This document shows positions 1 through 64,000 of a stretch of 64,000 bases of DNA, piece after piece. The stretch's first letter is position 1; the number at the start of each line of letters is the position of its first letter. Source of the stretch: [Zimmermannella] faecalis ATCC 13722 (GTDB lineage: Bacteria; Actinomycetota; Actinomycetes; Actinomycetales; Microbacteriaceae); the NCBI RefSeq assembly GCF_000381765.1, contig NZ_KB907075.1, forward strand, positions 124,001 to 188,000, read 5' to 3'. Made by a program: the position numbers and the translations under genes. Below the pieces are notes generated by a model that worked only from the letters and a program-made list of their open reading frames with translations, did not search any database and was not told the DNA's origin.

Positions 1-1650
1 CGCAAGACCGATCACCGCGAGGCCGAGCAGGGCAACGACGAGCGACAGCGCCGAGGCGGTACTAAACGCCCCGGCCTGCTGCAGATTGAAGATGGCGACG
101 CCGAGCGTCTGCGAGCCGGGCGACAGGAGCAGCACCGAGAGCGTAAGCTCCCGCACCGCCGTCACGGCAACGAGCACGGCCCCCGAAATCGCAGCGGGCG
201 CTGCGAGCCGCGCCGAGATATCCGCGAGCGCGCGCAGGGGCCCAGCCCCGGATATCCGCGCCGCCTCCTCGGCGCTCGAGGGCGTGCCCGCGAGCGGCGC
301 CGTCACCGCCTGCAGCACGATCGCCGTGAACGACGTGATGTACGCGCAGAGAATGAGCCACGGCGTATTGAACAGCCCGATGCGGGGCGCGAGCACGAGC
401 CACGCAACACCGATGACGATGCCCGGCACCGCCTGCGGCAGCATCATCACCGCGTGCATCGCGCGCGACCCGACGACGCGCGTGCGGGTACCGACCACGC
501 CGATCGCGAGCCCGAGCACGCCGCACACGATGGCGGCGCCGACTGCGAGCAGCACCGAATTCGTGGCGCCCGTCAACGCGTTCGCCGACGTCACCGCCTC
601 GACGAGATGGTCGAGCGTGAGGTTCTCGAACGCGAGCGGCACGCCCGGCGCCCGCAGCAGCGTCTGCATGAGCAGCGCGAGCAGCGGCAGCACCGTCACG
701 GCGAGCACCGCGAGCCACGTCACGATACTCACCGGCACCCGGGCCCGCCCGAGCGACAGCGCCTCGGCCCGCGAGGCTGACGCGTCGAGCTCGACGCGCG
801 GCTTGCCGATGCGCGCATCCGCGAGCAGCCCGATCAGCGCGATCACGATGAGCACGACCCCGATCGCCGCGACGACGCCGAGCGGGTTGTCGACCGTGCC
901 CGACTGCAGGTACCGATACACGAGGGTCGCGAGGGTCGTGAAGCGCTCGGGCAGCCCGATGATCGACGGAATGCCGAAGTCGGCGAGGTTCCCCACCGCG
1001 ACGAGCACGAAGGACGACACGAGCGCGGGGCGCAGCAGCGGCACCGTCACGGTGAGCAGGCTCCGCACGGGGCCCGCGCCCGAGATCCGCGCCGCCTGTT
1101 CGAGGTCGGCCGGAATTCGACGCAGCGCGGCCGTAACGATGAGCATGACGATGGGATAGCTGTGCACCGTGAGCAGCAGGATCACGCCGTCGGCGCCATA
1201 CACCGACCACAGCGGGCCGCCGAACATCGACCGCCACCAGAGATTCAACGGGCTCGACGGCCCCGCGATGCCGAGCCACGCGATCGCCCCGACGAACGGC
1301 GGGATCAGCATCGGCGAGAACGCGAACAGGCGCAGCGCCCGGCGACCCGCGAGATCGGTGCGCTCGCAGAGCACCGCGAGCGCCGTACCGACCGCCACCG
1401 CCGCGACGGCCGATCCGACCGCCGACACGAGGCTGTTCACGCTCGCCTCGAGCACCTCGCCCTGCAGCAGCACGCCGAACTCGCCGCCGCGCACCGCGAG
1501 CACGACGATCGCGCCGAGCGGGATGAGCACGAGCGCGGCCGTCGCGAGCCAGAGCCCCAGTGCCAATCCGGAAATCGATGCGAGTCCGCGCACGCCCCCG
1601 CGCCCACGGCGAATTGCCGCGGGCGCGGGGGCCTCGGTCGCGAGCGTCAT
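1..1650 (-). CDS. ABC transporter permease, FbpB/PhnU-like double-length type (3' end outside window)
   Basis: Inner-membrane permease of an importer of the ferric iron / 2-aminoethylphosphonate / thiamine class. The frame is open from an ATG at 1650 to the window edge (550 residues, no stop), so the C-terminus is missing. Two permease halves are visible, each with an EAA-type loop: 'DLEQAARISGAGPVRSL' in the first and 'SSAEEAARISGAGPLRAL' in the second, which is typical of the fused FbpB/CysT-like permeases. About twelve hydrophobic segments alternate with short Arg/Gly loops. The start overlaps the stop of the upstream binding-protein gene by one base (TAATG), so the two are translationally coupled. 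The ATPase gene is expected just beyond position 1. The substrate is not readable from the permease. Confidence 0.88.
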   Translation of the reverse strand, partial: MTLATEAPAPAAIRRGRGGVRGLASISGLALGLWLATAALVLIPLGAIVVLAVRGGEFGVLLQGEVLEASVNSLVSAVGSAVAAVAVGTALAVLCERTDLAGRRALRLFAFSPMLIPPFVGAIAWLGIAGPSSPLNLWWRSMFGGPLWSVYGADGVILLLTVHSYPIVMLIVTAALRRIPADLEQAARISGAGPVRSLLTVTVPLLRPALVSSFVLVAVGNLADFGIPSIIGLPERFTTLATLVYRYLQSGTVDNPLGVVAAIGVVLIVIALIGLLADARIGKPRVELDASASRAEALSLGRARVPVSIVTWLAVLAVTVLPLLALLMQTLLRAPGVPLAFENLTLDHLVEAVTSANALTGATNSVLLAVGAAIVCGVLGLAIGVVGTRTRVVGSRAMHAVMMLPQAVPGIVIGVAWLVLAPRIGLFNTPWLILCAYITSFTAIVLQAVTAPLAGTPSSAEEAARISGAGPLRALADISARLAAPAAISGAVLVAVTAVRELTLSVLLLSPGSQTLGVAIFNLQQAGAFSTASALSLVVALLGLAVIGLA

Positions 1651-2672
1651 TACAGGAACAGCTCGCGGAAGCGTTCGACCGCCTCGTCCTGTGTCGAGTT
1701 GATCGTCTCGAGGTCGGGCGAGAGAATCTCGATCTCATCCATCGACGGGGCGCCCTCGGGGGTACCGACGTCGCCGCGCACCGGCAGGTACGACTGCTCG
1801 ACCGCGAGCTGCTGCCCCTCGGCGCTCACGAGGAAGTCAACGAACGCCTGCGACGCCTCGGCCTCGTCAGTGTCGGCGAAGATGCCCGCCGGCTGCGAAA
1901 CGTACGGCACGCCCTCCTCGGGGTACGCGACCGCGATCGGCGAACCCTGCGCCTCAAGCTCGCGCACGAGGTAGTCGACGACGATGCCGATCGGCTGCGT
2001 GCCGGTCGCGACCGCCTGCGACACGGGGCCGTTGCTCTCAGCGATCACGGGGTTGTTCGCCGCGAGGTCGGTGAGCCACTGCTCGCCGAGCGACGATTCG
2101 TTGTACCAAACCGCCGCGTTGTAGGCGGCGGCGCCCGAAACCTCGGGGTTCGGCATGACGATCTGGTCGGCGTACTCGGGGTCGGTCAGCTCGGCGCACG
2201 AGGTCGGCGGGGTGTCGATCATCGTCGTGTTGTACGCGATGACGGTGGGAATGATGCGGGTGCCGACGTAGTACCCCTCGGGGTCGACGACGTCGGGGTT
2301 GAGCGCCTCAACGTCGGCAGGCGTGTACTCGAGCAGCAGGTCGTCGGCCGCGTAGTTCTCGAAGGTGTTCGCGTCGGCGGCGAGCAGCACGTCGGCCTGC
2401 ACGCCGCCCGACTCCTGCTCCGACGCGATCCGCGCGGTGAGGTCGCCGGTGCCGGCACGGAACACCTCGACCGTAATGTCGGGGTGCGCCTCATTGAAGG
2501 CGGCGACGAGCGCGTCGGCCTTCTCCTGGGGCTCCGAGGTGTAGAGCGTGATCGTGGTGGCGCCGCCGGTCGCGGTGTCGCCGTCGGCCGGCGAGGCCGC
2601 GCAGCCGGCGAGCACGAGCGATGCCGCCCCGGCGAGGGCGAACAATGGCGAGAGTTTGCGGTGGTTCGACAT
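1650..2672 (-). CDS. ABC transporter substrate-binding lipoprotein, FbpA/AfuA/PhnS-like
   Basis: Extracellular solute-binding protein of 340 residues that feeds the permease encoded next to it. The N-terminus has a lipoprotein signal with the lipobox LAGC and the acylated cysteine at residue 24. The mature part starts with 'TITLYTSEPQEKADALVAAF', the classic opening of family 1/6 binding proteins for ferric iron, 2-aminoethylphosphonate or thiamine. I do not see the paired tyrosines of classical FbpA, so iron cannot be assumed. The gene lies 28 bases after the phosphatase gene and overlaps the permease gene by one base. The company of a two-domain phosphatase suggests an organophosphorus substrate, but this is inference only. 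Confidence 0.88.
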   Translation of the reverse strand: MSNHRKLSPLFALAGAASLVLAGCAASPADGDTATGGATTITLYTSEPQEKADALVAAFNEAHPDITVEVFRAGTGDLTARIASEQESGGVQADVLLAADANTFENYAADDLLLEYTPADVEALNPDVVDPEGYYVGTRIIPTVIAYNTTMIDTPPTSCAELTDPEYADQIVMPNPEVSGAAAYNAAVWYNESSLGEQWLTDLAANNPVIAESNGPVSQAVATGTQPIGIVVDYLVRELEAQGSPIAVAYPEEGVPYVSQPAGIFADTDEAEASQAFVDFLVSAEGQQLAVEQSYLPVRGDVGTPEGAPSMDEIEILSPDLETINSTQDEAVERFRELFL

Positions 2673-2700
2673 CTGGATTCCTAACGTGCGCTGGGGTGGG

Positions 2701-4203
2701 TTAGCTGGGGTGAGTTAGCTGGGCGGGAGTGAAAGCTGATTCGGCGCGTCCCGAGACCCGCGCCTCGAACAGGCGGGGCGGATGCGCGTACGGCACGGTC
2801 GTCACGCTCGCGGTCACGCCGTCGAGGCGCACGAGTGAGAACGCCGAGCGGTCGAAGCCGGCGACCCGGTCGTCGCCGTCGAACATGACCTGCTGGTAGG
2901 CGAGGGCCGGCGCGACCGAGACGAGCGTCCCCCGCGTCGCCGCGACGAGCTCGTGGTGAAAATGCCCCGCGAGCACGACCCGCGTATCCGCGCCCTCGAG
3001 CGTGTCGAGCAGCGCCGCCGCGTCGCGCAGGTGCGCGTTGGCGAGCGCCGGCAACGGCGAAGGGATGGGCGGATGGTGCAGGGCGATGATCGCGCCGGCG
3101 GCAGGCTCGGCGGCAAGCTCAGCCGCGAGCCACTCGAGCTGCGCCGCGCCGAGCTCGCCACGCGAGGAGTCGAGCAGCAGCAGGCGCAGGTCGCCGACCG
3201 TGACGGCGCGAGGTCCAACCGCGATACCCGCGTCGGCCGCGGCGGCGGGCTCGTCGTGGTTCCCGAGCGTCACGACGACGGGTGCGCCGACCGTGCGTTC
3301 GAGGTCGGCCAGCGCCTGCGCGACCGCGGGATACGCGCCGGCGTTGCCCCGCTCGATGAGGTCGCCCGTGATGACGATCGCGGCCGGCTCGAGGTGCTTC
3401 TCGACGAGGTATGCGCCCACCTCCCACAGCCGCGCGAGGCCGTCGATCTCGCCGTAGAGCGGCTCGCCGTCGGTCGCGTGCACGTCGCTCACGTGCACGA
3501 TCGTCGTGGCCGCCGCAGGTGGGGCCGGAGCTGCCGGGGCGACCTGCGCCTTGCGGCGAAGCGCCGCGAGCCGCGTCTCGTCGAGTCCGTTCCCGAGCAG
3601 GTACGCGACCGCGCCACCGAACTCGTCGATGACGTCGAGCGCGTGCGTCATCGCGACGGGCGGGCTGTCGAGGTGCAGGCGGAACACATCGTCGCGCTCG
3701 GCGACGCTCGCGTTCGCGGCGATCTCAACGGCGTGGTCGAGCCGCTGGTCGCGCACGTTCGGGCCCGAGCGGGCGTAGTCGGCGATGACCTCCTCGCGCG
3801 TCGCGCCCGTCGCGAGTCGGGCGAGGGCGACGACGAGGCCGGTGCGGTCTTTGCCCGCGGTGCAGTGCACGAGGGTGCCGCCTGTGGCGTCGGCGATGAC
3901 GCCGACCGCCGCCGCAAGCGCGGGGCCCCGATCGCGCAGGAGCGCCTCGTAGATGTCCTCGATGCGGCCGGTCGCGGGTGGGTTCGTGCCGTAGAGCGGC
4001 ACCGACGTGACGCGCGGCTCGGCGAGCTCGGCCTCAGCCTCGCCGGGCTCGCGCAGGTCGAGCACGTCGGTGACGCCGAGCCGTCGCAGCGCGGCAACGC
4101 CGGTGGGGCGGATGCGGTCGGGCGCGCCCGAGCGGATGATCCAGGGTCGTTCCCCGTGCGCCGCCCGCACGTTGAAGAGTCCGTCAATCCGCAGTTCCCG
4201 CAC
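2701..4203 (-). CDS. Fused protein tyrosine phosphatase-like / calcineurin-like metallophosphoesterase
   Basis: A 500-residue cytosolic protein with two phosphatase domains. Residues 1-220 form a Y_phosphatase3-type domain with the CX5R signature HCTAGKDRTG (Cys114, Arg120). Residues 233-490 form a CpdA/GpdQ-like metallophosphoesterase with DVH (Asp240, His242), GDLIERGN (280-287), GNHD (314-317) and the downstream motifs LHHPP and GHFHHE. All metal-ligand motifs appear intact, so both domains may be active: one as a phosphodiesterase, the other as a phosphomonoesterase. The start is GTG at 4203, with GGAG about 8 bases upstream. It is the first gene of the importer operon, which hints that it processes an imported phosphodiester. 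Each domain is clear; the substrate is unknown. Confidence 0.9.
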   Translation of the reverse strand: MRELRIDGLFNVRAAHGERPWIIRSGAPDRIRPTGVAALRRLGVTDVLDLREPGEAEAELAEPRVTSVPLYGTNPPATGRIEDIYEALLRDRGPALAAAVGVIADATGGTLVHCTAGKDRTGLVVALARLATGATREEVIADYARSGPNVRDQRLDHAVEIAANASVAERDDVFRLHLDSPPVAMTHALDVIDEFGGAVAYLLGNGLDETRLAALRRKAQVAPAAPAPPAAATTIVHVSDVHATDGEPLYGEIDGLARLWEVGAYLVEKHLEPAAIVITGDLIERGNAGAYPAVAQALADLERTVGAPVVVTLGNHDEPAAAADAGIAVGPRAVTVGDLRLLLLDSSRGELGAAQLEWLAAELAAEPAAGAIIALHHPPIPSPLPALANAHLRDAAALLDTLEGADTRVVLAGHFHHELVAATRGTLVSVAPALAYQQVMFDGDDRVAGFDRSAFSLVRLDGVTASVTTVPYAHPPRLFEARVSGRAESAFTPAQLTHPS

Positions 4204-4222
4204 ACCAGCTCCGTTCCGTTCA

Positions 4223-4239
4223 TTTCACCGAGAGTGAAA
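4223..4239. promoter_or_regulatory. Inverted repeat, probable RpiR operator
   Basis: TTTCAC-cgaga-GTGAAA, perfect 6-base arms around a 5-base centre. It lies 20 bases before the GTG start of the fused phosphatase gene and downstream of the RpiR gene. RpiR-family sites are often TGAAA/TTTCA-type dyads, so the adjacent RpiR protein is the natural candidate to bind here. This is inferred from position and symmetry. Confidence 0.6.
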
Positions 4240-4353
4240 CGCTGTTACATCGGAGAGCATGGCGGCGCCACGTGAACTCGACGTGACGCGCACACGACCT
4301 GCGCTTGAACGCCCGGCCACCATCCGGTGGGGCGCCCCACACCGCTGTCGGCG

Positions 4354-5235
4354 CTACCGCGACTCGTCGTCGCTCAGCGCATCCGCCACGACGGCGCGCA
4401 TGCCTTCAACGTCGTCCTGCGACTGCTGCCGCGCCATGGCGGAGTGCAGCGCGTGCAGCACGACCGACTGGCCGATGCGGGCCATCGCCGGGTCGACACC
4501 GTGCGGCGCCGCGGCCGGGCCGGTCGCAACCGCGATGTCGGCGAGCCGGGCGAGCGGCGAGCGCAGGAAGCTCGTCACAAGCACGAGCGTCGCGCCACGC
4601 TCCCGCGCCGCCGTCGCCGCCCGCACCGACTGCTGATTCGCGCCCGAATAGCTCAGCACGAAACAGGCATCGTCGGGGCCAAGCGAGTGCGCCGCGAACT
4701 GCTGGGCAAGCGCATCCACGGGTGCCTCAACCGTTCGGCCGAGCGTGCTCAGCCGCATCGCGAAGTCTTGGAGCGGCGGGCCCGAGAACCCGCTCCCGAC
4801 GAGCACGATGCGGCGCGCGCGACCGAGCGCGCTAGCCGCGCGTTCGAGTTGCTCGGGGTCGACCGTCGCCTTCGCGAGCCGAATCGCGTCGATCGACTCG
4901 TCGAAAGCGTCGACCGGCGCATCCGGGGCAGCGCCCGGCTCCGCCTGCGGCGCGAGGGCGGTCGCGCGGGCGATCTCGAGGCGCAGGTGCTGAAACCCGC
5001 GGAACCCGAGTCGCTGGCACGCCCGAATCACGGTCGCCGCCGACGTCTCCGCCGCGAGCGCGAGCTCGGCCGTCGACCAGCCCACGACCTCGTTCGGTCG
5101 CTCGAGCACGACCGCGGCGACCCGACCCTCGCTCGGGCCGAGCGCGGCCGCCGCCGCCCGGATGCTCGCGAAGGCCCGCGAGGTGCCGCCCGCGGCCTCG
5201 GCCCCCGACTCGCTGTGCCCCGTCTGCTCGTGCAT
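4354..5235 (-). CDS. MurR/RpiR family transcriptional regulator
   Basis: A 293-residue DNA-binding regulator. An N-terminal RpiR-type helix-turn-helix domain spans about residues 10-85 (signature 'STAELALAAETSAATVIRAC'), followed by a SIS sugar-phosphate-binding domain at about 105-255 with 'RIVLVGSGFSG' and 'DDACFVLSYSGANQQS'. RpiR proteins sense phosphorylated metabolites through the SIS domain. The start chosen is ATG 5235; the frame is open for 29 further codons, but those lack homology and contain Arg/Pro-rich sequence. It is oriented like the phosphatase-ABC operon and sits 150 bases upstream of it. A dyad with RpiR-like half sites is found in that gap, so it probably controls that operon. 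Confidence 0.85.
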   Translation of the reverse strand: MHEQTGHSESGAEAAGGTSRAFASIRAAAAALGPSEGRVAAVVLERPNEVVGWSTAELALAAETSAATVIRACQRLGFRGFQHLRLEIARATALAPQAEPGAAPDAPVDAFDESIDAIRLAKATVDPEQLERAASALGRARRIVLVGSGFSGPPLQDFAMRLSTLGRTVEAPVDALAQQFAAHSLGPDDACFVLSYSGANQQSVRAATAARERGATLVLVTSFLRSPLARLADIAVATGPAAAPHGVDPAMARIGQSVVLHALHSAMARQQSQDDVEGMRAVVADALSDDESR

Positions 5236-5308
5236 GCCCAATAGGGTCGCACGCGAAGATTGCGGGGCGATTCGTGCGTCCACAGGCGGGCAATCTCGGT
5301 GTCGGCTG

Positions 5309-5338
5309 TTGCCGATCGTCACGAAAAGCAGTTAGTGT
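5309..5338 (+). promoter_or_regulatory. Probable sigma70-type promoter of the NitT/TauT ABC operon
   Basis: TTGCCG at 5309-5314 and TAGTGT (TAnnnT) at 5333-5338 with an 18-base spacer. Transcription would start near 5345, directly before the LacI-type operator at 5348, a classical arrangement for repression. Confidence 0.45.
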
Positions 5339-5347
5339 GGAGCAGAC

Positions 5348-5363
5348 GGGAAAGCGGTTACCC
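5348..5363. promoter_or_regulatory. LacI-type operator upstream of the ABC importer operon
   Basis: GGGAAAGCGGTTACCC differs at one position from the site at 11554-11569 (GGGAAAGCGCTTACCC) upstream of the Gfo/Idh-DUF993 operon. The central CG step and GGGAAA/ACCC arms match LacI-family operators. It overlaps the expected transcription start of the operon at 5402. A second small dyad, TTACA-acgc-TGTAA, follows at 5378-5391 and runs into the ribosome binding site AAGGAG (5390-5394). Confidence 0.65.
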
Positions 5364-5401
5364 AACTTCTCGAACTCTTACAACGCTGTAAGGAGCGCAC
5401 C

Positions 5402-6256
5402 ATGACCAGTGCCACGACTGCGACGCCAGTGATCGACTCACCCGGCGGCACACCACCCCCGAACGCACGCCGACCGAAGCGAGCCTGGCTCCAGCAATCG
5501 AGCGGCTACGTCTACCCGACGATCTTCCTCGTCATCACCTTCATCGCCTGGTGGGTCGTGACCGAAGCCGGCTGGGTCGCGGCGTACATCCTCCCCTCCC
5601 CCGCTGACACGCTCGCGGCCTTCACCGACAACGTCGCCTACCTCTGGCACCACACGGCGGTCACGACGATCGAGACGGTCGTCGGTTTCGTCATCTCGGT
5701 CGTCGTCGGCGTGCTCGTCGCGATCGTCATGGTGTACTCGCGCACCCTCGAGCGCACCTTCTACCCCCTGATCCTGTTCGCGCAGGTGATCCCGAAGATC
5801 GCGATCGCCCCGCTGTTCATCGTCTGGATGGGCTTCGGCCCCGAGCCGAAGATCCTCGTCGCGGTGCTCATGGCGTTCTTCCCGATCGTCATCTCGGGCA
5901 TCAGCGGCCTGCGCACGATCGACCCCGAAATCCTCGAACTCACGAGCACGATGGGCGCCTCACGCCTCAAGACGTTCGTGAAGGTGCGCTTCCCCGCGGC
6001 GCTCCCCGAACTCCTCTCGGGCATGAAGGTCGCCGCGACCCTCGCGGTCACCGGTGCGGTCGTCGGCGAGTTTGTCGGCGCGAACGAGGGCCTCGGCTAC
6101 GTGATCCTCCAGGCCAACGGCAACGTCGACACCGCGATGCTCTTCGCCGCGCTGTTCATCATGTCGATCCTCGGCATCCTCCTCTTCGCGATCATCATCA
6201 TCGCCGAGCGCCTGCTGGTGCCCTGGCACTCCTCGCGCCGCAACCTCGAGCAGTAG
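5402..6256 (+). CDS. ABC transporter permease, NitT/TauT family
   Basis: A 284-residue integral membrane protein with about six transmembrane segments and the inner-membrane permease loop 'EILELTSTMGASRLKTFVKV' (EAA-type, G at the expected position). The length and fold match SsuC/TauC/ThiX permeases, which import sulfonates, nitrate, hydroxymethylpyrimidine, riboflavin or aromatic acids. The ribosome binding site AAGGAG is 7 bases before the ATG. It is the first gene of a three-gene importer operon with the binding protein (52 bases on) and the ATPase. Its promoter carries a LacI-type operator shared with a sugar-type catabolic operon, so its substrate may be a sugar derivative, unusual for this permease family. 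Confidence 0.9.
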   Translation: MTSATTATPVIDSPGGTPPPNARRPKRAWLQQSSGYVYPTIFLVITFIAWWVVTEAGWVAAYILPSPADTLAAFTDNVAYLWHHTAVTTIETVVGFVISVVVGVLVAIVMVYSRTLERTFYPLILFAQVIPKIAIAPLFIVWMGFGPEPKILVAVLMAFFPIVISGISGLRTIDPEILELTSTMGASRLKTFVKVRFPAALPELLSGMKVAATLAVTGAVVGEFVGANEGLGYVILQANGNVDTAMLFAALFIMSILGILLFAIIIIAERLLVPWHSSRRNLEQ

Positions 6257-6308
6257 TTCCACTGTTCACGACCTGATCCGCCTATCCACCCCACCGAGAG
6301 GTAACTCC

Positions 6309-7349
6309 ATGTCAAAGAAGACATTCACAACCGCATTCGCGGCCCTCGCGGCCGCAGCCGCACTCACCCTCACCGCCTGCTCGGGCGGCGCCGGCGAAGC
6401 CGGTTCACCCGCCGCCGACGGCGAAATGACCGACGTCACGCTCATGCTCAACTGGTACCCCTACGGTGAGCACGCCGCCTTCTACTACGGGCTCGAACAG
6501 GGCATCTTCGAGGAGCACGGCATCAACCTCACCATTCAGGCCGGGCAGGGCTCGACGAAGACGACGCAGGCGACCGGCCAGGGCCAGGTCGACTTCGGCT
6601 GGGCCGACACCCCCGCCGTGCTCTCGAACATCGACAAGGGCGTCAAGGTGCACAGCGTCGGCGTCTTCCTGCAAACGACCCCCTCGGCCGTGCAGGTCTT
6701 CAGCGACTCGGGCATCGAGTCACCCGAAGACCTCAAGGGCACCACGATCGCCGTCTCGGCGGGCGACGCCCCCACGACGACGTTCCCGATGTACCTCGAA
6801 GCGGCCGGCCTTTCTGAGGGCGACGTCGAGCAGCAGAACCTCGATGCCGCGGGCAAGATGGCCGCGATGATCAATGGCCAGGTCGACGGCCTCATCGGGT
6901 TCGCACACGACCAGGGCCCGACCGTCGCCGCCGAGAGTGGCAAAGACGTCACCTACCTGCGCTACTCCGACGTCGGCCTGAACTTCTTCAGCAACGGCCT
7001 CATCGCGAGCGACTCGATGATCGCCGACAACCCCGAGCTCGTCTCGGCAATGACGGCGGCAACCTCGGAGTCATTCCAGGCCGCGATCGACGACCCCGAC
7101 GGCGCCGTTGCCTCGATGGACGGCAAGGACCCGCAGATGCCCGACGCCGAGGTGCTCGCCGAGCAGTGGCAGGGCACGATCGACCTCCTGCAGTCGCCCA
7201 CCGACGGCGAGGTCACGCCCGGCGTGAACTCCAACACCGACTGGGAGAACACAATCGACGTGCTCGCCGAGGCCGGCCTCATCGAAGAGGCGAAGCCGGT
7301 CGACACCTACTTCGACGCGAGCTTCGCCCCCGGCGGTGAGACCGAATGA
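6309..7349 (+). CDS. ABC transporter substrate-binding lipoprotein, NMT1/THI5-like
   Basis: A 346-residue extracellular binding protein. The signal peptide ends in the lipobox LTAC (Cys24). The mature protein begins with 'DVTLMLNWYPYGEHAAFYYG', the diagnostic start of NMT1/THI5-like proteins ('LNW-P---H--FY-A'), and continues with 'GQGSTKTTQATGQGQVDFGW'. Family members bind hydroxymethylpyrimidine, riboflavin, sulfonates, nitrate or aromatic carboxylates. It follows the permease and is followed by the ATPase. The exact ligand is unknown. The nearby genes encode sugar-type enzymes rather than thiamine or sulfur genes. Confidence 0.9.
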   Translation: MSKKTFTTAFAALAAAAALTLTACSGGAGEAGSPAADGEMTDVTLMLNWYPYGEHAAFYYGLEQGIFEEHGINLTIQAGQGSTKTTQATGQGQVDFGWADTPAVLSNIDKGVKVHSVGVFLQTTPSAVQVFSDSGIESPEDLKGTTIAVSAGDAPTTTFPMYLEAAGLSEGDVEQQNLDAAGKMAAMINGQVDGLIGFAHDQGPTVAAESGKDVTYLRYSDVGLNFFSNGLIASDSMIADNPELVSAMTAATSESFQAAIDDPDGAVASMDGKDPQMPDAEVLAEQWQGTIDLLQSPTDGEVTPGVNSNTDWENTIDVLAEAGLIEEAKPVDTYFDASFAPGGETE

Positions 7350-7384
7350 CCGTCATGACCCAACTCCCGGAGGGAGACACCACC

Positions 7385-8170
7385 ATGGATGCGCGCCGCG
7401 ACACCCTGCTCGACGTCGACCGTGTCGGCATTCGCTTCGACACGAAGCGCCGCCAGGTGCAGGCGATCCGCGACGTCGACCTCACGGTCGCACGCGGCGA
7501 GTTCATCTCGATCGTCGGCCCGTCGGGCTGCGGCAAGTCGACGCTGCTACGCGCGATCGCGGGGCTCACGCTCCCGACCGAGGGCAGCATCGAGCTGCGC
7601 GGCTCGACCGTGCAGGGGCCCCGCCAGGACGTCGGCTTCGTGTTCCAGCGCCCGGCGCTCCTGCCCTGGCGCGACGTGCGCGGCAACATCATGCTGCAGG
7701 CCGAGATGCGCGGCCTCGACAAGAAGGTCGCGACGACACGCTGCGACGAGCTGCTCGAGCTCACGAGCCTCACCGACTTCGCTAAGGCGCTGCCGCACGA
7801 GCTCTCGGGCGGCATGCAGCAGCGCGTCTCGCTCTGCCGCGCGCTGCTGCACAACCCCGACGTGCTGCTCATGGACGAACCCTTCGGCGCCCTCGACGCG
7901 CTCACCCGTGAGCACCTCAACGTCGAGCTCCAGCACGTGTGGGCCGAGACCGGCATGACCGTGCTGCTCGTCACCCACTCGGTGCCCGAGGCGGTCTACC
8001 TCGCGAGCCGCGTCGTCGTCATGGGGCCGCGCCCCGGTCGCATCATCGAGGAGTTCGAGATCGACCTGCCGCACGAGCGCGAGTACGAGCCCACGCTCGA
8101 AGACCCGCGGTTCCACGCGGTCGCAGGCCGCGTGCGCGAGCTGCTCGGCAGCCCGATGGGCGGCGACTAA
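7385..8170 (+). CDS. ABC transporter ATP-binding protein, NitT/TauT family
   Basis: A 261-residue cytosolic ATPase energising the importer. It has Walker A GPSGCGKST, a Q-loop in 'VGFVFQRPALLPWRDV' (the LLPW context is typical of SsuB/TauB proteins), the signature LSGGMQQRV, Walker B 'DVLLMDEPFGALD' and the H-loop 'LLVTHSVPEA'. The reading frame is open from an ATG at 7346 that overlaps the stop of the binding-protein gene. However, a strong GGAGGGAG site sits about 8 bases before the ATG at 7385, so I take that as the start. The 7346 start would add 13 residues. It is the last gene of the operon, followed by a long hairpin terminator. Confidence 0.92.
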   Translation: MDARRDTLLDVDRVGIRFDTKRRQVQAIRDVDLTVARGEFISIVGPSGCGKSTLLRAIAGLTLPTEGSIELRGSTVQGPRQDVGFVFQRPALLPWRDVRGNIMLQAEMRGLDKKVATTRCDELLELTSLTDFAKALPHELSGGMQQRVSLCRALLHNPDVLLMDEPFGALDALTREHLNVELQHVWAETGMTVLLVTHSVPEAVYLASRVVVMGPRPGRIIEEFEIDLPHEREYEPTLEDPRFHAVAGRVRELLGSPMGGD

Positions 8171-8175
8171 CCTCC

Positions 8176-8228
8176 GCACACAAATTTGCGGGGTGCCGGT
8201 TGAACCGGCACCCCGCAAATTTGTGTGC
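8176..8228. terminator. Bidirectional terminator hairpin between convergent operons
   Basis: A perfect inverted repeat with 26-base arms around a single central base. The arms begin GCACACAAATTTGCGGGG and continue with TGCCGGTT. It begins 6 bases after the ATPase stop and ends 3 bases before the stop of the leftward isomerase gene, so it can serve both strands. The A/T-rich outer part gives a short U-rich tail in both directions. Confidence 0.8.
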
Positions 8229-8230
8229 GC

Positions 8231-9100
8231 TTACTCGCTCGTGAGGTGCACGCCGACCGCGGCGTTGAACTTGGTCCAGGTCTCCTCGAGCGCCTCGGCG
8301 TACGGGGTGTCCCACAGCTCACCGTTGAACACCTCGACCTCGACGTCACCCGTGTAGCCGGCGGCGTTGACGGTCTCGGTGAGCGACTCGAAGTCGACGA
8401 CGCCGTCGCCCGGCAGGTGGCGGCTCAGCAGTACATCGGCCGGCAACGGCGTCTTCCAGTCGCACACCTGGTAGGTCGCGATCTGGCCGGCCGCACCGGC
8501 GCGCGCGACCTGGTCCGCAACCTCCGGATCCCACCACACGTGGAACGCGTCGACAACCGCGCCGACCGCCCGGCTGCCGATCGCATCCGCGATGTCGAGC
8601 GCCTGGCCGAGCGTCGAAAGCACGCAGCGGTCCGACGCGAACATCGGGTGGAGCGCCTCGAGCGCGAGCGTCACGCCGGCCGCCTCGGCCTCGGGCGCGA
8701 GCGTCGCGATGCCCTCCGCGAAGCGAGCGCGCGCATCCGCGATCGTGCCGCCCTCGGGAATCCCGCCGGCGACCACGACGAGCACCGCGGCCGATCCGGG
8801 CGCGCCCGCGGCCGCAAGCGTCGCGGTCTCGTCGATCGCGCGACGGTTCTCGTCGAGCGACCGGCGCCAGGCGGCGTCATCCGCATCGGTGAGGAAGCCC
8901 GAACGGCAGTGGCTCGAGAAGCGCAGGCCAGAGTCGGCGAGCAGCTTCGCCGACTCGGCGAGGCCCACCTCGTTCACTGGCTCGCGCCACAGCCCGATGC
9001 TCTGCACGCCCTGGGCGACGCAGAGGTCGAGCGCCTCACGCAGATTCGCGTACTTGATCGTCGCCTGGTTGAGCGAGAAGCGGGGGTGCGGCGCACTCAT
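8231..9100 (-). CDS. Sugar phosphate isomerase/epimerase family protein (xylose isomerase-like TIM barrel)
   Basis: A 289-residue cytosolic protein of the AP endonuclease 2 / xylose isomerase-like TIM-barrel family. Barrel segments carry acidic metal-ligand candidates, for example 'VTLALEALHPMF', 'VGAVVDAFHVWWDP' and 'GDVEVEVFNGELW', consistent with a divalent-metal isomerase or epimerase. It is the last gene of the Gfo/Idh-DUF993 operon, and its ATG at 9100 overlaps the preceding stop (ATGA). A longer frame to 9148 exists but lies inside the preceding gene. It probably isomerises the product of the dehydrogenase. The true sugar is unknown. Confidence 0.85.
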   Translation of the reverse strand: MSAPHPRFSLNQATIKYANLREALDLCVAQGVQSIGLWREPVNEVGLAESAKLLADSGLRFSSHCRSGFLTDADDAAWRRSLDENRRAIDETATLAAAGAPGSAAVLVVVAGGIPEGGTIADARARFAEGIATLAPEAEAAGVTLALEALHPMFASDRCVLSTLGQALDIADAIGSRAVGAVVDAFHVWWDPEVADQVARAGAAGQIATYQVCDWKTPLPADVLLSRHLPGDGVVDFESLTETVNAAGYTGDVEVEVFNGELWDTPYAEALEETWTKFNAAVGVHLTSE

Positions 9101-10314
9101 GCTGCGCCTCCCTTCAGCAGCCCGTCGAGGCGGAGCATCGCGTGCCACCGCTCGGCGGCAAGCTCCGGCCGCTCGAGCGCACCGCAGGCATTCGCGAGCT
9201 CGACGATGCGCGACAGGTGCGGCAGGCTGCGCGCGGAGTGCAGCCCGCCGACCATCTTGAACGCGTCTTGATGCCCGTTGAGCCAGCTGAGGAACGCGAC
9301 CCCGGTCTTGTAATAGAACGTCGGCGCGGCAAACACCTGCCGCGAGAGGTCCTGCGTGGGTGCAAGGATGCGCGTGAACCCGGCCTCGTCGCCACAGTCG
9401 AGGGCCTGCACCGCCGCCGAGGCGTTCGGTGCGAGCACGCTGAACGCGCCGAGCAGGGCGTCGGAGTGCGCGCCCGTCGCGTCGTCGCGAATCAACTCGA
9501 CATAGTTGAAGTCGTCGCCCGTGAACATCGTGACGCCCTCGGGCAGCTGAGCGCGCACGTACCGCTCGGCGTCGGCATCGAGCAGACTCATCTTGATGCC
9601 CGCGACCTTGTCGGCGTGTGCCGCGACGAGTGCGAGCAGCGAGTCGGCGGCGGGCCGCCAGTCGGCGTGGCCGAAGTACCCCGCGAGCTGCGGGTCGAAG
9701 GCCGTGCCGAGCCAGTGAATGATGACGCCGCCCTCGGCCTCACCGAGCACCCGGTCGTAGACGCGTCGGTAGTCGTCGGGGCCCATCGCGGCGCGTGCGA
9801 GGTGCCGGCTCGACATGAGCACGGGCGTGACCCCCTGCTCCTGCGCGAACGCGAGCTGGTCAAGGTAGGCGGCCTCGATCTCGGCGAGCGAGAGCGTCTC
9901 CTCAGCACGACCGTCGGTGTTTACCCCGACGGCGACCGAGCCGCCCGCCTCGCGAGCGCACTCGGCCGACTTCGCGATGAGCTCGCGGGTCGCGGCCGGG
10001 TCGAGCCCCATGTTCCGCTGCGCCGTATCCATCGCGTCGGCGACGCCGATCCCCCACGAGAAGATCTGGCGTCGGTAGTTCAGGGTCGCGTCCCAGTCGA
10101 TCTCGGCCGGGGCGCCGGGGACGTTCTCGGCGGTCACCTTCGGGATCACGTGCGCGGCCGCGTAGAGCGTGCGCGAGCGCAGCGGCCCGGTCGGCTTCGT
10201 GAACGACGGCGCCGCGAGCAGTTCGGCGCCGCGGGTGGTCCCGTCGGCGTCGAGCAGCTGCAGCGTGATGTCGGTGGATGCGCGGCTCGCGCCGAACGTC
10301 TGCGTCGCGGTCAT
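9097..10314 (-). CDS. DUF993 family protein, DHDPS-like TIM barrel
   Basis: A 405-residue protein of the uncharacterised DUF993 family. The sequence looks like a class I aldolase/dihydrodipicolinate synthase barrel: 'AGGSVAVGVNTDG' resembles a barrel strand, and 'DKVAGIKMSLLDAD' (Lys241) sits where DHDPS-type enzymes carry the Schiff-base lysine. Hence a C-C lyase or dehydratase acting on a keto-sugar acid is plausible, though not shown. It overlaps both neighbours by four bases (ATGA) between the Gfo/Idh dehydrogenase and the isomerase genes. The open frame continues to 11547, but that part is the antisense-frame shadow of the dehydrogenase gene. Confidence 0.8.
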   Translation of the reverse strand: MTATQTFGASRASTDITLQLLDADGTTRGAELLAAPSFTKPTGPLRSRTLYAAAHVIPKVTAENVPGAPAEIDWDATLNYRRQIFSWGIGVADAMDTAQRNMGLDPAATRELIAKSAECAREAGGSVAVGVNTDGRAEETLSLAEIEAAYLDQLAFAQEQGVTPVLMSSRHLARAAMGPDDYRRVYDRVLGEAEGGVIIHWLGTAFDPQLAGYFGHADWRPAADSLLALVAAHADKVAGIKMSLLDADAERYVRAQLPEGVTMFTGDDFNYVELIRDDATGAHSDALLGAFSVLAPNASAAVQALDCGDEAGFTRILAPTQDLSRQVFAAPTFYYKTGVAFLSWLNGHQDAFKMVGGLHSARSLPHLSRIVELANACGALERPELAAERWHAMLRLDGLLKGGAA

Positions 10315-11504
10315 CGGGCGTCCACCTGCGCTGCGGCGCGGTCGGCCGCGTTGCCGAGCGCGAACTCCTGCAGGCTCACGCGGCGACCCTGCGCATCCGA
10401 TTCGAGGGCGGCCTCGGCGAGCAGCATGCCGGCTGCGCCGGAGCGGAAGTCGTAGTGGTGCTCGCCGTCGCCGACGACGTAGCGAAGGAACTCGACCCAC
10501 TGCAGCTTGAAGCCGTTCTCGATGGCGTCGTTCTGCGGCACCTCGACCCAGTTCGACTGGTAGTCGTTCGCGTCGGGCAGGTCGGGGTTCCAGGTCGGCT
10601 TCGGGGTCGCGTTGCGCGGCTGCACCTTCGCGCCGAACAGGCCAACGACGGCGCTGCCGTGCGTGCCGTCGACGTGCAGCTCGACGAGCTCGTCGCGATT
10701 GACGCGCACCGTCCAGCTCGAGTTGAACTGCACGATCGGGCCGTTGTCGAGGTCGAAGATCGCGTAGGCGGCATCGTCGGCGGTCGCGGTGTAGGGCTCG
10801 CCGCGCTCGTCGACGCGGGTCGGGATGTGCGTGCGCTTCTCGGTGTAGACCGAGGAGATCTTGCCGAAGAGGTTCTCGATGACGTAGTTCCAGTGCGGGA
10901 ACATGTCGACGATGATGCCGCCGCCGTCTTCGGCCCGGTAGTTCCAGCTCGGGCGCTGGGCGGGCTGCCAGTCGCCCTCGAACACCCAGTAGCCGAACTC
11001 GCCCCGCACCGAGAGGATCTCGCCGAAGAAGCCGCTGTCGATGAGGCGCTTCAGCTTGAGCAGGCCGGGCAGGTAGAGCTTGTCGTGCACGACGCCGTTC
11101 TTGACGCCGGCGGCCTCGGCCTCGTCGGCGAGCGCGACCGCCTCGGCGTAGCTCTCGGCGGTGGGCTTCTCGGTGTAGATCGCCTTGCCGGCGGCGATCG
11201 CCTTGCGAATCGCGGGCACGCGCAGCTGCGTGACGAGCGCGTCGAAGTAGATCGGGAAGTCGGGGTCGGCGAGCGCCTCGTCGAGGTCGGTCGTGTACTT
11301 CGCGACGCCGTGCTGCTCGGCGACCTCGCGGAGCTTCTCGGCGTTGCGGGCCACGAGGTAGAGCTCGATCGGGCGACGCGAACCGTCGGAGAGTGGGAAT
11401 CCGCCCTCGTCGCGCAGCGCCAGCAGTGAGCGAACCAGGTGCTGTCGGTACCCCATGCGGCCCGTCGCGCCGTTCACGATGATGCCAAGCGGTTGCTGAG
11501 TCAT
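10311..11504 (-). CDS. Gfo/Idh/MocA family oxidoreductase
   Basis: A 397-residue NAD(P)-dependent dehydrogenase. The N-terminal Rossmann fold starts 'LGIIVNGATGRMGYRQ', and the family's catalytic EKP motif (Lys113) is present in 'GKAIYTEKPTAES'. A second motif with conserved His is seen in 'GGGIIVDMFPHWNYV'. Members oxidise sugars, inositols or sugar acids at a secondary alcohol. It is the first gene of the three-gene operon; GAGAGGA precedes the ATG by 7 bases. A LacI-type operator fills its promoter spacer. The N-terminus is somewhat longer than usual, with an insert at about residues 30-45. Confidence 0.88.
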   Translation of the reverse strand: MTQQPLGIIVNGATGRMGYRQHLVRSLLALRDEGGFPLSDGSRRPIELYLVARNAEKLREVAEQHGVAKYTTDLDEALADPDFPIYFDALVTQLRVPAIRKAIAAGKAIYTEKPTAESYAEAVALADEAEAAGVKNGVVHDKLYLPGLLKLKRLIDSGFFGEILSVRGEFGYWVFEGDWQPAQRPSWNYRAEDGGGIIVDMFPHWNYVIENLFGKISSVYTEKRTHIPTRVDERGEPYTATADDAAYAIFDLDNGPIVQFNSSWTVRVNRDELVELHVDGTHGSAVVGLFGAKVQPRNATPKPTWNPDLPDANDYQSNWVEVPQNDAIENGFKLQWVEFLRYVVGDGEHHYDFRSGAAGMLLAEAALESDAQGRRVSLQEFALGNAADRAAAQVDAR

Positions 11505-11546
11505 GTCTTTCCTCTCGTTGGAGCCCCTCGTCGTTGAGGTGCCCCA

Positions 11547-11575
11547 AGCCTATGGGAAAGCGCTTACCCGAGCAA
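11547..11575 (-). promoter_or_regulatory. Promoter with embedded LacI-type operator for the Gfo/Idh-DUF993 operon
   Basis: Read on the minus strand: -35 TTGCTC (11575-11570), a 17-base spacer, -10 TAGGCT (11552-11547). The operator GGGAAAGCGCTTACCC (plus strand, 11554-11569) occupies almost the whole spacer, so a bound repressor would block polymerase. It is a 16-base near-palindrome with a single arm mismatch, and matches the site at 5348 in 15 of 16 positions. Confidence 0.7.
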
Positions 11576-11640
11576 GTGTCGAACGACGCGCGACCAGCCG
11601 GCCAGCGAGCCAGCCAGCCAGTCGCGTTCGACGTTGCCGG

Positions 11641-12672
11641 CTACCGCTGCGGCGTACTGTCGCGCACGACGACCGACGTGTTCACCCGCAGCACGACGGG
11701 CTCCCGCTCCGGCGCATCCGACATCGCGAGCTTGATCGCGCGATAGCCCATGTCTTCGAGCGGCACGACCACCGTCGTCAGCGTCGGCGTCACGTCCCGC
11801 ACGGGCGCGATGTCATCGAAGCCCGCGACCGACACGTCGCGCCCCGGCAGTTTGCCGAGGTCGCGCAGGGCCGTCATCGCGCCGATCGCCATGACGTCGC
11901 TCGTCGCAAAAAGCGTGTCGACCTCGGGCGCGCGCGACAGCAGCGTGCGCGTGCCCGCGTATCCGCCATCACGGCTGAAGTCGGCCTCGACGAGCGCGTG
12001 CTCGTCGAACTCGAGGCCCGCGTCGGCGAGCCCCTCGATGAAGCCTTCGACCCGGTCGGCGTTCGTGCGAAGCTTGCGGGGGCCCGAGACGATGCCGAAC
12101 CGCTTGCCGCCGCGGCCGGCGAGCACCCGCGCAAGATCGGCTGCGCCCTGCCGGTTCGCAAGCTCAACGACGTCAAACGACGCGAGCGGCTGCGAGATGA
12201 GCACGACCCGGCCGCCGGTCGCGAGGTAGTCGGTGAGCTGCCGCTCGAGCTCGGCCTGCGCCGCGGCGTCGTTCGTGCGCGACCCCGTGAGGATGATCGC
12301 CCGCGCCCGCTGCGCCCGCATCGTGCGCACGATCTCGGTCTCGGAGCCCGTATCGTGATGCGCCGTCGCCACCGTGACGATGAGCCCCTCCTCGGCAGCC
12401 CCGCGCATGACGCCCGAGGCGATCGCGCTGAAGTACGGGTCGGCGATGTCGTTCACGATCACCGCGATCGTCGACGAGGCGCCCTTTGCGACGGCCTGCG
12501 CCGTGAGGTTCGGCAGGTACCCGAGCCGGTCGGCCGTCGCCTGCACCCGGGCCCGAATCTCCTCGTTCACTCGCCGGGTGCTCCCGTTGATCGCGCGCGA
12601 GGCCGTCGCAATCGACACCCCCGCCTCGCGGGCCACCTCACCGAGCGTCACCGGCTGCTTCGCTGCGACCAT
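11641..12672 (-). CDS. LacI family transcriptional regulator
   Basis: A 343-residue repressor. The N-terminal LacI helix-turn-helix is 'VTLGEVAREAGVSIATASRA' (residues 8-27), with the hinge region at about 50-65. The rest is a periplasmic-binding-protein-like ligand domain with 'TIAVIVNDIADPYFSAIASG' and 'DVSVAGFDDIAPV'. The ATG at 12672 is preceded by GGAGGG 6 bases upstream. The frame extends upstream, but that would include the operator region. It sits between the Gfo/Idh operon, read in the same direction, and the divergent glycerate kinase. The LacI-type dyads at 5348, 11554 and 12712 are the natural targets. Confidence 0.92.
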   Translation of the reverse strand: MVAAKQPVTLGEVAREAGVSIATASRAINGSTRRVNEEIRARVQATADRLGYLPNLTAQAVAKGASSTIAVIVNDIADPYFSAIASGVMRGAAEEGLIVTVATAHHDTGSETEIVRTMRAQRARAIILTGSRTNDAAAQAELERQLTDYLATGGRVVLISQPLASFDVVELANRQGAADLARVLAGRGGKRFGIVSGPRKLRTNADRVEGFIEGLADAGLEFDEHALVEADFSRDGGYAGTRTLLSRAPEVDTLFATSDVMAIGAMTALRDLGKLPGRDVSVAGFDDIAPVRDVTPTLTTVVVPLEDMGYRAIKLAMSDAPEREPVVLRVNTSVVVRDSTPQR

Positions 12673-12711
12673 GTGTCCCTCCGAATCTTCATCGTCGGGG
12701 TTGATCCTAGT

Positions 12712-12727
12712 GGGAAACGGCTTTCCG
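12712..12727. promoter_or_regulatory. LacI-type operator between lacI and glycerate kinase
   Basis: GGGAAACGGCTTTCCG contains the perfect dyad GGAAA-cggc-TTTCC and matches the 11554 site in 12 of 16 positions. It lies 40 bases before the regulator start and 15 bases before the kinase start. A TAACCT -10 box follows at 12730-12735 just 6 bases before the kinase ATG, suggesting a leaderless kinase transcript under this operator and autoregulation of the regulator. Confidence 0.55.
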
Positions 12728-12741
12728 GCTAACCTTGACGC

Positions 12742-13902
12742 ATGCATCGTCGCATCGTCATTTGCCCCGACTCGTTCAAAGGCACCTGCCCCGCTGCCGA
12801 TGTGGCTGCTGCCATCATACGAGGCTGGAGGTCGGTGCGACCCGACGACGAGTGTGTCGCGGCCCCGATGGCCGACGGCGGTGAGGGCACGATCGACGCG
12901 CTCGCCGCCGGCGCGCCCGACGCGGTACGGCACGAACTGCGCGTGACCGGCCCCGTCGGCGACGACGTCACGGCGACCGTGCTCGAGCTCCCCGACGGCG
13001 CCTGGGTCGTCGAGCTCGCCGAGACGAGCGGCATCGCCTACCTCGACGCGGTCACGCGCGACACCGCCGCGACCGCGACGACGCGCGGGCTCGGTGAGGC
13101 GATCCGCTTCGCGCTCGACCACGGCGCCCACCGCGTGCTCGTCGGGCTCGGCAGCAGCGCCTCGACCGACGGCGGCGCGGGCGCCCTCGCAGCCCTCGGC
13201 GCGAAGCTCACGGATGCGCGCGGCCGCGACATTGCGCCCGGCAACGCGGGCCTCCACGACCTCGACTCGCTCGACCTCACGAACCTCGTGCCACCTCCGC
13301 CGGGCGGCATCGTCGCCCTCACCGATGTCGAAAGCCCGCTGCTCGGGCCGGCCGGTGCGGCCGCCGTCTTCGGCCCGCAGAAGGGCGCGACCCCCGACGA
13401 CGTCGCGCGGTTCGACGCCGGGCTCGCGCGGCTCGCGGGGCTTGTTGGCGCGACCGCCGACCCGGATGCCCCGGGCGCGGGTGCCGCGGGCGGCGCGGGC
13501 TTCGGGCTGCTCATCACCGGCGCGCGCATCCGCCCCGGTGCCGACGAAATCGCCGCGGCCGTTCACCTCGAAACGCTCGTCGCCGACGCCGACCTCGTCA
13601 TCACGGGCGAGGGCAGCTTCGACGCCCAGTCGCTCGCGGGCAAGGTGCCCTCGACCGTCCTCGCGGCGGCGCGCGCCGCGAACGTGCCGATGCACGTCAT
13701 CGCGGGGCGGGTCGAAGCAAGCGCCGAGTTTGATGCGAGCCTGCGCGCGAACCCGACCGTCGCCTCGACGCACTCGCTCACCGAACTCGCGGGCTCGGCC
13801 GACGCCGCGATGCGCGACACCGCGCGCTACCTCGAGGCCGCCGCCACCGAACTCGCGCGCAGCCTGACCGACAACACGCGCCAAAAGGCAACGCCTCAGT
13901 AA
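12742..13902 (+). CDS. glxK: Glycerate kinase
   Basis: A 386-residue cytosolic kinase of the GlxK/GarK family, phosphorylating D-glycerate (usually to 2-phosphoglycerate in this class) with ATP. The N-terminus 'VICPDSFKGTCPAADVAAAI' is the family signature, followed by 'VAAPMADGGEGTIDAL', 'VGLGSSASTDGGAGALAALG' and 'DLVITGEGSFDAQSLAGKVP'. It is transcribed away from the LacI-type regulator, with an operator in between and probably no leader. Its position suggests that the pathway encoded at 8231-11504 yields glycerate. Confidence 0.92.
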   Translation: MHRRIVICPDSFKGTCPAADVAAAIIRGWRSVRPDDECVAAPMADGGEGTIDALAAGAPDAVRHELRVTGPVGDDVTATVLELPDGAWVVELAETSGIAYLDAVTRDTAATATTRGLGEAIRFALDHGAHRVLVGLGSSASTDGGAGALAALGAKLTDARGRDIAPGNAGLHDLDSLDLTNLVPPPPGGIVALTDVESPLLGPAGAAAVFGPQKGATPDDVARFDAGLARLAGLVGATADPDAPGAGAAGGAGFGLLITGARIRPGADEIAAAVHLETLVADADLVITGEGSFDAQSLAGKVPSTVLAAARAANVPMHVIAGRVEASAEFDASLRANPTVASTHSLTELAGSADAAMRDTARYLEAAATELARSLTDNTRQKATPQ

Positions 13903-13947
13903 ACTTGGCCGCATGACCGAGCATCCGACGGCCGCGCGCAGCCTCGC

Positions 13948-14613
13948 ATGAAAGACGTCACGCGCAAGGGCCTCGTGCTCTCGAGTTCGCTCGCCTTCGT
14001 CGCGGGCTACGTCGACGCGATCGGCTTCATCGCGACCGGCGGCATGTTCGTCTCGTTCATGAGCGGAAACTCGACGCAGATCGGCGTCGAGCTGTTTCAA
14101 GACGGCCTCGCCCAGGCGCTCATGGGCGCGGCGCTCGTCGGCGGATTCCTCGTCGGCGTCGTGCTCGCCGCAATGTTCGCGAGCCGCGGCGGCGACCACC
14201 GCCGCGACGTCGTCGGCACCGCGGCGCTCGCCATGGCGATCGTCGCAGCATCCGAGATCCTCGGCTGGCCGTCGCCGTGGTGGTACGTGCTCGTCGCCGC
14301 CGCGATGGGCTCGCTCAACACGCTCTACCTCGCCGACGGCCGCGCCCGAGTCGCCATCACCTACGCGACCGGAACCCTCGTGAGCCTCGGCCTCGCACTC
14401 GCCGCGCTCGTCACCGGGCGCTCCCGCACCGCGTGGATCCGCCCGCTGCTGCTCTGGGGCTCACTCGCGGTCGGCGCGGTCGTCGGCGCGGGCATCCACT
14501 TCGTCAGCCCCGCCTGGTCGCTCGCGTTCGGCGCGGCCGCGCTCTTCGCGATCGCCTCGGCGCTCGCCGTGCGCCGGCCGCTGCAACGGGCCGGCGCACG
14601 CGCTCCGAGATAG
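13948..14613 (+). CDS. DUF1275 (YoaK) family membrane protein
   Basis: A 221-residue protein with about six transmembrane helices. The N-terminal 'LAFVAGYVDAIGFIATGGMF' followed by 'VSFMSGNSTQIGVEL' is the hallmark of DUF1275/YoaK proteins, which have no established function. The start ATG lacks a clear ribosome binding site. It is 45 bases after the glycerate kinase stop, so co-transcription is possible, but nothing else links the two. The stop is followed closely by the convergent MFS gene. Confidence 0.8.
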   Translation: MKDVTRKGLVLSSSLAFVAGYVDAIGFIATGGMFVSFMSGNSTQIGVELFQDGLAQALMGAALVGGFLVGVVLAAMFASRGGDHRRDVVGTAALAMAIVAASEILGWPSPWWYVLVAAAMGSLNTLYLADGRARVAITYATGTLVSLGLALAALVTGRSRTAWIRPLLLWGSLAVGAVVGAGIHFVSPAWSLAFGAAALFAIASALAVRRPLQRAGARAPR

Positions 14614-14626
14614 CGAGCGAGAGCGA

Positions 14627-15931
14627 CTACACCTCGAGCTTGTTGAGGTCGGCGCCCTTCGTCTCCTTGAAGAAGAAGGTCGCCACAAACGTCACGGCGC
14701 ACAGGAACATCACGTAGACGTTGAACATCCACGGCCGGTCGATCGACACGAATAGCTGGTTCAGGTACGGCGCGGTGCCACCAAACACGGCGACCGAGAG
14801 CGAGTACGCGAAGCCGATGCCGCGGCCACGCACGTAGGTCGGCAGGCTCTCGGCCTGCAGCGCCGGCAGCGGCGAGTTCGCGAACGCCCAGATCGACAGC
14901 GCGAGGCCGACCGTGAGGCTAAGCGTCCACGGGTCCTTGCTCACGAGCAGCGTGAACGGCACCGTCACCGCAAACGCGAGCACCGAGAAGATGAAGTACA
15001 TCGGCTTGCGGCCAATGCGGTCACTGAGGCGGCCGAGGAACGGGCTCACGATGATGCAGAGCAGCTGCCCCACGACGGTCGCCCAGTACGCGGCGTTCGA
15101 CGCCATGCCCTTCTCGCTGATCGCGAAGGTCGTCATGTACGTCATCCACACGTAGTTGAAGCACGTGATGCCCGAGATGAGCGCGATGATGCGCACCGTC
15201 ATCGCGGCAACCCGGCGGCGCGGCACGGGCGCGTGCTGCACCTCCTCGGCCTGCTCGAACACCTCGCTCTCGTTCATGCGGCGGCGCATCCAGAGCACGA
15301 CGAGTGCCATGCCGGCCGCGATCCAGAACGGGATGCGCCAGCCGTACGACGCCATCGCCTCCTCGCCGAGCGTCGACGAGAGCACGGCGCCCACGAGGAA
15401 CGCGAGCACGCTGCCACCGATGATCGAGATACCGGCGACCGAGCCCCACTGCCCGCGGCGGTGGTTCGGCGCGATCTCGGCGATGTAGGTGATGGATGCG
15501 GTCGACTCGCCACCGTGCGCGAAGCCCTGCACGCAGCGCAGCACGAGCAGCAGCACCGACGCCCACACGCCGATCGTCGCGAACGTCGGCAGAATGCCGA
15601 TGAGGAAGCAGGCGGCGGCCATCATGAGCATCGTGATGAGCAGCACCGACTTGCGGCCGACGCGGTCGCCGAGCCAGCCGAAGAAGATGCCGCCGATGGG
15701 CCGCATGAGGAACCCGACCGCGAACACGGCAAACACCGAGAGGATCGCCGACGCCGGGTCGTCCTGGTTGAACATCGCGCCGGCGATGAACGGCGAGAGC
15801 ACCGAGTAGGCGGTCCACTCGTACCACTCGAGCACGTTGCCGACGGTGCTCGAGAGCAGGGAGCGCCGGCGCTCCTTGAGGGTGATCGACGACTTCGGGG
15901 CGACGTCGTCGAGCTGGTGGGTCTGAGTCAT
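14627..15931 (-). CDS. MFS transporter, metabolite:H+ symporter (MHS) type
   Basis: A 434-residue proton symporter with twelve predicted membrane segments. The N-terminus 'STVGNVLEWYEWTAYSVLSP' is a variant of the MHS signature (G-x-x-x-E-W-Y/F-D-F/W), followed by 'FFGWLGDRVGRKSVLLITML' and 'FAHGGESTASITYIAE'. The MHS family imports organic acids such as 2-oxoglutarate, shikimate, proline/betaine or citrate. It lies 105 bases downstream of the E2 gene in the same direction, so it may bring in the acid that the neighbouring 2-oxoacid dehydrogenase, or a precursor route, consumes. Confidence 0.88.
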   Translation of the reverse strand: MTQTHQLDDVAPKSSITLKERRRSLLSSTVGNVLEWYEWTAYSVLSPFIAGAMFNQDDPASAILSVFAVFAVGFLMRPIGGIFFGWLGDRVGRKSVLLITMLMMAAACFLIGILPTFATIGVWASVLLLVLRCVQGFAHGGESTASITYIAEIAPNHRRGQWGSVAGISIIGGSVLAFLVGAVLSSTLGEEAMASYGWRIPFWIAAGMALVVLWMRRRMNESEVFEQAEEVQHAPVPRRRVAAMTVRIIALISGITCFNYVWMTYMTTFAISEKGMASNAAYWATVVGQLLCIIVSPFLGRLSDRIGRKPMYFIFSVLAFAVTVPFTLLVSKDPWTLSLTVGLALSIWAFANSPLPALQAESLPTYVRGRGIGFAYSLSVAVFGGTAPYLNQLFVSIDRPWMFNVYVMFLCAVTFVATFFFKETKGADLNKLEV

Positions 15932-16036
15932 TGGCTCATCTTTCGAGTTGGCCGCGGCAGCGGTGTCGCGGCGGGTCCGGAGGTGGGTCAGGTTCTTGTG
16001 GGGATAAAGGGAAAAGAGCGAGCGGTGGATGCGCGG

Positions 16037-17290
16037 CTACAGCAGGATCTGCAGCGGGTGCTCGACGATCTCGACGAACGCCGCGAGCCACTGCGCCGCG
16101 AGGGCGCCGTCGAGCACGCGATGGTCGGCCGAAAGCGTCACGGTGAGCACCTGCCCGACCTCAAGCTGTCCATTCTCGCCGACGACGGGGCGCGCCTCCG
16201 CGGCACCGACCGCGAGGATGCCCGACTGCGGCGGGTTGATGATCGCCGCGAACTCGCGCGTGCCGAACATGCCGAGGTTCGACACCGAGAAGGCGCCGCC
16301 CTCGAGCTCGTGCTGCTTGAGCCGGCCCTCGCGGGCGCGCCCCGCGAGGTCGCGGAGCTCGGTGCTGAGCTGCGCGACCGACTTCGTCTCGACGGCGCGC
16401 ACGACGGGCGTCACGAGCCCGTTCGGCACCGACACGGCCACCGCGAGGTCGACCGAACCGAAGCGGCGCGTGGCCTCGTCGGTCCAGATCGCGTTCGCCT
16501 CGGGTACCCGCACGAGCGCCGCGCCGACGGCCTTCACGATGAAGTCGTTCACCGACAGCCGCGACTCGCGCCCCTCGTTCGCCTGCGCGCGCAGCTCGAG
16601 CAGCGCATCCACCCGCACGTCGGCGCGCAGGTAGAAGTGCGGAATCGTCTGCTTGCTCTCGGCGAGCCGGCGCGCGATCGCCCGACGCATGCCGGTGTGC
16701 GGCACGTCGTCGAAGGTGGCGTCGGTGCTGGCGCCGGAGCCGGGACCCTGGGGAGTGGGTGTTGCGGGAGCAGGTGCGGCCGCGGAGGCTTGGGCTGCGG
16801 GGGCGGGTGCGGCGGCCGGGCGAGCCTCGAGGTGGCGCTCGACGTCGCGGCGCACGATGCGGCCGTTCGGTCCGGTGCCCTCGAGGTCGGCGACCTCGAG
16901 CCCGTGCTCGCGCGCGAGCTTGCGGGCGAGGGGACTCGCGAACACGCGGGGGGATGCGGGTTCGGTGGCCTGGCGTTCGGCGGGCTCGCTTTCCGGCTCA
17001 GCCTTCGCCGCGCCGCCCGGCGCCTGCGCGAGCGCATCCTCGGCCGGCTCACCGTCGGTCGCGATGACCGCGATCGGCTTGCCGACGGGCACGGTGTCGC
17101 CCTCCTCGAAGAGCAGGCCCGCGACGACGCCGGCGGCGTCGGCCTCGAACTCGACGACGGCCTTCTCGGTCTCGATCTCGACGATCGGCTGCCCTGCCGC
17201 GACCTCGTCGCCGGCGGCGACGAGCCACACCTGGATCTTCGCATCCTCGCCACCGGCGGCGAGCTGCGGCATCTTCACGATGGTGGCCAT
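16037..17290 (-). CDS. Dihydrolipoamide acyltransferase (E2) of a 2-oxoacid dehydrogenase
   Basis: A 417-residue E2 core enzyme that transfers an acyl group from lipoyllysine to CoA. It has one N-terminal lipoyl domain with the modified lysine in 'VEIETEKAVVEFEA' (Lys43), a Pro/Ala/Glu linker, a peripheral-subunit-binding domain ('ASPLARKLAREHGLEVADLE', 'GRIVRRDVERHL') and a C-terminal catalytic domain ending in 'LSADHRVLDGALAAQWL' with the catalytic DHRxxDG. The ATG overlaps the E1 stop by one base (TAATG). No E3 gene is nearby, so the housekeeping lipoamide dehydrogenase is probably shared. Confidence 0.92.
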   Translation of the reverse strand: MATIVKMPQLAAGGEDAKIQVWLVAAGDEVAAGQPIVEIETEKAVVEFEADAAGVVAGLLFEEGDTVPVGKPIAVIATDGEPAEDALAQAPGGAAKAEPESEPAERQATEPASPRVFASPLARKLAREHGLEVADLEGTGPNGRIVRRDVERHLEARPAAAPAPAAQASAAAPAPATPTPQGPGSGASTDATFDDVPHTGMRRAIARRLAESKQTIPHFYLRADVRVDALLELRAQANEGRESRLSVNDFIVKAVGAALVRVPEANAIWTDEATRRFGSVDLAVAVSVPNGLVTPVVRAVETKSVAQLSTELRDLAGRAREGRLKQHELEGGAFSVSNLGMFGTREFAAIINPPQSGILAVGAAEARPVVGENGQLEVGQVLTVTLSADHRVLDGALAAQWLAAFVEIVEHPLQILL

Positions 17291-19488
17291 TACTTCGTTC
17301 CTCCCCAGGCGTCGCGCACGCGCTCGAGCGCGTCGACGACCTCTTCGGTCTTCGCGATCGAGGCGCGCTCAAGCACCTTCGAGATCGCGGGCGAGGCGTG
17401 GCTACCCGTGACGCGCTCGACCGGCTGGTCGAGGTAGTCGAAGTAGCGTCGCTGAATCTCGTCGGCGAGCCACGCGCCGTAGCCGGCGCCGCGCGCGCCC
17501 TGCTCGACGATGAGCACGTTGTTCGTCTTCTTGATGCTCTCGCCGAGCGTCGCCCAGTCGAGCGAGGCGCGGTCGAGCCAGCGCAGGTCGATGAGCTCGG
17601 CGTCGACGCCCGTCTGCTCAATCGCCTCGGCGGCGTGGTGCACCATCGAGAGGTACGACAAGACCGTGACGTCACTCCCCTCGCGGCGCACGACCGCGGC
17701 GCCGTCACCGGGTGCGATGACGTGGTCGAGGTTGCCCGCGGGCACCCGCTCCTTGCGGCCGTAGAGGTCGACGTGCTCGATCACGAGCACCGGGTCTTCG
17801 AGCGCGAGCGCCGCGTTCATGAGGCCCGCGTAGTCGACCGCGTTCGACGCGGCGACGATGCGCCAGCCGGGCTGCGTCGCGAAGATGCCGGCCGGGTCCA
17901 TGAGGTGCTGCTGGCCGTAGCCCGACCCCATCGCGACCTTCGTGCGCAGCACGAGCGGCACCGTGTTGTTGTCGCCGAACATGTGGCGGATCTTGCCGGC
18001 CTGGTTGAACACCTGGTCGGCGGCGACCCACATGAAGTCGGCGTACATGAACTCGACGACGGGCCGGTAGCGGCCGTCGGTCGCGAGCCCCGTCGCGGCG
18101 CCGAAGAAGCCGTTCTCGCTGATCGGCGTGCCGACGACGCGTTCGGGGCCGAAGCGCTCGACGAGCCCCTTCGTCGCGCCGTTCGTGCCGCCGCCCAGGT
18201 GCTGCACGTCTTCGCCGAGCACGACGATGCGGTCGTCCTGCTCCATACGGCGGCCGAGCGTCTCGGCAATCGAATCGACGAACTTCACGTCGCGCCACTC
18301 GCACGAATCGGCCGCGGGCTCGGTGTGGTCGAGCCCCTCGAGCTCCGACGCGTCGCCGCGCAGGCCCGCGTCGACGTTCGCCGGGTCGGGCCAGAGCTCG
18401 GGGCGGATGCGCCGACGGTCGGCGTCGTCGGGGTGCTGCTCCACGAGCTCGGCGACGATCTCGCGCATCGCCGAAACGGCCTGGTCGCGCACCGCCTTCG
18501 CGGCGTCGTCGTCGAGCTGCCCGAGCTTGCGCATCTCGGTCGCGACGCGCTCGAGCGGGTCGCGACGGCGCCACTCCTGCTCCTCGTCCTTCGTGCGGTA
18601 GCCGAACGCGCTGCCGGGGAACGGGCCGTTCTGGTGGAAGAAGCGGTACACCTCGGCCTCGACCACGGCGGGCCCCTCGCCCGAGCGCATCCGTTCGGTC
18701 GCCTCGGTCATCGCGAGGTGCACGGCGAGCGGGTCCATGCCGTCGACGCGCCATCCGGGAATCCCGAAGCCCTGGCCGCGCACCGAGAAGCGCGTGTCGG
18801 CCGTCACCTCGCTCGCGTGCGTCGAGACGGCGTAGAGGTTGTTCTCGATGAAGAACGCGACCGGCAGCTTCCACGCCGCCGCGAGGTTCATCGACTCGAG
18901 CACCGAGCCGATCTGGCTCGAGCCGTCGCCGAAGTAGTTTACCGTGACGTCGCGCGTGCCCGCGAGCTTGCGGGCCCACGCCGCGCCGGCCGCCATGGGG
19001 GCGCCGCCGCCGACGATCGCGTTCGTGCCGAGCGCGCCGGCCTCGAGCCACTGCAGGTGCATCGAGCCGCCGCGGCCGCCCGAGAAGCCCTGCGCGAGGC
19101 CGAGGATCTCAGCGAGGCTGCGCTGCAGCACCGCCTGGAGCTCGGGCGTGACGAGGTTCGCGAGGTCGAGGCCGTCGGGGCAGACGTGCCCGATGACCTT
19201 CGCAAGAAACTGGTGGTGGCCGCGGTGCGAGCCCGAGACCGCGTCGGCCGACGTGAGGCCGAGCGCCGAGCCGACGGCGCCGCCCTCCTGGCCGATGCTC
19301 GAGTGCGCGGGGCCGTGCACGAGGCCCTCGGCGGCGAGCTCAAGCACCGCCTCCTCGAAGGCGCGCACGAGGTGCAGCTGCCCGAGCATCGTGGCGAGCA
19401 GCGCGGGGTCGGCGGCGGCCCAGTCGTCGTCGGTCGTGCGGAGCTCGACCCACTCGACCCCGGTCGAAAGTGGTTCGCGGTTCGGCAT
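17290..19488 (-). CDS. 2-oxoacid dehydrogenase E1, alpha and beta subunits fused
   Basis: A 732-residue thiamine-diphosphate enzyme that decarboxylates a 2-oxo acid (or cleaves acetoin) and acylates E2. Residues 1-340 are an E1-alpha domain with 'SIGQEG' and the ThDP motif GDG(187-189)...NN(216-217). Residues 395-730 are an E1-beta domain with 'DRIVVLGEDVQHLGG', 'EFMYADFMWVAADQVFNQ' and 'VLIVEQGARGAGYGAWLADE'. In most bacteria these are two genes; a fusion occurs in some actinobacteria. The start ATG 19488 has GGAGG 6 bases before it; a longer frame to 19536 has none. It leads the E1-E2-MFS operon and is divergent from the VOC and GntR genes. Confidence 0.9.
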   Translation of the reverse strand: MPNREPLSTGVEWVELRTTDDDWAAADPALLATMLGQLHLVRAFEEAVLELAAEGLVHGPAHSSIGQEGGAVGSALGLTSADAVSGSHRGHHQFLAKVIGHVCPDGLDLANLVTPELQAVLQRSLAEILGLAQGFSGGRGGSMHLQWLEAGALGTNAIVGGGAPMAAGAAWARKLAGTRDVTVNYFGDGSSQIGSVLESMNLAAAWKLPVAFFIENNLYAVSTHASEVTADTRFSVRGQGFGIPGWRVDGMDPLAVHLAMTEATERMRSGEGPAVVEAEVYRFFHQNGPFPGSAFGYRTKDEEQEWRRRDPLERVATEMRKLGQLDDDAAKAVRDQAVSAMREIVAELVEQHPDDADRRRIRPELWPDPANVDAGLRGDASELEGLDHTEPAADSCEWRDVKFVDSIAETLGRRMEQDDRIVVLGEDVQHLGGGTNGATKGLVERFGPERVVGTPISENGFFGAATGLATDGRYRPVVEFMYADFMWVAADQVFNQAGKIRHMFGDNNTVPLVLRTKVAMGSGYGQQHLMDPAGIFATQPGWRIVAASNAVDYAGLMNAALALEDPVLVIEHVDLYGRKERVPAGNLDHVIAPGDGAAVVRREGSDVTVLSYLSMVHHAAEAIEQTGVDAELIDLRWLDRASLDWATLGESIKKTNNVLIVEQGARGAGYGAWLADEIQRRYFDYLDQPVERVTGSHASPAISKVLERASIAKTEEVVDALERVRDAWGGTK

Positions 19489-19566
19489 CGTTGCCTCCAG
19501 GTCAGGACGTTTTTGTGTGGCGGGACGGGGCGACACCGCCCCGGTTCTCGACGATGCTATTCCAGA

Positions 19567-19630
19567 ATTGGCGCCAACTCCACCTGATTTGCGAACTTTT
19601 TCCGCTCATTCACGTTTGATTGGCTCCAAT
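19567..19630. promoter_or_regulatory. Pair of GntR-type operators in the E1/VOC divergent promoter
   Basis: Two matching dyads: ATTGGCGCCAAC at 19567-19578 (core TTGGCGCCAA is a perfect palindrome) and ATTGGCTCCAAT at 19619-19630 (ATTGG-ct-CCAAT). Their centres are 52 bases apart, close to five helical turns. They lie between the leftward E1 operon and the rightward VOC-GntR pair, so the GntR protein encoded at 20206 is the likely ligand. Confidence 0.6.
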
Positions 19631-19651
19631 ATGCGGGTTTATCGTGGTGAC

Positions 19652-20173
19652 ATGATCCCCACGCTTCACGGTTCCGACCACTTCGGGTTCACCGTGCCCG
19701 ACCTCGATGCGGCCGACGACTTCCTCGTGCGCATCCTCGGCGCCGTGCCCGTCTACGACCTCGCCGGCAAGCGCGCCGACGACGACTGGATGCACACCCA
19801 GATCGGCGTGCACCCCCGCACCGAGATCGCGCGCATCCGCTTCTACCGCCTCGGCAACGGCACGAACCTCGAGGTGTTCGAGTACGACGCCGCCGACGGC
19901 CAGCGCCCCCAGCCGAGCAACAGCGACATCGGCGGGCACCACCTCGGGCTCTACGTCGACGACCTCGACGCGGCCGTCGCCTACCTGCGATCCGAGGGCG
20001 TCGAGGTCATGGGCGAGCCCGTCGCGAGCGCCGAGGGCGCGGCCGGGCAGCGGTGGGTGTACTTCCGCGCGCCCTGGGGCATGCAATTCGAGCTCGTCTC
20101 GTTCCCCGACGGCAAGGCCTACGAGCGCGACGCCGACGTGCGCCTGTGGCACCCCGCACATCCCGCCGACTAG
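19652..20173 (+). CDS. VOC family protein (glyoxalase/dioxygenase-like)
   Basis: A 173-residue vicinal-oxygen-chelate protein with two beta-alpha-beta-beta-beta modules. 'GSDHFGFTVPDLDAADDFLV' carries the first metal-ligand His, 'GGHHLGLYVDDLDAAVAYL' the second His pair and 'YFRAPWGMQFELVSFP' the ligand Glu. Such proteins act as lyases, isomerases or dioxygenases. I take ATG 19652; an in-frame ATG at 19631 would add 7 residues and directly abuts the operator. It is divergent from the E1 operon and 32 bases before the GntR gene. Its reaction is unknown. Confidence 0.82.
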   Translation: MIPTLHGSDHFGFTVPDLDAADDFLVRILGAVPVYDLAGKRADDDWMHTQIGVHPRTEIARIRFYRLGNGTNLEVFEYDAADGQRPQPSNSDIGGHHLGLYVDDLDAAVAYLRSEGVEVMGEPVASAEGAAGQRWVYFRAPWGMQFELVSFPDGKAYERDADVRLWHPAHPAD

Positions 20174-20205
20174 GTGCGCCCGGGCCCGTGCCGCATAATC
20201 GAGCA

Positions 20206-20883
20206 ATGACCGAAACGCCTCCGCCGCACGCCGATGCCGTCGTGCACGGCAAGAGCGGCGAGCAGGTCACCGAGTGGCTGCGCCGCGACATCCTCGAGGG
20301 CGTGTTCGTGCCGGGCGCGCGCATCCGCCAAACCGACCTCGCCGAGCGGTACGGCGCGACCCGCGCGCCCGTGCGCGAGGCGCTGCGGATGCTCGCCGCG
20401 ACGGGGCTCATCTCGCACGTCGCGAACGCGGGGGCCCGCGTCGCCCGGCTCACCGCCGACGAGTGCGCCGAGCTCTACCGCGTGCGCGAACGCATCGAGC
20501 CGCTGCTGCTCGAGTACACGGTGCCGCTGCTCACGCCCGACGACGTCGCCGAGCTGCGGCGCCTCGCGAACGAGATGTCGCACACCGACGACCCCGAGCT
20601 GTTCGTGCAGCTCGACCGCGAGTTTCACGACCTCACGTACCGGCCGAACGCGACGATTCTGCTCGCGCAGACGGTGCGCGACCTCTGGGATCGCACCCAG
20701 CACTACCGCCGCGAGTTCTCGCGCAAGGTGCGCTCGTTCGGCGACCAGTCGGCCGACTTCGACCACCAGCTCATCGTCAACGCGATCGAGCGCGGCGACA
20801 CCGACGAGGTCGGGCGCCTCATCGAGCTGCACATTCGCCGCACGCGCCTCAGCCTCGTCGCGCACCCCGAGGTGTTTGCGTAG
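20206..20883 (+). CDS. GntR family transcriptional regulator, FCD domain
   Basis: A 225-residue FadR-subfamily regulator. The winged helix spans about residues 18-80 ('RIRQTDLAERYGATRAPVRE'), followed by an all-helical FCD ligand domain (about 90-215) with the metal-ligand pattern 'LDREFHDLTY' and a later 'LIELHIRRTRL'. A CATAAT -10 box at 20194-20199 ends 6 bases before the ATG, so the transcript is probably leaderless. It likely binds the two ATTGGC-CCAAT dyads upstream of the VOC gene and controls the 2-oxoacid dehydrogenase operon in response to an organic acid. Confidence 0.9.
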   Translation: MTETPPPHADAVVHGKSGEQVTEWLRRDILEGVFVPGARIRQTDLAERYGATRAPVREALRMLAATGLISHVANAGARVARLTADECAELYRVRERIEPLLLEYTVPLLTPDDVAELRRLANEMSHTDDPELFVQLDREFHDLTYRPNATILLAQTVRDLWDRTQHYRREFSRKVRSFGDQSADFDHQLIVNAIERGDTDEVGRLIELHIRRTRLSLVAHPEVFA

Positions 20884-20898
20884 ACAGTGCCTGCGTAA

Positions 20899-22167
20899 CT
20901 ACCTGCGCACCGCGAACGGCGCGAGGTCGAACGCCCAGCCGTCGGCCGCGGGCTGGCTGCCCGAGACGAGGTCGGTGACGATGCGCCCCGTGAGCGGCCC
21001 GAGCGAGAGGCCGTGCATGTTGTGGCCCGACGCGACGATGACCTCGCGGCGCCCCTCGACCGGGCCGAGCAGCGGCAGTCCATCGGCGGTCATCGGCCGC
21101 GGGCCCATCCACTCGTCGGTGCGGGCCGACCAGTCGGCGTCGTCGATGAGCCGCGAGGCGAAGCTCGCGAGCACGTCGAGCCGGTCGCGGTTGCGCTGCT
21201 CGGGGCGGCCGTCGAACTCCATCATGCCGACGATGCGCAGTCGGCCGTGCATGGGAATCGCGACGCAGTGGAGGTCCATCGAGTGCACGAGCGTGCGCGG
21301 CATCGTGCGCACCGGCACCGTGAACGAGTAGCCCTTGCCGGCGACGACGCCCGCCGACCGGATGCCCGAGCGGCGCAGCACGCGCGAGGTCCACGCCCCG
21401 GCGGCGAGCACGACCCGGTCGCCCGTGATGATGCGACGGGTGCCCCGCTCGTCGATCGCGACGACGGATGCGCCGCTCCCGAGCTGCTCGACCGTCGCGT
21501 CGGTCACGACATTCGCCCCGAGCGCGAGGACGCGCTCGATGAGGCTCGCGACGAACGTGACTGGGTCGAGCGAGAACTCGCCCGGCAGCAGGAACCAGTA
21601 CTCGGTCTCGTCGGTGAGCGCGGGTTCCGCGCGCCGCAGCGCATCGCCCGACATCGGCTCGCCGGGCGCCTGCGCCCAGCCCCGCGCAGCGCGGTCGGCG
21701 TAGAGCGCGTGCGCCGCGAGCAGCGTCGGCTCGTCCTGCGCCGTCATGAGGAACCCGTGGCCCCCGCCCGACGTGTCGACACCGTCGTCGGCCATCGCCT
21801 CGAGCGACGGCAGCATGTGCGGCAAGAACTGCGCGAGCGCGGCGTCGCCCCGCGCCCGCAGCTTCGGCAGCGACGACGCGAGAAAGCCCATCCCGAACCC
21901 CGCGAGCCGCGGCAGCTTGCCGGGCGAGATCGAGAGGTACGAGCGGGTGCTGAAGAGCCCGGCGACGATGTCGCGCGCCGTGTTCGTCGAGGCGAGCGGC
22001 GCGACCATCTGCGGCGTGAGTTCGCCCGCGTTGCCGGTCGCGGCGCCCGCGCCGAGGTGGTCGCGCTCGATGATCGTGACGCGGTGCCCCTCGCGCAGCA
22101 GCCAGTACGCCGAGCAGAGGCCAATGAGCCCGCCGCCCACGACGAGCACGTGGTGCCGCTTGGTCAT
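20899..22167 (-). CDS. FAD-dependent oxidoreductase, DadA-like D-amino-acid dehydrogenase
   Basis: A 422-residue flavoenzyme of the DAO/DadA family. The dinucleotide-binding motif is 'VLVVGGGLIGLCSAYWL' at residues 7-23. The C-terminal family motif reads 'GPRPMTADGLPLLGPV' and 'ASGHNMHGLSLGP'. DadA enzymes oxidise D-amino acids to 2-oxo acids and ammonia. It is the last gene of a six-gene overlapping operon (stop of the upstream gene overlaps the ATG). With a D-/L-amino acid racemase system in the same operon, a D-amino acid substrate fits well, though hydroxyproline or sarcosine oxidase activity cannot be excluded. Confidence 0.85.
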   Translation of the reverse strand: MTKRHHVLVVGGGLIGLCSAYWLLREGHRVTIIERDHLGAGAATGNAGELTPQMVAPLASTNTARDIVAGLFSTRSYLSISPGKLPRLAGFGMGFLASSLPKLRARGDAALAQFLPHMLPSLEAMADDGVDTSGGGHGFLMTAQDEPTLLAAHALYADRAARGWAQAPGEPMSGDALRRAEPALTDETEYWFLLPGEFSLDPVTFVASLIERVLALGANVVTDATVEQLGSGASVVAIDERGTRRIITGDRVVLAAGAWTSRVLRRSGIRSAGVVAGKGYSFTVPVRTMPRTLVHSMDLHCVAIPMHGRLRIVGMMEFDGRPEQRNRDRLDVLASFASRLIDDADWSARTDEWMGPRPMTADGLPLLGPVEGRREVIVASGHNMHGLSLGPLTGRIVTDLVSGSQPAADGWAFDLAPFAVRR

Positions 22168-22883
22168 GACTGCGACCCCTCCGCAAACTCCCGCACCTGC
22201 CGCGCGAAGGCCTCCGCGAGTCGCCGCGCCGCCGCCGTGTTCTCGGTGTCGACCTCGAGTGCCGCCGCCGCGAGCGCGTCGCGGTCGAATCCCTTGCGGC
22301 CGAGCGCCGACTCGTCCCAGTTCGCGACGCGCTCGGCGCCCACCTCGGGGTGAAACTGCAGCGCCCACATCCGCTCGCCGACGCGGAACGCCTGGTGCGC
22401 GACGTCGGCCGAGCGCGCGAGGTGCGCGGCGCCGGGCGGCAGCTGCGTGATCTGGTCGACGTGGTTCTCGATCATGTGTGCCCCGTCGCCGAGCACCCCG
22501 AGCACAGGATCGGCACGGCCGGCGTCGGTCGTCTCGATGCGCACGGCGCCGCTCTCGGGCGTGCCGTAGTCGGCGCGCACCTCGCCGCCGGCGACGTGCG
22601 CGATGACCTGGCCGCCGAGGCAGATGCCGAGCGTCGGCACGCCGCGCTCGAGCGCCTCGGCGGTGAGGGCGCGTTCGGCGGGCAGCCACGGCGCCTCATC
22701 GTCGGCGTCGGGCATGAGCCCGCCCCCGAGCAGCACGAGGCCCGCGGCGTCGCCGAGCTCGCCCGGCAGGCCGTCTTCTCCGACGCGCTCGTCGACCTCG
22801 AGCCCAGCCTCGGCGAGCCACTCGCCGAGGCGCCGCGGCCCCGACTCGCGCGAGTTCGTCACGACGAGCACGCGGGCGGCCAC
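22164..22883 (-). CDS. Class I glutamine amidotransferase-like protein
   Basis: A 239-residue GATase1-fold protein resembling the stand-alone GMP synthase glutaminase domains. The nucleophile motif is 'TLGICLGGQVIAHV' with Cys in GICLGGQ, and the His-Glu pair is in 'MWALQFHPEV'. The start is GTG (22883), overlapping the dipeptidase stop by one base; ATGA overlap joins it to the next gene. Free-standing members hydrolyse gamma-glutamyl compounds or supply ammonia. In this operon a role on gamma-linked D-glutamyl or iso-glutamine peptides is possible but unproven. Confidence 0.82.
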   Translation of the reverse strand: MAARVLVVTNSRESGPRRLGEWLAEAGLEVDERVGEDGLPGELGDAAGLVLLGGGLMPDADDEAPWLPAERALTAEALERGVPTLGICLGGQVIAHVAGGEVRADYGTPESGAVRIETTDAGRADPVLGVLGDGAHMIENHVDQITQLPPGAAHLARSADVAHQAFRVGERMWALQFHPEVGAERVANWDESALGRKGFDRDALAAAALEVDTENTAAARRLAEAFARQVREFAEGSQS

Positions 22884-23980
22884 TACAGCTCCTCCCCCTG
22901 CTGCGTCGTGTCGACGACGGGCCCCGCGAACTCGGGTTCACCCGCTTCCCCGGCGAGGAATCGCCGGTAGTCGTCGTCCGACGCCTCGAGCACCCGCAGC
23001 GCGTTCTCGCAGCCGAGCCCGCGCAGCTCCTGCTCGCTCCAGCCGCGCGATTCGAGCTCGTCGAACAGCGCGGGGTAGCTCGCGACGTCCTCGAGCCCCT
23101 CGGGCATGTCGGGCGAGCCGTCGTAGTCGGCGCCGAGGCCGACGGCCGCGACCCCGGCGACCTCGCGGATGTGGTCGAGGTGGTCGGCCGCGTGCTGCAC
23201 CGTCACGGGCGGCGGCGTGCCCTCACCGCCGGCCTGCCCCCAGTCGTACCGCTCCTGCGAGAGGAACGACGGCACGAACGCGAGCATGACGACCCCGTCG
23301 CGCGCGCCGATCTCGGCGAGCACGTCGTCGGGCACGTTCCGCGGATGCGAAGACAGCGCGAGCGCGCCCGAGTGGCTCACGAGCGGCGGCCGCTGCGTCA
23401 CCTCGAGCGCGTCGCGCATCGTCGACGGGGCGACGTGCGAGAGGTCGACGAGCACGCCGATGCGGTTGAGCTCGCGCACGACGGCGCGGCCGAAGTCGGT
23501 GAGGCCGCCGTGGCGCGCGGCGTCGGTCGCCGAGTCGGCCCAGTCGATCGTGCGCGACCACGTGAGCGTGAGGTAGCGGGCCCCGAGGCGCGCGTAGTTG
23601 CGCAGCACCGCGAGCGAGCCGTCGAACTGCGCCCCGCCCTCGACGCCGATGAGCGACGCGACTTTGCCCGCGGCCATCGCGGCGCGCGCATCCGCCGCCG
23701 TCGGCGCGAACGCGAGCCGCTCGGGATTCGCCCGCACGAAGCGGTGAATGAAGTCGATCTGCTCGAGCGTCGCGGTCACCTGGTCGGCGCCCTGGAGGTG
23801 GTCGGGGTTCACGTACACCGACCAGAACTGCCCGCCGACGCCGCCGCGCTCGAGGCGCGGGAGGTCGGTCTGCGTCGTCGCGATCGCGCCGTCGAGGCCG
23901 GCCGTCGAGTAGGCGAACTGCGTGCGGCACTCCCACGCGAAATCGTTGTGGCCGTCGAGCACGGCGTACTTCGGGGTCAT
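22883..23980 (-). CDS. Membrane dipeptidase-family (renal dipeptidase-like) zinc peptidase
   Basis: A 365-residue M19-family dipeptidase. The metal-binding HxD pair is in 'VLDGHNDFAWE'. Further motifs are 'VASLIGVEGGAQF' with the bridging Glu, 'GVLVDLSHVAPSTM', 'PLVSHSGALAL' and 'GLGADYDGSPDMPEGL'. Bacterial M19 enzymes cleave dipeptides and tolerate a D-amino acid at the C-terminal position, for example L-Ala-D-Glu or L,D-dipeptides. There is no signal peptide, so it acts in the cytosol. Its neighbour, 4 bases overlapping, is the racemase-like enolase gene. Confidence 0.9.
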   Translation of the reverse strand: MTPKYAVLDGHNDFAWECRTQFAYSTAGLDGAIATTQTDLPRLERGGVGGQFWSVYVNPDHLQGADQVTATLEQIDFIHRFVRANPERLAFAPTAADARAAMAAGKVASLIGVEGGAQFDGSLAVLRNYARLGARYLTLTWSRTIDWADSATDAARHGGLTDFGRAVVRELNRIGVLVDLSHVAPSTMRDALEVTQRPPLVSHSGALALSSHPRNVPDDVLAEIGARDGVVMLAFVPSFLSQERYDWGQAGGEGTPPPVTVQHAADHLDHIREVAGVAAVGLGADYDGSPDMPEGLEDVASYPALFDELESRGWSEQELRGLGCENALRVLEASDDDYRRFLAGEAGEPEFAGPVVDTTQQGEEL

Positions 23981-25119
23981 ACTTCCTCCACTTCGGGGAT
24001 TCGCCCGCGGGCCGAATCCCAGGTTCGAGTCGCGAGCGCCGCGATGCGGTCGGCGCGCACGGTGTGGCCGAGTCCCGGCCCGGTCGGCACGCGCACGGCC
24101 CCGTCGACGGCCCGCACGGGCGGGTCGATGAGGTCGTGCTCGTAGTACTTGTCGGAGCCCGAGACGTCCGACGGCAGCGTGAACCCGGCGAGCGACGAAA
24201 CGGCGATGTTTGCCGCGCGGCCGATGCCGAACTCGTGCATGCCGCCGCACCACACGGGAATCCCGAGCTCCCGGGCGCGGTCGTGGGCCCGCACCGCCTG
24301 CGTGAGCCCGCCCATCCGCGACACCTTGATGTTGAGCACGCGGCCCGCGTCCATGCGCACCATCGTCTCGAGATCGTCGAGCTGCACGACCGACTCGTCG
24401 AGGCAGATCGGGGTGTCGAGCCGCCGCTGCAGCTCCTGGTGCGCCGGGAAGTCGCGCACGCCGAACGGCTGCTCGATCATCGTGAGCCCGTATTCGTCGA
24501 GGCGCGCGAACACGTCGAGCGCGGCGTCGCCGAACGCGTAGGCGGCGTTCGCGTCGACGTGCAGGTCGAGGCGCGGATACGCCGACCGCACCGCCGCGAC
24601 GGGGTCGACATCCCAGCCCGGCGCGATCTTCAGCTTGACCCGCCCGTAGCCTGCGTCGACCTGCGCCGCGACCTGTTCGAGGAGCGCATCGATCGACGCC
24701 TCGATGCCGAGCGAAACCCCCGCGTGCACGACGTCGCGCGTGCCGCCGAGGGCGGCCGCGAGCGACTCGCCCCGCCGCTGCGCGAAGGCATCCCACGCGG
24801 CGCCCGCGAACCCGGCCTTCGCGAACTCGTGCCCGCGCACGCGCGCCCAGGCCGCTTCGAGTTCGGCGGGATGCGAGAACTCGGCGCCGAGCAGCGCCGG
24901 CGCGAGGAACTCGGGGGCGACGATCCACGCGGTCTCGGTGGTCTCGGGCCCGAAGTACGGTTCGGCCGGCGTCGCGATCTCGCCCCACCCGACGACGCCG
25001 TCGGTCGTCGTCGCCTCGACGAGCAGGTGCGTGATGTCGGACTTTCTGTGCGAGCTCGTCTCGAAGCTGCGCCGCAACGGCAGCGACACCTCGAACAGCC
25101 GCACCCGCTCAATCCTCAT
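23977..25119 (-). CDS. N-succinylamino acid racemase / o-succinylbenzoate synthase family (enolase superfamily)
   Basis: A 380-residue enolase-superfamily enzyme. The catalytic set is complete: KxK at Lys162/Lys164 (VKLKI), metal ligands Asp189, Glu216 and Asp241 (LDESV), and the opposite base Lys265 (NIKVSRMGG). The C-terminal motif 'WCGGMHEFGIGRAANIA' with 'TLPSDVSGSDKYYEHDL' is characteristic of the NSAR/OSBS subgroup rather than dipeptide epimerases. No menaquinone genes are nearby, but a GNAT transferase and an M20 hydrolase are, which is the known context of NSAR: it racemises N-succinyl-D-amino acids so that the L-form can be deacylated. Confidence 0.88.
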   Translation of the reverse strand: MRIERVRLFEVSLPLRRSFETSSHRKSDITHLLVEATTTDGVVGWGEIATPAEPYFGPETTETAWIVAPEFLAPALLGAEFSHPAELEAAWARVRGHEFAKAGFAGAAWDAFAQRRGESLAAALGGTRDVVHAGVSLGIEASIDALLEQVAAQVDAGYGRVKLKIAPGWDVDPVAAVRSAYPRLDLHVDANAAYAFGDAALDVFARLDEYGLTMIEQPFGVRDFPAHQELQRRLDTPICLDESVVQLDDLETMVRMDAGRVLNIKVSRMGGLTQAVRAHDRARELGIPVWCGGMHEFGIGRAANIAVSSLAGFTLPSDVSGSDKYYEHDLIDPPVRAVDGAVRVPTGPGLGHTVRADRIAALATRTWDSARGRIPEVEEV

Positions 25120-25780
25120 GGGCGGCCTCGTCGTCGGGTTCGTAGAGCGCGAGCTCGCGCGCGAGCCGGTCGCGCTCGGTGAGGCGGCGGCGCGCACCCT
25201 TCGCGCTCGCCGAGGTGAGCGTGCTGAGCAGGTGCGCGACGGCGGCGACCGGCGTCGGGCTGTCGGCGTGCGACGCCGAGCCGGTGTCGACCGTGATGAC
25301 GACGTCGGCGAGGTCGGTGAGCGGCGCGTCGTCGCTGTCGGTGATGATGATGAGCTGCCCTCCCGCCTCGTGGAACAGCCGCCCGAGCCGAATCACGTCG
25401 GCGCTGTAGCGCCGCATCGCGAAGGCGATGAGCACGTCGGTCGACCGCACGTCGGTGAGCGCGACGATCGGGGTGAGCGCCCGCCACTCGATGAGGTGGA
25501 TGTTCGAGAGGGTCGCCGAGAGATCGGTCGACAGCAGCAGCGCGTAGGCCGCGCTCTTGCCCTCGCCCGCGATGAAGCGCCGCCGGGCGCCGAGCACGAG
25601 CGACGCGGCGGCCTGCACCGAGCCGCGCTCGGCGAGGCGCGCGAACGTGTCGGCGAGGGCGCGCGTGTCGCTCGCGATCACGCGGTCTTGCATGGTCGCG
25701 GCGCTGAGGTTCTTGCGCACCCGGTTGCCGAAGCGGTCGCGCGGCGAGACGAGGCTGCGGTTGAGTTCCTGGTCGGTCAT
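25109..25780 (-). CDS. SIS-domain protein, RpiR-related but without the usual HTH
   Basis: A 223-residue protein whose residues 50-190 match the SIS part of MurR/RpiR proteins: 'RRRFIAGEGKSAAYALLLST', 'TDVLIAFAMRRYSADVIRLG' and 'GGQLIIITDSDDAPLTDLAD'. The N-terminus is only about 45 residues, short of the roughly 75-residue RpiR DNA-binding domain, and I see no HTH in it. It could be a ligand sensor, an isomerase-like protein or a regulator acting through a partner. ATG 25780 overlaps the GNAT gene stop, and its end overlaps the racemase start by 11 bases, so it is a coupled operon member. Confidence 0.8.
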   Translation of the reverse strand: MTDQELNRSLVSPRDRFGNRVRKNLSAATMQDRVIASDTRALADTFARLAERGSVQAAASLVLGARRRFIAGEGKSAAYALLLSTDLSATLSNIHLIEWRALTPIVALTDVRSTDVLIAFAMRRYSADVIRLGRLFHEAGGQLIIITDSDDAPLTDLADVVITVDTGSASHADSPTPVAAVAHLLSTLTSASAKGARRRLTERDRLARELALYEPDDEAAHED

Positions 25781-26595
25781 GCGCTCACCGCCTCGTCAGT
25801 GGTTGTTGACACGACGCTCGGCACGGCGAGGTAGCCGGCCGTCGCTTCCGAGACCCGGCGGCAGCTCACGAGCACGCGGCCCGAGTGCGTCACGGTCGCG
25901 AGCGAGTCGCGCAGCCGCGCCGCGATGCGCCCGCGCTCGTCGCTGCCGGGCTCGGGTGCCGTCGTCGGCACCGCGATCCAGGTCGCGCCGTCGCCCGCGT
26001 CGCACGTGTCGCCCCAGTCGCGGGCGTCGAGCACCGGCGTGGCTGCGGTCGCCGCGCGGTTCGCGCCGCCGGTGGCGGCCGTGAGGTCCCACTCGACCAT
26101 GACCCGGTCAGTGCCCGGCCGGTCGTAGTAGTCGGTGTGAAACTCGAGCCCCGTCGCGCCGAGGCTGTCGAGGTTGAAGTGGCCGTTGCGGGCGACGAGC
26201 GGGTCGAACGTCCAGCGCATCCGCTCGTGGCCCCACTCGAGCGCGACCTCGCGCTGCAGCAGCTTCAGGGCGCGCCCCGCCCCGCGCCCCTGGTAGTCGG
26301 CGTCGACGACGGCGGCCTGCGAGTAGTGAAAGTCGCGGCCCGCCGCGTCGCGCCCCGCGAAGCCGTACGCAAAGCCGACGATGCGGTCGCCGTCGTACAC
26401 ACCCACGGCCGAGCCGCCGTTGCGGATGATCGCCTGAATGAGTAGCGGGTTGAGCGTGATGCGCTTCGCCTCGTAGCGGAACACCCGGGTGTAGAGCTCG
26501 GCGGCCTGGCCGAGCTCGGCGTCGCTCGACAGTCGGCGTCCGGTCAACGTGCCGCTCAACATTGAGCCGGCATCGAGGGACGAGGCATTCGCCAT
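25777..26595 (-). CDS. GNAT N-acyltransferase (COG3375-like), probable N-succinyltransferase of D-amino acids
   Basis: A 272-residue GNAT-fold transferase. The acyl-CoA-binding motif A is 'AAVVDADYQGRGAGRALKLL', and 'RMRWTFDPLVARNGHFNLDS' with 'GLEFHTDYYDRP' is typical of the group found next to NSAR/OSBS genes. In Geobacillus kaustophilus the counterpart is a succinyl-CoA:D-amino acid N-succinyltransferase; the same role is inferred here from the matching neighbourhood. The ATG at 26595 has AGGAG 8 bases upstream and is the first gene of the leftward six-gene operon. A longer frame to 26661 crosses the promoter and is not used. Confidence 0.82.
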   Translation of the reverse strand: MANASSLDAGSMLSGTLTGRRLSSDAELGQAAELYTRVFRYEAKRITLNPLLIQAIIRNGGSAVGVYDGDRIVGFAYGFAGRDAAGRDFHYSQAAVVDADYQGRGAGRALKLLQREVALEWGHERMRWTFDPLVARNGHFNLDSLGATGLEFHTDYYDRPGTDRVMVEWDLTAATGGANRAATAATPVLDARDWGDTCDAGDGATWIAVPTTAPEPGSDERGRIAARLRDSLATVTHSGRVLVSCRRVSEATAGYLAVPSVVSTTTDEAVSA

Positions 26596-26636
26596 CTTAC
26601 GTCTCCTATGCTTACCCCGATTCGGAGTTGTTGGCG

Positions 26637-26679
26637 AGCATATAGCGACGTTGCGCGCCACACAAGGTCAGGATACGTT
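26637..26679. promoter_or_regulatory. Interleaved divergent promoters of the two D-amino-acid salvage arms
   Basis: Leftward: -35 TTGTGT (26665-26660), 17-base spacer, -10 TATGCT (26642-26637). Rightward: -35 TTGCGC (26651-26656), 17-base spacer, -10 TACGTT (26674-26679), which would start transcription at about the M20 ATG (26687), a leaderless message. The two promoters overlap, so the arms probably compete or share a regulator. GTTGC (26677-26681) and GCAAC (26691-26695) form a possible dyad over the rightward start. Confidence 0.5.
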
Positions 26680-26686
26680 GCATAAC

Positions 26687-27826
26687 ATGCGCAACGATGC
26701 CGCCCCGACCGCCGTCGATCACGACGCGCTCGAGCTGCTGCGCGCGCTCGTCGAGATCGAGTCGCCGAGCGGCGATGCCGCGGGCGTCGGCCGCATCGGG
26801 GCCGTGCTGCGCGAGCGGCTCGAGGGCGCCGGCGCGAGCGTCGAGGCCCACGCCTCCCCGCTCGGTGAGCACCTCGTCGCCGAGGTGCCGGGGCGCAACG
26901 CTGCGCCCCTGCTCCTCATCGGCCACCTCGACACCGTGTGGCCCGTCGGCACCCTCGCGGGCGACGTGCCGTGGCGCGTCGAGGGCGACGTCGTGCGCGG
27001 CCCCGGCGCCTACGACATGAAGTCGGGCCTCGTCATCATGGTGCGCGCGCTCGAGCGGATCGCACACACTCGGTCCAGGCAACCGGCTCGGCCAGTGCGG
27101 CTCGTGCTCGTGTGCGACGAGGAGCTCGGCTCGCCGCACTCCGCCGACCTCGTGCGCGAGTGCGCCGCGGGCGCCCGGGCCGCGCTCGGGTTCGAGTCGC
27201 CGCATCCCGACGGCGCGCTCAAGGTGGGCCGCCGCGGCAGCGCCCGGGTCGCGATCGAGGTCGGGGGCCGCGCGGCGCACGCCGCGCTCGACCCCGAGGC
27301 GGGCGTCTCGGCGATCGACGAGCTCGTCGACCAGCTCCTGCGCGTGCGCGAGATCGTCGCCGACCCAGCGCTCGTCTCCCACGTGCTCTGCAACGTCGGC
27401 ACAATCTCGGGCGGCGGGCGCGCGAACGTGATTCCCGACGCCGCGCGCGCCGAGCTCGGCCTGCGCTTCATCGACGCCGAGACCGAGCGCGCCGTGCTCG
27501 ACTCGCTCGCCCGCCTCACGCCGCGGCGCGAGGGCGCGACCCTCGACGTCGCCCGCGTGAGCGGCCGGCCGACCTGGCGCGCGAGCGACGGCGACCGGAT
27601 GCTCACCGACAAGATCGCGCGCGTCGCGGCCGCGCTCGGGCAGCACGTCGAGGGCCGCCCCGCCGCGGGCGGCGGCGACACGAACCTCACGGGCGCGCTC
27701 GGCATCCCGACCGTCGACGGCCTCGGCCCCCGCGGCGGCGGCGCGCACGCCGTGCACGAGCACGCGCTGTTGAGCTCCCTCGGCGAGCGCATCGACCTCG
27801 TCACGCGCCTGCTCACGACGCTGTAG
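26687..27826 (+). CDS. M20 family metallopeptidase, CPG2/ArgE-like (probable N-acyl-L-amino acid hydrolase)
   Basis: A 379-residue zinc amidohydrolase. The metal-binding sequences are 'LLLIGHLDTVWPVG' (His and the catalytic Asp) and 'RGPGAYDMKSGLVIMVRAL' with the bridging Asp. 'LVCDEELGSPHS' has the catalytic Glu pair, and 'GRAAHAALDPEAGVSAIDEL' is the dimerisation domain. Carboxypeptidase G2-like enzymes cleave N-acyl or gamma-glutamyl amino acids. In the known NSAR operon the M20 partner is the N-succinyl-L-amino acid hydrolase that pulls the racemisation forward. It is divergent from the GNAT-SIS-NSAR operon and 260 bases upstream of the oligopeptide importer. Confidence 0.88.
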   Translation: MRNDAAPTAVDHDALELLRALVEIESPSGDAAGVGRIGAVLRERLEGAGASVEAHASPLGEHLVAEVPGRNAAPLLLIGHLDTVWPVGTLAGDVPWRVEGDVVRGPGAYDMKSGLVIMVRALERIAHTRSRQPARPVRLVLVCDEELGSPHSADLVRECAAGARAALGFESPHPDGALKVGRRGSARVAIEVGGRAAHAALDPEAGVSAIDELVDQLLRVREIVADPALVSHVLCNVGTISGGGRANVIPDAARAELGLRFIDAETERAVLDSLARLTPRREGATLDVARVSGRPTWRASDGDRMLTDKIARVAAALGQHVEGRPAAGGGDTNLTGALGIPTVDGLGPRGGGAHAVHEHALLSSLGERIDLVTRLLTTL

Positions 27827-28035
27827 GGGCCAGACAACGGCCAACAGCATCCTGGAGCGACCGAATTTGTACGGAATGATTCGTTACGCATCTCCACGTC
27901 AGGTGGCGAGTTGCCCGGCACGCCGCACATCTCGAGCACCCCATCCCGACCATGAACATGCTGATCTCTGGCCGATCCCCCACAATCTGCGCCAGGATCC
28001 AGCAAATCGAACGTCAAGGATACGTAACGGATAAG

Positions 28036-28064
28036 TTGACCGCCGGATATCCGAGGGTCATAAT
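28036..28064 (+). promoter_or_regulatory. Strong sigma70-type promoter of the oligopeptide importer operon
   Basis: TTGACC (28036-28041), 17-base spacer, CATAAT (28059-28064), the best consensus promoter in the window. Transcription would begin near 28071. The segment GTCAAGGATACGT at 28013-28025 just upstream resembles GTCAGGATACGT at 26667-26678 in the M20 promoter and might be a shared site. I see nothing else in the 27827-28035 gap. Confidence 0.65.
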
Positions 28065-28087
28065 CAAGGGCAACCCGGAGGGCAACG

Positions 28088-29929
28088 ATGCCAGCCACGT
28101 TGGAAGGATCCACGATGCGAATCTCCGCCAGATCGACCCTGTTTCGCACCGCGGCTGCGCTCACCGCCGCCGCGGTCGGACTCACGCTGTCGCCCGCGAG
28201 CCCCGTGCTCGCGAGCGAGACCGAGGAGGCGAGCGCGTCGACGATGCGCATCGCGACCTCGGGCTTCATCGACTCGTTCAACCCGTTCACGTCGATCTAC
28301 CTGACACCGACGAACGCCCTGCGCTACTTCTACGAGAACCTCGTGCAGTACAGCGCCGAAGACGGCTCGCCCACCGAGGGCCTCGCCGAGTCGTGGGAGA
28401 CCGAGGAGGACGGCGCGCGCTGGGTCTATCACATCCGCGAGGGCATGCAGTGGTCTGACGGCGAGCCCATCACTTCGGAAGACGTCAAGTGGACGTACGA
28501 CCAGATGATGAACGACGAGATCATGGCCACCGCGAACGGCAGCCTCGTGAGCAACTTCGAGTCGGTCGAGGCGCCCGACGACCAGACGCTCGTCATCAAC
28601 CTCATCGAACCGCAGGCGCCCGTGCCCGGCGTCGAGATCCCCGTCGTGCCCGAGCACGTGTGGTCGCAGATCGACAACCCGGGTGAGTTCGCGAACGACT
28701 CCGAGGTCGTCGGCTCGGGCCCGTTCGTGCTCGAGAGCTACTCGCCGAACGAGGGCTTCATCATGACCGCGAACGAGAACTTCTGGCGCGGCAAGCCCGG
28801 CATCGACCGGCTGCAGTACGTCTACTACACCGACGCCGACGCCTCGATTCAGGCGCTGCGCGCGGGCGACATCGACTTCATCTCGGGCCTCACGCCGACG
28901 CAGTTCAACGCGCTCGAGGGCCAGGAGGGCATCACGACCGTCTCGGGTGAGGGCCGCCGCTACACGTCGATCGCGCTCAACCCCGGCCAGGAGACCCGCG
29001 ACGGCGAGGCCTACGGCTCGGGCAACCCGGCGCTCCACGACGTCAAGGTGCGCCAGGCGATCCGCCAGGGCATCGACGCGCAGGCGCTGCTCGACAACGT
29101 GCTCGACGGCCAGGGCGTGCTCGCGACGAGCTTCGTGCCCGCCTCGTACGCGACGTGGATGCTCCCCGAAGACGACGACGCGATCATGCAGTTCGACCCC
29201 GAGGCCGCGGCCGCCCTCCTCGACGAAGCCGGCTGGACGGAAGGCGCGAACGGCATCCGTGAGAAGGACGGCGAGACCCTCTCGCTCACGCTCCAGATCG
29301 ACGCCTCTGACCCGACCGAGCAGGCGCTCGCCGAATACGTGAAGCCGTGGATGGCCGACATCGGCATCGACCTGCAGGTCGAGTCGACCGACAGCGACAC
29401 CGTGAGCGCGAACGCGACCGCGGGCAACTACGACATGTACTTCTCGGGCTGGTCGCTCGGGCCCGACCCCGACTACCAGCTCAGCATCAACACCTGCGCG
29501 AACCTGCCCACCGACACCGAGGGCAACGGCGGCACGACGCAGGACGGCTACTGCGACGAGGAGTTCGACGCGCTCTACGACCAGCAGCGCGTTGAGCTCG
29601 ACGAAGACGCCCGCGTCGACCTCGTGCACCAGATGCTCGCGATGAACTACACCTCGTCGGTGCAGGTCGCGCTCTACTACCCGAACCAGCTCGAGGCGTA
29701 CCGTTCCGACCGGTTCGAGGGCTTCACGACGATGCCCACCGAGAACGGCATCATCGCGAACCAGTCGGGCTACTGGGGCTTCCAGTCGGTCACGCCCGTG
29801 GGCGAGGGCGGCAGCAGCGGCGCCTCGCAGACCGGGCTGTGGATCGTCATCGGCGGCATCGTCGTCGTCGCGGTGATCGTCGTGATCGTCGTCGTGAGCC
29901 GCCGCAAGAAGTCGGCCGACATCGAATAG
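28088..29929 (+). CDS. Peptide ABC transporter substrate-binding protein with C-terminal membrane anchor
   Basis: A 613-residue family 5 (DppA/OppA-like) binding protein. 'STMRIATSGFIDSFNPFTSI' opens the mature domain and 'WETEEDGARWVYHIREGMQW' is the family signature. The N-terminal signal ends near 'SPVLASETEE', a signal peptidase I site, with no lipobox cysteine. Instead the C-terminus carries a 20-plus-residue hydrophobic helix (about 586-606) followed by RRKK, a stop-transfer anchor. Both ATG 28088 (GGAGGG 6 bases before) and ATG 28115 (GGAAGGA before) are plausible starts. It begins a rightward operon with two permeases, a double ATPase and two serine hydrolases. Confidence 0.9.
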   Translation: MPATLEGSTMRISARSTLFRTAAALTAAAVGLTLSPASPVLASETEEASASTMRIATSGFIDSFNPFTSIYLTPTNALRYFYENLVQYSAEDGSPTEGLAESWETEEDGARWVYHIREGMQWSDGEPITSEDVKWTYDQMMNDEIMATANGSLVSNFESVEAPDDQTLVINLIEPQAPVPGVEIPVVPEHVWSQIDNPGEFANDSEVVGSGPFVLESYSPNEGFIMTANENFWRGKPGIDRLQYVYYTDADASIQALRAGDIDFISGLTPTQFNALEGQEGITTVSGEGRRYTSIALNPGQETRDGEAYGSGNPALHDVKVRQAIRQGIDAQALLDNVLDGQGVLATSFVPASYATWMLPEDDDAIMQFDPEAAAALLDEAGWTEGANGIREKDGETLSLTLQIDASDPTEQALAEYVKPWMADIGIDLQVESTDSDTVSANATAGNYDMYFSGWSLGPDPDYQLSINTCANLPTDTEGNGGTTQDGYCDEEFDALYDQQRVELDEDARVDLVHQMLAMNYTSSVQVALYYPNQLEAYRSDRFEGFTTMPTENGIIANQSGYWGFQSVTPVGEGGSSGASQTGLWIVIGGIVVVAVIVVIVVVSRRKKSADIE

Positions 29930-29982
29930 CCGACCCCGCGTATCCGGCCCGCTAGGCCCCGAACGAACCCGAGCACATCACC

Positions 29983-31026
29983 ATGTCGAATGCTGTTCCT
30001 CCGTCAACATCCGCAATCCAGACCAGCGCACAAGCTGAAGAACCCCAGCGCGATTCGTCGTTCTGGCGGTACCTCGGCGCGAAGCTGGGCGGAGCCGGCA
30101 TCAGCCTCGTCATGGTGGTGTTGCTCGGGTTCTTCGCCTTCAAGCTGCTCCCGGGCGACCCCGTCGCGAAGCTCGCTCGGGAGCGGCCGATGTCGATCGA
30201 GCAGATCGAGTCGCTGCGCGAGCAGTACGGCCTGAACAAGCCGCTGTTCCAGCAGTTCATCGACTTCATCGTCAACGTCTTCACCCTGAACTTCGGCGAG
30301 AGCTACGTCTACCGCCGCCCCGTCTCCGACCTCATCGGGCAGTACTTCTGGCCGACGATTCTGCTCACCGGCACGGCGGCGATCATCGCGATCGTGCTCG
30401 GGCTCTGGCTCGGCCAGCGGGCGGCGTGGCGCCACGGCGGGCTCTTCGACCGCATCGCGACCGGCACGTCGCTCGTGTTCTGGTCGGTGCCGACCTTCTG
30501 GCTCGGCCTGATCTTGCTCATGATCTTCGGCGGCACGCTCCGCTGGTTCCCGACCGGCGGCATGCGATCTCCCGATGCGCCGAGCGACCCGCTCGGGCTC
30601 ACGCTCGACGTCATCACGCACCTCGTGCTGCCCGTGGTGACGATGGTCGCGGTGATCTTCGCCCAGTACCTCATGGTCATGCGCTCGTCGCTCATCGAAG
30701 AGATGAACGCCGACTACCTCACGACCGCCCGCGCGAAGGGGCTCCGCGAAGACCTCGTGCGCGAGCGCCACGCCGTGCCGAACGCGCTGCTGCCCACCGT
30801 GACGCTCGTGTTCATGCACATCGGCGGCCTCATCGCCGGCGCCGTCACGGTCGAGACCGTCTTCTCGTGGCCCGGCCTCGGCAAGCTCACGTTCGAGGCG
30901 ATTCAGGGCCCCGACCTCCCACTGCTGCAGGGCACGTTCGTCGTGTTCTCGGCGATCATCATCGTCATGAATTTGCTGGCCGACCTCATCTACCGCCAGC
31001 TCGACCCCCGAGTGAGGCGCGCATGA
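29983..31026 (+). CDS. Peptide ABC transporter permease, DppB/OppB-like
   Basis: A 347-residue membrane protein with about six transmembrane helices. The N-terminal part 'LLPGDPVAKLARERPMSIEQ' followed by 'REQYGLNKPLFQQFIDF' is typical of DppB, and the EAA-loop is 'DYLTTARAKGLREDLVRERH' followed by AVPNALLPTV. A 40-residue polar N-terminal extension precedes the first helix. It forms the translocation pore with the DppC-like protein encoded next, whose start overlaps this stop (ATGA). Substrate in this context is probably short peptides, perhaps murein-derived. Confidence 0.92.
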   Translation: MSNAVPPSTSAIQTSAQAEEPQRDSSFWRYLGAKLGGAGISLVMVVLLGFFAFKLLPGDPVAKLARERPMSIEQIESLREQYGLNKPLFQQFIDFIVNVFTLNFGESYVYRRPVSDLIGQYFWPTILLTGTAAIIAIVLGLWLGQRAAWRHGGLFDRIATGTSLVFWSVPTFWLGLILLMIFGGTLRWFPTGGMRSPDAPSDPLGLTLDVITHLVLPVVTMVAVIFAQYLMVMRSSLIEEMNADYLTTARAKGLREDLVRERHAVPNALLPTVTLVFMHIGGLIAGAVTVETVFSWPGLGKLTFEAIQGPDLPLLQGTFVVFSAIIIVMNLLADLIYRQLDPRVRRA

Positions 31027-31931
31027 CCACCACGGCAACCCGCTCACCGGGCCAGATGGCGCGCACGCGCCGCTGGCAATCGTTCACGCAGTTCTGCCGC
31101 GACTTCAGCGGCTACCGCGCCGGGATGTTCGGCGTCGGCTTCCTCGCGATCGTCGCGATCATCGCCGCGCTCGCGCCCGTCATCGCGCCCGACTGGATGC
31201 TCGACGTCACGAAGATCGGCACGCCCGACCGCTTCGCGGCCCCGTCGGGCGAGCATCCGCTCGGCACCGACAACCAGGGCCGCGAGCTCTGGGTGCGCAT
31301 GGTCTGGGGCGCGCAGTCATCGCTGCTCGTCGGCCTCGCCGCGACCGCGATGTCGATGGTCATCGGCACGATCGTCGGCATGGCCGCCGGCCACTTCAGC
31401 GGCTGGTTCGGCGGGCTCCTCATGCGCATCATCGACTTCTTCCTCGTGCTGCCGTCGCTGATTCTCGCGATCGTGCTCTCGTCGGTGCTCGAGCGCGGCA
31501 CGCTCACGATCATCATCGCGATCGGCCTCACCTCGTGGGCCGGCACCGCCCGCGTCGTGCGCGCGCAGACCCTCTCGGTCGAGTCGCGCGACTACATCGA
31601 GCGCTCCCGCGCGCTCGGCGCCGGGCACTGGCACCTCATGACGAAGCACCTTCTGCCGGGCGTGCTGCCGCTCGTGCTCGCGAACACGACGCTCACGATC
31701 GGCTCGGCGATCATCGCCGAATCGACCCTCGCGTTCCTCGGCCTCGGCGACCCGCTCACGCAGTCGTGGGGCACGATCCTCAAGAACGCGACCGACGCAT
31801 CCAGCGCCTCGAACGGCTACTGGTGGTACATCCTCATTCCCGGCCTCGCGATCGTGCTCGTCGTGCTCGCCTTCACGCTCATCGGCCGCGCCGTCGAGAA
31901 CATCCTGAACCCCACCCTGAGGAGCCGCTGA
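31023..31931 (+). CDS. Peptide ABC transporter permease, DppC/OppC-like
   Basis: A 302-residue permease. It shows the DppC features 'HPLGTDNQGRELWVRMVWGA' and 'GWFGGLLMRIIDFFLVLPSL', and the EAA-loop 'DYIERSRALGAGHWHLMTKH' followed by LLPGVLPLV. About six membrane segments are visible; N- and C-terminal polar tails are short. ATG overlaps the previous stop, and its own stop overlaps the ATPase start by one base (TGATG), so the pore and motor genes are translationally coupled. Confidence 0.92.
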   Translation: MTTTATRSPGQMARTRRWQSFTQFCRDFSGYRAGMFGVGFLAIVAIIAALAPVIAPDWMLDVTKIGTPDRFAAPSGEHPLGTDNQGRELWVRMVWGAQSSLLVGLAATAMSMVIGTIVGMAAGHFSGWFGGLLMRIIDFFLVLPSLILAIVLSSVLERGTLTIIIAIGLTSWAGTARVVRAQTLSVESRDYIERSRALGAGHWHLMTKHLLPGVLPLVLANTTLTIGSAIIAESTLAFLGLGDPLTQSWGTILKNATDASSASNGYWWYILIPGLAIVLVVLAFTLIGRAVENILNPTLRSR

Positions 31932-33574
31932 TGCCCGACCTGCTCTTCGACGACGTCTCGATCGTCTACCGCACCTCGGGCCGCGGCGACCGCGGCGAGG
32001 TGCACGCCGTGAAGAATGTCACGCTCGATCTGCCGGCCGGTTCGACCCTCGGCATCGCCGGCGAATCGGGCTCGGGCAAGTCGACGCTCGTCATGAGCGT
32101 GCTGCGGCTGCTGCCGAAGACCTCGAAGCTCACGGGGCGCGTGCTCATCGGCGACACCGACCTCGCCGACCTCAATTTCGGGCAGCTGCGCGCGCTGCGC
32201 TGGGCCGAGGCGTCGATCATCTTCCAGGGCGCGATGCACTCGCTCAACCCCGTGCGCACCGTGGGACAGCAGATCATCGAGGCGCTCGAGCTCCACGTGA
32301 GCGAGAGCTGGAAGACCGACTCCGCCCGCAAGCAGCGCGTCGCGCAGCTGCTTGGCGACGTCGACCTGCCGCCCGAGAAGGCCGCCGCGTATCCGCACGA
32401 GCTGTCGGGCGGGCAGCGCCAGCGCGTCATGATCGCGATGGCCCTGGCCTGCGAGCCCGACATCATCATCGCCGACGAGCCGACGACGGCCCTCGACGTC
32501 ATCGTGCAGGAGCAGATCCTCACGATGATCTCCGACCTCGTCGCCGAGCGCGGCATCTCGCTGCTCATGATCAGCCACGACCTCTCGGTGCTCGCGACCG
32601 CGTGTGAGCGCATCGCCGTCATGCGCGACGGCGAGGTCGTCGAGGTCGGGCCGGCGCGGCAGATCTGCCTCGAGCCGCAGGAGCCGTACACGCAGCAGCT
32701 CGCGAACGCGTTCCCCACGATCGGCGACCCCGCCTCGCGGCTGCGCCCCGTCACCCGCCACGGCGACGACGGCGCCGAGCCGCGCGGCGTCGCCGACGAC
32801 GCGCCCCTCCTGCTCGACGCGAAGGGCGTCAGCGTCACCTACCGCACGGGCGGGCGACTCGTGCCGGCCGTGCGGAACGTCGACCTGCGGGTGCGCCGCG
32901 GCGAGATCGTCGCGCTCGTCGGGCAGTCGGGCTCGGGCAAGTCGACGCTCGCGCGCACGCTCATCGGCCTGCAGCAGGCCGACCCCGGCTCGCAGATCAC
33001 GTTCGACGGGGCGCCGCTGCCCAAGAAGGGGCGGGCGCTGCGCGAGTTCCACAACCAGGTGCAGCTCGTGCTGCAAGACCCGTCGGCCGCGCTCAACCCG
33101 AAGCTCAGCGTGTACGAGTCGGTCGCCGAAGGGCTGCGCATTCAGCGCTACCAGGGCGACGAGATGGAGCGCGTGCGCGAGAGCCTCGTGGCCGCCGAGC
33201 TCTCGCCGCCCGAGCGCTACTTCAACGCGATTCCGCAGGAGCTCTCGGGCGGGCAGCGCCAGCGCGTCGTCATCGCGGGCGCCCTCGCGCTCGGCCCCGA
33301 GATGCTCATCGCCGACGAGCCCGTCGCCTCGCTCGACGCGTCGGTTCGCGGCGAGATCCTCGGCCTGCTCCTGTCGCTGCGGAACCGCCTCGGCCTCGCC
33401 GCCGTCGTCATCACGCACGACCTCGGGCTCGCGTGGAACATCGCCGACACGGTCGCCGTCATGTACCGCGGCGAGATCGTCGAGTCGGGCCCGACTGAGC
33501 AGGTGCTCCTGCACCCGCAGCACGAGTACACCTCGACCCTCCTCGCCGCCGCGCCGAGCATCCAGGAGGCGTAG
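31931..33574 (+). CDS. Peptide ABC transporter ATPase, fused DppD-DppF double domain
   Basis: A 547-residue protein with two complete ATP-binding cassettes. The first has Walker A GESGSGKST, signature LSGGQRQRV and Walker B 'DIIIADEPTTALD'. The second has GQSGSGKST, LSGGQRQRV and 'EMLIADEPVASLD'. Each is preceded by the core beta strands and followed by an H-loop ('LLMISHDLSVLA', 'AVVITHDLGLAW'). Both are of the oligopeptide/dipeptide class. It energises the DppB-DppC pore as an internal heterodimer, as in GsiA- and DdpD-like fusions. An AGGAGG site within its last codons serves the next gene. Confidence 0.93.
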   Translation: MPDLLFDDVSIVYRTSGRGDRGEVHAVKNVTLDLPAGSTLGIAGESGSGKSTLVMSVLRLLPKTSKLTGRVLIGDTDLADLNFGQLRALRWAEASIIFQGAMHSLNPVRTVGQQIIEALELHVSESWKTDSARKQRVAQLLGDVDLPPEKAAAYPHELSGGQRQRVMIAMALACEPDIIIADEPTTALDVIVQEQILTMISDLVAERGISLLMISHDLSVLATACERIAVMRDGEVVEVGPARQICLEPQEPYTQQLANAFPTIGDPASRLRPVTRHGDDGAEPRGVADDAPLLLDAKGVSVTYRTGGRLVPAVRNVDLRVRRGEIVALVGQSGSGKSTLARTLIGLQQADPGSQITFDGAPLPKKGRALREFHNQVQLVLQDPSAALNPKLSVYESVAEGLRIQRYQGDEMERVRESLVAAELSPPERYFNAIPQELSGGQRQRVVIAGALALGPEMLIADEPVASLDASVRGEILGLLLSLRNRLGLAAVVITHDLGLAWNIADTVAVMYRGEIVESGPTEQVLLHPQHEYTSTLLAAAPSIQEA

Positions 33575-33576
33575 CG

Positions 33577-34428
33577 GTGCCCGATCGCCTCACCTGGAGC
33601 GCCCGCGCCGTCGACCTCGACACCGGCGAGGAGCTCTTCGCCCGCACGCCCGACGTCGTGTGCCGAACCGCGAGCGTCGGCAAGGTGTTCCTGCTCATCG
33701 AGGTCGCGCGCCGGCTCGCTGACGGCACGCTCGGGGCGGATGCGCGCATCGAGATTTCCGAGGCGCATCGCGTCGCCGACTCGGGCCTGCTCTATCGGTT
33801 CCGCGACCAGCGACTCACGGTGCCCGACGCGGCCCTGCTCGTCGGCGCGTTCAGCGATAACCTCGCGACGAACGCCCTGCTGCACCTGTGCGGCCTCGAC
33901 CGGGTGCACGCCGTCGCCGCCGAGCTCGGCCTGCGCGACACCGCACTGCTTGACTACATTCGCGACGACCGTGGCCCCGAGCATCCGTGGACCCCGTCGT
34001 ACGGCACCGGCCGCGAGCTCGCCGACGTGCTGCGCCGGCTCGCGCTCGGCGAGGTCGTCTCGCCCGAGGTGTCGACGCAGGTGCTCGACTGGCTCGCCTC
34101 CGACGCCGACACGTCGATGCTCGCCGACGCGTTTCTGCTCGACCCGCTCGCCCACGTCGACCCCGAGTATCAGGGCATGGTGCTGCGGCATAAGACCGGC
34201 AGCGTCGAGACCGCGCGCATTGACGTCGGCGTGCTGCGGGGGCCGAGGGCGGGCGTCGCGTACGCCGTCGCCGTGAACTGGGATTCGGGCGACCTGCGCG
34301 CCGAGGCGATCGACGGGATGCGCCGGATCGGCGAGCGGCTGCGGCAGTACGTGACGGGGCTCGCGCGCGACGAAGCTTCGGCGCCGGGAGACGAACCCGG
34401 CGCAACCGAACCGAGCGGAGGAGCATGA
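33577..34428 (+). CDS. Cytosolic serine hydrolase of the class A beta-lactamase fold
   Basis: A 283-residue penicillin-recognising-fold enzyme. The three active-site motifs are present: SxxK at Ser33-Lys36 (ASVGKVF), SDN at 93-95 and KTGS at 206-209. The ExxLN motif with the deacylating Glu of true class A beta-lactamases is not seen. The GTG start at 33577 is fixed by AGGAGG 7 bases upstream and by the ATPase stop 3 bases before, so there is no signal peptide and the protein must be cytosolic. It is fifth in a peptide importer operon, so an amidase or peptidase acting on imported D-amino-acid peptides seems more likely than antibiotic resistance. Confidence 0.85.
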   Translation: MPDRLTWSARAVDLDTGEELFARTPDVVCRTASVGKVFLLIEVARRLADGTLGADARIEISEAHRVADSGLLYRFRDQRLTVPDAALLVGAFSDNLATNALLHLCGLDRVHAVAAELGLRDTALLDYIRDDRGPEHPWTPSYGTGRELADVLRRLALGEVVSPEVSTQVLDWLASDADTSMLADAFLLDPLAHVDPEYQGMVLRHKTGSVETARIDVGVLRGPRAGVAYAVAVNWDSGDLRAEAIDGMRRIGERLRQYVTGLARDEASAPGDEPGATEPSGGA

Positions 34429-36473
34429 GCATCGAATTCCCCACCGACGACGGTTGCCGCTGGTCGGTGCTCGTGCGCGACATCGACACGGGCGAGGAGC
34501 TGCTCAGCCACGCGCCCGATCGCGTGCTGAGCACCGCGAGCATCGGCAAGGTGTTTCTGCTGCACCGCCTGCTGCACGAGGTCGACGCGGGCACGCGCTC
34601 GCTCGACGACGTCGTGACGCGGCGGCCGAGCGAGGCGATCGGCGGGTCGGGCATGTGGCAGCTGCTGCAGCAAGACACGTTCACGCTCTACGACCTCGGC
34701 ATGCTCATCGGCGCCGTGAGCGACAACGCGGCGACGAACACGCTCGCCCGCGTCATCGGGCTCGACGCCGTGCACGCGCACACGCGGGCGCTCGGCTACG
34801 AGCACTCGGCGCTCAACGACGCGATCCGCTGGCCGATTCCGCCCGGCATGCCGCGGCGGCTTTCCGAGGGATGCGCGACCGAGCTCGTCGACTTCGTCTC
34901 GCGCGTGCAGCGCGGCGAGGGGCTCTCGGCCGCGTCGTCGGATGTGCTGCGCGGCTGGTTCGGCGCGGGCATGGACCTCTCGATGGTCGGCTCGGTGTTC
35001 GACCTCGACGGGCCCGACCACAACGGCTTCGACGGCGGCGTGTGGTTCTGGAACAAGACCGGCACGATCTCGACCGTGCGCGCCGACATCGGCGTCGTCA
35101 TGAGCCCGACCCGCCGCATCGCGTACGCCGTGCTCGCCGAGTGGAATCGCGGCGCCGACGCCCGCGGGCCAGTGCTCGAGACGATGGCCGAGGTGGGGCT
35201 CCTCATCGGCGAGGCGCTCGGGTGGCGCGATCCGCGGCCGAAGCGGTCGGCGGCGCGGGAGGCCGCGCAGCGCGGTGCGGCGGTGGCAGAGTCCGCGCCG
35301 TCGGCCGAGCGACTCCGCGCGGCCGCGGCCGACCCCCGCCTGCGCGACGTGCGCTACCTCGTCGTCGACGCCGAAACCGGCGAGGAGTTGCTCGCCCACC
35401 AGCCCGACGAGCCGTCGCCGCCCGCGAGCGTCATGAAGACCGTGACCGGCACGCTCGCGCTCCACGCGCTCGGGGCGCAGGCGCGCATCCCCACCCGCGT
35501 GCTGCGAGGCCGCGAGCCCGGCGAGGTCGTGCTCGTCGGCGGCGGCGACGTGACCCTCACGCGCGTGCCGACGGGCGAGCCGAGCTTCTACCCGCATCCG
35601 GCTCACCTCGACGCGCTCGCGAGCGCCGCGCGGGAGCGGGTCGGCGAGGTCACGCGGCTCGTGCTCGACGACCGGCTGTTCGCCGCGTCGACCTGGCACC
35701 CGAGCTGGGACGACGAGGGGCGCTCGCCCGACAACTACATTCCCTACATCACGTCGCTGCAGGTCGACGGCGATCGCGACGACCCCGTCGTCGACGACAG
35801 CCCACGCAGCGAGAACCCGGTCGGCCGGGCCGGCAAGGCGTTCGCGGCGCTGCTCGACGGCCCCGACGTCGTGCGGGCCGCGGCCGGCGACCACTTCGAG
35901 GGCGAGGAGCTCGCGCGCGTCGAGTCGGCGCCGGTCGAGGCGCTCGTGCGGGAGATCCTGCGGTCATCCGACAACGCGCTCTCGGAGGCACTCGCACGGC
36001 TCGTCGCGCTCGACCGAGGCGGGGATGCATCGTGGGAGTCGATCGCGGCCGAGCTCACGGCGGCGGCCGCAGAGCTCGGGCTCGACACCACCGGCTGCAC
36101 CTTCGTCGACGGCTCGGGGCTCAGCGAACACAACCGCGTGACGCCTCGCCTCATCGTCGACCTGGTGCGTCGCGGCCACCGCGGCGAGGGCGCGTTCGCG
36201 ACCCTCGTCGAGCGGCTCATGCAGACCGGCAGCACGATGGCGCCGTCGCGCTTCACCGGCGCGAACCGCGTCGTCGGCGACGCCGTGCGGGCGAAGACCG
36301 GCTTCATCAACTCGGTGCACTCGCTCGCGGGGCTCGTGCGCACCCGCGGCGGGCGCGAGCTCGCGTTCGCGGTGTTCGCGTGCGACCTCGCGACCCCCGT
36401 CGAGGCCGACACCCGCCACGCCGTCGACGACTTCGTGACACGGCTCCACCTCGACGGGGATGCGCTGCGCTAG
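34425..36473 (+). CDS. Fusion of class A beta-lactamase-fold and PBP4/DacB (S13)-like domains, no signal peptide
   Basis: A 682-residue protein with two penicillin-binding-fold domains. Domain 1 (1-270) resembles the preceding gene: SxxK Ser39-Lys42, SDN 99-101, KTGT 211-214; where class A enzymes have ExxLN it reads H-S-A-L-N. After an Ala/Arg-rich linker, domain 2 (295-682) is a D-Ala-D-Ala carboxypeptidase of the S13 family: SxxK Ser335-Lys338, SDN 515-517, 'VDGSGLSEHNRVTP' at 562-575 and KTG 624-626. S13 enzymes are normally exported; here ATG 34425 overlaps the preceding stop (ATGA), which excludes a signal peptide. Cytosolic DD-peptidase action on imported peptides is my inference. Confidence 0.85.
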   Translation: MSIEFPTDDGCRWSVLVRDIDTGEELLSHAPDRVLSTASIGKVFLLHRLLHEVDAGTRSLDDVVTRRPSEAIGGSGMWQLLQQDTFTLYDLGMLIGAVSDNAATNTLARVIGLDAVHAHTRALGYEHSALNDAIRWPIPPGMPRRLSEGCATELVDFVSRVQRGEGLSAASSDVLRGWFGAGMDLSMVGSVFDLDGPDHNGFDGGVWFWNKTGTISTVRADIGVVMSPTRRIAYAVLAEWNRGADARGPVLETMAEVGLLIGEALGWRDPRPKRSAAREAAQRGAAVAESAPSAERLRAAAADPRLRDVRYLVVDAETGEELLAHQPDEPSPPASVMKTVTGTLALHALGAQARIPTRVLRGREPGEVVLVGGGDVTLTRVPTGEPSFYPHPAHLDALASAARERVGEVTRLVLDDRLFAASTWHPSWDDEGRSPDNYIPYITSLQVDGDRDDPVVDDSPRSENPVGRAGKAFAALLDGPDVVRAAAGDHFEGEELARVESAPVEALVREILRSSDNALSEALARLVALDRGGDASWESIAAELTAAAAELGLDTTGCTFVDGSGLSEHNRVTPRLIVDLVRRGHRGEGAFATLVERLMQTGSTMAPSRFTGANRVVGDAVRAKTGFINSVHSLAGLVRTRGGRELAFAVFACDLATPVEADTRHAVDDFVTRLHLDGDALR

Positions 36474-36511
36474 CTTCGCGGGGCTAGCCTCGCGGGGCTA
36501 GCTTCGCGGGT
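36470..36511. repeat. Three tandem copies of a 14-base repeat spanning two convergent gene ends
   Basis: CTAGCTTCGCGGGG, CTAGCCTCGCGGGG and CTAGCTTCGCGGGT follow each other without gaps. The first copy contains the stop of the PBP fusion gene and the last the stop of the convergent MFS gene. It looks like a slippage product; no function is evident. Confidence 0.75.
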
Positions 36512-37934
36512 GCCGCCGGATCGTGAAGGCGAGCGCGAACGCGACGAGCGTGAGCGCGCCGCCCACGACAAACGGCCAACGCGCGGCCTCCGCGACGCTC
36601 CCGAGCGCCGCCTGCGCGATGCCGAACGCCGTGAGGAACGCGGCTGTGCCGATTGCCCCGGCGAGCTGCTGCCACGTGTTGAGGATTGCGGAACCGTGCC
36701 CGTACAGCTCCCGCGGCAGCGAGCCGAGCGAGTGCGTCATGAGCGCCGAGAGCACGAGCGCCATGCCCGCGCCGAAGACCGTGTGGCACGTGATGACGAA
36801 CCAGACCGGCGTATCCGCCCCCACCGTCGCGAGGCCCCACTGCCCCACCGTGAGGAACAGTCCGCCGGGAATCACGAGCACGGCCGGGCCCCGGCGGTCG
36901 TAGATACGACCGGCGATGGGCGCGATGATCGCCTGGATGAGCCCGCCCGGCAGCAGCGAGAGGCCGACCGCCGCGGTGCTCAGGCCGAGGCCGTTCTCGA
37001 GGTACACGGGCAGCACGACGACCGAGCCGAGCATCACGCCGAAGCCGATGCCAATGATCAGGCTGCTACGCAGGAACGACCCGTCGCGCAGCGGCGCGAG
37101 GTTGAGCAGCGGCGCCTTGCCACCGAGCGCGAGCCGTTGCTGCCGCACCCCGAATCCGCCGAGCGCGACGAGGCCGACCGCGAGCGCGATGAGCGGCGTG
37201 AGGTCGCCCTCGCCCACCTCCGAGATCTTCGAGATGCCGTAGACGAAGCCGCCGAAGCCGACGATCGACAGCAGAATCGAGAGCACGTCGAGCCGCCCCG
37301 CCGACTGCCCCCGGCCCTTGGGAAGGGCGAACGCGCCCGCGACCAGCGCGAGGGCGGCGAACACCGCCATGCCCCAGAACAGCGTGTGCCAGGTGAACGC
37401 GTCGATCACGAGCCCGGCGAGCGTCGGGCCGATCGCCGGGCCGACCGAGATGACCACGGCGTTGAGGCCCATGATTGAGCCGCGGTGCTGCGCGGGCACG
37501 AGCCGCAGGGTCGTCGTCATGAGCAGCGGCATGATCACCGCTGTGCCGAGCGCCTGCACGATACGGGCGACGAGCATGAGCTCGAAGGTCGTCGAGAGCG
37601 CGGCCACGACGGTGCCGACGCCGAAGAGCACGATCGCGGCGAGGAACAACGACTTCGTGCTGAAGCGCTGCATGAGGTAGCCCGTGAGCGGAATGCAGAT
37701 CGCCATCGTGAGCAGGAAGCCGGTCGTGAACCAGCCCGCGGTCGCCGCCGAGATGCCGAAGTCGGCCATGAGCGACGGCAGCGCGACCGTGAGCACCGTC
37801 TCATTCAGGATCATCACGAACGCGGCGACGGCGAGCGTGCCGATGATCGCGATGAGCTGGCCAGTTGTGTACTTCGGTGCCTCGGTGTGCGGCTCCGCCC
37901 GTTCTGCCCGCGCCCGCTGCTGGGTCTGCGTCAT
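36498..37934 (-). CDS. MFS drug efflux transporter, DHA2 (EmrB/QacA) family
   Basis: A 478-residue proton antiporter with fourteen predicted helices. Motif A is seen as 'GYLMQRFSTKSLFLAAIVLF', and the DHA2 motif C region reads 'VVISVGPAIGPTLAGLVIDA'. The start ATG 37934 has AGAGGA about 9 bases before it; a longer frame to 37982 runs through the operator palindrome. It is divergent from a TetR regulator with a perfect palindrome between them, the usual layout of an inducible drug or toxic-metabolite pump. The substrate is unknown. Confidence 0.9.
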   Translation of the reverse strand: MTQTQQRARAERAEPHTEAPKYTTGQLIAIIGTLAVAAFVMILNETVLTVALPSLMADFGISAATAGWFTTGFLLTMAICIPLTGYLMQRFSTKSLFLAAIVLFGVGTVVAALSTTFELMLVARIVQALGTAVIMPLLMTTTLRLVPAQHRGSIMGLNAVVISVGPAIGPTLAGLVIDAFTWHTLFWGMAVFAALALVAGAFALPKGRGQSAGRLDVLSILLSIVGFGGFVYGISKISEVGEGDLTPLIALAVGLVALGGFGVRQQRLALGGKAPLLNLAPLRDGSFLRSSLIIGIGFGVMLGSVVVLPVYLENGLGLSTAAVGLSLLPGGLIQAIIAPIAGRIYDRRGPAVLVIPGGLFLTVGQWGLATVGADTPVWFVITCHTVFGAGMALVLSALMTHSLGSLPRELYGHGSAILNTWQQLAGAIGTAAFLTAFGIAQAALGSVAEAARWPFVVGGALTLVAFALAFTIRRHPRS

Positions 37935-37964
37935 GTGTGTCCTCTTTCTTGTCGAACGCTCAAT

Positions 37965-37983
37965 CATGTCACACTGTGACATG
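37965..37983. promoter_or_regulatory. Perfect 19-base palindrome, TetR operator
   Basis: CATGTCACACTGTGACATG, 9-base arms around a central C. It lies 31 bases upstream of the efflux gene ATG and 61 bases upstream of the TetR gene. Position and symmetry make it the probable operator of the TetR protein encoded at 38044. Confidence 0.75.
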
Positions 37984-38043
37984 CTGTCGTAATATGACCA
38001 TCAAGATTCTTCACGCCGGGCGACGCGACGGGAGCGTGACAAA

Positions 38044-38652
38044 ATGACCGCCATGGCCAACGACGCACCATCGCTCACCGAACGCCGTCGCGCGCAGACG
38101 AGCAGCGAAATTCACGAGGCCGCGATCACCCTCTTCGAACGACAGGGAGTCGAGGCGACCACCGTCGCCGAAATCGCCGAAGCCGCCGGCGTCTCGTCGC
38201 GCACGTTCTTTCGCTACTACGACAACAAGGAACACGCGGGCATCCCGGGACAGCTCAGCTTTCTGCAGCGCATCGAGCGATTCGTGCCCGTCGACGGGTC
38301 ACCGAGCAGCGTGCTGCTGCAGATCGAGGAGATGCTCGAGGCCGAGATTCGCGAGTCGGTCGAGCGCAATCAGATCTCGACCCGGGTCGCCCTCCTCTTC
38401 GCGAGTGAGCCCGGGCTGCTCGAGGAGGCCGCGGGCCAGCTCCAGCGCGCCTCGAAACTCCTCCAGGCGACGATCCTCGAACACTGCCCCTCTCTGAACC
38501 GCTCGATGCCGCTCATCATCACCGACCTCGCGATGACCACCTGGCACACGAGCTGGGAGGCGCTCGGCAAGCGCTACCGCAACGGCGACAAGGTCACCCC
38601 GCTCGCGAACTACCGCGAGCACTGCGCGATGCTGCGCGACATCGTTCGCTAA
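38044..38652 (+). CDS. TetR family transcriptional regulator
   Basis: A 202-residue repressor. The N-terminal HTH is 'TTVAEIAEAAGVSSRTFFRY' (about residues 37-56) followed by 'YDNKEHAGIPGQ'; the C-terminal helical domain has no specific signature. It is divergent from the DHA2 efflux gene and probably binds the palindrome at 37965-37983. ATG 38044 and ATG 38053 are both possible; GGGAG lies about 9 bases before the first. The stop is 19 bases from the convergent DMT transporter gene. Confidence 0.9.
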   Translation: MTAMANDAPSLTERRRAQTSSEIHEAAITLFERQGVEATTVAEIAEAAGVSSRTFFRYYDNKEHAGIPGQLSFLQRIERFVPVDGSPSSVLLQIEEMLEAEIRESVERNQISTRVALLFASEPGLLEEAAGQLQRASKLLQATILEHCPSLNRSMPLIITDLAMTTWHTSWEALGKRYRNGDKVTPLANYREHCAMLRDIVR

Positions 38653-38671
38653 GCCGCCGTGCTGGCGCGAG

Positions 38672-39616
38672 CTACCGTATCCGCCGCCGTGCCCCGAGAT
38701 TCGCCGTGACAATGCCGCAGAACGCGAGCGGCACACCGACGAACAGCAGCACGCTCGCGTGGCCCGCCGCGACGTCGAACACGAGCGAGCCGATGAGCTG
38801 CCCCGCGACGACCGACAGCGTGAGCAGGAACACCCCGATGATGTGCACGACCGCCGCGACGAGCAGCAGGTAGAGCACGCCGAGGATGCCGCCGAGGTAC
38901 AGCCACCACTCGTCGAGGCCGGGCAGCGGCGCGACCTCGACCCATCCGCTCGACTCGGCGATGAGCGCGACCGCGCCGAGAATGAGCGTGCCGACGACGA
39001 AGTTGATGAGCCCCGGCGACACCGGCTCGCCCGCGTGCGCGTTCACGAGGCCCGTCACCGCCATCTGCACCGAGATCGCCGCGCCCGAGCCGACCGCGAG
39101 CGCCATGAACGGCAGCGCCTCGGGGCCGATGTTGCCGCCCCAGCCGATGAGCGCGACCGCGAGCGCCGTGAGCAGCGCGCCGGCGACCCGCATGAGCGAG
39201 ATCGGGCGCTTCGGGGCGCCGAACAGGCCGGCGGCGTCGACGAGGAGGGATCCAACGAGCTGGCCGAGCACCATCGACGTCATGAACACCGCGACGCCGA
39301 GCGTCGGCACCGCGAGGCCCTGCGAGAGCACGAACGTCGAACCGAGCGCGCCGCCGATGAGGCCCCACCAGGGCAGGCGCCCCTCGGCGAGCGCCTCGAG
39401 CACGCTGCGCAGGCCGCGGCGCACCCGGCCGAACGCGAGCGCGATCGCGACGAGCAACACGAGGCCCACCGCGAACGAGATCGTCGCGGCGTGAAAGCCC
39501 GACCCGAGCGCGGTGCCGAGCGAGCCGTTCACCCGCGACTGCGTGGCGCTGCCGATTCCGACGAGCACCGCGAGGAGGAGGTACAGGGCACGGCGAGGAG
39601 TTGGAGCTTCGGTCAC
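38672..39616 (-). CDS. DMT family transporter, DUF606 (YdcZ) tandem
   Basis: A 314-residue membrane protein with about ten helices, made of two DUF606/YdcZ repeats. The first begins 'VGIGSATQSRVNGSLGTALG' and the second begins 'LAVGSGAAISVQMAVTGLVN' followed by NAHAGEPVSPGLINFVVG. The two halves share the pattern of polar residue after small-residue helix. This duplicated form belongs to the drug/metabolite transporter superfamily; the substrate is unknown. The gene is monocistronic between the convergent TetR and a divergent hydrolase gene. Confidence 0.85.
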   Translation of the reverse strand: MTEAPTPRRALYLLLAVLVGIGSATQSRVNGSLGTALGSGFHAATISFAVGLVLLVAIALAFGRVRRGLRSVLEALAEGRLPWWGLIGGALGSTFVLSQGLAVPTLGVAVFMTSMVLGQLVGSLLVDAAGLFGAPKRPISLMRVAGALLTALAVALIGWGGNIGPEALPFMALAVGSGAAISVQMAVTGLVNAHAGEPVSPGLINFVVGTLILGAVALIAESSGWVEVAPLPGLDEWWLYLGGILGVLYLLLVAAVVHIIGVFLLTLSVVAGQLIGSLVFDVAAGHASVLLFVGVPLAFCGIVTANLGARRRIR

Positions 39617-39649
39617 CCGCGCAGCCTACTCCCGACCGGTCGCGGCACA

Positions 39650-40324
39650 ATGGATCCCATGACTGCTCCCACTTGCGTCGAGTTCCTGCACGCCGGCCCC
39701 CAGTCGCCCAGGTCATGGGATGCGGTTATTGAACAGTTGCCGGCGTCGATCGACGCCGTCGCGCAGACGATTCCGGGCGTGTCGGCGCCGGGGCGCGAGA
39801 AGTTCTCGCTCGACATCGCGGCGCGGTGGGTGCTCGACGACCTTGCCGACCGCAGCGACGACGCCGGCGTCATCGTCGGCATCTCGGTGGGCGCGCTCAT
39901 CGCGATTCGTGCCGCCGCCCTCGAGCCCGGCCTCGTGAAGGGGCTCGTGCTGTCGGCGCCGTTCGCACGCACGCCGAAGACGATGCTGCGGCTGCAGCGC
40001 ACGATCGTCGGCGCCCTGCCCGAGCGGGCGGTCGCCGGGCCGACCCGCGACGAGGGCGGCTCTGGCATCACGAAGCAGCACGTGCTCGACGTGCTCGACG
40101 GCATGTCGAACCTCGACCTGCGGCCCGACCTCTACCGCATCCAATGCCCCGCGCTCGTGCTCGTCGGCGGCAACGACCGCGCGAACCTGCGGGGCGCCGG
40201 CGAGGTCGTTGAGTCGATGAAGGATGCGACGCTGCAGGTCGTGCCCGGCGAGGGCCACCTCTGGAACGAGTCCGACCCCACCCGGTTCGCCGCCGCCGTC
40301 ACCGGCTGGGTCGAGCAGCTGTAG
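39650..40324 (+). CDS. Alpha/beta hydrolase
   Basis: A 224-residue alpha/beta-hydrolase-fold protein. The nucleophile elbow is 'GVIVGISVGALIAIRA' (GxSxG, serine in GISVG), the acid is probably in 'CPALVLVGGNDRANL' and the catalytic His in 'VPGEGHLWNE'. The ATG at 39650 and one at 39659 are both possible; neither has a clear ribosome binding site, so a leaderless message is likely. It stands alone between the divergent DMT transporter and a repeat. The substrate is unknown. Confidence 0.85.
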   Translation: MDPMTAPTCVEFLHAGPQSPRSWDAVIEQLPASIDAVAQTIPGVSAPGREKFSLDIAARWVLDDLADRSDDAGVIVGISVGALIAIRAAALEPGLVKGLVLSAPFARTPKTMLRLQRTIVGALPERAVAGPTRDEGGSGITKQHVLDVLDGMSNLDLRPDLYRIQCPALVLVGGNDRANLRGAGEVVESMKDATLQVVPGEGHLWNESDPTRFAAAVTGWVEQL

Positions 40325-40330
40325 GTTTTG

Positions 40331-40424
40331 GGGCTAGTTCGACGAAGTAGCCCACTTTCCGGGGGTTCGAAGCAGCCCGCTGCGCCCGACCCCGCGTATC
40401 CGGGCTAGTTCGGTTAAGTAGCCC
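40331..40424. repeat. Double-hairpin repeat, unit 1
   Basis: Two hairpins with the same arms: GGGCTAGTT-cgacg-AAGTAGCCC at 40331-40353 and GGGCTAGTT-cggtt-AAGTAGCCC at 40402-40424, joined by a G/C-rich linker. A second unit of the same design lies at 41518-41618. Both arms carry one T-G mismatch compared with unit 2. They sit between the hydrolase stop and the DUF559 gene end and may also act as terminators. Confidence 0.75.
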
Positions 40425-40447
40425 AGCAACTGCCCGCGGCCGCCGGG

Positions 40448-41396
40448 TCACTGGGCCGCCCGCACCTGCCGGGCCGGGCGCGACGGCCGCATGTGCACCC
40501 GCGCCTGCAGCAGCCGCAGAATCTCGGCCTCGCACTGCGGCCAGCGGACCATCACGTCGTCGTAGCTGAACCTGCGAACGTGATAGCCGAGGTCGGCGAG
40601 CGCTCGATCGCGCCGCCGATCGCGCACAAACTCCTTGCGGTCTCGGTGGAAGCTGTAGCCGTCCACCTCAACAACCAGCCAGTCGCCGATCAGCATGTCG
40701 GCGCGCCACTGATCGATCCGCACCTGCGTCCGGAGTTGGATCCCACACCGCCGCAGGCGTAGTCGCACGAGCATCTCGATGCCAGACTCGGCTCCCTCCT
40801 CCATCAACTTGGCCGCTCGGCGTAGCGCTGGCCCGCCCGCGGCAACCGCGGCGGCCAGCTTGTCGGCCCCGATCCCGTCGCGCACGAGCGACTCACACAC
40901 CGCCACGAGTTCGTCGGGGTCGCAGCATTCCTGCGCGCACAGCAGCGTCGGCGTGAGCGATTCGGCCGCGCGCACTGAGTCGAACGCGTGCAACCGGTGG
41001 AACTTCACGGCCGGCGCGTGCGTGGCGATGAACTCACGGTCGTACGCGCGCGCGAGGGAGGCGGATGTGCAGATCCTCGCCGCTCGGCGTCCAATGTCCG
41101 CGCATCCGCAGTGCCGTCAGGCAGGTGAGTCGGCCGCCGAGCGCCCTCGCCACTCCGCCCGGCGGAAGTTCTGCTTCGAGACCGCGGCGCTCAGTAAACC
41201 TCGCCGCGGCCCCGGCGACCTCGGGGAAGAGCTGCCGGAGCACAGCTGCCGAGGGGGCGTACACGCCACGTCGTAGTCGCCGCACCTCGCCCGAGTCGAT
41301 TCGCGCCCGGGCGTCGTCGAGCATCCCGATTCGTTTGAGTTCGGCGGCCGTCAGCACGCCGTGGCCGGCTTTGAATCGTTGGTTTAGTGGATCCAT
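40448..41396 (-). pseudogene. DUF559 / AbiEi-type antitoxin-domain protein, split by a frameshift
   Basis: The N-terminal frame (41396 to 41034) starts MDPLNQRFKAGHGVLTAAEL and has the AbiEi-like winged-helix 'RLRRGVYAPS'. It runs into a stop after 'IRLPRARVRP'. The C-terminal frame (GTG 41008 to 40448, open upstream of that) contains a DUF559/Vsr-like nuclease-fold domain: 'RADMLIGDWLVVEVDGYSFH', 'RRDRALADLGYHVRRFSYDD'. The two match one continuous protein of about 315 residues if one CG is restored in the (CG)5 run at 41045-41054. That gives R-A-R-A-Y-D-R-E-F across the junction. So it is a -2 frameshift: a recent pseudogene, a phase-variable gene or a sequencing error. Confidence 0.8.
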
Positions 41397-41517
41397 GGCG
41401 GCATCGTGCTGACGACACCCGACCACTAGCCGAGCCGAGCGTGCGCGCTGTGGGGAACCGCGTATCCACACCCTCGCCGGTAGGTGGCGCAATTCTGGTG
41501 TCAAGCGGTATGGATAC

Positions 41518-41618
41518 GTGGGCTAGTTCGACGAACTAGCCCACGATTCGGGGGTCGGACGCAGCCGGCTGTGCCGAGACCGCAAAAAGTGGGCTAGTTC
41601 GTGCAACTAGCCCACTTT
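41518..41618. repeat. Double-hairpin repeat, unit 2
   Basis: Hairpins GTGGGCTAGTT-cgacg-AACTAGCCCAC (41518-41544) and a longer one at 41586-41618 with 14-base perfect arms (AAAGTGGGCTAGTT) around cgtgc. The linker resembles that of unit 1 (both contain a TTCGGGGG/TCCGGGGG stretch and a GCAGCC-GGCTG or GCAGCCCGCTG element). The second hairpin ends in AAA/TTT and lies 40 bases after the stop side of the 41659 gene, so it can also serve as its terminator. Confidence 0.78.
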
Positions 41619-41658
41619 CAGAAGCGGATAGGCGGGGCCGGGCGGATGCGCCCGCCGG

Positions 41659-41985
41659 CTACGCGGTTGGCTCGGGGCTCGTCGACGGCTCGACGTCGAG
41701 CACGACCTCGAACTCGAGCAGCGACGCGCCCGAGGCGACCGGCTTGCCGTGGCTGCCGGAGTGCGCGGCCTTCGCGTCGCCGTCGCGCCACGCGGCGAAC
41801 GACTCCTCGTCGGCCCACTGGGTCACGACGAAGTAGCGGGTCTCCCCCGCGGTCGGGCGCAGCAGTTGGAAGCCGAGGAACCCCGGCGACTGCTCGATCG
41901 TGCCGGCGCGCTGGGCGAAGCGACGCTCCAGCTCGGCGCCGGCTTCGGCGGGGACATCGATTGCGTTGATCTTGACTACGGCCAT
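41659..41985 (-). CDS. Antibiotic biosynthesis monooxygenase (ABM) domain protein
   Basis: A 108-residue single-domain ferredoxin-like protein. 'VVKINAIDVPAEAGAELERR' opens the ABM fold, followed by 'SPGFLGFQLLRPTAGETRYF' and 'VVTQWADEESFAAWRDGDA', the typical W-xxxxxFxxW core. Small ABM proteins include heme-degrading enzymes (IsdG/MhuD-like) and cofactor-free monooxygenases; 'SHGKPVASGASLLEFEVVLD' resembles the heme-oxygenase-like end. The start is ATG 41985, because the longer frame to 41997 has no supporting site. It is divergent from the mevalonate operon. Confidence 0.78.
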   Translation of the reverse strand: MAVVKINAIDVPAEAGAELERRFAQRAGTIEQSPGFLGFQLLRPTAGETRYFVVTQWADEESFAAWRDGDAKAAHSGSHGKPVASGASLLEFEVVLDVEPSTSPEPTA

Positions 41986-42090
41986 GCGCCAGAGCATAGA
42001 AGGTGACCCTCAGCATCCGCTTGGCATTCGCCCGGCCGCACCCGCCCGCGCTTTCCCCGACACCACCCACGCAGTAAAGTGGGTCGGATC

Positions 42091-42125
42091 AAGCGCGCGG
42101 ACGGGCATTTCCCGGTCGCGCGCTT
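42091..42125 (+). promoter_or_regulatory. Hairpin in the leader upstream of the mevalonate operon
   Basis: A stable stem: AAGCGCGCG pairs with CGCGCGCTT, then a symmetric two-base internal loop (ga/gt), then CGGG-CCCG closing a five-base loop (cattt). It lies 110 bases before the mevalonate kinase ATG in a 250-base gap without a coding region. No U-tract follows, so a terminator is unlikely; a structured leader or operator is possible. I see no strong promoter in this gap. Confidence 0.4.
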
Positions 42126-42235
42126 CGCCTGAGCGCACACGTCGAACGGCCATCGGTTCAGCGAGGTCGGCCCACGATGCGCAAGAATCGATGCAGCACT
42201 CCTCCCACGAAAGACGTCGAACGCGTAGCCAACGT

Positions 42236-43231
42236 ATGAATCATCCGCTTCACCCGAACACGCCCGATACCGCCGCACTCCGCCTCGCGCGGGCCTCTGA
42301 GGTGCGGTCGCTGGGGCACGGCGAGGTGCACGGCAAAGTGATTCTCATCGGCGAGCACGCCGTCGTCTACGGCCAGCCGGCGATCGCGCTGCCCGTCACG
42401 AGCGTCACCGCGCAGGTCGAGCTGCGCCGCTACGACGCCGCCCACATCGACAGCGACCTCTACGTCGGCCTGTCGACCGTCGCACCCGACGAGGTCGAGC
42501 CGGTGCGCGCGGCCGTGCGCGCCGTGAGCCGGGTCGTGGGCTTCGCCGAAGACGAGGTGGGCGTCACTATCCGCTCGACGATTCCCGTGGCCCGCGGCCT
42601 CGGCTCGTCGGCCGCCGTCGCCGCCGCGATCGTCGAGGCGGCGAGCGAGGCGTCGGGCGTCGACCTCACCGACGACGAGCGCTACGAGCTCATCCAGACC
42701 TCTGAGCGCATCGCCCACGGCACGCCGAGCGGGCTGGATGCGCGCACGGTGGTTTCCGACGTTCCCCTCCTTTTCCAGCAGGGCGAGACCACCGACCTCA
42801 CCGTCGGCGCCGAGTTCGGCTTCGTCATCGCCGACACCGGCAACGCGAGCGCGACCGCCCCGGCCCTCGCCGGCGTGCGCGCGCTGCTCGCGACCGAGCC
42901 CGAGATGGTCGAAGACGCGATCGGGCGCCTCGGCGAGCTCACGCTGCAGGCGCGCGACGCGCTCGCCGCGGGCGACGCCGACCTGCTCGGCGCGAGCCTC
43001 AACGAGGCCCACACGCACCTCGGGCGCATCGACGTGAGCTCACCCGAACTCGACTCGCTCGTCGAGGCCGCGCGGGCCGCGGGCGCGCTCGGCGCTAAAC
43101 TGACGGGCGGCGGACTCGGCGGCTGCATCATTGCCCTGGCCGCCACCCCAGCCGCCTCCGGCGAGCTCGCCGATGCCCTGACGACCGCGGGGGCGGCCCG
43201 CGTCTGGAGCATGACCCTGAAGGCTTCGTAA
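42236..43231 (+). CDS. mvk: Mevalonate kinase
   Basis: A 331-residue GHMP kinase: mevalonate + ATP to 5-phosphomevalonate. 'GKVILIGEHAVVYGQPAIAL' is the MVK N-terminal signature; the ATP loop is 'PVARGLGSSAAVAAAIVEA'; 'AHGTPSGLDARTV' holds the catalytic Asp; and 'LGAKLTGGGLGGCIIALA' is GHMP motif 3. An in-frame ATG at 42191 would add 15 basic residues; neither start has a clear ribosome site. It is the first of six coupled mevalonate genes in the order known from Streptomyces sp. CL190. The stop overlaps the next ATG by one base. Confidence 0.95.
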   Translation: MNHPLHPNTPDTAALRLARASEVRSLGHGEVHGKVILIGEHAVVYGQPAIALPVTSVTAQVELRRYDAAHIDSDLYVGLSTVAPDEVEPVRAAVRAVSRVVGFAEDEVGVTIRSTIPVARGLGSSAAVAAAIVEAASEASGVDLTDDERYELIQTSERIAHGTPSGLDARTVVSDVPLLFQQGETTDLTVGAEFGFVIADTGNASATAPALAGVRALLATEPEMVEDAIGRLGELTLQARDALAAGDADLLGASLNEAHTHLGRIDVSSPELDSLVEAARAAGALGAKLTGGGLGGCIIALAATPAASGELADALTTAGAARVWSMTLKAS

Positions 43232-44214
43232 TGACCACGGCCACCGCCCGCGCGTACCCGAACATGGCGCTCGTCAAGTACTGGGGCAAGCGCGACGCCG
43301 AACTCATGCTGCCGCTCACCGGCAGCCTGTCGATGACGCTCGACGCGTATCCGACCACGACCACCGTGACGCTCGCGCCCGACGCGACCGACGATGTCTT
43401 CGAGCTGAACGGCGCCGAGGTCGACGGCGAGCCGCGCCGCCGCGTGGTGGCGTTTCTCGACCTCGTGCGCGAGCGGTCGGGCCGCCGCGAGCGCGCCATC
43501 GTGCGCTCGCACAACGAGGTGCCGACCGCGGCCGGCCTCGCCTCGTCGGCCTCGGGCTTCGCGGCGCTCGCCCTCGCGGCGGCGCAGGTATACGGCCTCT
43601 CGACCGACCCGGCGAGCGTGAGCCGCCTCGCGCGGCGCGGCTCGGGCTCGGCGACGCGTTCGGTCATCGACTCGATGGCGGTCTGGCACGCCGGCACCGA
43701 CGATGAGTCGTCGTTTGCCGAGCGGGTCGAGGCGCCCGAGATCCGCATGGTCGTCGTCGTGCTCGACGCCGGCAACAAAGAGATTTCGAGCCGCGAGGCG
43801 ATGCGCCGCACGATCGCGACATCGCCGTACCTCGACGCCTGGGTCACCTCGACCGAGGCGTCGCTCACTGAGATGCTCGACGCGTGCGCGGCCGGCGACT
43901 TCACCCGCATGGGCGAGATCACCGAGCTGAGCGCGATGCGGATGCACGCGGCGATTCAGGCGTGCGACCCGCCGATTCGCTACCTCGCGCCAAGCTCGAT
44001 CGCGGTGTTCGAGAAGATTCGCGCGCTGCGCGACGGCGGCATCGAGGCGTACGGCACGGCCGACGCCGGCCCGAACGTCGTCGCGATCACGCGCCCGGGC
44101 GACGCCGAGCGCGTCGCCGAAGCCCTTGCCGAGTACGGCCCCGTGCGCATTGTGGGGCCCGGCCCCGGCGCCCACCTGCTCGACTCCGACGAAGACGGGC
44201 AGGTTGCACGTTGA
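43231..44214 (+). CDS. mvaD: Diphosphomevalonate decarboxylase
   Basis: A 327-residue GHMP enzyme: mevalonate 5-diphosphate + ATP to isopentenyl diphosphate + CO2. 'ARAYPNMALVKYWGKRDAEL' is the family signature, followed by 'LTGSLSMTLD', the loop 'PTAAGLASSASGFAALALA' and 'LARRGSGSATRSVIDSMAVW' that contains the phosphate-binding part. The C-terminal 'AYGTADAGPNVVAIT' resembles the family motif. The start overlaps the kinase stop, and its stop overlaps the TTG start of the next gene, so the whole series is translationally coupled. Confidence 0.95.
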   Translation: MTTATARAYPNMALVKYWGKRDAELMLPLTGSLSMTLDAYPTTTTVTLAPDATDDVFELNGAEVDGEPRRRVVAFLDLVRERSGRRERAIVRSHNEVPTAAGLASSASGFAALALAAAQVYGLSTDPASVSRLARRGSGSATRSVIDSMAVWHAGTDDESSFAERVEAPEIRMVVVVLDAGNKEISSREAMRRTIATSPYLDAWVTSTEASLTEMLDACAAGDFTRMGEITELSAMRMHAAIQACDPPIRYLAPSSIAVFEKIRALRDGGIEAYGTADAGPNVVAITRPGDAERVAEALAEYGPVRIVGPGPGAHLLDSDEDGQVAR

Positions 44215-45314
44215 TCGAAGTTCACGCCCCCGGCAAGCTCTACATCGCCGGCGAGTACGCCGTCGTTGAGCCCGGCGTTCCCGCCGTACTCATCGCGGTC
44301 GACCGCTGCCTCACGGTGCGCCTCACCGAGAGCGACGGCGCGGGCCGCGTGTTCTCGAGCGAGTACGGCCGCATGCCCGTCGTGTGGACCCGCGACGACG
44401 ACAGCTCCGGCATCGTCATCGAGCACCAGCCGGTCGACTACGTCATGGCCGCGATCGACATCATTGAGCGCCTCGCGACCGAGCGCGGTCTCGAGCCGCA
44501 CTACTACGACCTCCACATCGACAGCCAGCTCGACGACCCGAGCGGCCGCAAGTTCGGCCTCGGCTCGTCGGCGGCGGTCGTCGTCGCGACGATCGGCGCG
44601 ATCGACGAGTACTACGGCCTCGGCCTCAGCCTCGTCGAGCGGTTCAAGCTCGCGCTGCTCGCGACCGCCACGGTGTCGCCGCGCAGCTCGGGCGGCGACC
44701 TCGCCGCGAGCACGTTCGGCGGCTGGATTCGCTACACCGGCCCCGACCGCGCACAGCTGCTCGTCGACCTCGCGGGCGGCAGCGTGACGGATGCGCTGGC
44801 CTCGAGCGGCTGGGACCCGTTCAGCGTCACCGAGCTGCCGAGCCCGGCCGGCCTCGAGCTCCTCGTGGGTTGGACCGGCTCGCCCGCCTCCACCGAGCGC
44901 CTCGTGAGCGGCGTCGAGCGCAAGAGCCCCTCGAGCGACCCGCGCCACGGCGACTTCATCGTCGAGAGCAGCAACCTCGTCGACTCGCTCGTCGGCGCCC
45001 TCCTCACGGGCGACAGCGCGGCCGCGCTCGACATTCTGCGCGAGGCCCGCGGCCTGCTGCAGGGCCTCGGAGAGAACACGGGCATCCGCATCGAGACCGA
45101 CAAGCTCCGCACCCTCTGCGAGGTCGCCGAGCGCAACGGCGCCGCCGCGAAGCCGTCCGGCGCGGGCGGCGGCGACTGCGGCATCGTGCTCGCGCCGACG
45201 AGCGCCGACCGCGACGCGATCCTGCGAGACTGGGATGCGGCGGGCATCCGCCGACTGGATCTCGCGGTGCACGCCGCGAAGGGGGCACCGAAGGGGGCCG
45301 AGAACGATCGCTAG
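44211..45314 (+). CDS. pmk: Phosphomevalonate kinase
   Basis: A 367-residue GHMP kinase: 5-phosphomevalonate + ATP to 5-diphosphomevalonate. 'IEVHAPGKLYIAGEYAVVEP' is the N-terminal motif, 'GRKFGLGSSAAVVVATIGAI' the ATP loop, 'SPRSSGGDLAASTFGGWIRY' a PMK-type active-site segment and 'AAKPSGAGGGDCGIVLAP' motif 3. The start is TTG at 44211, overlapping the preceding stop by four bases. The alternative upstream frame is only an antisense-like shadow of mvaD. Confidence 0.95.
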   Translation: MIEVHAPGKLYIAGEYAVVEPGVPAVLIAVDRCLTVRLTESDGAGRVFSSEYGRMPVVWTRDDDSSGIVIEHQPVDYVMAAIDIIERLATERGLEPHYYDLHIDSQLDDPSGRKFGLGSSAAVVVATIGAIDEYYGLGLSLVERFKLALLATATVSPRSSGGDLAASTFGGWIRYTGPDRAQLLVDLAGGSVTDALASSGWDPFSVTELPSPAGLELLVGWTGSPASTERLVSGVERKSPSSDPRHGDFIVESSNLVDSLVGALLTGDSAAALDILREARGLLQGLGENTGIRIETDKLRTLCEVAERNGAAAKPSGAGGGDCGIVLAPTSADRDAILRDWDAAGIRRLDLAVHAAKGAPKGAENDR

Positions 45315-46416
45315 CGACGACCGCGCCACGCGCAGCCTGGGATCGACGCGCAAGGACGACCACATTCGGCTCGCCGCCGAGCAGCGTCGCGAGCCCGCGG
45401 CGCGCAACGAGTTCGACGATGTCGAGTTCGTGCATCACGCGCTCGACGGCATCGACGTGGAGCGCATCGACCTCGCGGCGCACGTCGGCGACTGGACCTG
45501 GCCCGTTCCCCTCTACATCAACGGCATGACGGGCGGCAGCGACACGGCGCTCGGCGTGAACCGCACCCTCGCCCGGGCCGCGCGGGTCGCCGGCCTGCCG
45601 ATGGCCTCGGGCTCGGTCGGCATCGCGATCGACGACCCCGACGCCGCCGCGAGCTTCACCGTCATTCGCGACGAGAACCCCGATGGCTTCGTCATGGCGA
45701 ACATTGGCGCTGGCCGCCCCGCCGACCACGGCCGCCGCGCCGTTGAGCTGCTCGGCGCCGACGCGCTGCAGCTGCACGTGAACGCGGTGCAGGAGACCGT
45801 GATGCCCGAGGGCAGCCGCGAGTTCAGCGGGTGGCTGCGCGGCGTCGAGGCGACCGTCGCGGCCGCGGGCGTGCCCGTCATCGTGAAAGAGGTCGGGTTC
45901 GGCCTGAGCCGCCGCACCCTGCGGCGACTCGCCGACATCGGCGTGCGCATCGCCGACGTGAGCGGCACGGGCGGCACGAACTTCGCCCGCATCGAGAGCG
46001 CCCGCGGCGAAGACGGCTTCGCGTACCTCGCGGCGCACGGCAGCTCCGCGGTCGCCTGCCTGCTCGACGCCCCGGCCGACGGCCCGCAGCTGCTCGCCTC
46101 GGGCGGCGTGCGCACCCCTTACGACGTCGTGAAGGCGCTCGCGCTCGGCGCCCGCGCGGTTGGCGTCGCCGGCACCTTCCTGACGCTCGCGCTCGAGGGC
46201 GATGCCGAGCGCACCGCCGCGGCGCTCGAGCGCTGGTGCACCGAGCTCCGCATGCTCCACGCGCTGCTCGGCGCCGAAACGCCCGCCGCACTCGCGCACA
46301 CCGACCTGCTCGTGCGCGGCCGCGCCCGCGAGTTCGCCGAGCTGCGCGGCATCGACCTGACCGCACTGACCAACCGAAGCCAGCCCGCCCAACGATCCGA
46401 CGAGGAGTCCCGATGA
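45235..46416 (+). CDS. fni: Type 2 isopentenyl-diphosphate delta-isomerase
   Basis: A 393-residue FMN- and NADPH-dependent isomerase interconverting IPP and DMAPP. 'STRKDDHIRLAAEQ' is the N-terminal core; 'INGMTGGSDTALGVNRTLAR', 'MASGSVGIAIDDPDAAASFT', 'LQLHVNAVQETVMPEGSREF' and 'ASGGVRTPYDVVKALALGAR' are FMN-enzyme motifs. The start is odd: between ATG 45235, 80 bases inside pmk, and the conserved domain there is no ATG, GTG or TTG in frame. Either a 40-residue basic extension is made, or translation begins at a rare codon such as ATC 45307, which is preceded by AAGGGGG. The stop overlaps the HMGR start (ATGA). Confidence 0.92.
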   Translation: MRRASADWISRCTPRRGHRRGPRTIASDDRATRSLGSTRKDDHIRLAAEQRREPAARNEFDDVEFVHHALDGIDVERIDLAAHVGDWTWPVPLYINGMTGGSDTALGVNRTLARAARVAGLPMASGSVGIAIDDPDAAASFTVIRDENPDGFVMANIGAGRPADHGRRAVELLGADALQLHVNAVQETVMPEGSREFSGWLRGVEATVAAAGVPVIVKEVGFGLSRRTLRRLADIGVRIADVSGTGGTNFARIESARGEDGFAYLAAHGSSAVACLLDAPADGPQLLASGGVRTPYDVVKALALGARAVGVAGTFLTLALEGDAERTAAALERWCTELRMLHALLGAETPAALAHTDLLVRGRAREFAELRGIDLTALTNRSQPAQRSDEESR

Positions 46417-47462
46417 CCCAGCGCGAACAGCTCTTCACGCCCATCCCCACGAGCTGGGTCGGGCCGATTCGCATCAGCGGCAACGCGCTCAACGAAGAGG
46501 TGCAGGTGCCGCTCGCGACCTACGAGACGCCCCTGTGGCCGTCGGTCGGGCGCGGCGCCCGCGTATCCCGCTTCGTCGAGGGCGGCATCCGCGCGACCGT
46601 CGTCGACGAGCGCATGACCCGCTCGTCGCTGTTCGTCGCAAGGGATGCGGGCCACGCGTTCGAGGCCTGGCAGCAGATCTCGGCGCGGGCCGACGAGCTG
46701 CGCGACGCCGTCGCAGCGCAGAGCCGCTTCGCCCGCCTCATCGAGGTGCACGAGGAGATCGTCGGCAACCTGCTCTACCTGCGCTTCGCGTTCACGACGG
46801 GCGACGCCTCGGGCCACAACATGGTGACGCAGGCGGCCGACACGCTCATGAACCTCATCCTGTCGTGGGAGCTCGGGCTCGACTACGGCTCGGTCTCGGC
46901 GAACTACTGCAGCGACAAGAAGGCGACCGCCGTCAACGGCGTGCTCGGCCGTGGCCGTAACGTCGTCGCCGAGATCCTGATTCCGCACGACATCGTGCGC
47001 GACAAGCTCCGCACCTCGACCGACCGCATGGTCGACCTCGTCGTGCGCAAAAACCTCGTCGGCTCGACGATCGCCGGCGCCTTGCGCTCGGCGAACGCGC
47101 ACTACGCGAACATGCTGCTCGGCTTCTATCTCGCGACGGGGCAGGATGCGGCAAACATCGTCGAGGGCTCGCAGGGCATCACCTACGCCGAAGCTCGCGA
47201 AGAAGGTTTGTACTTCTCGTGCACGCTTCCGCACCTGATCGTCGGTACGGTTGGCAATGGCAAGGATCTCCCGGCCGTCGAAGAGGCGCTGACGCGGCTC
47301 GGCTGCCGGGAGGAGCGCGAGCCTGGCGCGAACTCGCGTCGCCTGGCGGCGATGATCGCGGCGGCGGTGCTGTGCGGCGAACTGTCGCTGCTCGCCGCAC
47401 AGACGAATCCGGGCGAGCTCATGCGCTCGCACATCGCGCTTGAGCGCAAGGAAGGGAAGTAA
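46413..47462 (+). CDS. hmgR: Hydroxymethylglutaryl-CoA reductase
   Basis: A 349-residue enzyme reducing HMG-CoA to mevalonate. 'VPLATYETPLWPSVGRGARV' carries the catalytic Glu38; 'TTGDASGHNMVTQAADTLM' (131-149) is the cofactor-binding loop; and 'SANYCSDKKATAVNGVLGRG' has the catalytic Lys (169/170). The SDKKATAVN form is class I-like (NADPH type), as in other actinobacteria with this pathway. GAGGAG precedes the ATG by 6 bases, and it overlaps the isomerase stop. This is the rate-setting step of the mevalonate pathway. Confidence 0.94.
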   Translation: MTQREQLFTPIPTSWVGPIRISGNALNEEVQVPLATYETPLWPSVGRGARVSRFVEGGIRATVVDERMTRSSLFVARDAGHAFEAWQQISARADELRDAVAAQSRFARLIEVHEEIVGNLLYLRFAFTTGDASGHNMVTQAADTLMNLILSWELGLDYGSVSANYCSDKKATAVNGVLGRGRNVVAEILIPHDIVRDKLRTSTDRMVDLVVRKNLVGSTIAGALRSANAHYANMLLGFYLATGQDAANIVEGSQGITYAEAREEGLYFSCTLPHLIVGTVGNGKDLPAVEEALTRLGCREEREPGANSRRLAAMIAAAVLCGELSLLAAQTNPGELMRSHIALERKEGK

Positions 47463-47467
47463 CCCGT

Positions 47468-48622
47468 ATGGCCAGCTTCGGCATCGATGACATCGAGCTC
47501 GCGACGACCCACTACGCCCTCGACCTCGAGGCGCTCGCAAACGCCCGCGGCGTCGACCCCGCGAAGTTCGAGCTCGGGCTCGGGCAGACCCGCATGGGAG
47601 TGCCCGCCCCCGACGAAGATGCCGTCACGATGGCCGCGACCGCCGCGGCCCGACTGCTTGAGCGCACCGGAACCGAGGGCATCCGCCAGCTGCTGTTCGC
47701 GACCGAGACGGGCGTCGACCAGTCGAAGTCGGGCGGGATGTTCGTGCACGGGCTGCTCGGCCTGCCGTCGAACATGCGCGTGGCCGAGATCAAGCAGGCC
47801 TGCTACGCCGGCACCGTCGCGCTGCAGACCGCGATCAGCTCGCTCGTGCGCGAGCCCGACGCGAAGGTGCTCGTCGTCATGAGCGACATCGCCCGCTACG
47901 AGCTCGACTCGTCGGGCGAGCCGACGCAGGGCGCCGCGGCCGTCGCGATGCTCGTCACGGCGAACCCGCGCCTCGTCGAGATCGAGGCCGAGACCGGCAT
48001 GTACAGCGCCGACGTCAACGACTTCTGGCGCCCGAACGACTCGACGACCGCGATCGTCGACGGCGCGCTCTCGCTCACCGCGTACCTCGACGCGCTCATG
48101 GGGTCGTGGGACGACTACCGGGCGAACGGCGGCCACGACATCGCCGAGATCGACCGGTTCCTCTACCACCAGCCCTTCACGAAGATGGCGCGCAAGGGCC
48201 ACCGCAAGCTCGTGCAGCACGCCGGCGGCGAGGTCGGCGAAGAGGTGCTCGAGTCGAGCTTCACCTACAACCGCGTGCTCGGGAACAGCTACGGCGCGTC
48301 GATCTACTCGGCGCTCGCCGCGCTGCTGCACCACGAAGACGACCTCGCGGGCAAGCGCATCGGCTTCTACAGCTACGGCTCGGGCAGCATCGGCGAGTAC
48401 TTCACGGGCACCGTCGTGCCGGGCTACGCCGAGCACGTGCACGTCGAGCCGATTCAGACCGAGCTCGCGACGCGCGAGTCGATCGACTTCGACCGCTACG
48501 TCGAGCTGCACGAGACGGTGCTACCGAGCGGCACCGACGTCGAGACCGAGCGCGTCACGACGGCGCCGTTCCGGTTCTCGGGCATTCGCGGCGGCGCGCG
48601 CCAGTACGAGCGCACGGCGTAG
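47468..48622 (+). CDS. hmgS: Hydroxymethylglutaryl-CoA synthase
   Basis: A 384-residue thiolase-fold enzyme condensing acetyl-CoA and acetoacetyl-CoA to HMG-CoA. The catalytic Cys112 lies in 'AEIKQACYAGTVALQ' and the acid Glu80 in 'LLFATETGVDQSKSGG'. 'IDRFLYHQPFTKMARKGHRK' carries the active-site His, and 'NRVLGNSYGASIYSALAALL' the region near the C-terminal motif. It follows HMGR by 5 bases and ends the operon; a small hairpin (GGCAC-cacga-GTGCC) follows the stop. No acetoacetyl-CoA thiolase is linked. Confidence 0.95.
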   Translation: MASFGIDDIELATTHYALDLEALANARGVDPAKFELGLGQTRMGVPAPDEDAVTMAATAAARLLERTGTEGIRQLLFATETGVDQSKSGGMFVHGLLGLPSNMRVAEIKQACYAGTVALQTAISSLVREPDAKVLVVMSDIARYELDSSGEPTQGAAAVAMLVTANPRLVEIEAETGMYSADVNDFWRPNDSTTAIVDGALSLTAYLDALMGSWDDYRANGGHDIAEIDRFLYHQPFTKMARKGHRKLVQHAGGEVGEEVLESSFTYNRVLGNSYGASIYSALAALLHHEDDLAGKRIGFYSYGSGSIGEYFTGTVVPGYAEHVHVEPIQTELATRESIDFDRYVELHETVLPSGTDVETERVTTAPFRFSGIRGGARQYERTA

Positions 48623-48741
48623 GGGGCGGGGGCACCACGAGTGCCACTCTGGCAATAACCCGCAGAAAGTTCGACATATCCGATAGTTCGCGGGCTCGCA
48701 GGTCATGACAATGTAAGGACATACCTCGAGAAAGGACCGCA

Positions 48742-50241
48742 ATGACGAACCTTCCCACCCTGCCTCACTGGATCGGCGGCGCCGAAGTCAGCCCCGAGAA
48801 CTCGCGCACCGCGCCCGTCTTCGACCCGGCCCTCGGCACCGAGACGAAGCGCGTCGTGCTCGCCGAGCAGACCGACGTCGAGCAGGCCGTTGCCTCGGCC
48901 CGCGAGGCCTACCTCTCGTGGCGCGACGTGTCGCTCGCGAAGCGCACCGCGATCATCTTCCGGTTCCGCGAACTCCTCAACGAGCGCAAGGAAGAGCTCG
49001 CCGAGATCATCACCTCGGAGCACGGCAAGGTGCTCAGCGACGCGCTCGGCGAGATCTCGCGTGCGCAGGAGGTCGTCGAGTACGCGTGCGGCATCACGTC
49101 GCACCTGCGCGGCCACTTCTCGGAGCAGGTCTCGACCGGCTTCGACATCCACTCGGTGCAGCAGCCGATCGGCGTCGCGGCGATCATCTCACCCTTCAAC
49201 TTCCCCGCCATGGTGCCGGGCTGGTTCTTCCCCATCGCGATCGCCGCCGGTAACTCGGTCGTGCTCAAGCCCTCCGAGAAGGACCCCTCGGCCGCGAACT
49301 GGTTCGGCCAGCTGTGGAAGGAAGCGGGACTCCCCGACGGCGTGTTCAACGTGCTCCACGGCGACAAGGTGGCGGTGGATGCGCTGCTCACGCACCCCGA
49401 CGTCGCGTCGGTGTCGTTCGTGGGTTCGACCCCGATCGCGAAGTACGTCTACGAGACCGGCACGGCACACGGCAAGCGCGTGCAGGCCCTCGGCGGCGCG
49501 AAGAACCACATGCTCGTGCTGCCCGACGCCGACCTCGACCTCGTGGCCGACTCGGCGATCAACGCAGGCTTCGGCTCGGCTGGTGAGCGCTGCATGGCGA
49601 TCTCGGTCGTCGTTGCGGTCGAGCCCGTCGCCGACGAGCTCATCTCGAAGGTTGTTGACCGCATGGGCCAGCTCCGCGTCGGCGACGGCCGCCGCGGCTG
49701 CGACATGGGCCCCCTCGTCACCGAGGCGCACCGCGACAAGGTCGCGGGCTACATCGACGTCGCGATCGAAGACGGCGCCGAGGTTGTCGTTGACGGCCGC
49801 GGCATCGAGGTCGACGGCGAGGCCGGTGGCTTCTGGCTCGGTCCGACCCTGATCGACAAGGTTCCCACCTCGTCAAAGGTGTACACCGAGGAGATCTTCG
49901 GCCCCGTGCTCGCCGTCGTGCGCGTGCAGTCGTACGAGGAGGGCGTGGAGCTCATCAACTCGGGCGCCTTCGGCAACGGCACCGCGATCTTCACGAACGA
50001 CGGTGGCGCCGCCCGCCGTTTCCAGCGCGAGATCGAGGTCGGTATGGTCGGCATCAACGTGCCGATTCCGGTGCCGATCGCGACCTACTCGTTCGGTGGC
50101 TGGAAGCAGTCGCTCTTCGGCGACACGAAGGCCCACGGCGCCGAGGGCGTGAAGTTCTTCACGCAGCAGAAGGCGATCACGACCCGCTGGCTCGACCCGA
50201 GCCACGGCGGCATCAACCTCGGGTTCCCGCAGACCGACTAG
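48742..50241 (+). CDS. mmsA: CoA-acylating (methyl)malonate-semialdehyde dehydrogenase
   Basis: A 499-residue aldehyde dehydrogenase that forms acyl-CoA and CO2 from (methyl)malonate semialdehyde with NAD and CoA. The nucleophile is Cys284 in 'GFGSAGERCMAISVV'. 'VQALGGAKNHMLVLPDADLD' replaces the usual E-LGGK motif, which is diagnostic of MMSDH because these lack the general-base Glu. 'PFNFPAMVPGWFFPIAIAAG' is also typical. AGAAAGGA precedes the ATG. It is followed by a PucR regulator (opposite strand) and an aminotransferase gene; together they fit beta-alanine or valine/inositol catabolism. Confidence 0.93.
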   Translation: MTNLPTLPHWIGGAEVSPENSRTAPVFDPALGTETKRVVLAEQTDVEQAVASAREAYLSWRDVSLAKRTAIIFRFRELLNERKEELAEIITSEHGKVLSDALGEISRAQEVVEYACGITSHLRGHFSEQVSTGFDIHSVQQPIGVAAIISPFNFPAMVPGWFFPIAIAAGNSVVLKPSEKDPSAANWFGQLWKEAGLPDGVFNVLHGDKVAVDALLTHPDVASVSFVGSTPIAKYVYETGTAHGKRVQALGGAKNHMLVLPDADLDLVADSAINAGFGSAGERCMAISVVVAVEPVADELISKVVDRMGQLRVGDGRRGCDMGPLVTEAHRDKVAGYIDVAIEDGAEVVVDGRGIEVDGEAGGFWLGPTLIDKVPTSSKVYTEEIFGPVLAVVRVQSYEEGVELINSGAFGNGTAIFTNDGGAARRFQREIEVGMVGINVPIPVPIATYSFGGWKQSLFGDTKAHGAEGVKFFTQQKAITTRWLDPSHGGINLGFPQTD

Positions 50242-50280
50242 TCCAGACCGACTAGTCCGGCGCATCCGCCCGCCGCCCGC

Positions 50281-50339
50281 ATGGGTTGGCAGAAAGGCAC
50301 CCTCGAGTTCGGCTCGAGGGTGCCTTTTTGACAACCCAT
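50281..50339 (+). terminator. Strong Rho-independent terminator after mmsA
   Basis: AAAGGCACCCTCGAG (50293-50307), loop TTCGG, then the perfect complement at 50313-50327 running into a T-rich TTTTTG. An outer pair ATGGGTTG/CAACCCAT (50281-50288 and 50332-50339) encloses it. It can also act on the convergent PucR message. Confidence 0.85.
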
Positions 50340-50383
50340 GGGGCTTGGATGGGGGCGGATGGGGCGGGCTTGGATGCGCGCGC

Positions 50384-51895
50384 CTACCGCGCAAGCTCGA
50401 GCGCGAGCCAGAGCTGCGCCCGCGCCGCGAAGTCGTCGAGGTCGTATCCGGTCGCGTCGGCCGTGAGCGCGATGCGCGACCGCAGCGTGTGGCGGTGGAT
50501 GCCGAGCTCGCGCGCCGCGGGATCCCACGCGCAGTTGTGGCGGAACCACACGCGCAGCGCCGCAATGAGCTCGTCGGCATCGGGGCGGGCGCGCAGGCCG
50601 TCGAGCATCCGGGCCGCGAGCAGCTCCCCCTGTTCGGCGTCGAGCCAGGCGAGCAGGCCGTGCTCGGCGAGGCGATCGAACTCGACCACCTCGCCCGCGC
50701 GGGCCGCGCGCGAGGCGGCGTGGCGCGCATCCGTGTAGCCCTGCGCGATGTCGTCGACGCCGACCTCGGTCGACACGCCAGCCGTGAGCCCCTCTCGCTC
50801 GATGAAGGCGGGCATCTCGGCGCCGTCGGGCTGCAGCAGCACGAGCTCGTCGCCGCGGCGCGCGAACGCGAGCCGGCCCGATGCCGCGAGCAGCTCGAGC
50901 TCGTCGAGAAAGCCGGCTTCGCCCGCGCCGTGCACGACAATGACGCGGATGCGCCCCGTCGGCACCCAGCTGCCGAGCTCGGCGAGCGCGGCACCCGCGG
51001 CCGTGGCTGAGCCCGCGAGGTAGAGCTCGAGCACGCCGGTGCGCAGGCCGCGGCGCGCGCTGTCGAGCACGCGCGACTGTTCGATCGCGATCGAGGCGAT
51101 GCCGACGACGCTCGCGAGCAGCTGCGCGCCGGCCGCGTCGAGCGGGGCGTCGGAGCCGATCGCGAGCACGCCCCGCAGGCGGTCGGGCTGGCCGATCGTG
51201 TGCAGGGTCACGCTGTGTTCGGTCGAGGCGAGGCGGGCGGATGCGCGCCGGCGGCCGCGAAGCTGGCCCGCGACCGCCTCGGCGAGTTCCTCCTCGAGGT
51301 CGGGCGGCACGGGGCGCGCCATCTGCACCGGCACGCGGCGCCCGAGGGCGTCGTAGAGCGCGACCCAGCTGTCGAGCTGCGTCGAGAGCTCGCGCAGCGT
51401 CGCGGCGAGCCCGTCGGGGCGCAGCGTCGCGCGGGCGACGGCGCGCTGGGCGCGGTCCGACCACTCGAGGCGGGCGGTGCGCTCGGCGGCGATCGCGTCG
51501 GCGACGGTGCGGCTGATGCGGATGAACGGGGTCGACGACGGCACGAGCACGAGCGGCAGGTCGTGGGCGAGGCACGCGGCGACGACCTCGTCGGGTACGC
51601 GCGCGTGCACGACGTTCACGGCGAAGCCGAGCCCGACGACGCCGACGTCGCGCAGGCGGCGCACGTATTCGTTCGCGATGTCCGCCTCGGCTTCGGCGCT
51701 GTGCTGGCGGCCGAACTGCGTGCCGTCGGTGAGCAGCAGCTGGCCCGGCTCGAGCCACGGCGACGGATGCTCGAGGTTCGAGGAGTGCGCCCACGAGATC
51801 GGCGCGTCGAGCTGCGCGTCGCGCGTGTCGAGCGGCCGGGCGAGGCGCAGGCCGAGGGCCGAGTCGTCGATGAGGGTTCGCAGGGTGATCGCCAC
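50384..51895 (-). CDS. PucR family transcriptional regulator
   Basis: A 503-residue activator or repressor. An N-terminal PucR-like domain (about 1-130: 'TLRTLIDDSALGLRLARPLD', 'WLEPGQLLLTDGTQF') is followed by a middle GGDEF-like region and the C-terminal PucR HTH: 'LIAALRVWFRHNCAWDPAAR' with 'ELGIHRHTLRSRIA'. The start is GTG 51895, since the preceding frame is an Arg-rich tail through the intergenic promoter. It is divergent from the aminotransferase gene and convergent with mmsA. Family members often control amine, purine or amino acid catabolism. Confidence 0.88.
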   Translation of the reverse strand: MAITLRTLIDDSALGLRLARPLDTRDAQLDAPISWAHSSNLEHPSPWLEPGQLLLTDGTQFGRQHSAEAEADIANEYVRRLRDVGVVGLGFAVNVVHARVPDEVVAACLAHDLPLVLVPSSTPFIRISRTVADAIAAERTARLEWSDRAQRAVARATLRPDGLAATLRELSTQLDSWVALYDALGRRVPVQMARPVPPDLEEELAEAVAGQLRGRRRASARLASTEHSVTLHTIGQPDRLRGVLAIGSDAPLDAAGAQLLASVVGIASIAIEQSRVLDSARRGLRTGVLELYLAGSATAAGAALAELGSWVPTGRIRVIVVHGAGEAGFLDELELLAASGRLAFARRGDELVLLQPDGAEMPAFIEREGLTAGVSTEVGVDDIAQGYTDARHAASRAARAGEVVEFDRLAEHGLLAWLDAEQGELLAARMLDGLRARPDADELIAALRVWFRHNCAWDPAARELGIHRHTLRSRIALTADATGYDLDDFAARAQLWLALELAR

Positions 51896-51926
51896 GCGAC
51901 CCAGCGTATCCCGTGGCCTGGCCGAA

Positions 51927-51956
51927 GTGTCGATCTGGGCGCGTACGATTCGACAC
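51927..51956. promoter_or_regulatory. Inverted repeat between PucR and aminotransferase genes
   Basis: GTGTCGA (51927-51933) and TCGACAC (51950-51956) are perfect complements across a 16-base spacer. The gap lies between two divergent genes, so this is a reasonable PucR site. The arms are short and the assignment rests on position. Confidence 0.4.
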
Positions 51957-52026
51957 ACCGGCACTCGCACTCGGGCGCGAGAGGGATGATGCTGGGGAGT
52001 ATTCGGACCACGACGAAGGAGCACCT

Positions 52027-53385
52027 GTGACCGACACGAAGGCGACCGAGACGACCGACACCGCGTATCCTGCGGCCCCCGCGCTGAGCAACGCCGAGGT
52101 CGCCGAGCACGACATCTCGCACGTGTTCCACTCGTGGTCGGCCCAGGCGAAGCTCGCGCCGCTGCCGATCAAGACGGCGCACGGCTCGACTCTCGTCGAC
52201 TTCGACGGCAACGAGTACCTCGACCTCTCGAGCCAGCTCGTCTTCACGAACCTCGGGCACCAGCATCCGCGCGTGATCGAGGCGATCAAGCAGCAGGCCG
52301 ACACGCTGCTCACGATCGCCCCCGCGCACGCGAACGCGACCCGCGCGCGGGCGGCGGAGCTCATCCTGTCGCACGCCCCCGAGGGCTTCGCGAAGGTGTT
52401 CTTCACGAACGGCGGCGCCGACGCGAACGAGAACGCAATTCGCCTCGCCCGCCTGCACACGGGCCGCGACAAGGTAATCTCGCGGTACCGCTCGTACCAC
52501 GGCAACACGGGCGCGGCGATCGTCGCGACGGGCGACTGGCGCCGGCAGCCGAACGAGTACGCGACGGGACACGTGCACGTGTTCGGGCCGTACTCGTACC
52601 GCAGCGACTTCTGGGCCGAGAGCGAGGAGCAGGAGTGCGAGCGCGCGCTGCAGCACCTCGAGGCCGTCATCAAGGGCGAGGGGCCCGACACGGTCGCCGC
52701 GATTCTGCTCGAGTCGATTCCGGGCACCGCGGGCATCATGGTGCCGCCGGCCGGCTACCTGCGCGGCGTGCGCGAGCTCGCCGACAAGTACGGCATCGTC
52801 TTCATCGCCGACGAGGTCATGGCCGGGTTCGGGCGCGCGGGCGAGTGGTTCGCGTTCCAGGCGCACGACGTCGTGCCCGACCTCATCACCTTCGCGAAGG
52901 GCGTGAACTCGGGGTACGTGCCGCTCGGTGGCATCGTGATCTCGGAGCCGATCGCCGCCTCGTTCGACGAGCGCGTGTTCCCCGGTGGGCTCACCTATTC
53001 GGGGCATCCGCTCGCCACGGCGGCCGCGGTCGCCGTCATCGAGACGATGGAAGACGAGGGCGTCGTCGAGCATGCCCGCGTGCTCGGCACCGACGTGATC
53101 GGGCCGCGCCTCGCCGAGCTTGCCGACGAGCTCGAGGTGGTCGGCGAGGTGCGCGGCACGGGCGTGTTCTGGGCGATCGAGCTCGTGTCGGATGCCGCGG
53201 CCCGCACCCCGGTTTCAGCCGAGTACATGGGCCGCGTGAAGTCGGCGCTCATCGCGCGCGGCGTCATGCCGTTCACGAGCGACAACCGCATCCACGTTGT
53301 GCCGCCCTGCACGATCTCGCCCGAGGAGCTGCGCCGCGGCCTCGACACGATCGCCGAGGTCCTCCGCGCCGAACCCGTCGCGTAA
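52027..53385 (+). CDS. Class III omega-aminotransferase (GabT/beta-alanine type)
   Basis: A 452-residue PLP enzyme. 'FADEVMAGFGRAGEWFAFQA'-like motif region holds Asp262, and the Schiff-base lysine is Lys291 in 'LITFAKGVNSGYVPLGG'. 'VFFTNGGADANENAIRLAR' and 'SRYRSYHGNTGAAIVATGD' are PLP-phosphate-binding parts. The start is GTG 52027 with AAGGAG 7 bases before. The long 45-residue N-terminus and the 'NGGADANENAIRLAR' form resemble taurine- or beta-alanine:pyruvate transaminases. Together with mmsA it would convert beta-alanine to malonate semialdehyde and then acetyl-CoA; the amine is inferred. Confidence 0.88.
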   Translation: MTDTKATETTDTAYPAAPALSNAEVAEHDISHVFHSWSAQAKLAPLPIKTAHGSTLVDFDGNEYLDLSSQLVFTNLGHQHPRVIEAIKQQADTLLTIAPAHANATRARAAELILSHAPEGFAKVFFTNGGADANENAIRLARLHTGRDKVISRYRSYHGNTGAAIVATGDWRRQPNEYATGHVHVFGPYSYRSDFWAESEEQECERALQHLEAVIKGEGPDTVAAILLESIPGTAGIMVPPAGYLRGVRELADKYGIVFIADEVMAGFGRAGEWFAFQAHDVVPDLITFAKGVNSGYVPLGGIVISEPIAASFDERVFPGGLTYSGHPLATAAAVAVIETMEDEGVVEHARVLGTDVIGPRLAELADELEVVGEVRGTGVFWAIELVSDAAARTPVSAEYMGRVKSALIARGVMPFTSDNRIHVVPPCTISPEELRRGLDTIAEVLRAEPVA

Positions 53386-53402
53386 CGGGCCTCTTTAGCC
53401 AC

Positions 53403-53466
53403 CAGTTGAGTGGTCTGAAGTTGCTGTTCTGAGCGCTCAGAACAGCAACTTCAGACCACTCAACTG
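53403..53466. terminator. 64-base perfect palindrome between convergent genes
   Basis: The arms are fully complementary (32 bases each) with no loop bases; the centre is TTCTGAGCGCTCAGAA. It starts 18 bases after the aminotransferase stop and ends 46 bases before the stop of the leftward FAD oxidoreductase gene, so it probably terminates both messages. A perfect zero-loop palindrome of this length is also an extreme cruciform-prone sequence. Confidence 0.8.
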
Positions 53467-53511
53467 TGGGTATTTGGGGGGTGGATGGGCGGGGCGGATG
53501 GACGGGGCAGG

Positions 53512-54888
53512 TTAGTGCGCCCGGCCGCTCACGAAATCGGCGACCCGGGCGAGGGGTGACGTCGTCGCCCGGCCGCGGAACTCGGCGCGGTCGGCGGCGC
53601 CGTACGCACCGTAGATAACGCGGGTCGCGAGCCAGCGGAGCGGCTCCGGCTCCCAGCGCCGCACGCGATGGCCGACCCATGGCAGCCCGGCGAGCTCGGT
53701 CGCGTCGCCGAGAATGAGGTCACGCAGGGTGCGGCCCGCGAGGTTCGTCGTCGCGACACCCGTGCCGACGTAGCCGCCAGCGTGTGCGAGTCCGGTCGCA
53801 GGGTCATAGCCGACGCTCGCCGCCCAGTCACGCGGCACCCCGAGCGTGCCCGACCAGAGGTGGTCGAGGTCGACCCCTGCGAGCACCGGGAAGAACCGCA
53901 CGAGGAGGTCGTGCAGCGTCCGGGCCGTGACCGTTTGGGTGACGCCGTCGCGGTCGGTCTGCGAGTTCCAGCGATACGGCACGCCGCGGCCACCGAACGC
54001 GATGCGACCATCGGCGGTGCGCTGCGCGTACATGTAGACGTGCGCGAAGTCGCCGAGTACCTCGCGGCCTTCCCAGCCGAGGTGCGCCCACATCGCGGCG
54101 CTCAGGCGCTCGGTGACGATGAGCGAGGAGTTCATCGGCAGCCACTCGCGGTGCAGGCCGGGCAATCCGGCGGTAAATCCCTCGGTCGCGCGCACCACAG
54201 TGCCGGCCCGCACCGTGCCGTGCGCTGTGACGGCCTCGTGCGGGCGAATCTCCGCAACCCGCGTGCCCTCGTAGATCTCGACGCCGAGCCGAGCCACCGC
54301 ATCCGCGAGGCCAGCTGCGAGCTTCGCGGGCTGGATGCGCGCGGTGTGCGGCGACCACATGCCGCCGAGCGTGCCGGCGACGTTGATGCGATCGCGGGCC
54401 GCGGCCGCGTCGAGCGGCTCCCACCCGCCGATGCCGCCCCACGCCTCGTCGTCGCGCAGCGCGGCGTCGCGGCGGCGAAGTTGCGCGCGCGTGTACGCGA
54501 CCTCGTGGTCGCCGCCCTTCACGATGTCGGCGTCGATGTGCTCGCGCTCGGCGACCGCGATCACCTCGTCGACCGTGTCGTTCATCGCGAGCTGGAATCG
54601 TGCGGCGGCGTCCCGCCCGTGCGTCGGAACGTACTGCTCGATGCCGCCCGTGACGCTGTTCGTAAGCCAGCCGCCGTTGCGTCCCGAGGCGCCGAAACCG
54701 CAGAAGCGCTGCTCGAGCACCGCGATGCGCAGGCCGGGGCGCGCCCGCTTGAGGTAGTAGGCGGTCCACAACCCCGTGTATCCGCCGCCGACGATCGCGA
54801 CGTCGACGTCGAGGTCGCCCTCGAGCGCGGGCCGCGGTGTGGGCATCCCAACCTCATGCCACCAGTGCGACACCTCGCCATTGATCAT
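53512..54888 (-). CDS. FAD-dependent oxidoreductase, DAO/PuuB-like
   Basis: A 458-residue flavoenzyme. The FAD motif is 'VDVAIVGGGYTGLWTAYYLK' (about 28-47), and 'CGFGASGRNGGWLTNSVTGG' is the family's second glycine-rich segment. The C-terminal 'GYVGTGVATTNLAGRTLRDL' binds the flavin. It resembles gamma-glutamylputrescine oxidase and glycine/sarcosine oxidases, which oxidise secondary amines or D-amino acids. It ends a leftward operon and lies 20 bases after the lactone oxidase gene. Its substrate is unknown. Confidence 0.85.
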   Translation of the reverse strand: MINGEVSHWWHEVGMPTPRPALEGDLDVDVAIVGGGYTGLWTAYYLKRARPGLRIAVLEQRFCGFGASGRNGGWLTNSVTGGIEQYVPTHGRDAAARFQLAMNDTVDEVIAVAEREHIDADIVKGGDHEVAYTRAQLRRRDAALRDDEAWGGIGGWEPLDAAAARDRINVAGTLGGMWSPHTARIQPAKLAAGLADAVARLGVEIYEGTRVAEIRPHEAVTAHGTVRAGTVVRATEGFTAGLPGLHREWLPMNSSLIVTERLSAAMWAHLGWEGREVLGDFAHVYMYAQRTADGRIAFGGRGVPYRWNSQTDRDGVTQTVTARTLHDLLVRFFPVLAGVDLDHLWSGTLGVPRDWAASVGYDPATGLAHAGGYVGTGVATTNLAGRTLRDLILGDATELAGLPWVGHRVRRWEPEPLRWLATRVIYGAYGAADRAEFRGRATTSPLARVADFVSGRAH

Positions 54889-54907
54889 GTCCGCTCCTCT
54901 CCGCCCG

Positions 54908-56278
54908 CTACACCCCCAGCGTGCGCGTCAGGTACTGGTTCGCGAACACCCGGTTCGGGTCGACGTCGCCGCGCAGCGCGATGAAGTCGTCGAAGCGGTC
55001 GTAGCGTTCGCGCAGGTCGTCGGCACCGAGCGTGTGCAGCTTGCCCCAGTGCGGGCGGCCGCCGGCGGCGACGAGCACCTCTTCGATCGCGCCGAAATAC
55101 TCGACGTGCGACTCGCGGGCGTACTGGTGCACGGCGATGTACATCGAGTCGCGGCCGTACGCGGTCGACAGCGGCACGTCGTCGGCGCCGGCACAGCGCA
55201 CCTCGACGGGGAACGAGATGCGCCAGTCGCGCGCCTCGATCATCCGCCGAATCTCGCGCACGATCTCGGGGCCGTCTTCGAGCGGCACCGCGTACTCCAT
55301 CTCGTTGAAGCGCACGCGGCGCTGGCTCACGAACACCCCGTGCGAGTCGTCGACGTAGTGGCGGTGCCCCATCATGCCGGCCGCGAACTGGTTCACCTTC
55401 GGCACGAGGCCGGGCGCGACCGAGCCGAGCGACACGACGAGCTGGTGCGCCCAGTTCTGCACGACCTCTTCGTCAACGAACTTCGCGAGCGCCGTCTGCG
55501 GCGCGTACGACTCGTCGGGCTCCTCACCCGGCGCGAGCCGACGGTTCGTCTTCACGAGCGCCTGTTCGGCGTGCGGGAACCAGAAGAACTCAACGTGGTC
55601 GTGCGTGCGCGCCTGCGCGACGAACGAGTCGAGCACCTCGTCGAGCGGCATCGTGTCTTCGGCCGCGGCGACGCGGAACGCCGGCACACACTGCAGCCCC
55701 ACCTCGAGAATCACGCCGAGCGCGCCGAGCCCGATGCGGGCAAACTCGAACAGGTCGGGGTGGGTCCGCTCGTCGCAGTACACGACCGACCCGTCGGCGA
55801 GCACCATCCGCAGCGACTTCACCATGCCCGACAGGCCCGAGAACCCGAGGCCGGTGCCGTGCGTGCCGGTCGAGATCGCGCCCGAGATCGTCTGCGCGTC
55901 GATGTCGCCCTGGTTCGCGAGCGCGAGCCCGTACGGCTTCAGCAGCTTCGGCAGCTCGTGCAGCTTCGTACCGGCGCGAAACGTCGCGACGTTCGTGTCC
56001 GAATTCACCGAAACGAGCCCGCGGTAGTCATCGAAGTGCAGCCGCAGCCCCTCGGTCGCCGCGATGTCGTTGAAGGAGTGCCCGGCCCCGACCGACTTGA
56101 TCTTCAGCCCCGAGCCCGCGGCGCCGATGATGAGCGCCTTCACCGCGGTCTCGCTCGTCGGGCCCGCGACGAGCGTCGACGTCTCGCTCACGCCACCCGA
56201 CCAGTTGCGCCACGCGTTCGCGCGCCGCTTCGATCGCGCGGCCCGCTGCGGGGCGCCTTCGGTTTCGTGTTCGGTCAT
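54908..56278 (-). CDS. D-arabinono-1,4-lactone oxidase-family FAD oxidase
   Basis: A 456-residue VAO-fold flavoenzyme (ALO/GULO type). The FAD-binding PCMH domain is N-terminal with 'LKIKSVGAGHSFNDIAATEG' (the His in GHSF is often the covalent FAD site) and 'AISTGTHGTGLGFSGLSG'. The C-terminal ALO domain has 'HVEFFWFPHAEQALVKTNRR' and 'RPHWGKLHTLGADDLRERYD'. Such enzymes oxidise sugar lactones or alditols with oxygen. ATG 56278 overlaps the stop of the PLP enzyme gene. The actinobacterial pairing with that PLP protein recurs in this family, but its pathway is not established. Confidence 0.9.
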   Translation of the reverse strand: MTEHETEGAPQRAARSKRRANAWRNWSGGVSETSTLVAGPTSETAVKALIIGAAGSGLKIKSVGAGHSFNDIAATEGLRLHFDDYRGLVSVNSDTNVATFRAGTKLHELPKLLKPYGLALANQGDIDAQTISGAISTGTHGTGLGFSGLSGMVKSLRMVLADGSVVYCDERTHPDLFEFARIGLGALGVILEVGLQCVPAFRVAAAEDTMPLDEVLDSFVAQARTHDHVEFFWFPHAEQALVKTNRRLAPGEEPDESYAPQTALAKFVDEEVVQNWAHQLVVSLGSVAPGLVPKVNQFAAGMMGHRHYVDDSHGVFVSQRRVRFNEMEYAVPLEDGPEIVREIRRMIEARDWRISFPVEVRCAGADDVPLSTAYGRDSMYIAVHQYARESHVEYFGAIEEVLVAAGGRPHWGKLHTLGADDLRERYDRFDDFIALRGDVDPNRVFANQYLTRTLGV

Positions 56279-57483
56279 AGAAACGCGAGTCCTTCCCCAC
56301 GGTACGTCGGCCAAAACGTGTCAATTCTTCCACTGGTGATCACGGCGAACTCGGACACCCGTTCAGCGAGCTCGCCCGCCTTCGCGTGCCGCAGCCACAC
56401 CCGGTCGCCCACCTGTAGTCCGCGGGCGGCGGGCCCGTGCACGGGGCTCTGCACCTCGCCGGCGGCCTCGAGCGCCGTGAACTGCAGCCCCTCGGGCCAC
56501 TCGATCGTCGGCAGTCGGTCGTCGCCCGGCACGCCCGAGGCGACCCAGCCGCCGCCGTGCAGGGTCGCGATGTCGTCGGCGGGTTTCCGCACGACGTCGA
56601 GGCCGAAGTAGGCGGATGCGCGGTGCCGGAACGCGACGTAGCGGTCGAACGTGACGGGCGCGAACAGCCCCGACCCGACCGCGACCTCGGTAACCGACGC
56701 CTCGGCAACGGTCGATTCGATCGACCCCGTGCCGCCGCCGTTCACGAACTCGAGCTCGCCGACCTCGGCACGAACGGCCTCGACGACGGCCGCGCGCCTG
56801 GCCGCGATCTCGACGATCGACCGGCGCCGCATCATCCGCGTCGCCGCGCCGTGCACCGTCAGGTCGCCGTCGGCGAGCCCGGCGACCTGCGCCTCGTACG
56901 CCATGAGGCCCACGAGCTTGAAGCGCGGGCGGGCACGGATGCTCCGGGCAAGCACCGCGGCCTGCTCGGGTGTGCGCACGGTCGAGCGCCGCACGCCGAC
57001 GTGCACCGCGCCGTGCGTGAGCCGCTCGGCGGGCCGCCACGACGCATCCACCTCGATCGCGACGCGCAGGTGCCCGCGCCCCGGCGCGACCGTTTCGATG
57101 TAGTCGAGCTGGTCGACCGAGTCGACCATGAGCGTGATCGACCGCCGCAGGAGCGCATCCGCCCGCAGCTCCCGCAGCGCGGGGGCGTCGGTGACCGGAT
57201 ACCCAAGCACGACGTCGCGGTGGCCGCGGCCGACGAGCATGATCGCCTCGGGCAGCGTGAACGCGAGCACGCCGTGGAAGCCCGGATGCTCAAGCACCCG
57301 CTCAATCGCGGCGTTCGTGCGCAGCGACTTCGACGCGACCCGCACCGGGGTGCCGGCCGCGCGGCGGGCAATGGCGGCGATGTTCTTGTCGAACTCGTCG
57401 AGGTCGATGATCGCGCACGGTGCCGCGAGCTCGGCGCCCGCCCGGCGCAGCGGCTCGGGCATCGACAACTGCGCGCGGCGCAT
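56275..57483 (-). CDS. PLP-dependent alanine racemase-like (DSD1/D-threonine aldolase-type) enzyme
   Basis: A 402-residue fold-type III PLP enzyme. The Schiff-base lysine is Lys52 in 'PVRVASKSLRTNAAIERVL', followed by 'GLMAYEAQVAGLADGDLTVH' and 'ELEFVNGGGTGSIESTVAEA', which hold the phosphate of PLP, and a C-terminal beta domain. It is usually annotated as amino acid deaminase/aldolase. The ATG 57483 overlaps the chorismate mutase stop by one base. A D-amino acid or hydroxyamino acid substrate would be typical of the fold; here it is unknown. Confidence 0.85.
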   Translation of the reverse strand: MRRAQLSMPEPLRRAGAELAAPCAIIDLDEFDKNIAAIARRAAGTPVRVASKSLRTNAAIERVLEHPGFHGVLAFTLPEAIMLVGRGHRDVVLGYPVTDAPALRELRADALLRRSITLMVDSVDQLDYIETVAPGRGHLRVAIEVDASWRPAERLTHGAVHVGVRRSTVRTPEQAAVLARSIRARPRFKLVGLMAYEAQVAGLADGDLTVHGAATRMMRRRSIVEIAARRAAVVEAVRAEVGELEFVNGGGTGSIESTVAEASVTEVAVGSGLFAPVTFDRYVAFRHRASAYFGLDVVRKPADDIATLHGGGWVASGVPGDDRLPTIEWPEGLQFTALEAAGEVQSPVHGPAARGLQVGDRVWLRHAKAGELAERVSEFAVITSGRIDTFWPTYRGEGLAFL

Positions 57484-57794
57484 CACTTGGTTTCGGCCGC
57501 GATGCGCTCGTGGTGCCGAATCACCTCAGCGATGATGAAGCCGAGGAACTTTTCGGCAAACTCGGGGTCGAGGTTCGCGTCGTGCGCGAGCTGGCGCAGC
57601 CGCTCCACCTGCTCCTGCTCGCGGCCGGGGTCGCTCGCGGGGAGGTCGTTCTTCGCCTTCAGCTCACCCACCTGCTGCGTGCAGCGGAAGCGCTCGGCCA
57701 GGATGTAGATGAGGCTCGCGTCGATATTGTCGATCGACGCGCGGATACGCCCGAGCTCCTCGAGGGCGTGCTGTTGCTGCGCTGCTGACACCAT
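57483..57794 (-). CDS. Chorismate mutase, AroQ type
   Basis: A 103-residue all-helical protein converting chorismate to prephenate. 'LGRIRASIDNIDASLIYILA' carries the first helix Arg, 'RFRCTQQVGELKAKNDLPAS' the second helix Arg and Lys, and 'FLGFIIAEVIRHHERIAAE' ends helix 3, matching AroQ geometry. The start is ATG 57794; the longer frame to 57845 is Arg-rich shadow. It heads the four-gene leftward operon (mutase, PLP enzyme, lactone oxidase, FAD oxidoreductase). That is an unexpected place for an aromatic-biosynthesis enzyme. Confidence 0.88.
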   Translation of the reverse strand: MVSAAQQQHALEELGRIRASIDNIDASLIYILAERFRCTQQVGELKAKNDLPASDPGREQEQVERLRQLAHDANLDPEFAEKFLGFIIAEVIRHHERIAAETK

Positions 57795-57867
57795 GCGTCG
57801 ATGGTATCGGCTCCGCGCTCCGACTCCGGCAGCGTGTGTGGGCACCCGACAAGGGGCGCCGCAGCAC

Positions 57868-58578
57868 CTACTCCGCGGGCGCCTCGGCGAGCACCGCGGC
57901 CGACGACGACATGCCGAGTCGCGAGGCGCCGGCCTCGATCATCCGCAGCGCATCCTCGTACGTGCGCACACCGCCCGACGCCTTCACGCCGAGGCGGTCG
58001 CCGACGGTCTGGCGCATGAGACGAACGGCCTCGACGGATGCGCCACCCGCCTTGTGGAACCCGGTCGACGTCTTCACGAAGTCGGCGCCCGCGGCCTCGG
58101 CGGCCTGGCAGGCGGCGACGATCTCGGCGTCGGTCAGCGCGGCCGACTCGATGATCACCTTGAGCAGGGTCGGCGCGGGCGCGGCGCGGCGCACGGCCTC
58201 GATGTCCTGCTGCACGAGGTCGGCGTGTCCGGCCTTGAGCTGCCCGATGTCGATCACCATGTCGAGCTCGTCGGCGCCATTCGTGACGGCCTTCGCCGCC
58301 TCGACCGCCTTGATGCTCGAGTGGTGCTTGCCCGAGGGGAAGCCGATCACGGTGCAGATCGCGGGCCCGTCGGCGGGCGTCTCCGCCGCATCCGGGTCGA
58401 CGCCGGGCGACCAGGCCGCACCGACCGGCAACATGTTCGGCGAGACGCAGATCGAGAAGGTGCCGAGCTCGCGGGCCTCCTGATAGAGGGCGACGACGTC
58501 GTCGTTCGTCGCGTCGGTCGCGAGCAGCGTGTGGTCGATGTACTTGGCGAGCTCGGCTCGCGTAACCCCGGCGTTCAT
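57868..58578 (-). CDS. deoC: Deoxyribose-phosphate aldolase
   Basis: A 236-residue class I aldolase cleaving 2-deoxyribose 5-phosphate to acetaldehyde and glyceraldehyde 3-phosphate. Schiff-base Lys169 is in '[20 protein letters not shown]', with the second lysine Lys199 in '[12 protein letters not shown]', Asp106 in '[13 protein letters not shown]' and '[14 protein letters not shown]' as another family motif. Start ATG 58578 (longer frame has no supporting signal). It lies 73 bases before the chorismate mutase start in the same direction. It serves deoxynucleoside catabolism. Confidence 0.94.
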
Positions 58579-58598
58579 GCGGACAATTCTCGCACGCA

Positions 58599-59183
58599 CT
58601 ACCCGAGCCGCGCGTCGAGCCCCGCGCGCACGCCCAGCCAGTCCTGCTCAAGAATCGAGAACACGACGGTCGAGCGCCACGTGCCGTCGGCGCGCAGCCG
58701 GTCCTCGCGCAACACCCCGTCGCGCTGGGCCCCGAGCTTCGCGATCGCCGCGAGCGAGCGCGAGTTCGCGTTGTCGGCCTCGAACACGACCCGGTGTGCG
58801 CCGCCACCGAACGCTACCTCGAGGAGCGTGCGCTTCGCATCCGGATTCACCGGCGTGCCCCACACCTCGGGCGAGTAGGCGGTGTAGCCGATGCAGACGC
58901 CGCCGTTCACGAAGTCGGCGCGGTAGAGCGACGACGTGCCGACCGCGCGGCCATCGAGCCGAACGACGTACGTGCGGGCGCCCTCACCGCGGGGTCGGTA
59001 CCCCTCGAACCACTCGGCAAACCCGGTGCCACCCTGCCGGGCCGCGACCCCGCCGCCGAACCCGCCCGCGAACACCTTGTCGTTCCAGATCGCTGCGCCG
59101 AGTTCGTCGGCGTCGGCCGCGTCGTATGGTTCGAGCCGCACGGCGCGGCCGACGAGCACCTCGTCAGCCGCAGGCAGCCGCAT
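58599..59183 (-). CDS. GNAT family N-acetyltransferase, RimJ/RimL-like
   Basis: A 194-residue acetyltransferase. '[20 protein letters not shown]' is the RimJ/L-type start and '[20 protein letters not shown]' with '[20 protein letters not shown]' forms the acetyl-CoA-binding and helix-4 motifs; '[20 protein letters not shown]' is the C-terminal signature. Substrate is unknown (protein N-terminus or small amine). It is 20 bases before deoC and 2 bases after the pyridoxal kinase stop, all in the same direction, so the three may be one transcript. Confidence 0.86.
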
Positions 59184-59185
59184 GG

Positions 59186-59983
59186 CTACTCGCCCTGCCA
59201 GACGACGTCGAAGGGCGTGTTGCCGACGAGCGCGCGGCGGATGCCCTCGGTCACGAACTCCTTCGCGGCGTCGACCGCGTCGTGCAGCGACTTGCCCTGC
59301 GCGAGGCCGGCCGAGACGGCGGTCGCGAGCGAGTCACCAGCGCCCGAGACGGCGTTCGTGCCGACCTTCGGGCGCGAGTACTCGACGAGCTCGGAGCCGT
59401 CCCAGAGCACGTCGACCGCGTGGTCGCCGGGCATCGCCATGCCGCCCTTCACGAGCACCGCCTTCACGCCGGCGTCACCGATCTTCTTCGCGGCGTCGCC
59501 GAGGGCGGCGACCGACTCGATCGACTCAACACCCGCGAGCGTGCAGGTCTCGAAGTAATTCGGCGTGATGACGTCGACGAGCGGCAGAATCTCGCCGCGC
59601 AGCGCGTTGTCGATGTCGAGCGCGGCGCCGGGCTCCTGCCCCTTGCAGATGAGCACGGGGTCGCAGACGACATTCGGCAGCTTCGCCGCGGCGAGAATGT
59701 CGCGCACCGTCTCGATCGTCGGCACGGTGCCGAGCATGCCGATCTTCACGCTGTTCGGGGTCCAGTCGGCGAGCGTCGCCTCGGCCTGGTCGCGGATCAC
59801 CTGCGAGTCGATCGGTACGAACCGGTGGTTCCAGCCGTCGTTCGGGTCGAATGACACGATGCAGGTGAGCGTCGCGGCGCCGTACACGCCGAGCTGCTGC
59901 AGCGTGCGCAGGTCGGCCTGCACCCCGGCACCGCCCGTGGCCTCCGAGCCGGCAATGACAAACGTGATGGGCGGGTTGGTCAT
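59186..59983 (-). CDS. pdxK: Pyridoxal/pyridoxine kinase, ThiD-like PdxK
   Basis: A 265-residue ribokinase-fold kinase making pyridoxal 5-phosphate from pyridoxal. 'ITFVIAGSEATGGAGVQADL' is shared with ThiD, while 'VSFDPNDGWNHRFVPIDSQV', 'VVCDPVLICKGQEPG', 'DVITPNYFETCTLAGVES' and 'AVDVLWDG' match the ThiD-like PdxK of Bacillus subtilis. Its anion hole reads NAVSGAGDS with catalytic Asp in place of the Cys seen in the Bacillus enzyme. GAGGGGA precedes ATG 59983. A pyridoxal kinase fits a region with several PLP enzymes. Confidence 0.86.
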   Translation of the reverse strand: MTNPPITFVIAGSEATGGAGVQADLRTLQQLGVYGAATLTCIVSFDPNDGWNHRFVPIDSQVIRDQAEATLADWTPNSVKIGMLGTVPTIETVRDILAAAKLPNVVCDPVLICKGQEPGAALDIDNALRGEILPLVDVITPNYFETCTLAGVESIESVAALGDAAKKIGDAGVKAVLVKGGMAMPGDHAVDVLWDGSELVEYSRPKVGTNAVSGAGDSLATAVSAGLAQGKSLHDAVDAAKEFVTEGIRRALVGNTPFDVVWQGE

Positions 59984-60115
59984 GATTCGTCCCCTCAGTT
60001 GGCGGGATGCGCGGCATCGCGCACGTAATGAATGTGGTTCACCAGCGTACTCGCCCGCGGAACCCGCGGCCGACCGCGGGGCCGCCGCGCCGAGCGCTTG
60101 GCCGCCGCACTGAGG

Positions 60116-60263
60116 GCAGTGGGCGCGGTCGGGAGCCGCGGGCACACTTGCCCACCGCATCCGACTGCGCCCACTGCGTTCGAGGTCGTGACGACGGATG
60201 CAGGGGGCTGAGTTGGGCGCCGGGGTCACACTTGCCCACGGCATCCGACCCAGACCCCTGCAT
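60116..60263 (-). repeat. Two homologous stem-loop elements with conserved 28-base loops
   Basis: Element 1: arms 60116-60132 and 60161-60177 (17 bases, one mismatch). Element 2: arms 60198-60216 and 60245-60263 (19 bases, three mismatches or wobble). Both loops are exactly 28 bases and agree at 24 of 28 positions, sharing CACACTTGCCCAC and GCAT, while the stems differ in sequence but keep pairing. They fill most of the 327-base gap between tctA and pdxK. No coding region or strong promoter is seen in this gap. Confidence 0.7.
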
Positions 60264-60310
60264 TCGGCAGGGCCGGCGGCGCGAACGGATGCGCGCCGCC
60301 GGCCACGCGC

Positions 60311-61867
60311 CTACCGCTCGGCGTCGACGGGGTCGGGCAGCCGCACCGCGACCGTCTTCGCCTCGAGCGCCGCCCTGCGACGGTGCCGCAGGTGCTGCAC
60401 GAGCGACACGACGAGCGCGCCGGCGAGCACGATGTAGAGCACGACCGTGAACGGCGAGCCCCAGAGCACTGAGACGTCACCCTCCGACACCGCGAGCGCG
60501 CGGCGCAGCTCGGTCTCGGCGAGCGGACCCAACACGACGGCGATCATGACGGGCGCGAGCGGCACGCGGTAGCGGCGCATGACGAGGCCGAGCAGGCCGA
60601 TCGCGAACAGCACCCAGAGGTCACTCATCGACGAGCCGACCGCGTAGACGCCGAGCACCGAGAGCACCGTGATGCCCGCATACAGGTAGTGGTTCGGCAC
60701 GCTGAGCAGCTTCGCCCACACGCCGGCGAGCGACATGTTCAGCACGAGCAGCACGGCGAGGCCGATGAACAGCGACGCGAGCAGCGTCCACACGAGGTCG
60801 GCGTTGTTCGTGAGCAGCAGCGGCCCGGGCTGCAGGCCGTACTGCTGGAACGCCGCGAGCATGATCGCCGCGGTCGACGACACCGGCAGGCCGAGCGCCA
60901 GCAGCGTGCCCATCGCGGTACCCGTCGTCGCGTTGCCGGCGGCCTCGGGCGCGGCCAGGCCGCGCAGCGAGCCGGTCGTGCCGAACTCCTTGTCGCCGCG
61001 ACGCTTCGCGAGCGACTTCTCGGTGCCGTAGGCGAGGAACGTCGGCACCTCGGAGCCACCGGCCGGCACGATCCCGAAGGGCAGGCCGAACGCGGTGCCG
61101 CGCAGCCAGGCGGGCAGCGCGTAGCGGAAGTCCTTCCACCCGAGCATCGCGCGGCGCTGCTGAATCGGGGTCTCCATCGCCTCGGTGCCGACCTTGGACG
61201 CCTGGTCGAACACCTCGCCGAGGGCGAGCAGACCGACCGTGATGACGACGATCGAGAAGCCGTCGAGCAGCTCGGGCGCGCCGAACGTGTACCGCTCGGT
61301 GCCCGAGGGTCCGTCGATGCCGATGAACGTGAGCGCGAGGCCGATGCCGAGGGCGATGAGCCCCTTCACGACCGACTCCGACACGACCGACGACACCGCG
61401 AGGAACGCGAACACCGCGAGCGCAAAGTACTCGGCGGGGCCGAACATCGTCGCGAGCTGCATGAGGAACGGCATGAGGAACACCGTGAGCATCGTCGCGA
61501 GCAGGCCTCCGATGAACGCGCCGATCGCGGCGGTCGCGAGCGCCTGCCCCGCCCGCCCGTTCAGCGCGAGCTTGTGCCCCTCGAACGTCGACGCGATCGC
61601 CGACGATTGGCCCGGGGTGTTGAGCAGGATGGCCGCGGTCGAGTCGCCGAACATGCCACCGAAGTAGATGCCCGCGAACATGATGAACGCGGCCGTCGGG
61701 TCGAGCGAGAAGGTGACGGGCAGCAGCAGCGCGACGGCCATCGACGAGCCGAGGCCGGGCAGCACGCCCACCGCGGTGCCCATGACGGCGCCGAGGAGCA
61801 CCCAGAGCATGTTGATCGGGGTGATCGCCGAAGCGAACCCCTGCATGAGCATTTCGAGCTGTTCCAT
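60311..61867 (-). CDS. tctA: Tripartite tricarboxylate transporter large membrane subunit, TctA family
   Basis: A 518-residue membrane protein with about twelve helices. 'INMLWVLLGAVMGTAVGVLP' followed by 'GLGSSMAVALLLPVT' is the TctA start motif, and 'IYFGGMFGDSTAAILLNTPG' followed by QSSAIASTFEGH is the most conserved substrate-channel segment. 'AAGNATTGTAMGTLLALGLP' is the mirrored motif of the second half. The ATG overlaps the tctB stop by one base (TAATG). It forms a Na+- or H+-coupled uptake channel with TctB and the binding protein TctC for citrate or another carboxylate. Confidence 0.94.
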   Translation of the reverse strand: MEQLEMLMQGFASAITPINMLWVLLGAVMGTAVGVLPGLGSSMAVALLLPVTFSLDPTAAFIMFAGIYFGGMFGDSTAAILLNTPGQSSAIASTFEGHKLALNGRAGQALATAAIGAFIGGLLATMLTVFLMPFLMQLATMFGPAEYFALAVFAFLAVSSVVSESVVKGLIALGIGLALTFIGIDGPSGTERYTFGAPELLDGFSIVVITVGLLALGEVFDQASKVGTEAMETPIQQRRAMLGWKDFRYALPAWLRGTAFGLPFGIVPAGGSEVPTFLAYGTEKSLAKRRGDKEFGTTGSLRGLAAPEAAGNATTGTAMGTLLALGLPVSSTAAIMLAAFQQYGLQPGPLLLTNNADLVWTLLASLFIGLAVLLVLNMSLAGVWAKLLSVPNHYLYAGITVLSVLGVYAVGSSMSDLWVLFAIGLLGLVMRRYRVPLAPVMIAVVLGPLAETELRRALAVSEGDVSVLWGSPFTVVLYIVLAGALVVSLVQHLRHRRRAALEAKTVAVRLPDPVDAER

Positions 61868-62514
61868 TAGAAGATCTCCCCAATGAAGCCGGCGGGCAGC
61901 GTGAGCCCGAGCAGGCCGCTGAAGACGAGCTGCACGATCGCGCTGATGAGCAGGCCGACGGCGAGGTTGAACCAGATGCGCTTCGAGCCGAATCCGAGGG
62001 TGATCGCCGCGAAGAGCAGCGCCGCCGAGATGATCCAGCCGAGCAGGGGCAGCACGAGGATGAACCCGAGTACCGAGCCGGCGGTGATGAGCGTCGCCCG
62101 CCAGTTCATCTCGTGGGTCGGGCCGTCATCGTCGGCCGCCGGGGCCGGCGCGCTCGCCGCGAGCTGCGCATCCGCCTCACGGTGCTCGAGCGCGATCACC
62201 TGCGTGTTCGCGTTGCCGACGTCGGTGAGCATGTCGCTCGAGACGTCGGGGCGAAGGGCGGCGTGCTCTTCGACGCGCTTGCGGGGGATGAGCGCCCGCA
62301 CGAGCAGGTAGCCGCTCATGACGGTGAGGAGCACAGCGACGAGCAGCGGGAAGAACTCGGGGCCGGGCACGGCCTGGCCGCGCACCTCCATCGTGAGGGC
62401 GCCGAAGACGAGCACGGCGGCGATCGCGAGGCCGATGGCCGCGACGAGGACGTCGCCCCATTTGATGGTGCGGGGGCGCGACGTCGTGCGGTCGCGCGTT
62501 GGTGTTGCGGTCAT
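61867..62514 (-). CDS. tctB: Tripartite tricarboxylate transporter small subunit, TctB family
   Basis: A 215-residue membrane protein with four helices (around 20-40, 50-70, 140-165 and 180-205) and a long cytosolic Ala/Asp/Glu-rich loop between helix 2 and 3. 'GPEFFPLLVAVLLTVMSGYL' is the TctB signature. The loop is longer than usual. The start overlaps the tctC stop (ATGA) and the stop overlaps the tctA start, so the three subunits are translationally coupled. Confidence 0.9.
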   Translation of the reverse strand: MTATPTRDRTTSRPRTIKWGDVLVAAIGLAIAAVLVFGALTMEVRGQAVPGPEFFPLLVAVLLTVMSGYLLVRALIPRKRVEEHAALRPDVSSDMLTDVGNANTQVIALEHREADAQLAASAPAPAADDDGPTHEMNWRATLITAGSVLGFILVLPLLGWIISAALLFAAITLGFGSKRIWFNLAVGLLISAIVQLVFSGLLGLTLPAGFIGEIF

Positions 62515-63491
62515 AGTCCGAGCTCCTCCACGATCGCGTTGACCTCTTCTTGCTGCTGTTCGATGAACTGCTCGAACTCGTCACCGACCAGGTAGGTGTC
62601 GGTCCAGCTGTTGCGCTCGAGCGCGGCGGTCCACTCTTCGGAGTCGCGCATCTCGGTGACGATGTCGACGAGCTCCTGCTTCTGCTCGTCGGTGATTCCC
62701 GGCGGGGCGACGAAGCCGCGCCAGTTCGTCATCTGCACGTCGTAGCCGGCCTCGACGAGGGTCGGGGCGTCGACGCCCTCGACCGGGTCGGGCGCCGAGA
62801 TCGCGATGAGCCGCAGCTGGCCCGCCTCGATCTGCGGTGCGACCTCGTTATAGCCCGAGGCGCCCGCCGTCGTCGTGTGCGAGAGCATCGCGCTGAGCGC
62901 GTCACCGCCGCCCGAGTAGGCGATGTAGTTCACGTCGGCCGGGTCGATGCCGACCTCGCCCGCGAGCATCGCGGTTGTGAGGTGCTCGATCGAGCCGAGC
63001 GAGCCGCCCGCGAACGAGAACCCGGTCGGGTCGTCCTGCCACGCGGCGATGAAGTCGTCGAGGTCCTGAATGTCGCTGTCCGACGGCACGACGATGGCCG
63101 CGTAGTCGTCGGCGATGCGCGCGATCGGGGTGACGTCTTCGAGCGTCTCGTTCGGCTTCGACACGGCGATGCCGCCGACCATGACGCCGCCGGTCACCAT
63201 GAGGTAGTCGTCGCGGCCGGCCATCTGCACGCACTGCGAGAGGCCGATCGTGCCGCTCGCGCCGGGCACGTTGACGACCTGCGCGTTCGCGACGATGCCG
63301 TCGCTGCGCAGGGTCTGCTGTGCCGTGCGCGCGAAGCCGTCCCAGCCACCGCCGGGCGCGGCGGGCGCCATGATCGTGATCTTCGACCGCACGGTCGAGT
63401 TCGAGGCCGTGTTGATCGCATTGCCGAACGCGAAGACCGCGACGACGGCGACAACGACCCCGAATATGAGGTTGCGGATGATTTTGCCCAT
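62511..63491 (-). CDS. tctC: Tripartite tricarboxylate transporter substrate-binding protein, TctC/Bug family
   Basis: A 326-residue extracytoplasmic binding protein. An N-terminal hydrophobic segment (about 8-28) without lipobox Cys probably serves as signal or anchor. 'ITIMAPAAPGGGWDGFARTA' is the Bug-family ligand-binding start, and 'VNVPGASGTIGLSQCVQMAG' follows. 'QQTLRSDGIVANAQV' and 'YNEVAPQIEAGQLRLIAISA' are other family segments. ATG 63491 has GGAG 8 bases before; a longer frame to 63560 runs through the direct repeats. It captures a carboxylate and delivers it to TctAB. It is the first gene of the operon. Confidence 0.92.
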   Translation of the reverse strand: MGKIIRNLIFGVVVAVVAVFAFGNAINTASNSTVRSKITIMAPAAPGGGWDGFARTAQQTLRSDGIVANAQVVNVPGASGTIGLSQCVQMAGRDDYLMVTGGVMVGGIAVSKPNETLEDVTPIARIADDYAAIVVPSDSDIQDLDDFIAAWQDDPTGFSFAGGSLGSIEHLTTAMLAGEVGIDPADVNYIAYSGGGDALSAMLSHTTTAGASGYNEVAPQIEAGQLRLIAISAPDPVEGVDAPTLVEAGYDVQMTNWRGFVAPPGITDEQKQELVDIVTEMRDSEEWTAALERNSWTDTYLVGDEFEQFIEQQQEEVNAIVEELGL

Positions 63492-63501
63492 CTGAACTCC
63501 G

Positions 63502-63535
63502 TTGTTCTGGAAACACCAGTTGTTCTGGAAACACC
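63502..63535. promoter_or_regulatory. Two tandem 16-base direct repeats in the tctC upstream region
   Basis: TTGTTCTGGAAACACC occurs at 63502-63517 and again at 63520-63535, an 18-base period. It lies directly before the tctC ribosome binding site. Tandem sites of one to two helical turns suit a dimeric response regulator, and a sensor kinase gene of the matching class starts divergently at 63682. Confidence 0.55.
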
Positions 63536-63681
63536 GGCGCGCGAGCGGCCCTGCCCGCACTGGGAAAACCCTACGAACCTCCCGAAGGCCTTGACGTGTT
63601 TCGTCGAGTAATGGTGGTTTTGGTCATTTCGGTCACGCATGTGGTTGACTTCGTAGCGTCCGCTCGGTGCAAGGAGGCCCC

Positions 63682-64000
63682 ATGTCGCGAACCCGCGCGC
63701 CCAGGCGCCTGCGCGGCGCGCTCTTCACGGTGCAGATGGCGATCATCGTCGCCCTCGTCGCCGTCGTCGCGACCGTCGGCGTCGTGCGCTCCGCCGCATC
63801 CACCCAGGCCGCCGCAGAAGACCGCATCTACGGCCAGGCGCTCACACTGAGTCGACTCCCTACCGTCATCGAGGCGATGCGCAGCGACGACCCGCACGAG
63901 CAGATTCAGCCCATCGTCGACGCGGCCGTGAGCGCGGGCGACTTTCGCTACATCACGGTCGTCGGCATGGATAACCTCCGCGTCGCGCACGTCGACCCGA
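63682..64000 (+). CDS. CitA/DcuS-like sensor histidine kinase (5' part only)
   Basis: The first 106 residues of a membrane sensor; the frame is open to the window end. A basic start (SRTRAPRRLRG) leads into a transmembrane segment (about 15-37: 'LFTVQMAIIVALVAVVATVG'), and then an extracytoplasmic Cache domain with 'DRIYGQALTLSRLPTVIEAM' and 'GDFRYITVVGMDNLRVAHVD', the typical CitA/DcuS pattern for di- and tricarboxylate sensing. AAGGAGG at 63671-63677 precedes the ATG by 4 bases. It is divergent from the Tct transporter and very likely controls it through an adjacent response regulator outside the window. Confidence 0.82.
   Translation, partial: MSRTRAPRRLRGALFTVQMAIIVALVAVVATVGVVRSAASTQAAAEDRIYGQALTLSRLPTVIEAMRSDDPHEQIQPIVDAAVSAGDFRYITVVGMDNLRVAHVDP

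Follow-up and report, generated by a model that had tools for sequence, protein, structure and literature searches.

What does a cell do with a set of genes that places an N-succinylamino acid racemase (NSAR)-type enolase beside a family-5 ABC importer and penicillin-binding-fold proteins that lack signal peptides? This arrangement occupies positions 20899–36473 of a 64 000-nucleotide stretch of DNA from [Zimmermannella] faecalis ATCC 13722, which is referred to here as the window. Pfam and NCBIfam profile matches bear out the positions of the genes named in a preliminary description, although that description had left out two genes of the operon, those for the SIS-domain protein and the class-I GATase (Table 1). 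The region is confirmed to be a six-gene minus-strand operon, in the order GNAT, SIS, NSAR-type enolase, M19 dipeptidase, class-I GATase, and FAD oxidase, facing a divergent plus-strand group of M20, the importer, a class-A-fold hydrolase, and a class-A/S13 fusion. Within the minus operon, each gene overlaps the next, by 1–11 bases at the five junctions (4 bases between the NSAR-type enolase and M19 genes). On balance, we lean towards an accessory catabolic pathway, in which peptides that contain D-amino acids, most likely the stem peptides of murein, are degraded and their D-residues irreversibly converted to the L-form; every reaction in it, the reaction order, the substrates, and the cargo are what we infer.

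Table 1. Genes of the island, with positions in the window and the matches on which their assignments are based.
Feature	Position	Strand	Evidence
FAD-dependent amino acid oxidase or dehydrogenase	20899..22167	-	Pfam DAO 177 bits; nearest PDB glycine oxidase 4ysh
Stand-alone class-I glutamine amidotransferase fold (GATase)	22164..22883	-	Pfam GATase and C26 over cut-off
M19 dipeptidase	22883..23980	-	Pfam M19 347 bits; nearest PDB 3id7, E 1.5e-95
NSAR-type enolase-superfamily racemase	23977..25119	-	NCBIfam TIGR01928 292 bits, cut-off 200.65
SIS-domain protein	25109..25780	-	between GNAT and NSAR; Pfam SIS in 46/46 aligned members
GNAT N-acyltransferase	25777..26595	-	first gene of minus operon; Pfam Acetyltransf_1 28.3 bits, cut-off 20.7
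M20 metallohydrolase	26687..27826	+	divergent from GNAT; Pfam M20 91 bits
Family-5 solute-binding protein	28115..29929	+	Pfam SBP_bac_5 307 bits; PDB relatives NikA, AppA, DppA
Importer permease 1	29983..31026	+	Pfam BPD_transp_1 144 bits
Importer permease 2	31023..31931	+	Pfam BPD_transp_1 107 bits
Importer ATPase, two ABC domains	31931..33574	+	Pfam ABC_tran in two stretches, oligo_HPY
BlaA, class-A-fold serine hydrolase	33577..34428	+	Pfam Beta-lactamase2 136 bits; signal peptide absent; Glu166 absent
BlaB-S13 fusion	34425..36473	+	class-A-fold domain ~34425-35210 (Beta-lactamase2 137 bits); S13 (PBP4-like) from ~35280 (Peptidase_S13 184 bits)

The GNAT, NSAR-type enolase, and M20 genes are neighbours, as in the NSAR pathway for irreversible D- to L-amino acid conversion that Sakai reportedly described in Geobacillus kaustophilus in 2006. 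The nearest PDB chains of the enolase are N-acylamino acid racemases. Its catalytic Lys/Asp/Glu and K-x-x-R columns (K162, K164, D189, E216, D241, K265, and R268) are invariant (n = 7), and the motif N-x-K-x-x-R-x-G-G, which includes K-x-x-R, is found in 92/92 sequences, with the stricter K-x-K-x-x-P in 87/92. The window enolase has the Lys pair of the NSAR/OSBS subfamily together with the Arg (R266) that is associated with NSAR activity. The preliminary description had considered that the enolase might be the cell's only OSBS for menaquinone. This role is ruled out, since a separate MenC (PRK02901, 375 bits, cut-off 288) is encoded elsewhere in the genome at G000:C3:159795-160799, 694 bases from MenB. 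GNAT, which has no relative in the PDB below E 0.1, would be the enzyme of D-amino acid N-acylation (succinylation), and M20, the nearest PDB relative of which is carboxypeptidase G2 (E 2.6e-41), is a candidate N-acyl-L-amino acid hydrolase. Unlike the Geobacillus pathway, the core in the island also holds the SIS gene, and the importer and peptidases are attached to it.

The SIS protein has an RpiR-like fold, with a recognised DNA-binding domain absent, and its structure model (pLDDT 87) matches the RpiR SIS domain 3sho, RccR, and MurR. It is probably a ligand-binding regulator (sensor) or a scaffold. Its identification as MurQ was rejected, since the model best fits RpiR-type domains and no MurQ, the sugar arm of murein recycling, scores over the cut-off in any of the 10 island genomes.

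How widely is this arrangement conserved? A contig search with the NSAR alignment gave 259 relatives, of which the best 80 make up the named actinobacterial NSAR loci. Among these best 80, GNAT is found at 80 bits in 79 and the full GNAT/NSAR/M20 trio in 67, and the SIS gene is present in 61 of the 67 trio-bearing loci. In one locus, L129, the SIS is short and GNAT is missing. Of the best 80, 26 loci, spread over six genera, have the ATPase together with both permeases, and M19 occurs in 30, each of which also has the GATase (30/30). A core-only pattern, with neither M19 nor importer within the locus DNA, is seen in 49 of the best 80. A core that is widespread was thus joined by a peptide module, inside the one half of the NSAR tree to which that module is confined. 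For this tree, five duplicate genomes were left out, and L125 and L048, which are cut by edges, and L130, with M19 in two pieces, were scored as being without the peptide module.

The prospect that the importer would prove to be absent from the trio in other genomes was not borne out, as the trio accompanies the importer in 26/26 of the importer loci among the best 80. The importer therefore travels with the trio, as the idea of one complete set had it, but the trio itself is separable, both in the 49 core-only loci and in L039, a genome of the same genus in which the island is present minus exactly GNAT, NSAR, and M20, lost together. In G062, the core and peptide module lie on different contigs (L049 and L083). 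That each part is found alone could mean that two adjacent modules are kept through shared inheritance and do not form one pathway. We regard this as very improbable, since genes of both modules overlap inside one operon and, counted by genus, the two occur together far more often than expected.

This excess was seen in a family sample of 249 genomes. An NSAR orthologue (E ≤ 1e-120) is found in 13 of these, and a class-A hydrolase scoring at least 200 bits to the fusion protein in at least 12, with up to four candidates per genome scored, among the matches listed. The two share nine genomes among these matches, including the window's own (Fisher p 1.7e-11), and by genus there are six shared of nine and eight, in 85 genera (p 5e-6). 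If five more family genomes, in which a profile finds weaker class-A relatives, are counted as having the hydrolase without NSAR, p becomes 1.8e-9 for genomes and 3.5e-5 for genera. The co-occurrence exceeds chance at both levels. In a phylum sample of 396 genomes, the class-A hydrolase is found at E ≤ 1e-30 in eight, the window's among them; the other seven have no other island gene nearby except weak MFS matches. The class-A hydrolase family alone is therefore no marker of the island. Its occurrence alone, off the island, in L040, L043, and L088-L094 counts against the pathway that we favour. A contig scan with the fusion protein as query gave no relatives.

What are the penicillin-binding-fold proteins? 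SxxK, SDN, and KTG are invariant in BlaA (n = 16), and its structure model matches 4ewf, 2wuq, and PBP-A. The position of Glu166, taken from the sequence alignment only, is occupied by Arg129 in 16/16 class-A-fold proteins. When the most upstream start is used and proteins without a complete frame or motif are left out, signal peptides are predicted for 0/11 BlaA, 0/14 BlaB, 0/33 AmpC-like, 0/13 S66, and 0/6 island S13 proteins, and for 10/11 PBP4 controls, 8 of the 19 controls having been dropped from the S13 run for lack of a motif match; with starts nearer the domain, the PBP4 control is not separated (4/19 vs 0/6). A class A β-lactamase is thus rejected for BlaA, as Glu166 and the export signal are both missing, even though its top Foldseek match carries a β-lactamase annotation. 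The fold, the three motifs, and the missing Glu166 are instead those of PBP-A, as described in a study in which PBP-A, a class-A-fold DD-peptidase for muropeptides, was expressed in the periplasm (PMC11189452); the island proteins differ in having no signal peptide. We suggest that BlaA may be a PBP-A-like DD-peptidase. Two more genomes of the genus, G100 and G211, carry the BlaB-S13 fusion among the matches listed. There are, as had been claimed, three penicillin-binding-fold domains without signal peptides, and their DD-peptidase activity is predicted from sequence.

It could be argued that the island serves in detoxification of, or resistance to, antibiotics with D-residues or β-lactams, given the class-A β-lactamase fold, the membership of MccF in S66, and the AAT-fold and AmpC-like genes that occur in relatives. 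With Arg at the Glu166 position in 16/16, no secretion signal, and an importer that would carry the compound into the cell, the chance of this is slight.

Are the peptides derived from the cell wall? An S66 carboxypeptidase stands beside the peptide genes in seven of the eight other-genus genomes that have them, and in 24 of the best 80 loci. It is nearest to murein-tetrapeptide LD-carboxypeptidases (E 3e-28 vs 2e-18 for MccF), which makes MccF the less likely identity. S66, and with it the LdcA-type LD-carboxypeptidase of murein recycling, is missing from the window's genome; none is found in G062 or in the DNA of the Agromyces locus L135 either. The proposed cell-wall origin gains the S66 marker in the islands of relatives; counting against it are these absences, the lack of a MurQ over the cut-off, and a binding protein no nearer to peptide binders than to nickel binders. 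Walls of Microbacteriaceae contain Gly-D-Glu, D-Ala-D-Dab, or D-ornithine, according to two reports (PMC4156110, PMC10757982).

The pathway might instead scavenge D-peptides and D-amino acids in general, from racemised proteins, peptide antibiotics, or other polymers, with murein as one source among several. The 49 of the best 80 loci that have the core without murein-type peptidases are consistent with this, as are the PRK09061-kind amidohydrolase near the core in 11 of the best 80 (two of these loci, tested with the PRK09061 profile, are under the cut-off) and the patchiness of the peptide module, with NSAR in 13/249 family genomes. The LdcA-type S66, S13, and PBP-A-like hydrolases, however, indicate stem peptides ending in D-Ala, and we consider such general scavenging possible but doubtful.

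What does the importer carry? Among NCBIfam models, NikA fits the binding protein best, at 195 bits, under the cut-off of 393 bits, and NikA proteins are also the best PDB matches, with the peptide binders AppA and DppA close behind. It is thus about equally near to nickel-binding and peptide-binding relatives, and a peptide cargo is predicted. If the importer took up nickel, a metallophore, or another non-peptide ligand, the D-amino acid pathway would consist of the enzymes alone. This is improbable: AppA and DppA score nearly as well as NikA, and among the best 80 loci the importer is always accompanied by peptidases or the trio.

In the murein-peptide pathway that we favour, the importer would take in free peptides, and in the cytosol the PBP-A-like hydrolases and S13 domain, with an LdcA-like S66 carboxypeptidase in many relatives, would strip C-terminal or bridge D-residues, although penicillin-binding-fold enzymes usually act outside the cell. 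The GATase, in which Cys88, His178, and Glu180 are invariant (n = 7), has 3m3p as its nearest PDB relative, with γ-glutamyl peptidase 1 also among its relatives. It may be a γ-D-glutamyl hydrolase or deamidase, opening or deamidating the γ-D-glutamyl linkage, after which M19 would split the X-D-Glu dipeptide and possibly other dipeptides with a D-residue at the end. A part for the GATase in D-Glu amidation is not supported, as MurT_C is found in 5/10 island genomes, the five that lack it being G000, G100, G211, G051, and G062. GNAT would N-acylate the freed D-amino acids, the NSAR-type enolase would racemise the acylated forms, and M20 would release L-amino acids from them, the hydrolysis making the conversion irreversible; the oxidase may deaminate other D-amino acids. 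The gene fusions BlaB-S13, M19-GATase (L042), and BlaB-GATase (L049) count in favour of one pathway. For import, intracellular cutting, and conversion of D-residues, as proposed earlier, gene linkage and the absence of signal peptides give support, while the substrates and reactions are predictions.

Some parts of this pathway have precedents. PMC9790009 describes ABC-mediated muropeptide import by YejBEF-YepA in Agrobacterium; as in that system and E. coli LdcA recycling, the island has a peptide-type ABC importer, and many relatives have an LdcA-like S66. The window's genome, in contrast, has neither S66 nor MurQ over cut-off, its island has predicted cytosolic penicillin-binding-fold peptidases, and the peptide would be broken down fully, not re-used. 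Irreversible D-Glu racemisation through N-acylation, an enolase-type racemase, and hydrolysis, as proposed for the island, is outlined for DgcN-DgcA in PMC12363236, but the acyltransferase of the island is a GNAT, and the window enolase reaches only 97.6 bits on the NCBIfam DgcA model (cut-off 400). The E. coli ddp (D-Ala-D-Ala) and B. subtilis dpp-ykf operons set a peptide importer beside D-peptide enzymes, and the island does likewise; unlike them, it has no VanX-type gene among the scanned island genes, and racemisation is proposed to act on N-acyl amino acids, not on the dipeptide. A literature search, with subscription journals largely outside its scope, found no description of this arrangement. 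If our reading is correct, the NSAR pathway would gain a physiological context that is conserved and includes an importer as well as peptidases, and there would be an undescribed way in which Microbacteriaceae, along with some other actinobacteria, feed on bacterial cell walls.

The window's genome encodes a D-Ala-D-Ala ligase, so cytosolic DD-peptidases would endanger the cell's own precursors. How would these stay uncut? PBP-A prefers amidated D-Glu, and in B-type walls the D-Glu α-carboxyl bears the cross-bridge. It is conceivable, though rather unlikely, that the cytosolic penicillin-binding-fold route degrades murein peptides fully, sparing the cell's own D-Ala-D-Ala precursors through a need for a substituted D-Glu α-carboxyl, that N-acylation, racemisation, and hydrolysis turn every released D-residue, D-diamino acids among them, into its L-form, and that the RpiR-like SIS protein is the sensor.

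The FAD oxidase scores 143 bits on the D-amino acid dehydrogenase model, far under the 383-bit cut-off. This DAO-family gene, which the preliminary description had counted into the set as DadA-like, is present in the window, but among the best 80 and the compared loci it adjoins the island, outside the window's genus, only in G047 and Leucobacter; it is a lineage-specific addition. That description is only partly supported, because the trio is separable, the SIS and GATase genes were omitted, the DadA-like gene is limited to certain lineages, and the binding protein is ambiguous. Beyond the oxidase, at the edge of the island, GntR at 20053 has no homologue above 60 bits in the compared loci; at the other edge, MFS/TetR (36498-38652) has homologues above 60 bits in loci L038 and L087.

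The gene set of the preliminary description, which had proposed an island for salvage of D-amino-acid-containing peptides, was confirmed in the window (about 70% G+C, in a genome of 2.85 Mb), where two divergent gene groups occupy the island. All five junctions of the minus-strand group are overlaps of 1-11 bases. BlaA is a class-A-fold hydrolase, and the last plus-strand gene joins a second class-A-fold domain, BlaB, to an S13 (PBP4-like) domain. No tRNA, and no Rfam family at gathering score, was found within the window. The island is a novel variant assembled from known kinds, NSAR (N-succinylamino acid racemase) conversion and murein-peptide use; its reactions are predicted.

Features of the window, in window coordinates
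Feature	Position	Strand	Content
Minus-strand group	within 20899-36473	-	in order: GNAT, SIS, NSAR-type enolase, M19, class-I GATase, FAD oxidase
Plus-strand group	within 20899-36473	+	in order: M20, family-5 binding protein, two permeases, double ATPase, BlaA, BlaB-S13 fusion
Low-G+C block	28001-32000		G+C 0.672, lowest among sixteen 4-kb blocks; spans binding protein and permease genes
748-aa protein	17290-19536		unites both E1 parts of 2-oxoacid dehydrogenase (E1_dh, transketolase pyrimidine and C-terminal domains)

The family name settles nothing for the window enolase, since TIGR01928 takes in both NSAR and the menaquinone enzyme OSBS (MenC). The catalytic columns are retained, and an Arg stands three residues past the second Lys, as in 92/92 relatives examined, which we take to be the NSAR mark R266. 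The top PDB matches are N-acylamino acid racemases. A second enolase of the genome scores 375 bits with PRK02901 (cut-off 288) and lies 694 bases from MenB. This separate enzyme rules out the window enolase as the menaquinone enzyme, and the salvage reading thus survives the question of whether its NSAR homologue is the only OSBS.

The window proteins were mapped onto 12 loci of family (Microbacteriaceae) genomes, and the island was seen in G100, G047, G088, G051, G133, G186, and G233, sometimes truncated by locus edges; G065, where the contig ends, shows a portion of it. SIS, BlaA, and the oxidase were not seen in the G088 island. In G062, the peptide genes are separated from M20//GNAT-SIS-NSAR, which lies on a different contig. 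In G003, the core (the trio GNAT, NSAR, and M20, mostly with SIS) has a related importer, MFS, and TetR in its vicinity but no class-A genes. Lone BlaB genes follow LysR-type regulator genes at L040:2463-4207 and L043:13763-15582; one of these two genomes, G047, has its BlaB apart from the remaining island.

The NSAR alignment was scanned over named genomes, giving 259 relatives, and the best 80 loci were read with flanks of ≤10 kb. Among these best 80 of 259, the trio is in 67 loci (61 with SIS), 49 are core-only, and all four importer genes are in 25. M19 occurs in 30, with GATase in 30/30; the M19 loci in which no S66 (LdcA-like carboxypeptidase), BlaA, BlaB, or S13 was seen are L110 and L114, whose genomes do carry such genes at other loci (L046 and L045), and L098 and L131, which stop near M20. 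Both permeases and the ATPase are in 26 of the 80 (Agromyces, Gordonia, Leifsonia, Leucobacter, Microbacterium, Pseudoclavibacter); Agrococcus has M19 and GATase, with the importer not in view. The salvage reading also survives this second test, co-occurrence, since the trio accompanies permeases and ATPase in 26/26 loci. S66, BlaA, BlaB, or S13 is found in 26/30 M19 loci.

In a tree of 87 NSARs, where the nearest named relative of the window is Leucobacter sp. cx-328, one half (44 rows) holds all 35 rows with the peptide module (M19, GATase, importer, penicillin-binding-fold genes), and the other (43 rows) holds none. Presence or absence of the module is explained by 6 changes, compared with 27.6 in shuffles. 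Because of the locus counts and this distribution, we conclude that the peptide module was added to the widespread core within one section of the tree, and that losses followed. We infer a transfer of the module to Gordonia. In Haloactinopolyspora, which is distant from the peptide-module clade, the core adjoins a PF07969 amidohydrolase and a Beta-lactamase2 gene of class A (L159:12464-14997). A Pseudonocardia assembly has SIS and NSAR in one reading frame (L151:9352-11184); a frameshift is a possible cause of the single frame, as the M20 match there is split into two pieces that overlap.

From the most upstream in-frame start, a hydrophobic segment was sought before the catalytic Ser, or at the start of S66. 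None was found in BlaA (0/11), BlaB (0/14), AmpC-like (0/33), or S66 (0/13) proteins, nor in the island S13 domains (0/6), compared with 10/11 PBP4 homologues of the family. The fusions BlaB-S13, M19-GATase (L042), and BlaB-GATase (L049) agree with one common compartment. SxxK, SDN, and KTG are present in 16/16 class-A domains, and an invariant Arg occupies the Glu166 column. The BlaA model (pLDDT 84) matches best a Sphaerobacter protein named beta-lactamase, then S. cacaoi BlaB and PBP-A. PBP-A is described as a DD-carboxypeptidase and endopeptidase preferring muropeptides amidated on D-Glu (PMC11189452). Class-A relatives without island neighbours, in 7 genomes of a phylum sample, speak against a tight bond of this family with the island. 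The window genome encodes D-Ala-D-Ala ligase, so cytosolic DD-peptidases would have to spare its own precursors.

S66 accompanies the peptide genes in G047, G088, G051, G133, G186, G065, and G233. It was not found with them in G062 or anywhere in the window genome; the sole match in G100 is under the cut-off, and the one S66 of G211 is distant from the island. Among the best 80 of 259 named relatives, S66 is in 24 loci and an AmpC-like hydrolase in 31. S66 was not seen in 4/26 importer loci: L110, whose genome has it at the fuller locus L046, L121 and L126, where S13 lies at the limit of the DNA examined, and L135 (Agromyces). The PDB matches favour murein-tetrapeptide carboxypeptidases (E 3e-28) over MccF, the alternative member of the family (2e-18); the score with the muramoyltetrapeptide carboxypeptidase model is 138 of 378 bits, under the cut-off. 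Besides S66 and the AmpC-like gene, the genes of relatives' islands that are absent from the window include an AAT-fold hydrolase (Pfam; G133, G065), and S58 and C1 peptidases adjoin the island of G051.

The island is present in Gordonia amarae (L112), whose wall is A-type, and NSAR in only 13/249 family genomes; we therefore favour scavenging over housekeeping recycling. Gly-D-Glu and D-Ala-D-Dab are reported from the Rhodoluna wall (PMC4156110) and D-ornithine from many Microbacterium (PMC10757982), so Microbacteriaceae have D-residue-rich walls.

The SIS model (pLDDT 87) matches RpiR SIS domains, RccR, and MurR, and no DNA-binding domain was found in 46 SIS members (Pfam). SIS is kept in L039, from the window's genus, which has the island minus exactly GNAT, NSAR, and M20. 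A regulator or scaffold would be our guess. The binding protein scores best with NikA models, under the model's cut-off, and NikA chains, with AppA and DppA close. Microbacterium islands (L099, L101, L105, L113, L116-L119, L130) have a second, distant peptide-type importer after the AmpC-like gene, at about 15.7-19 kb of the locus, with 27-39% identity to that of the window.
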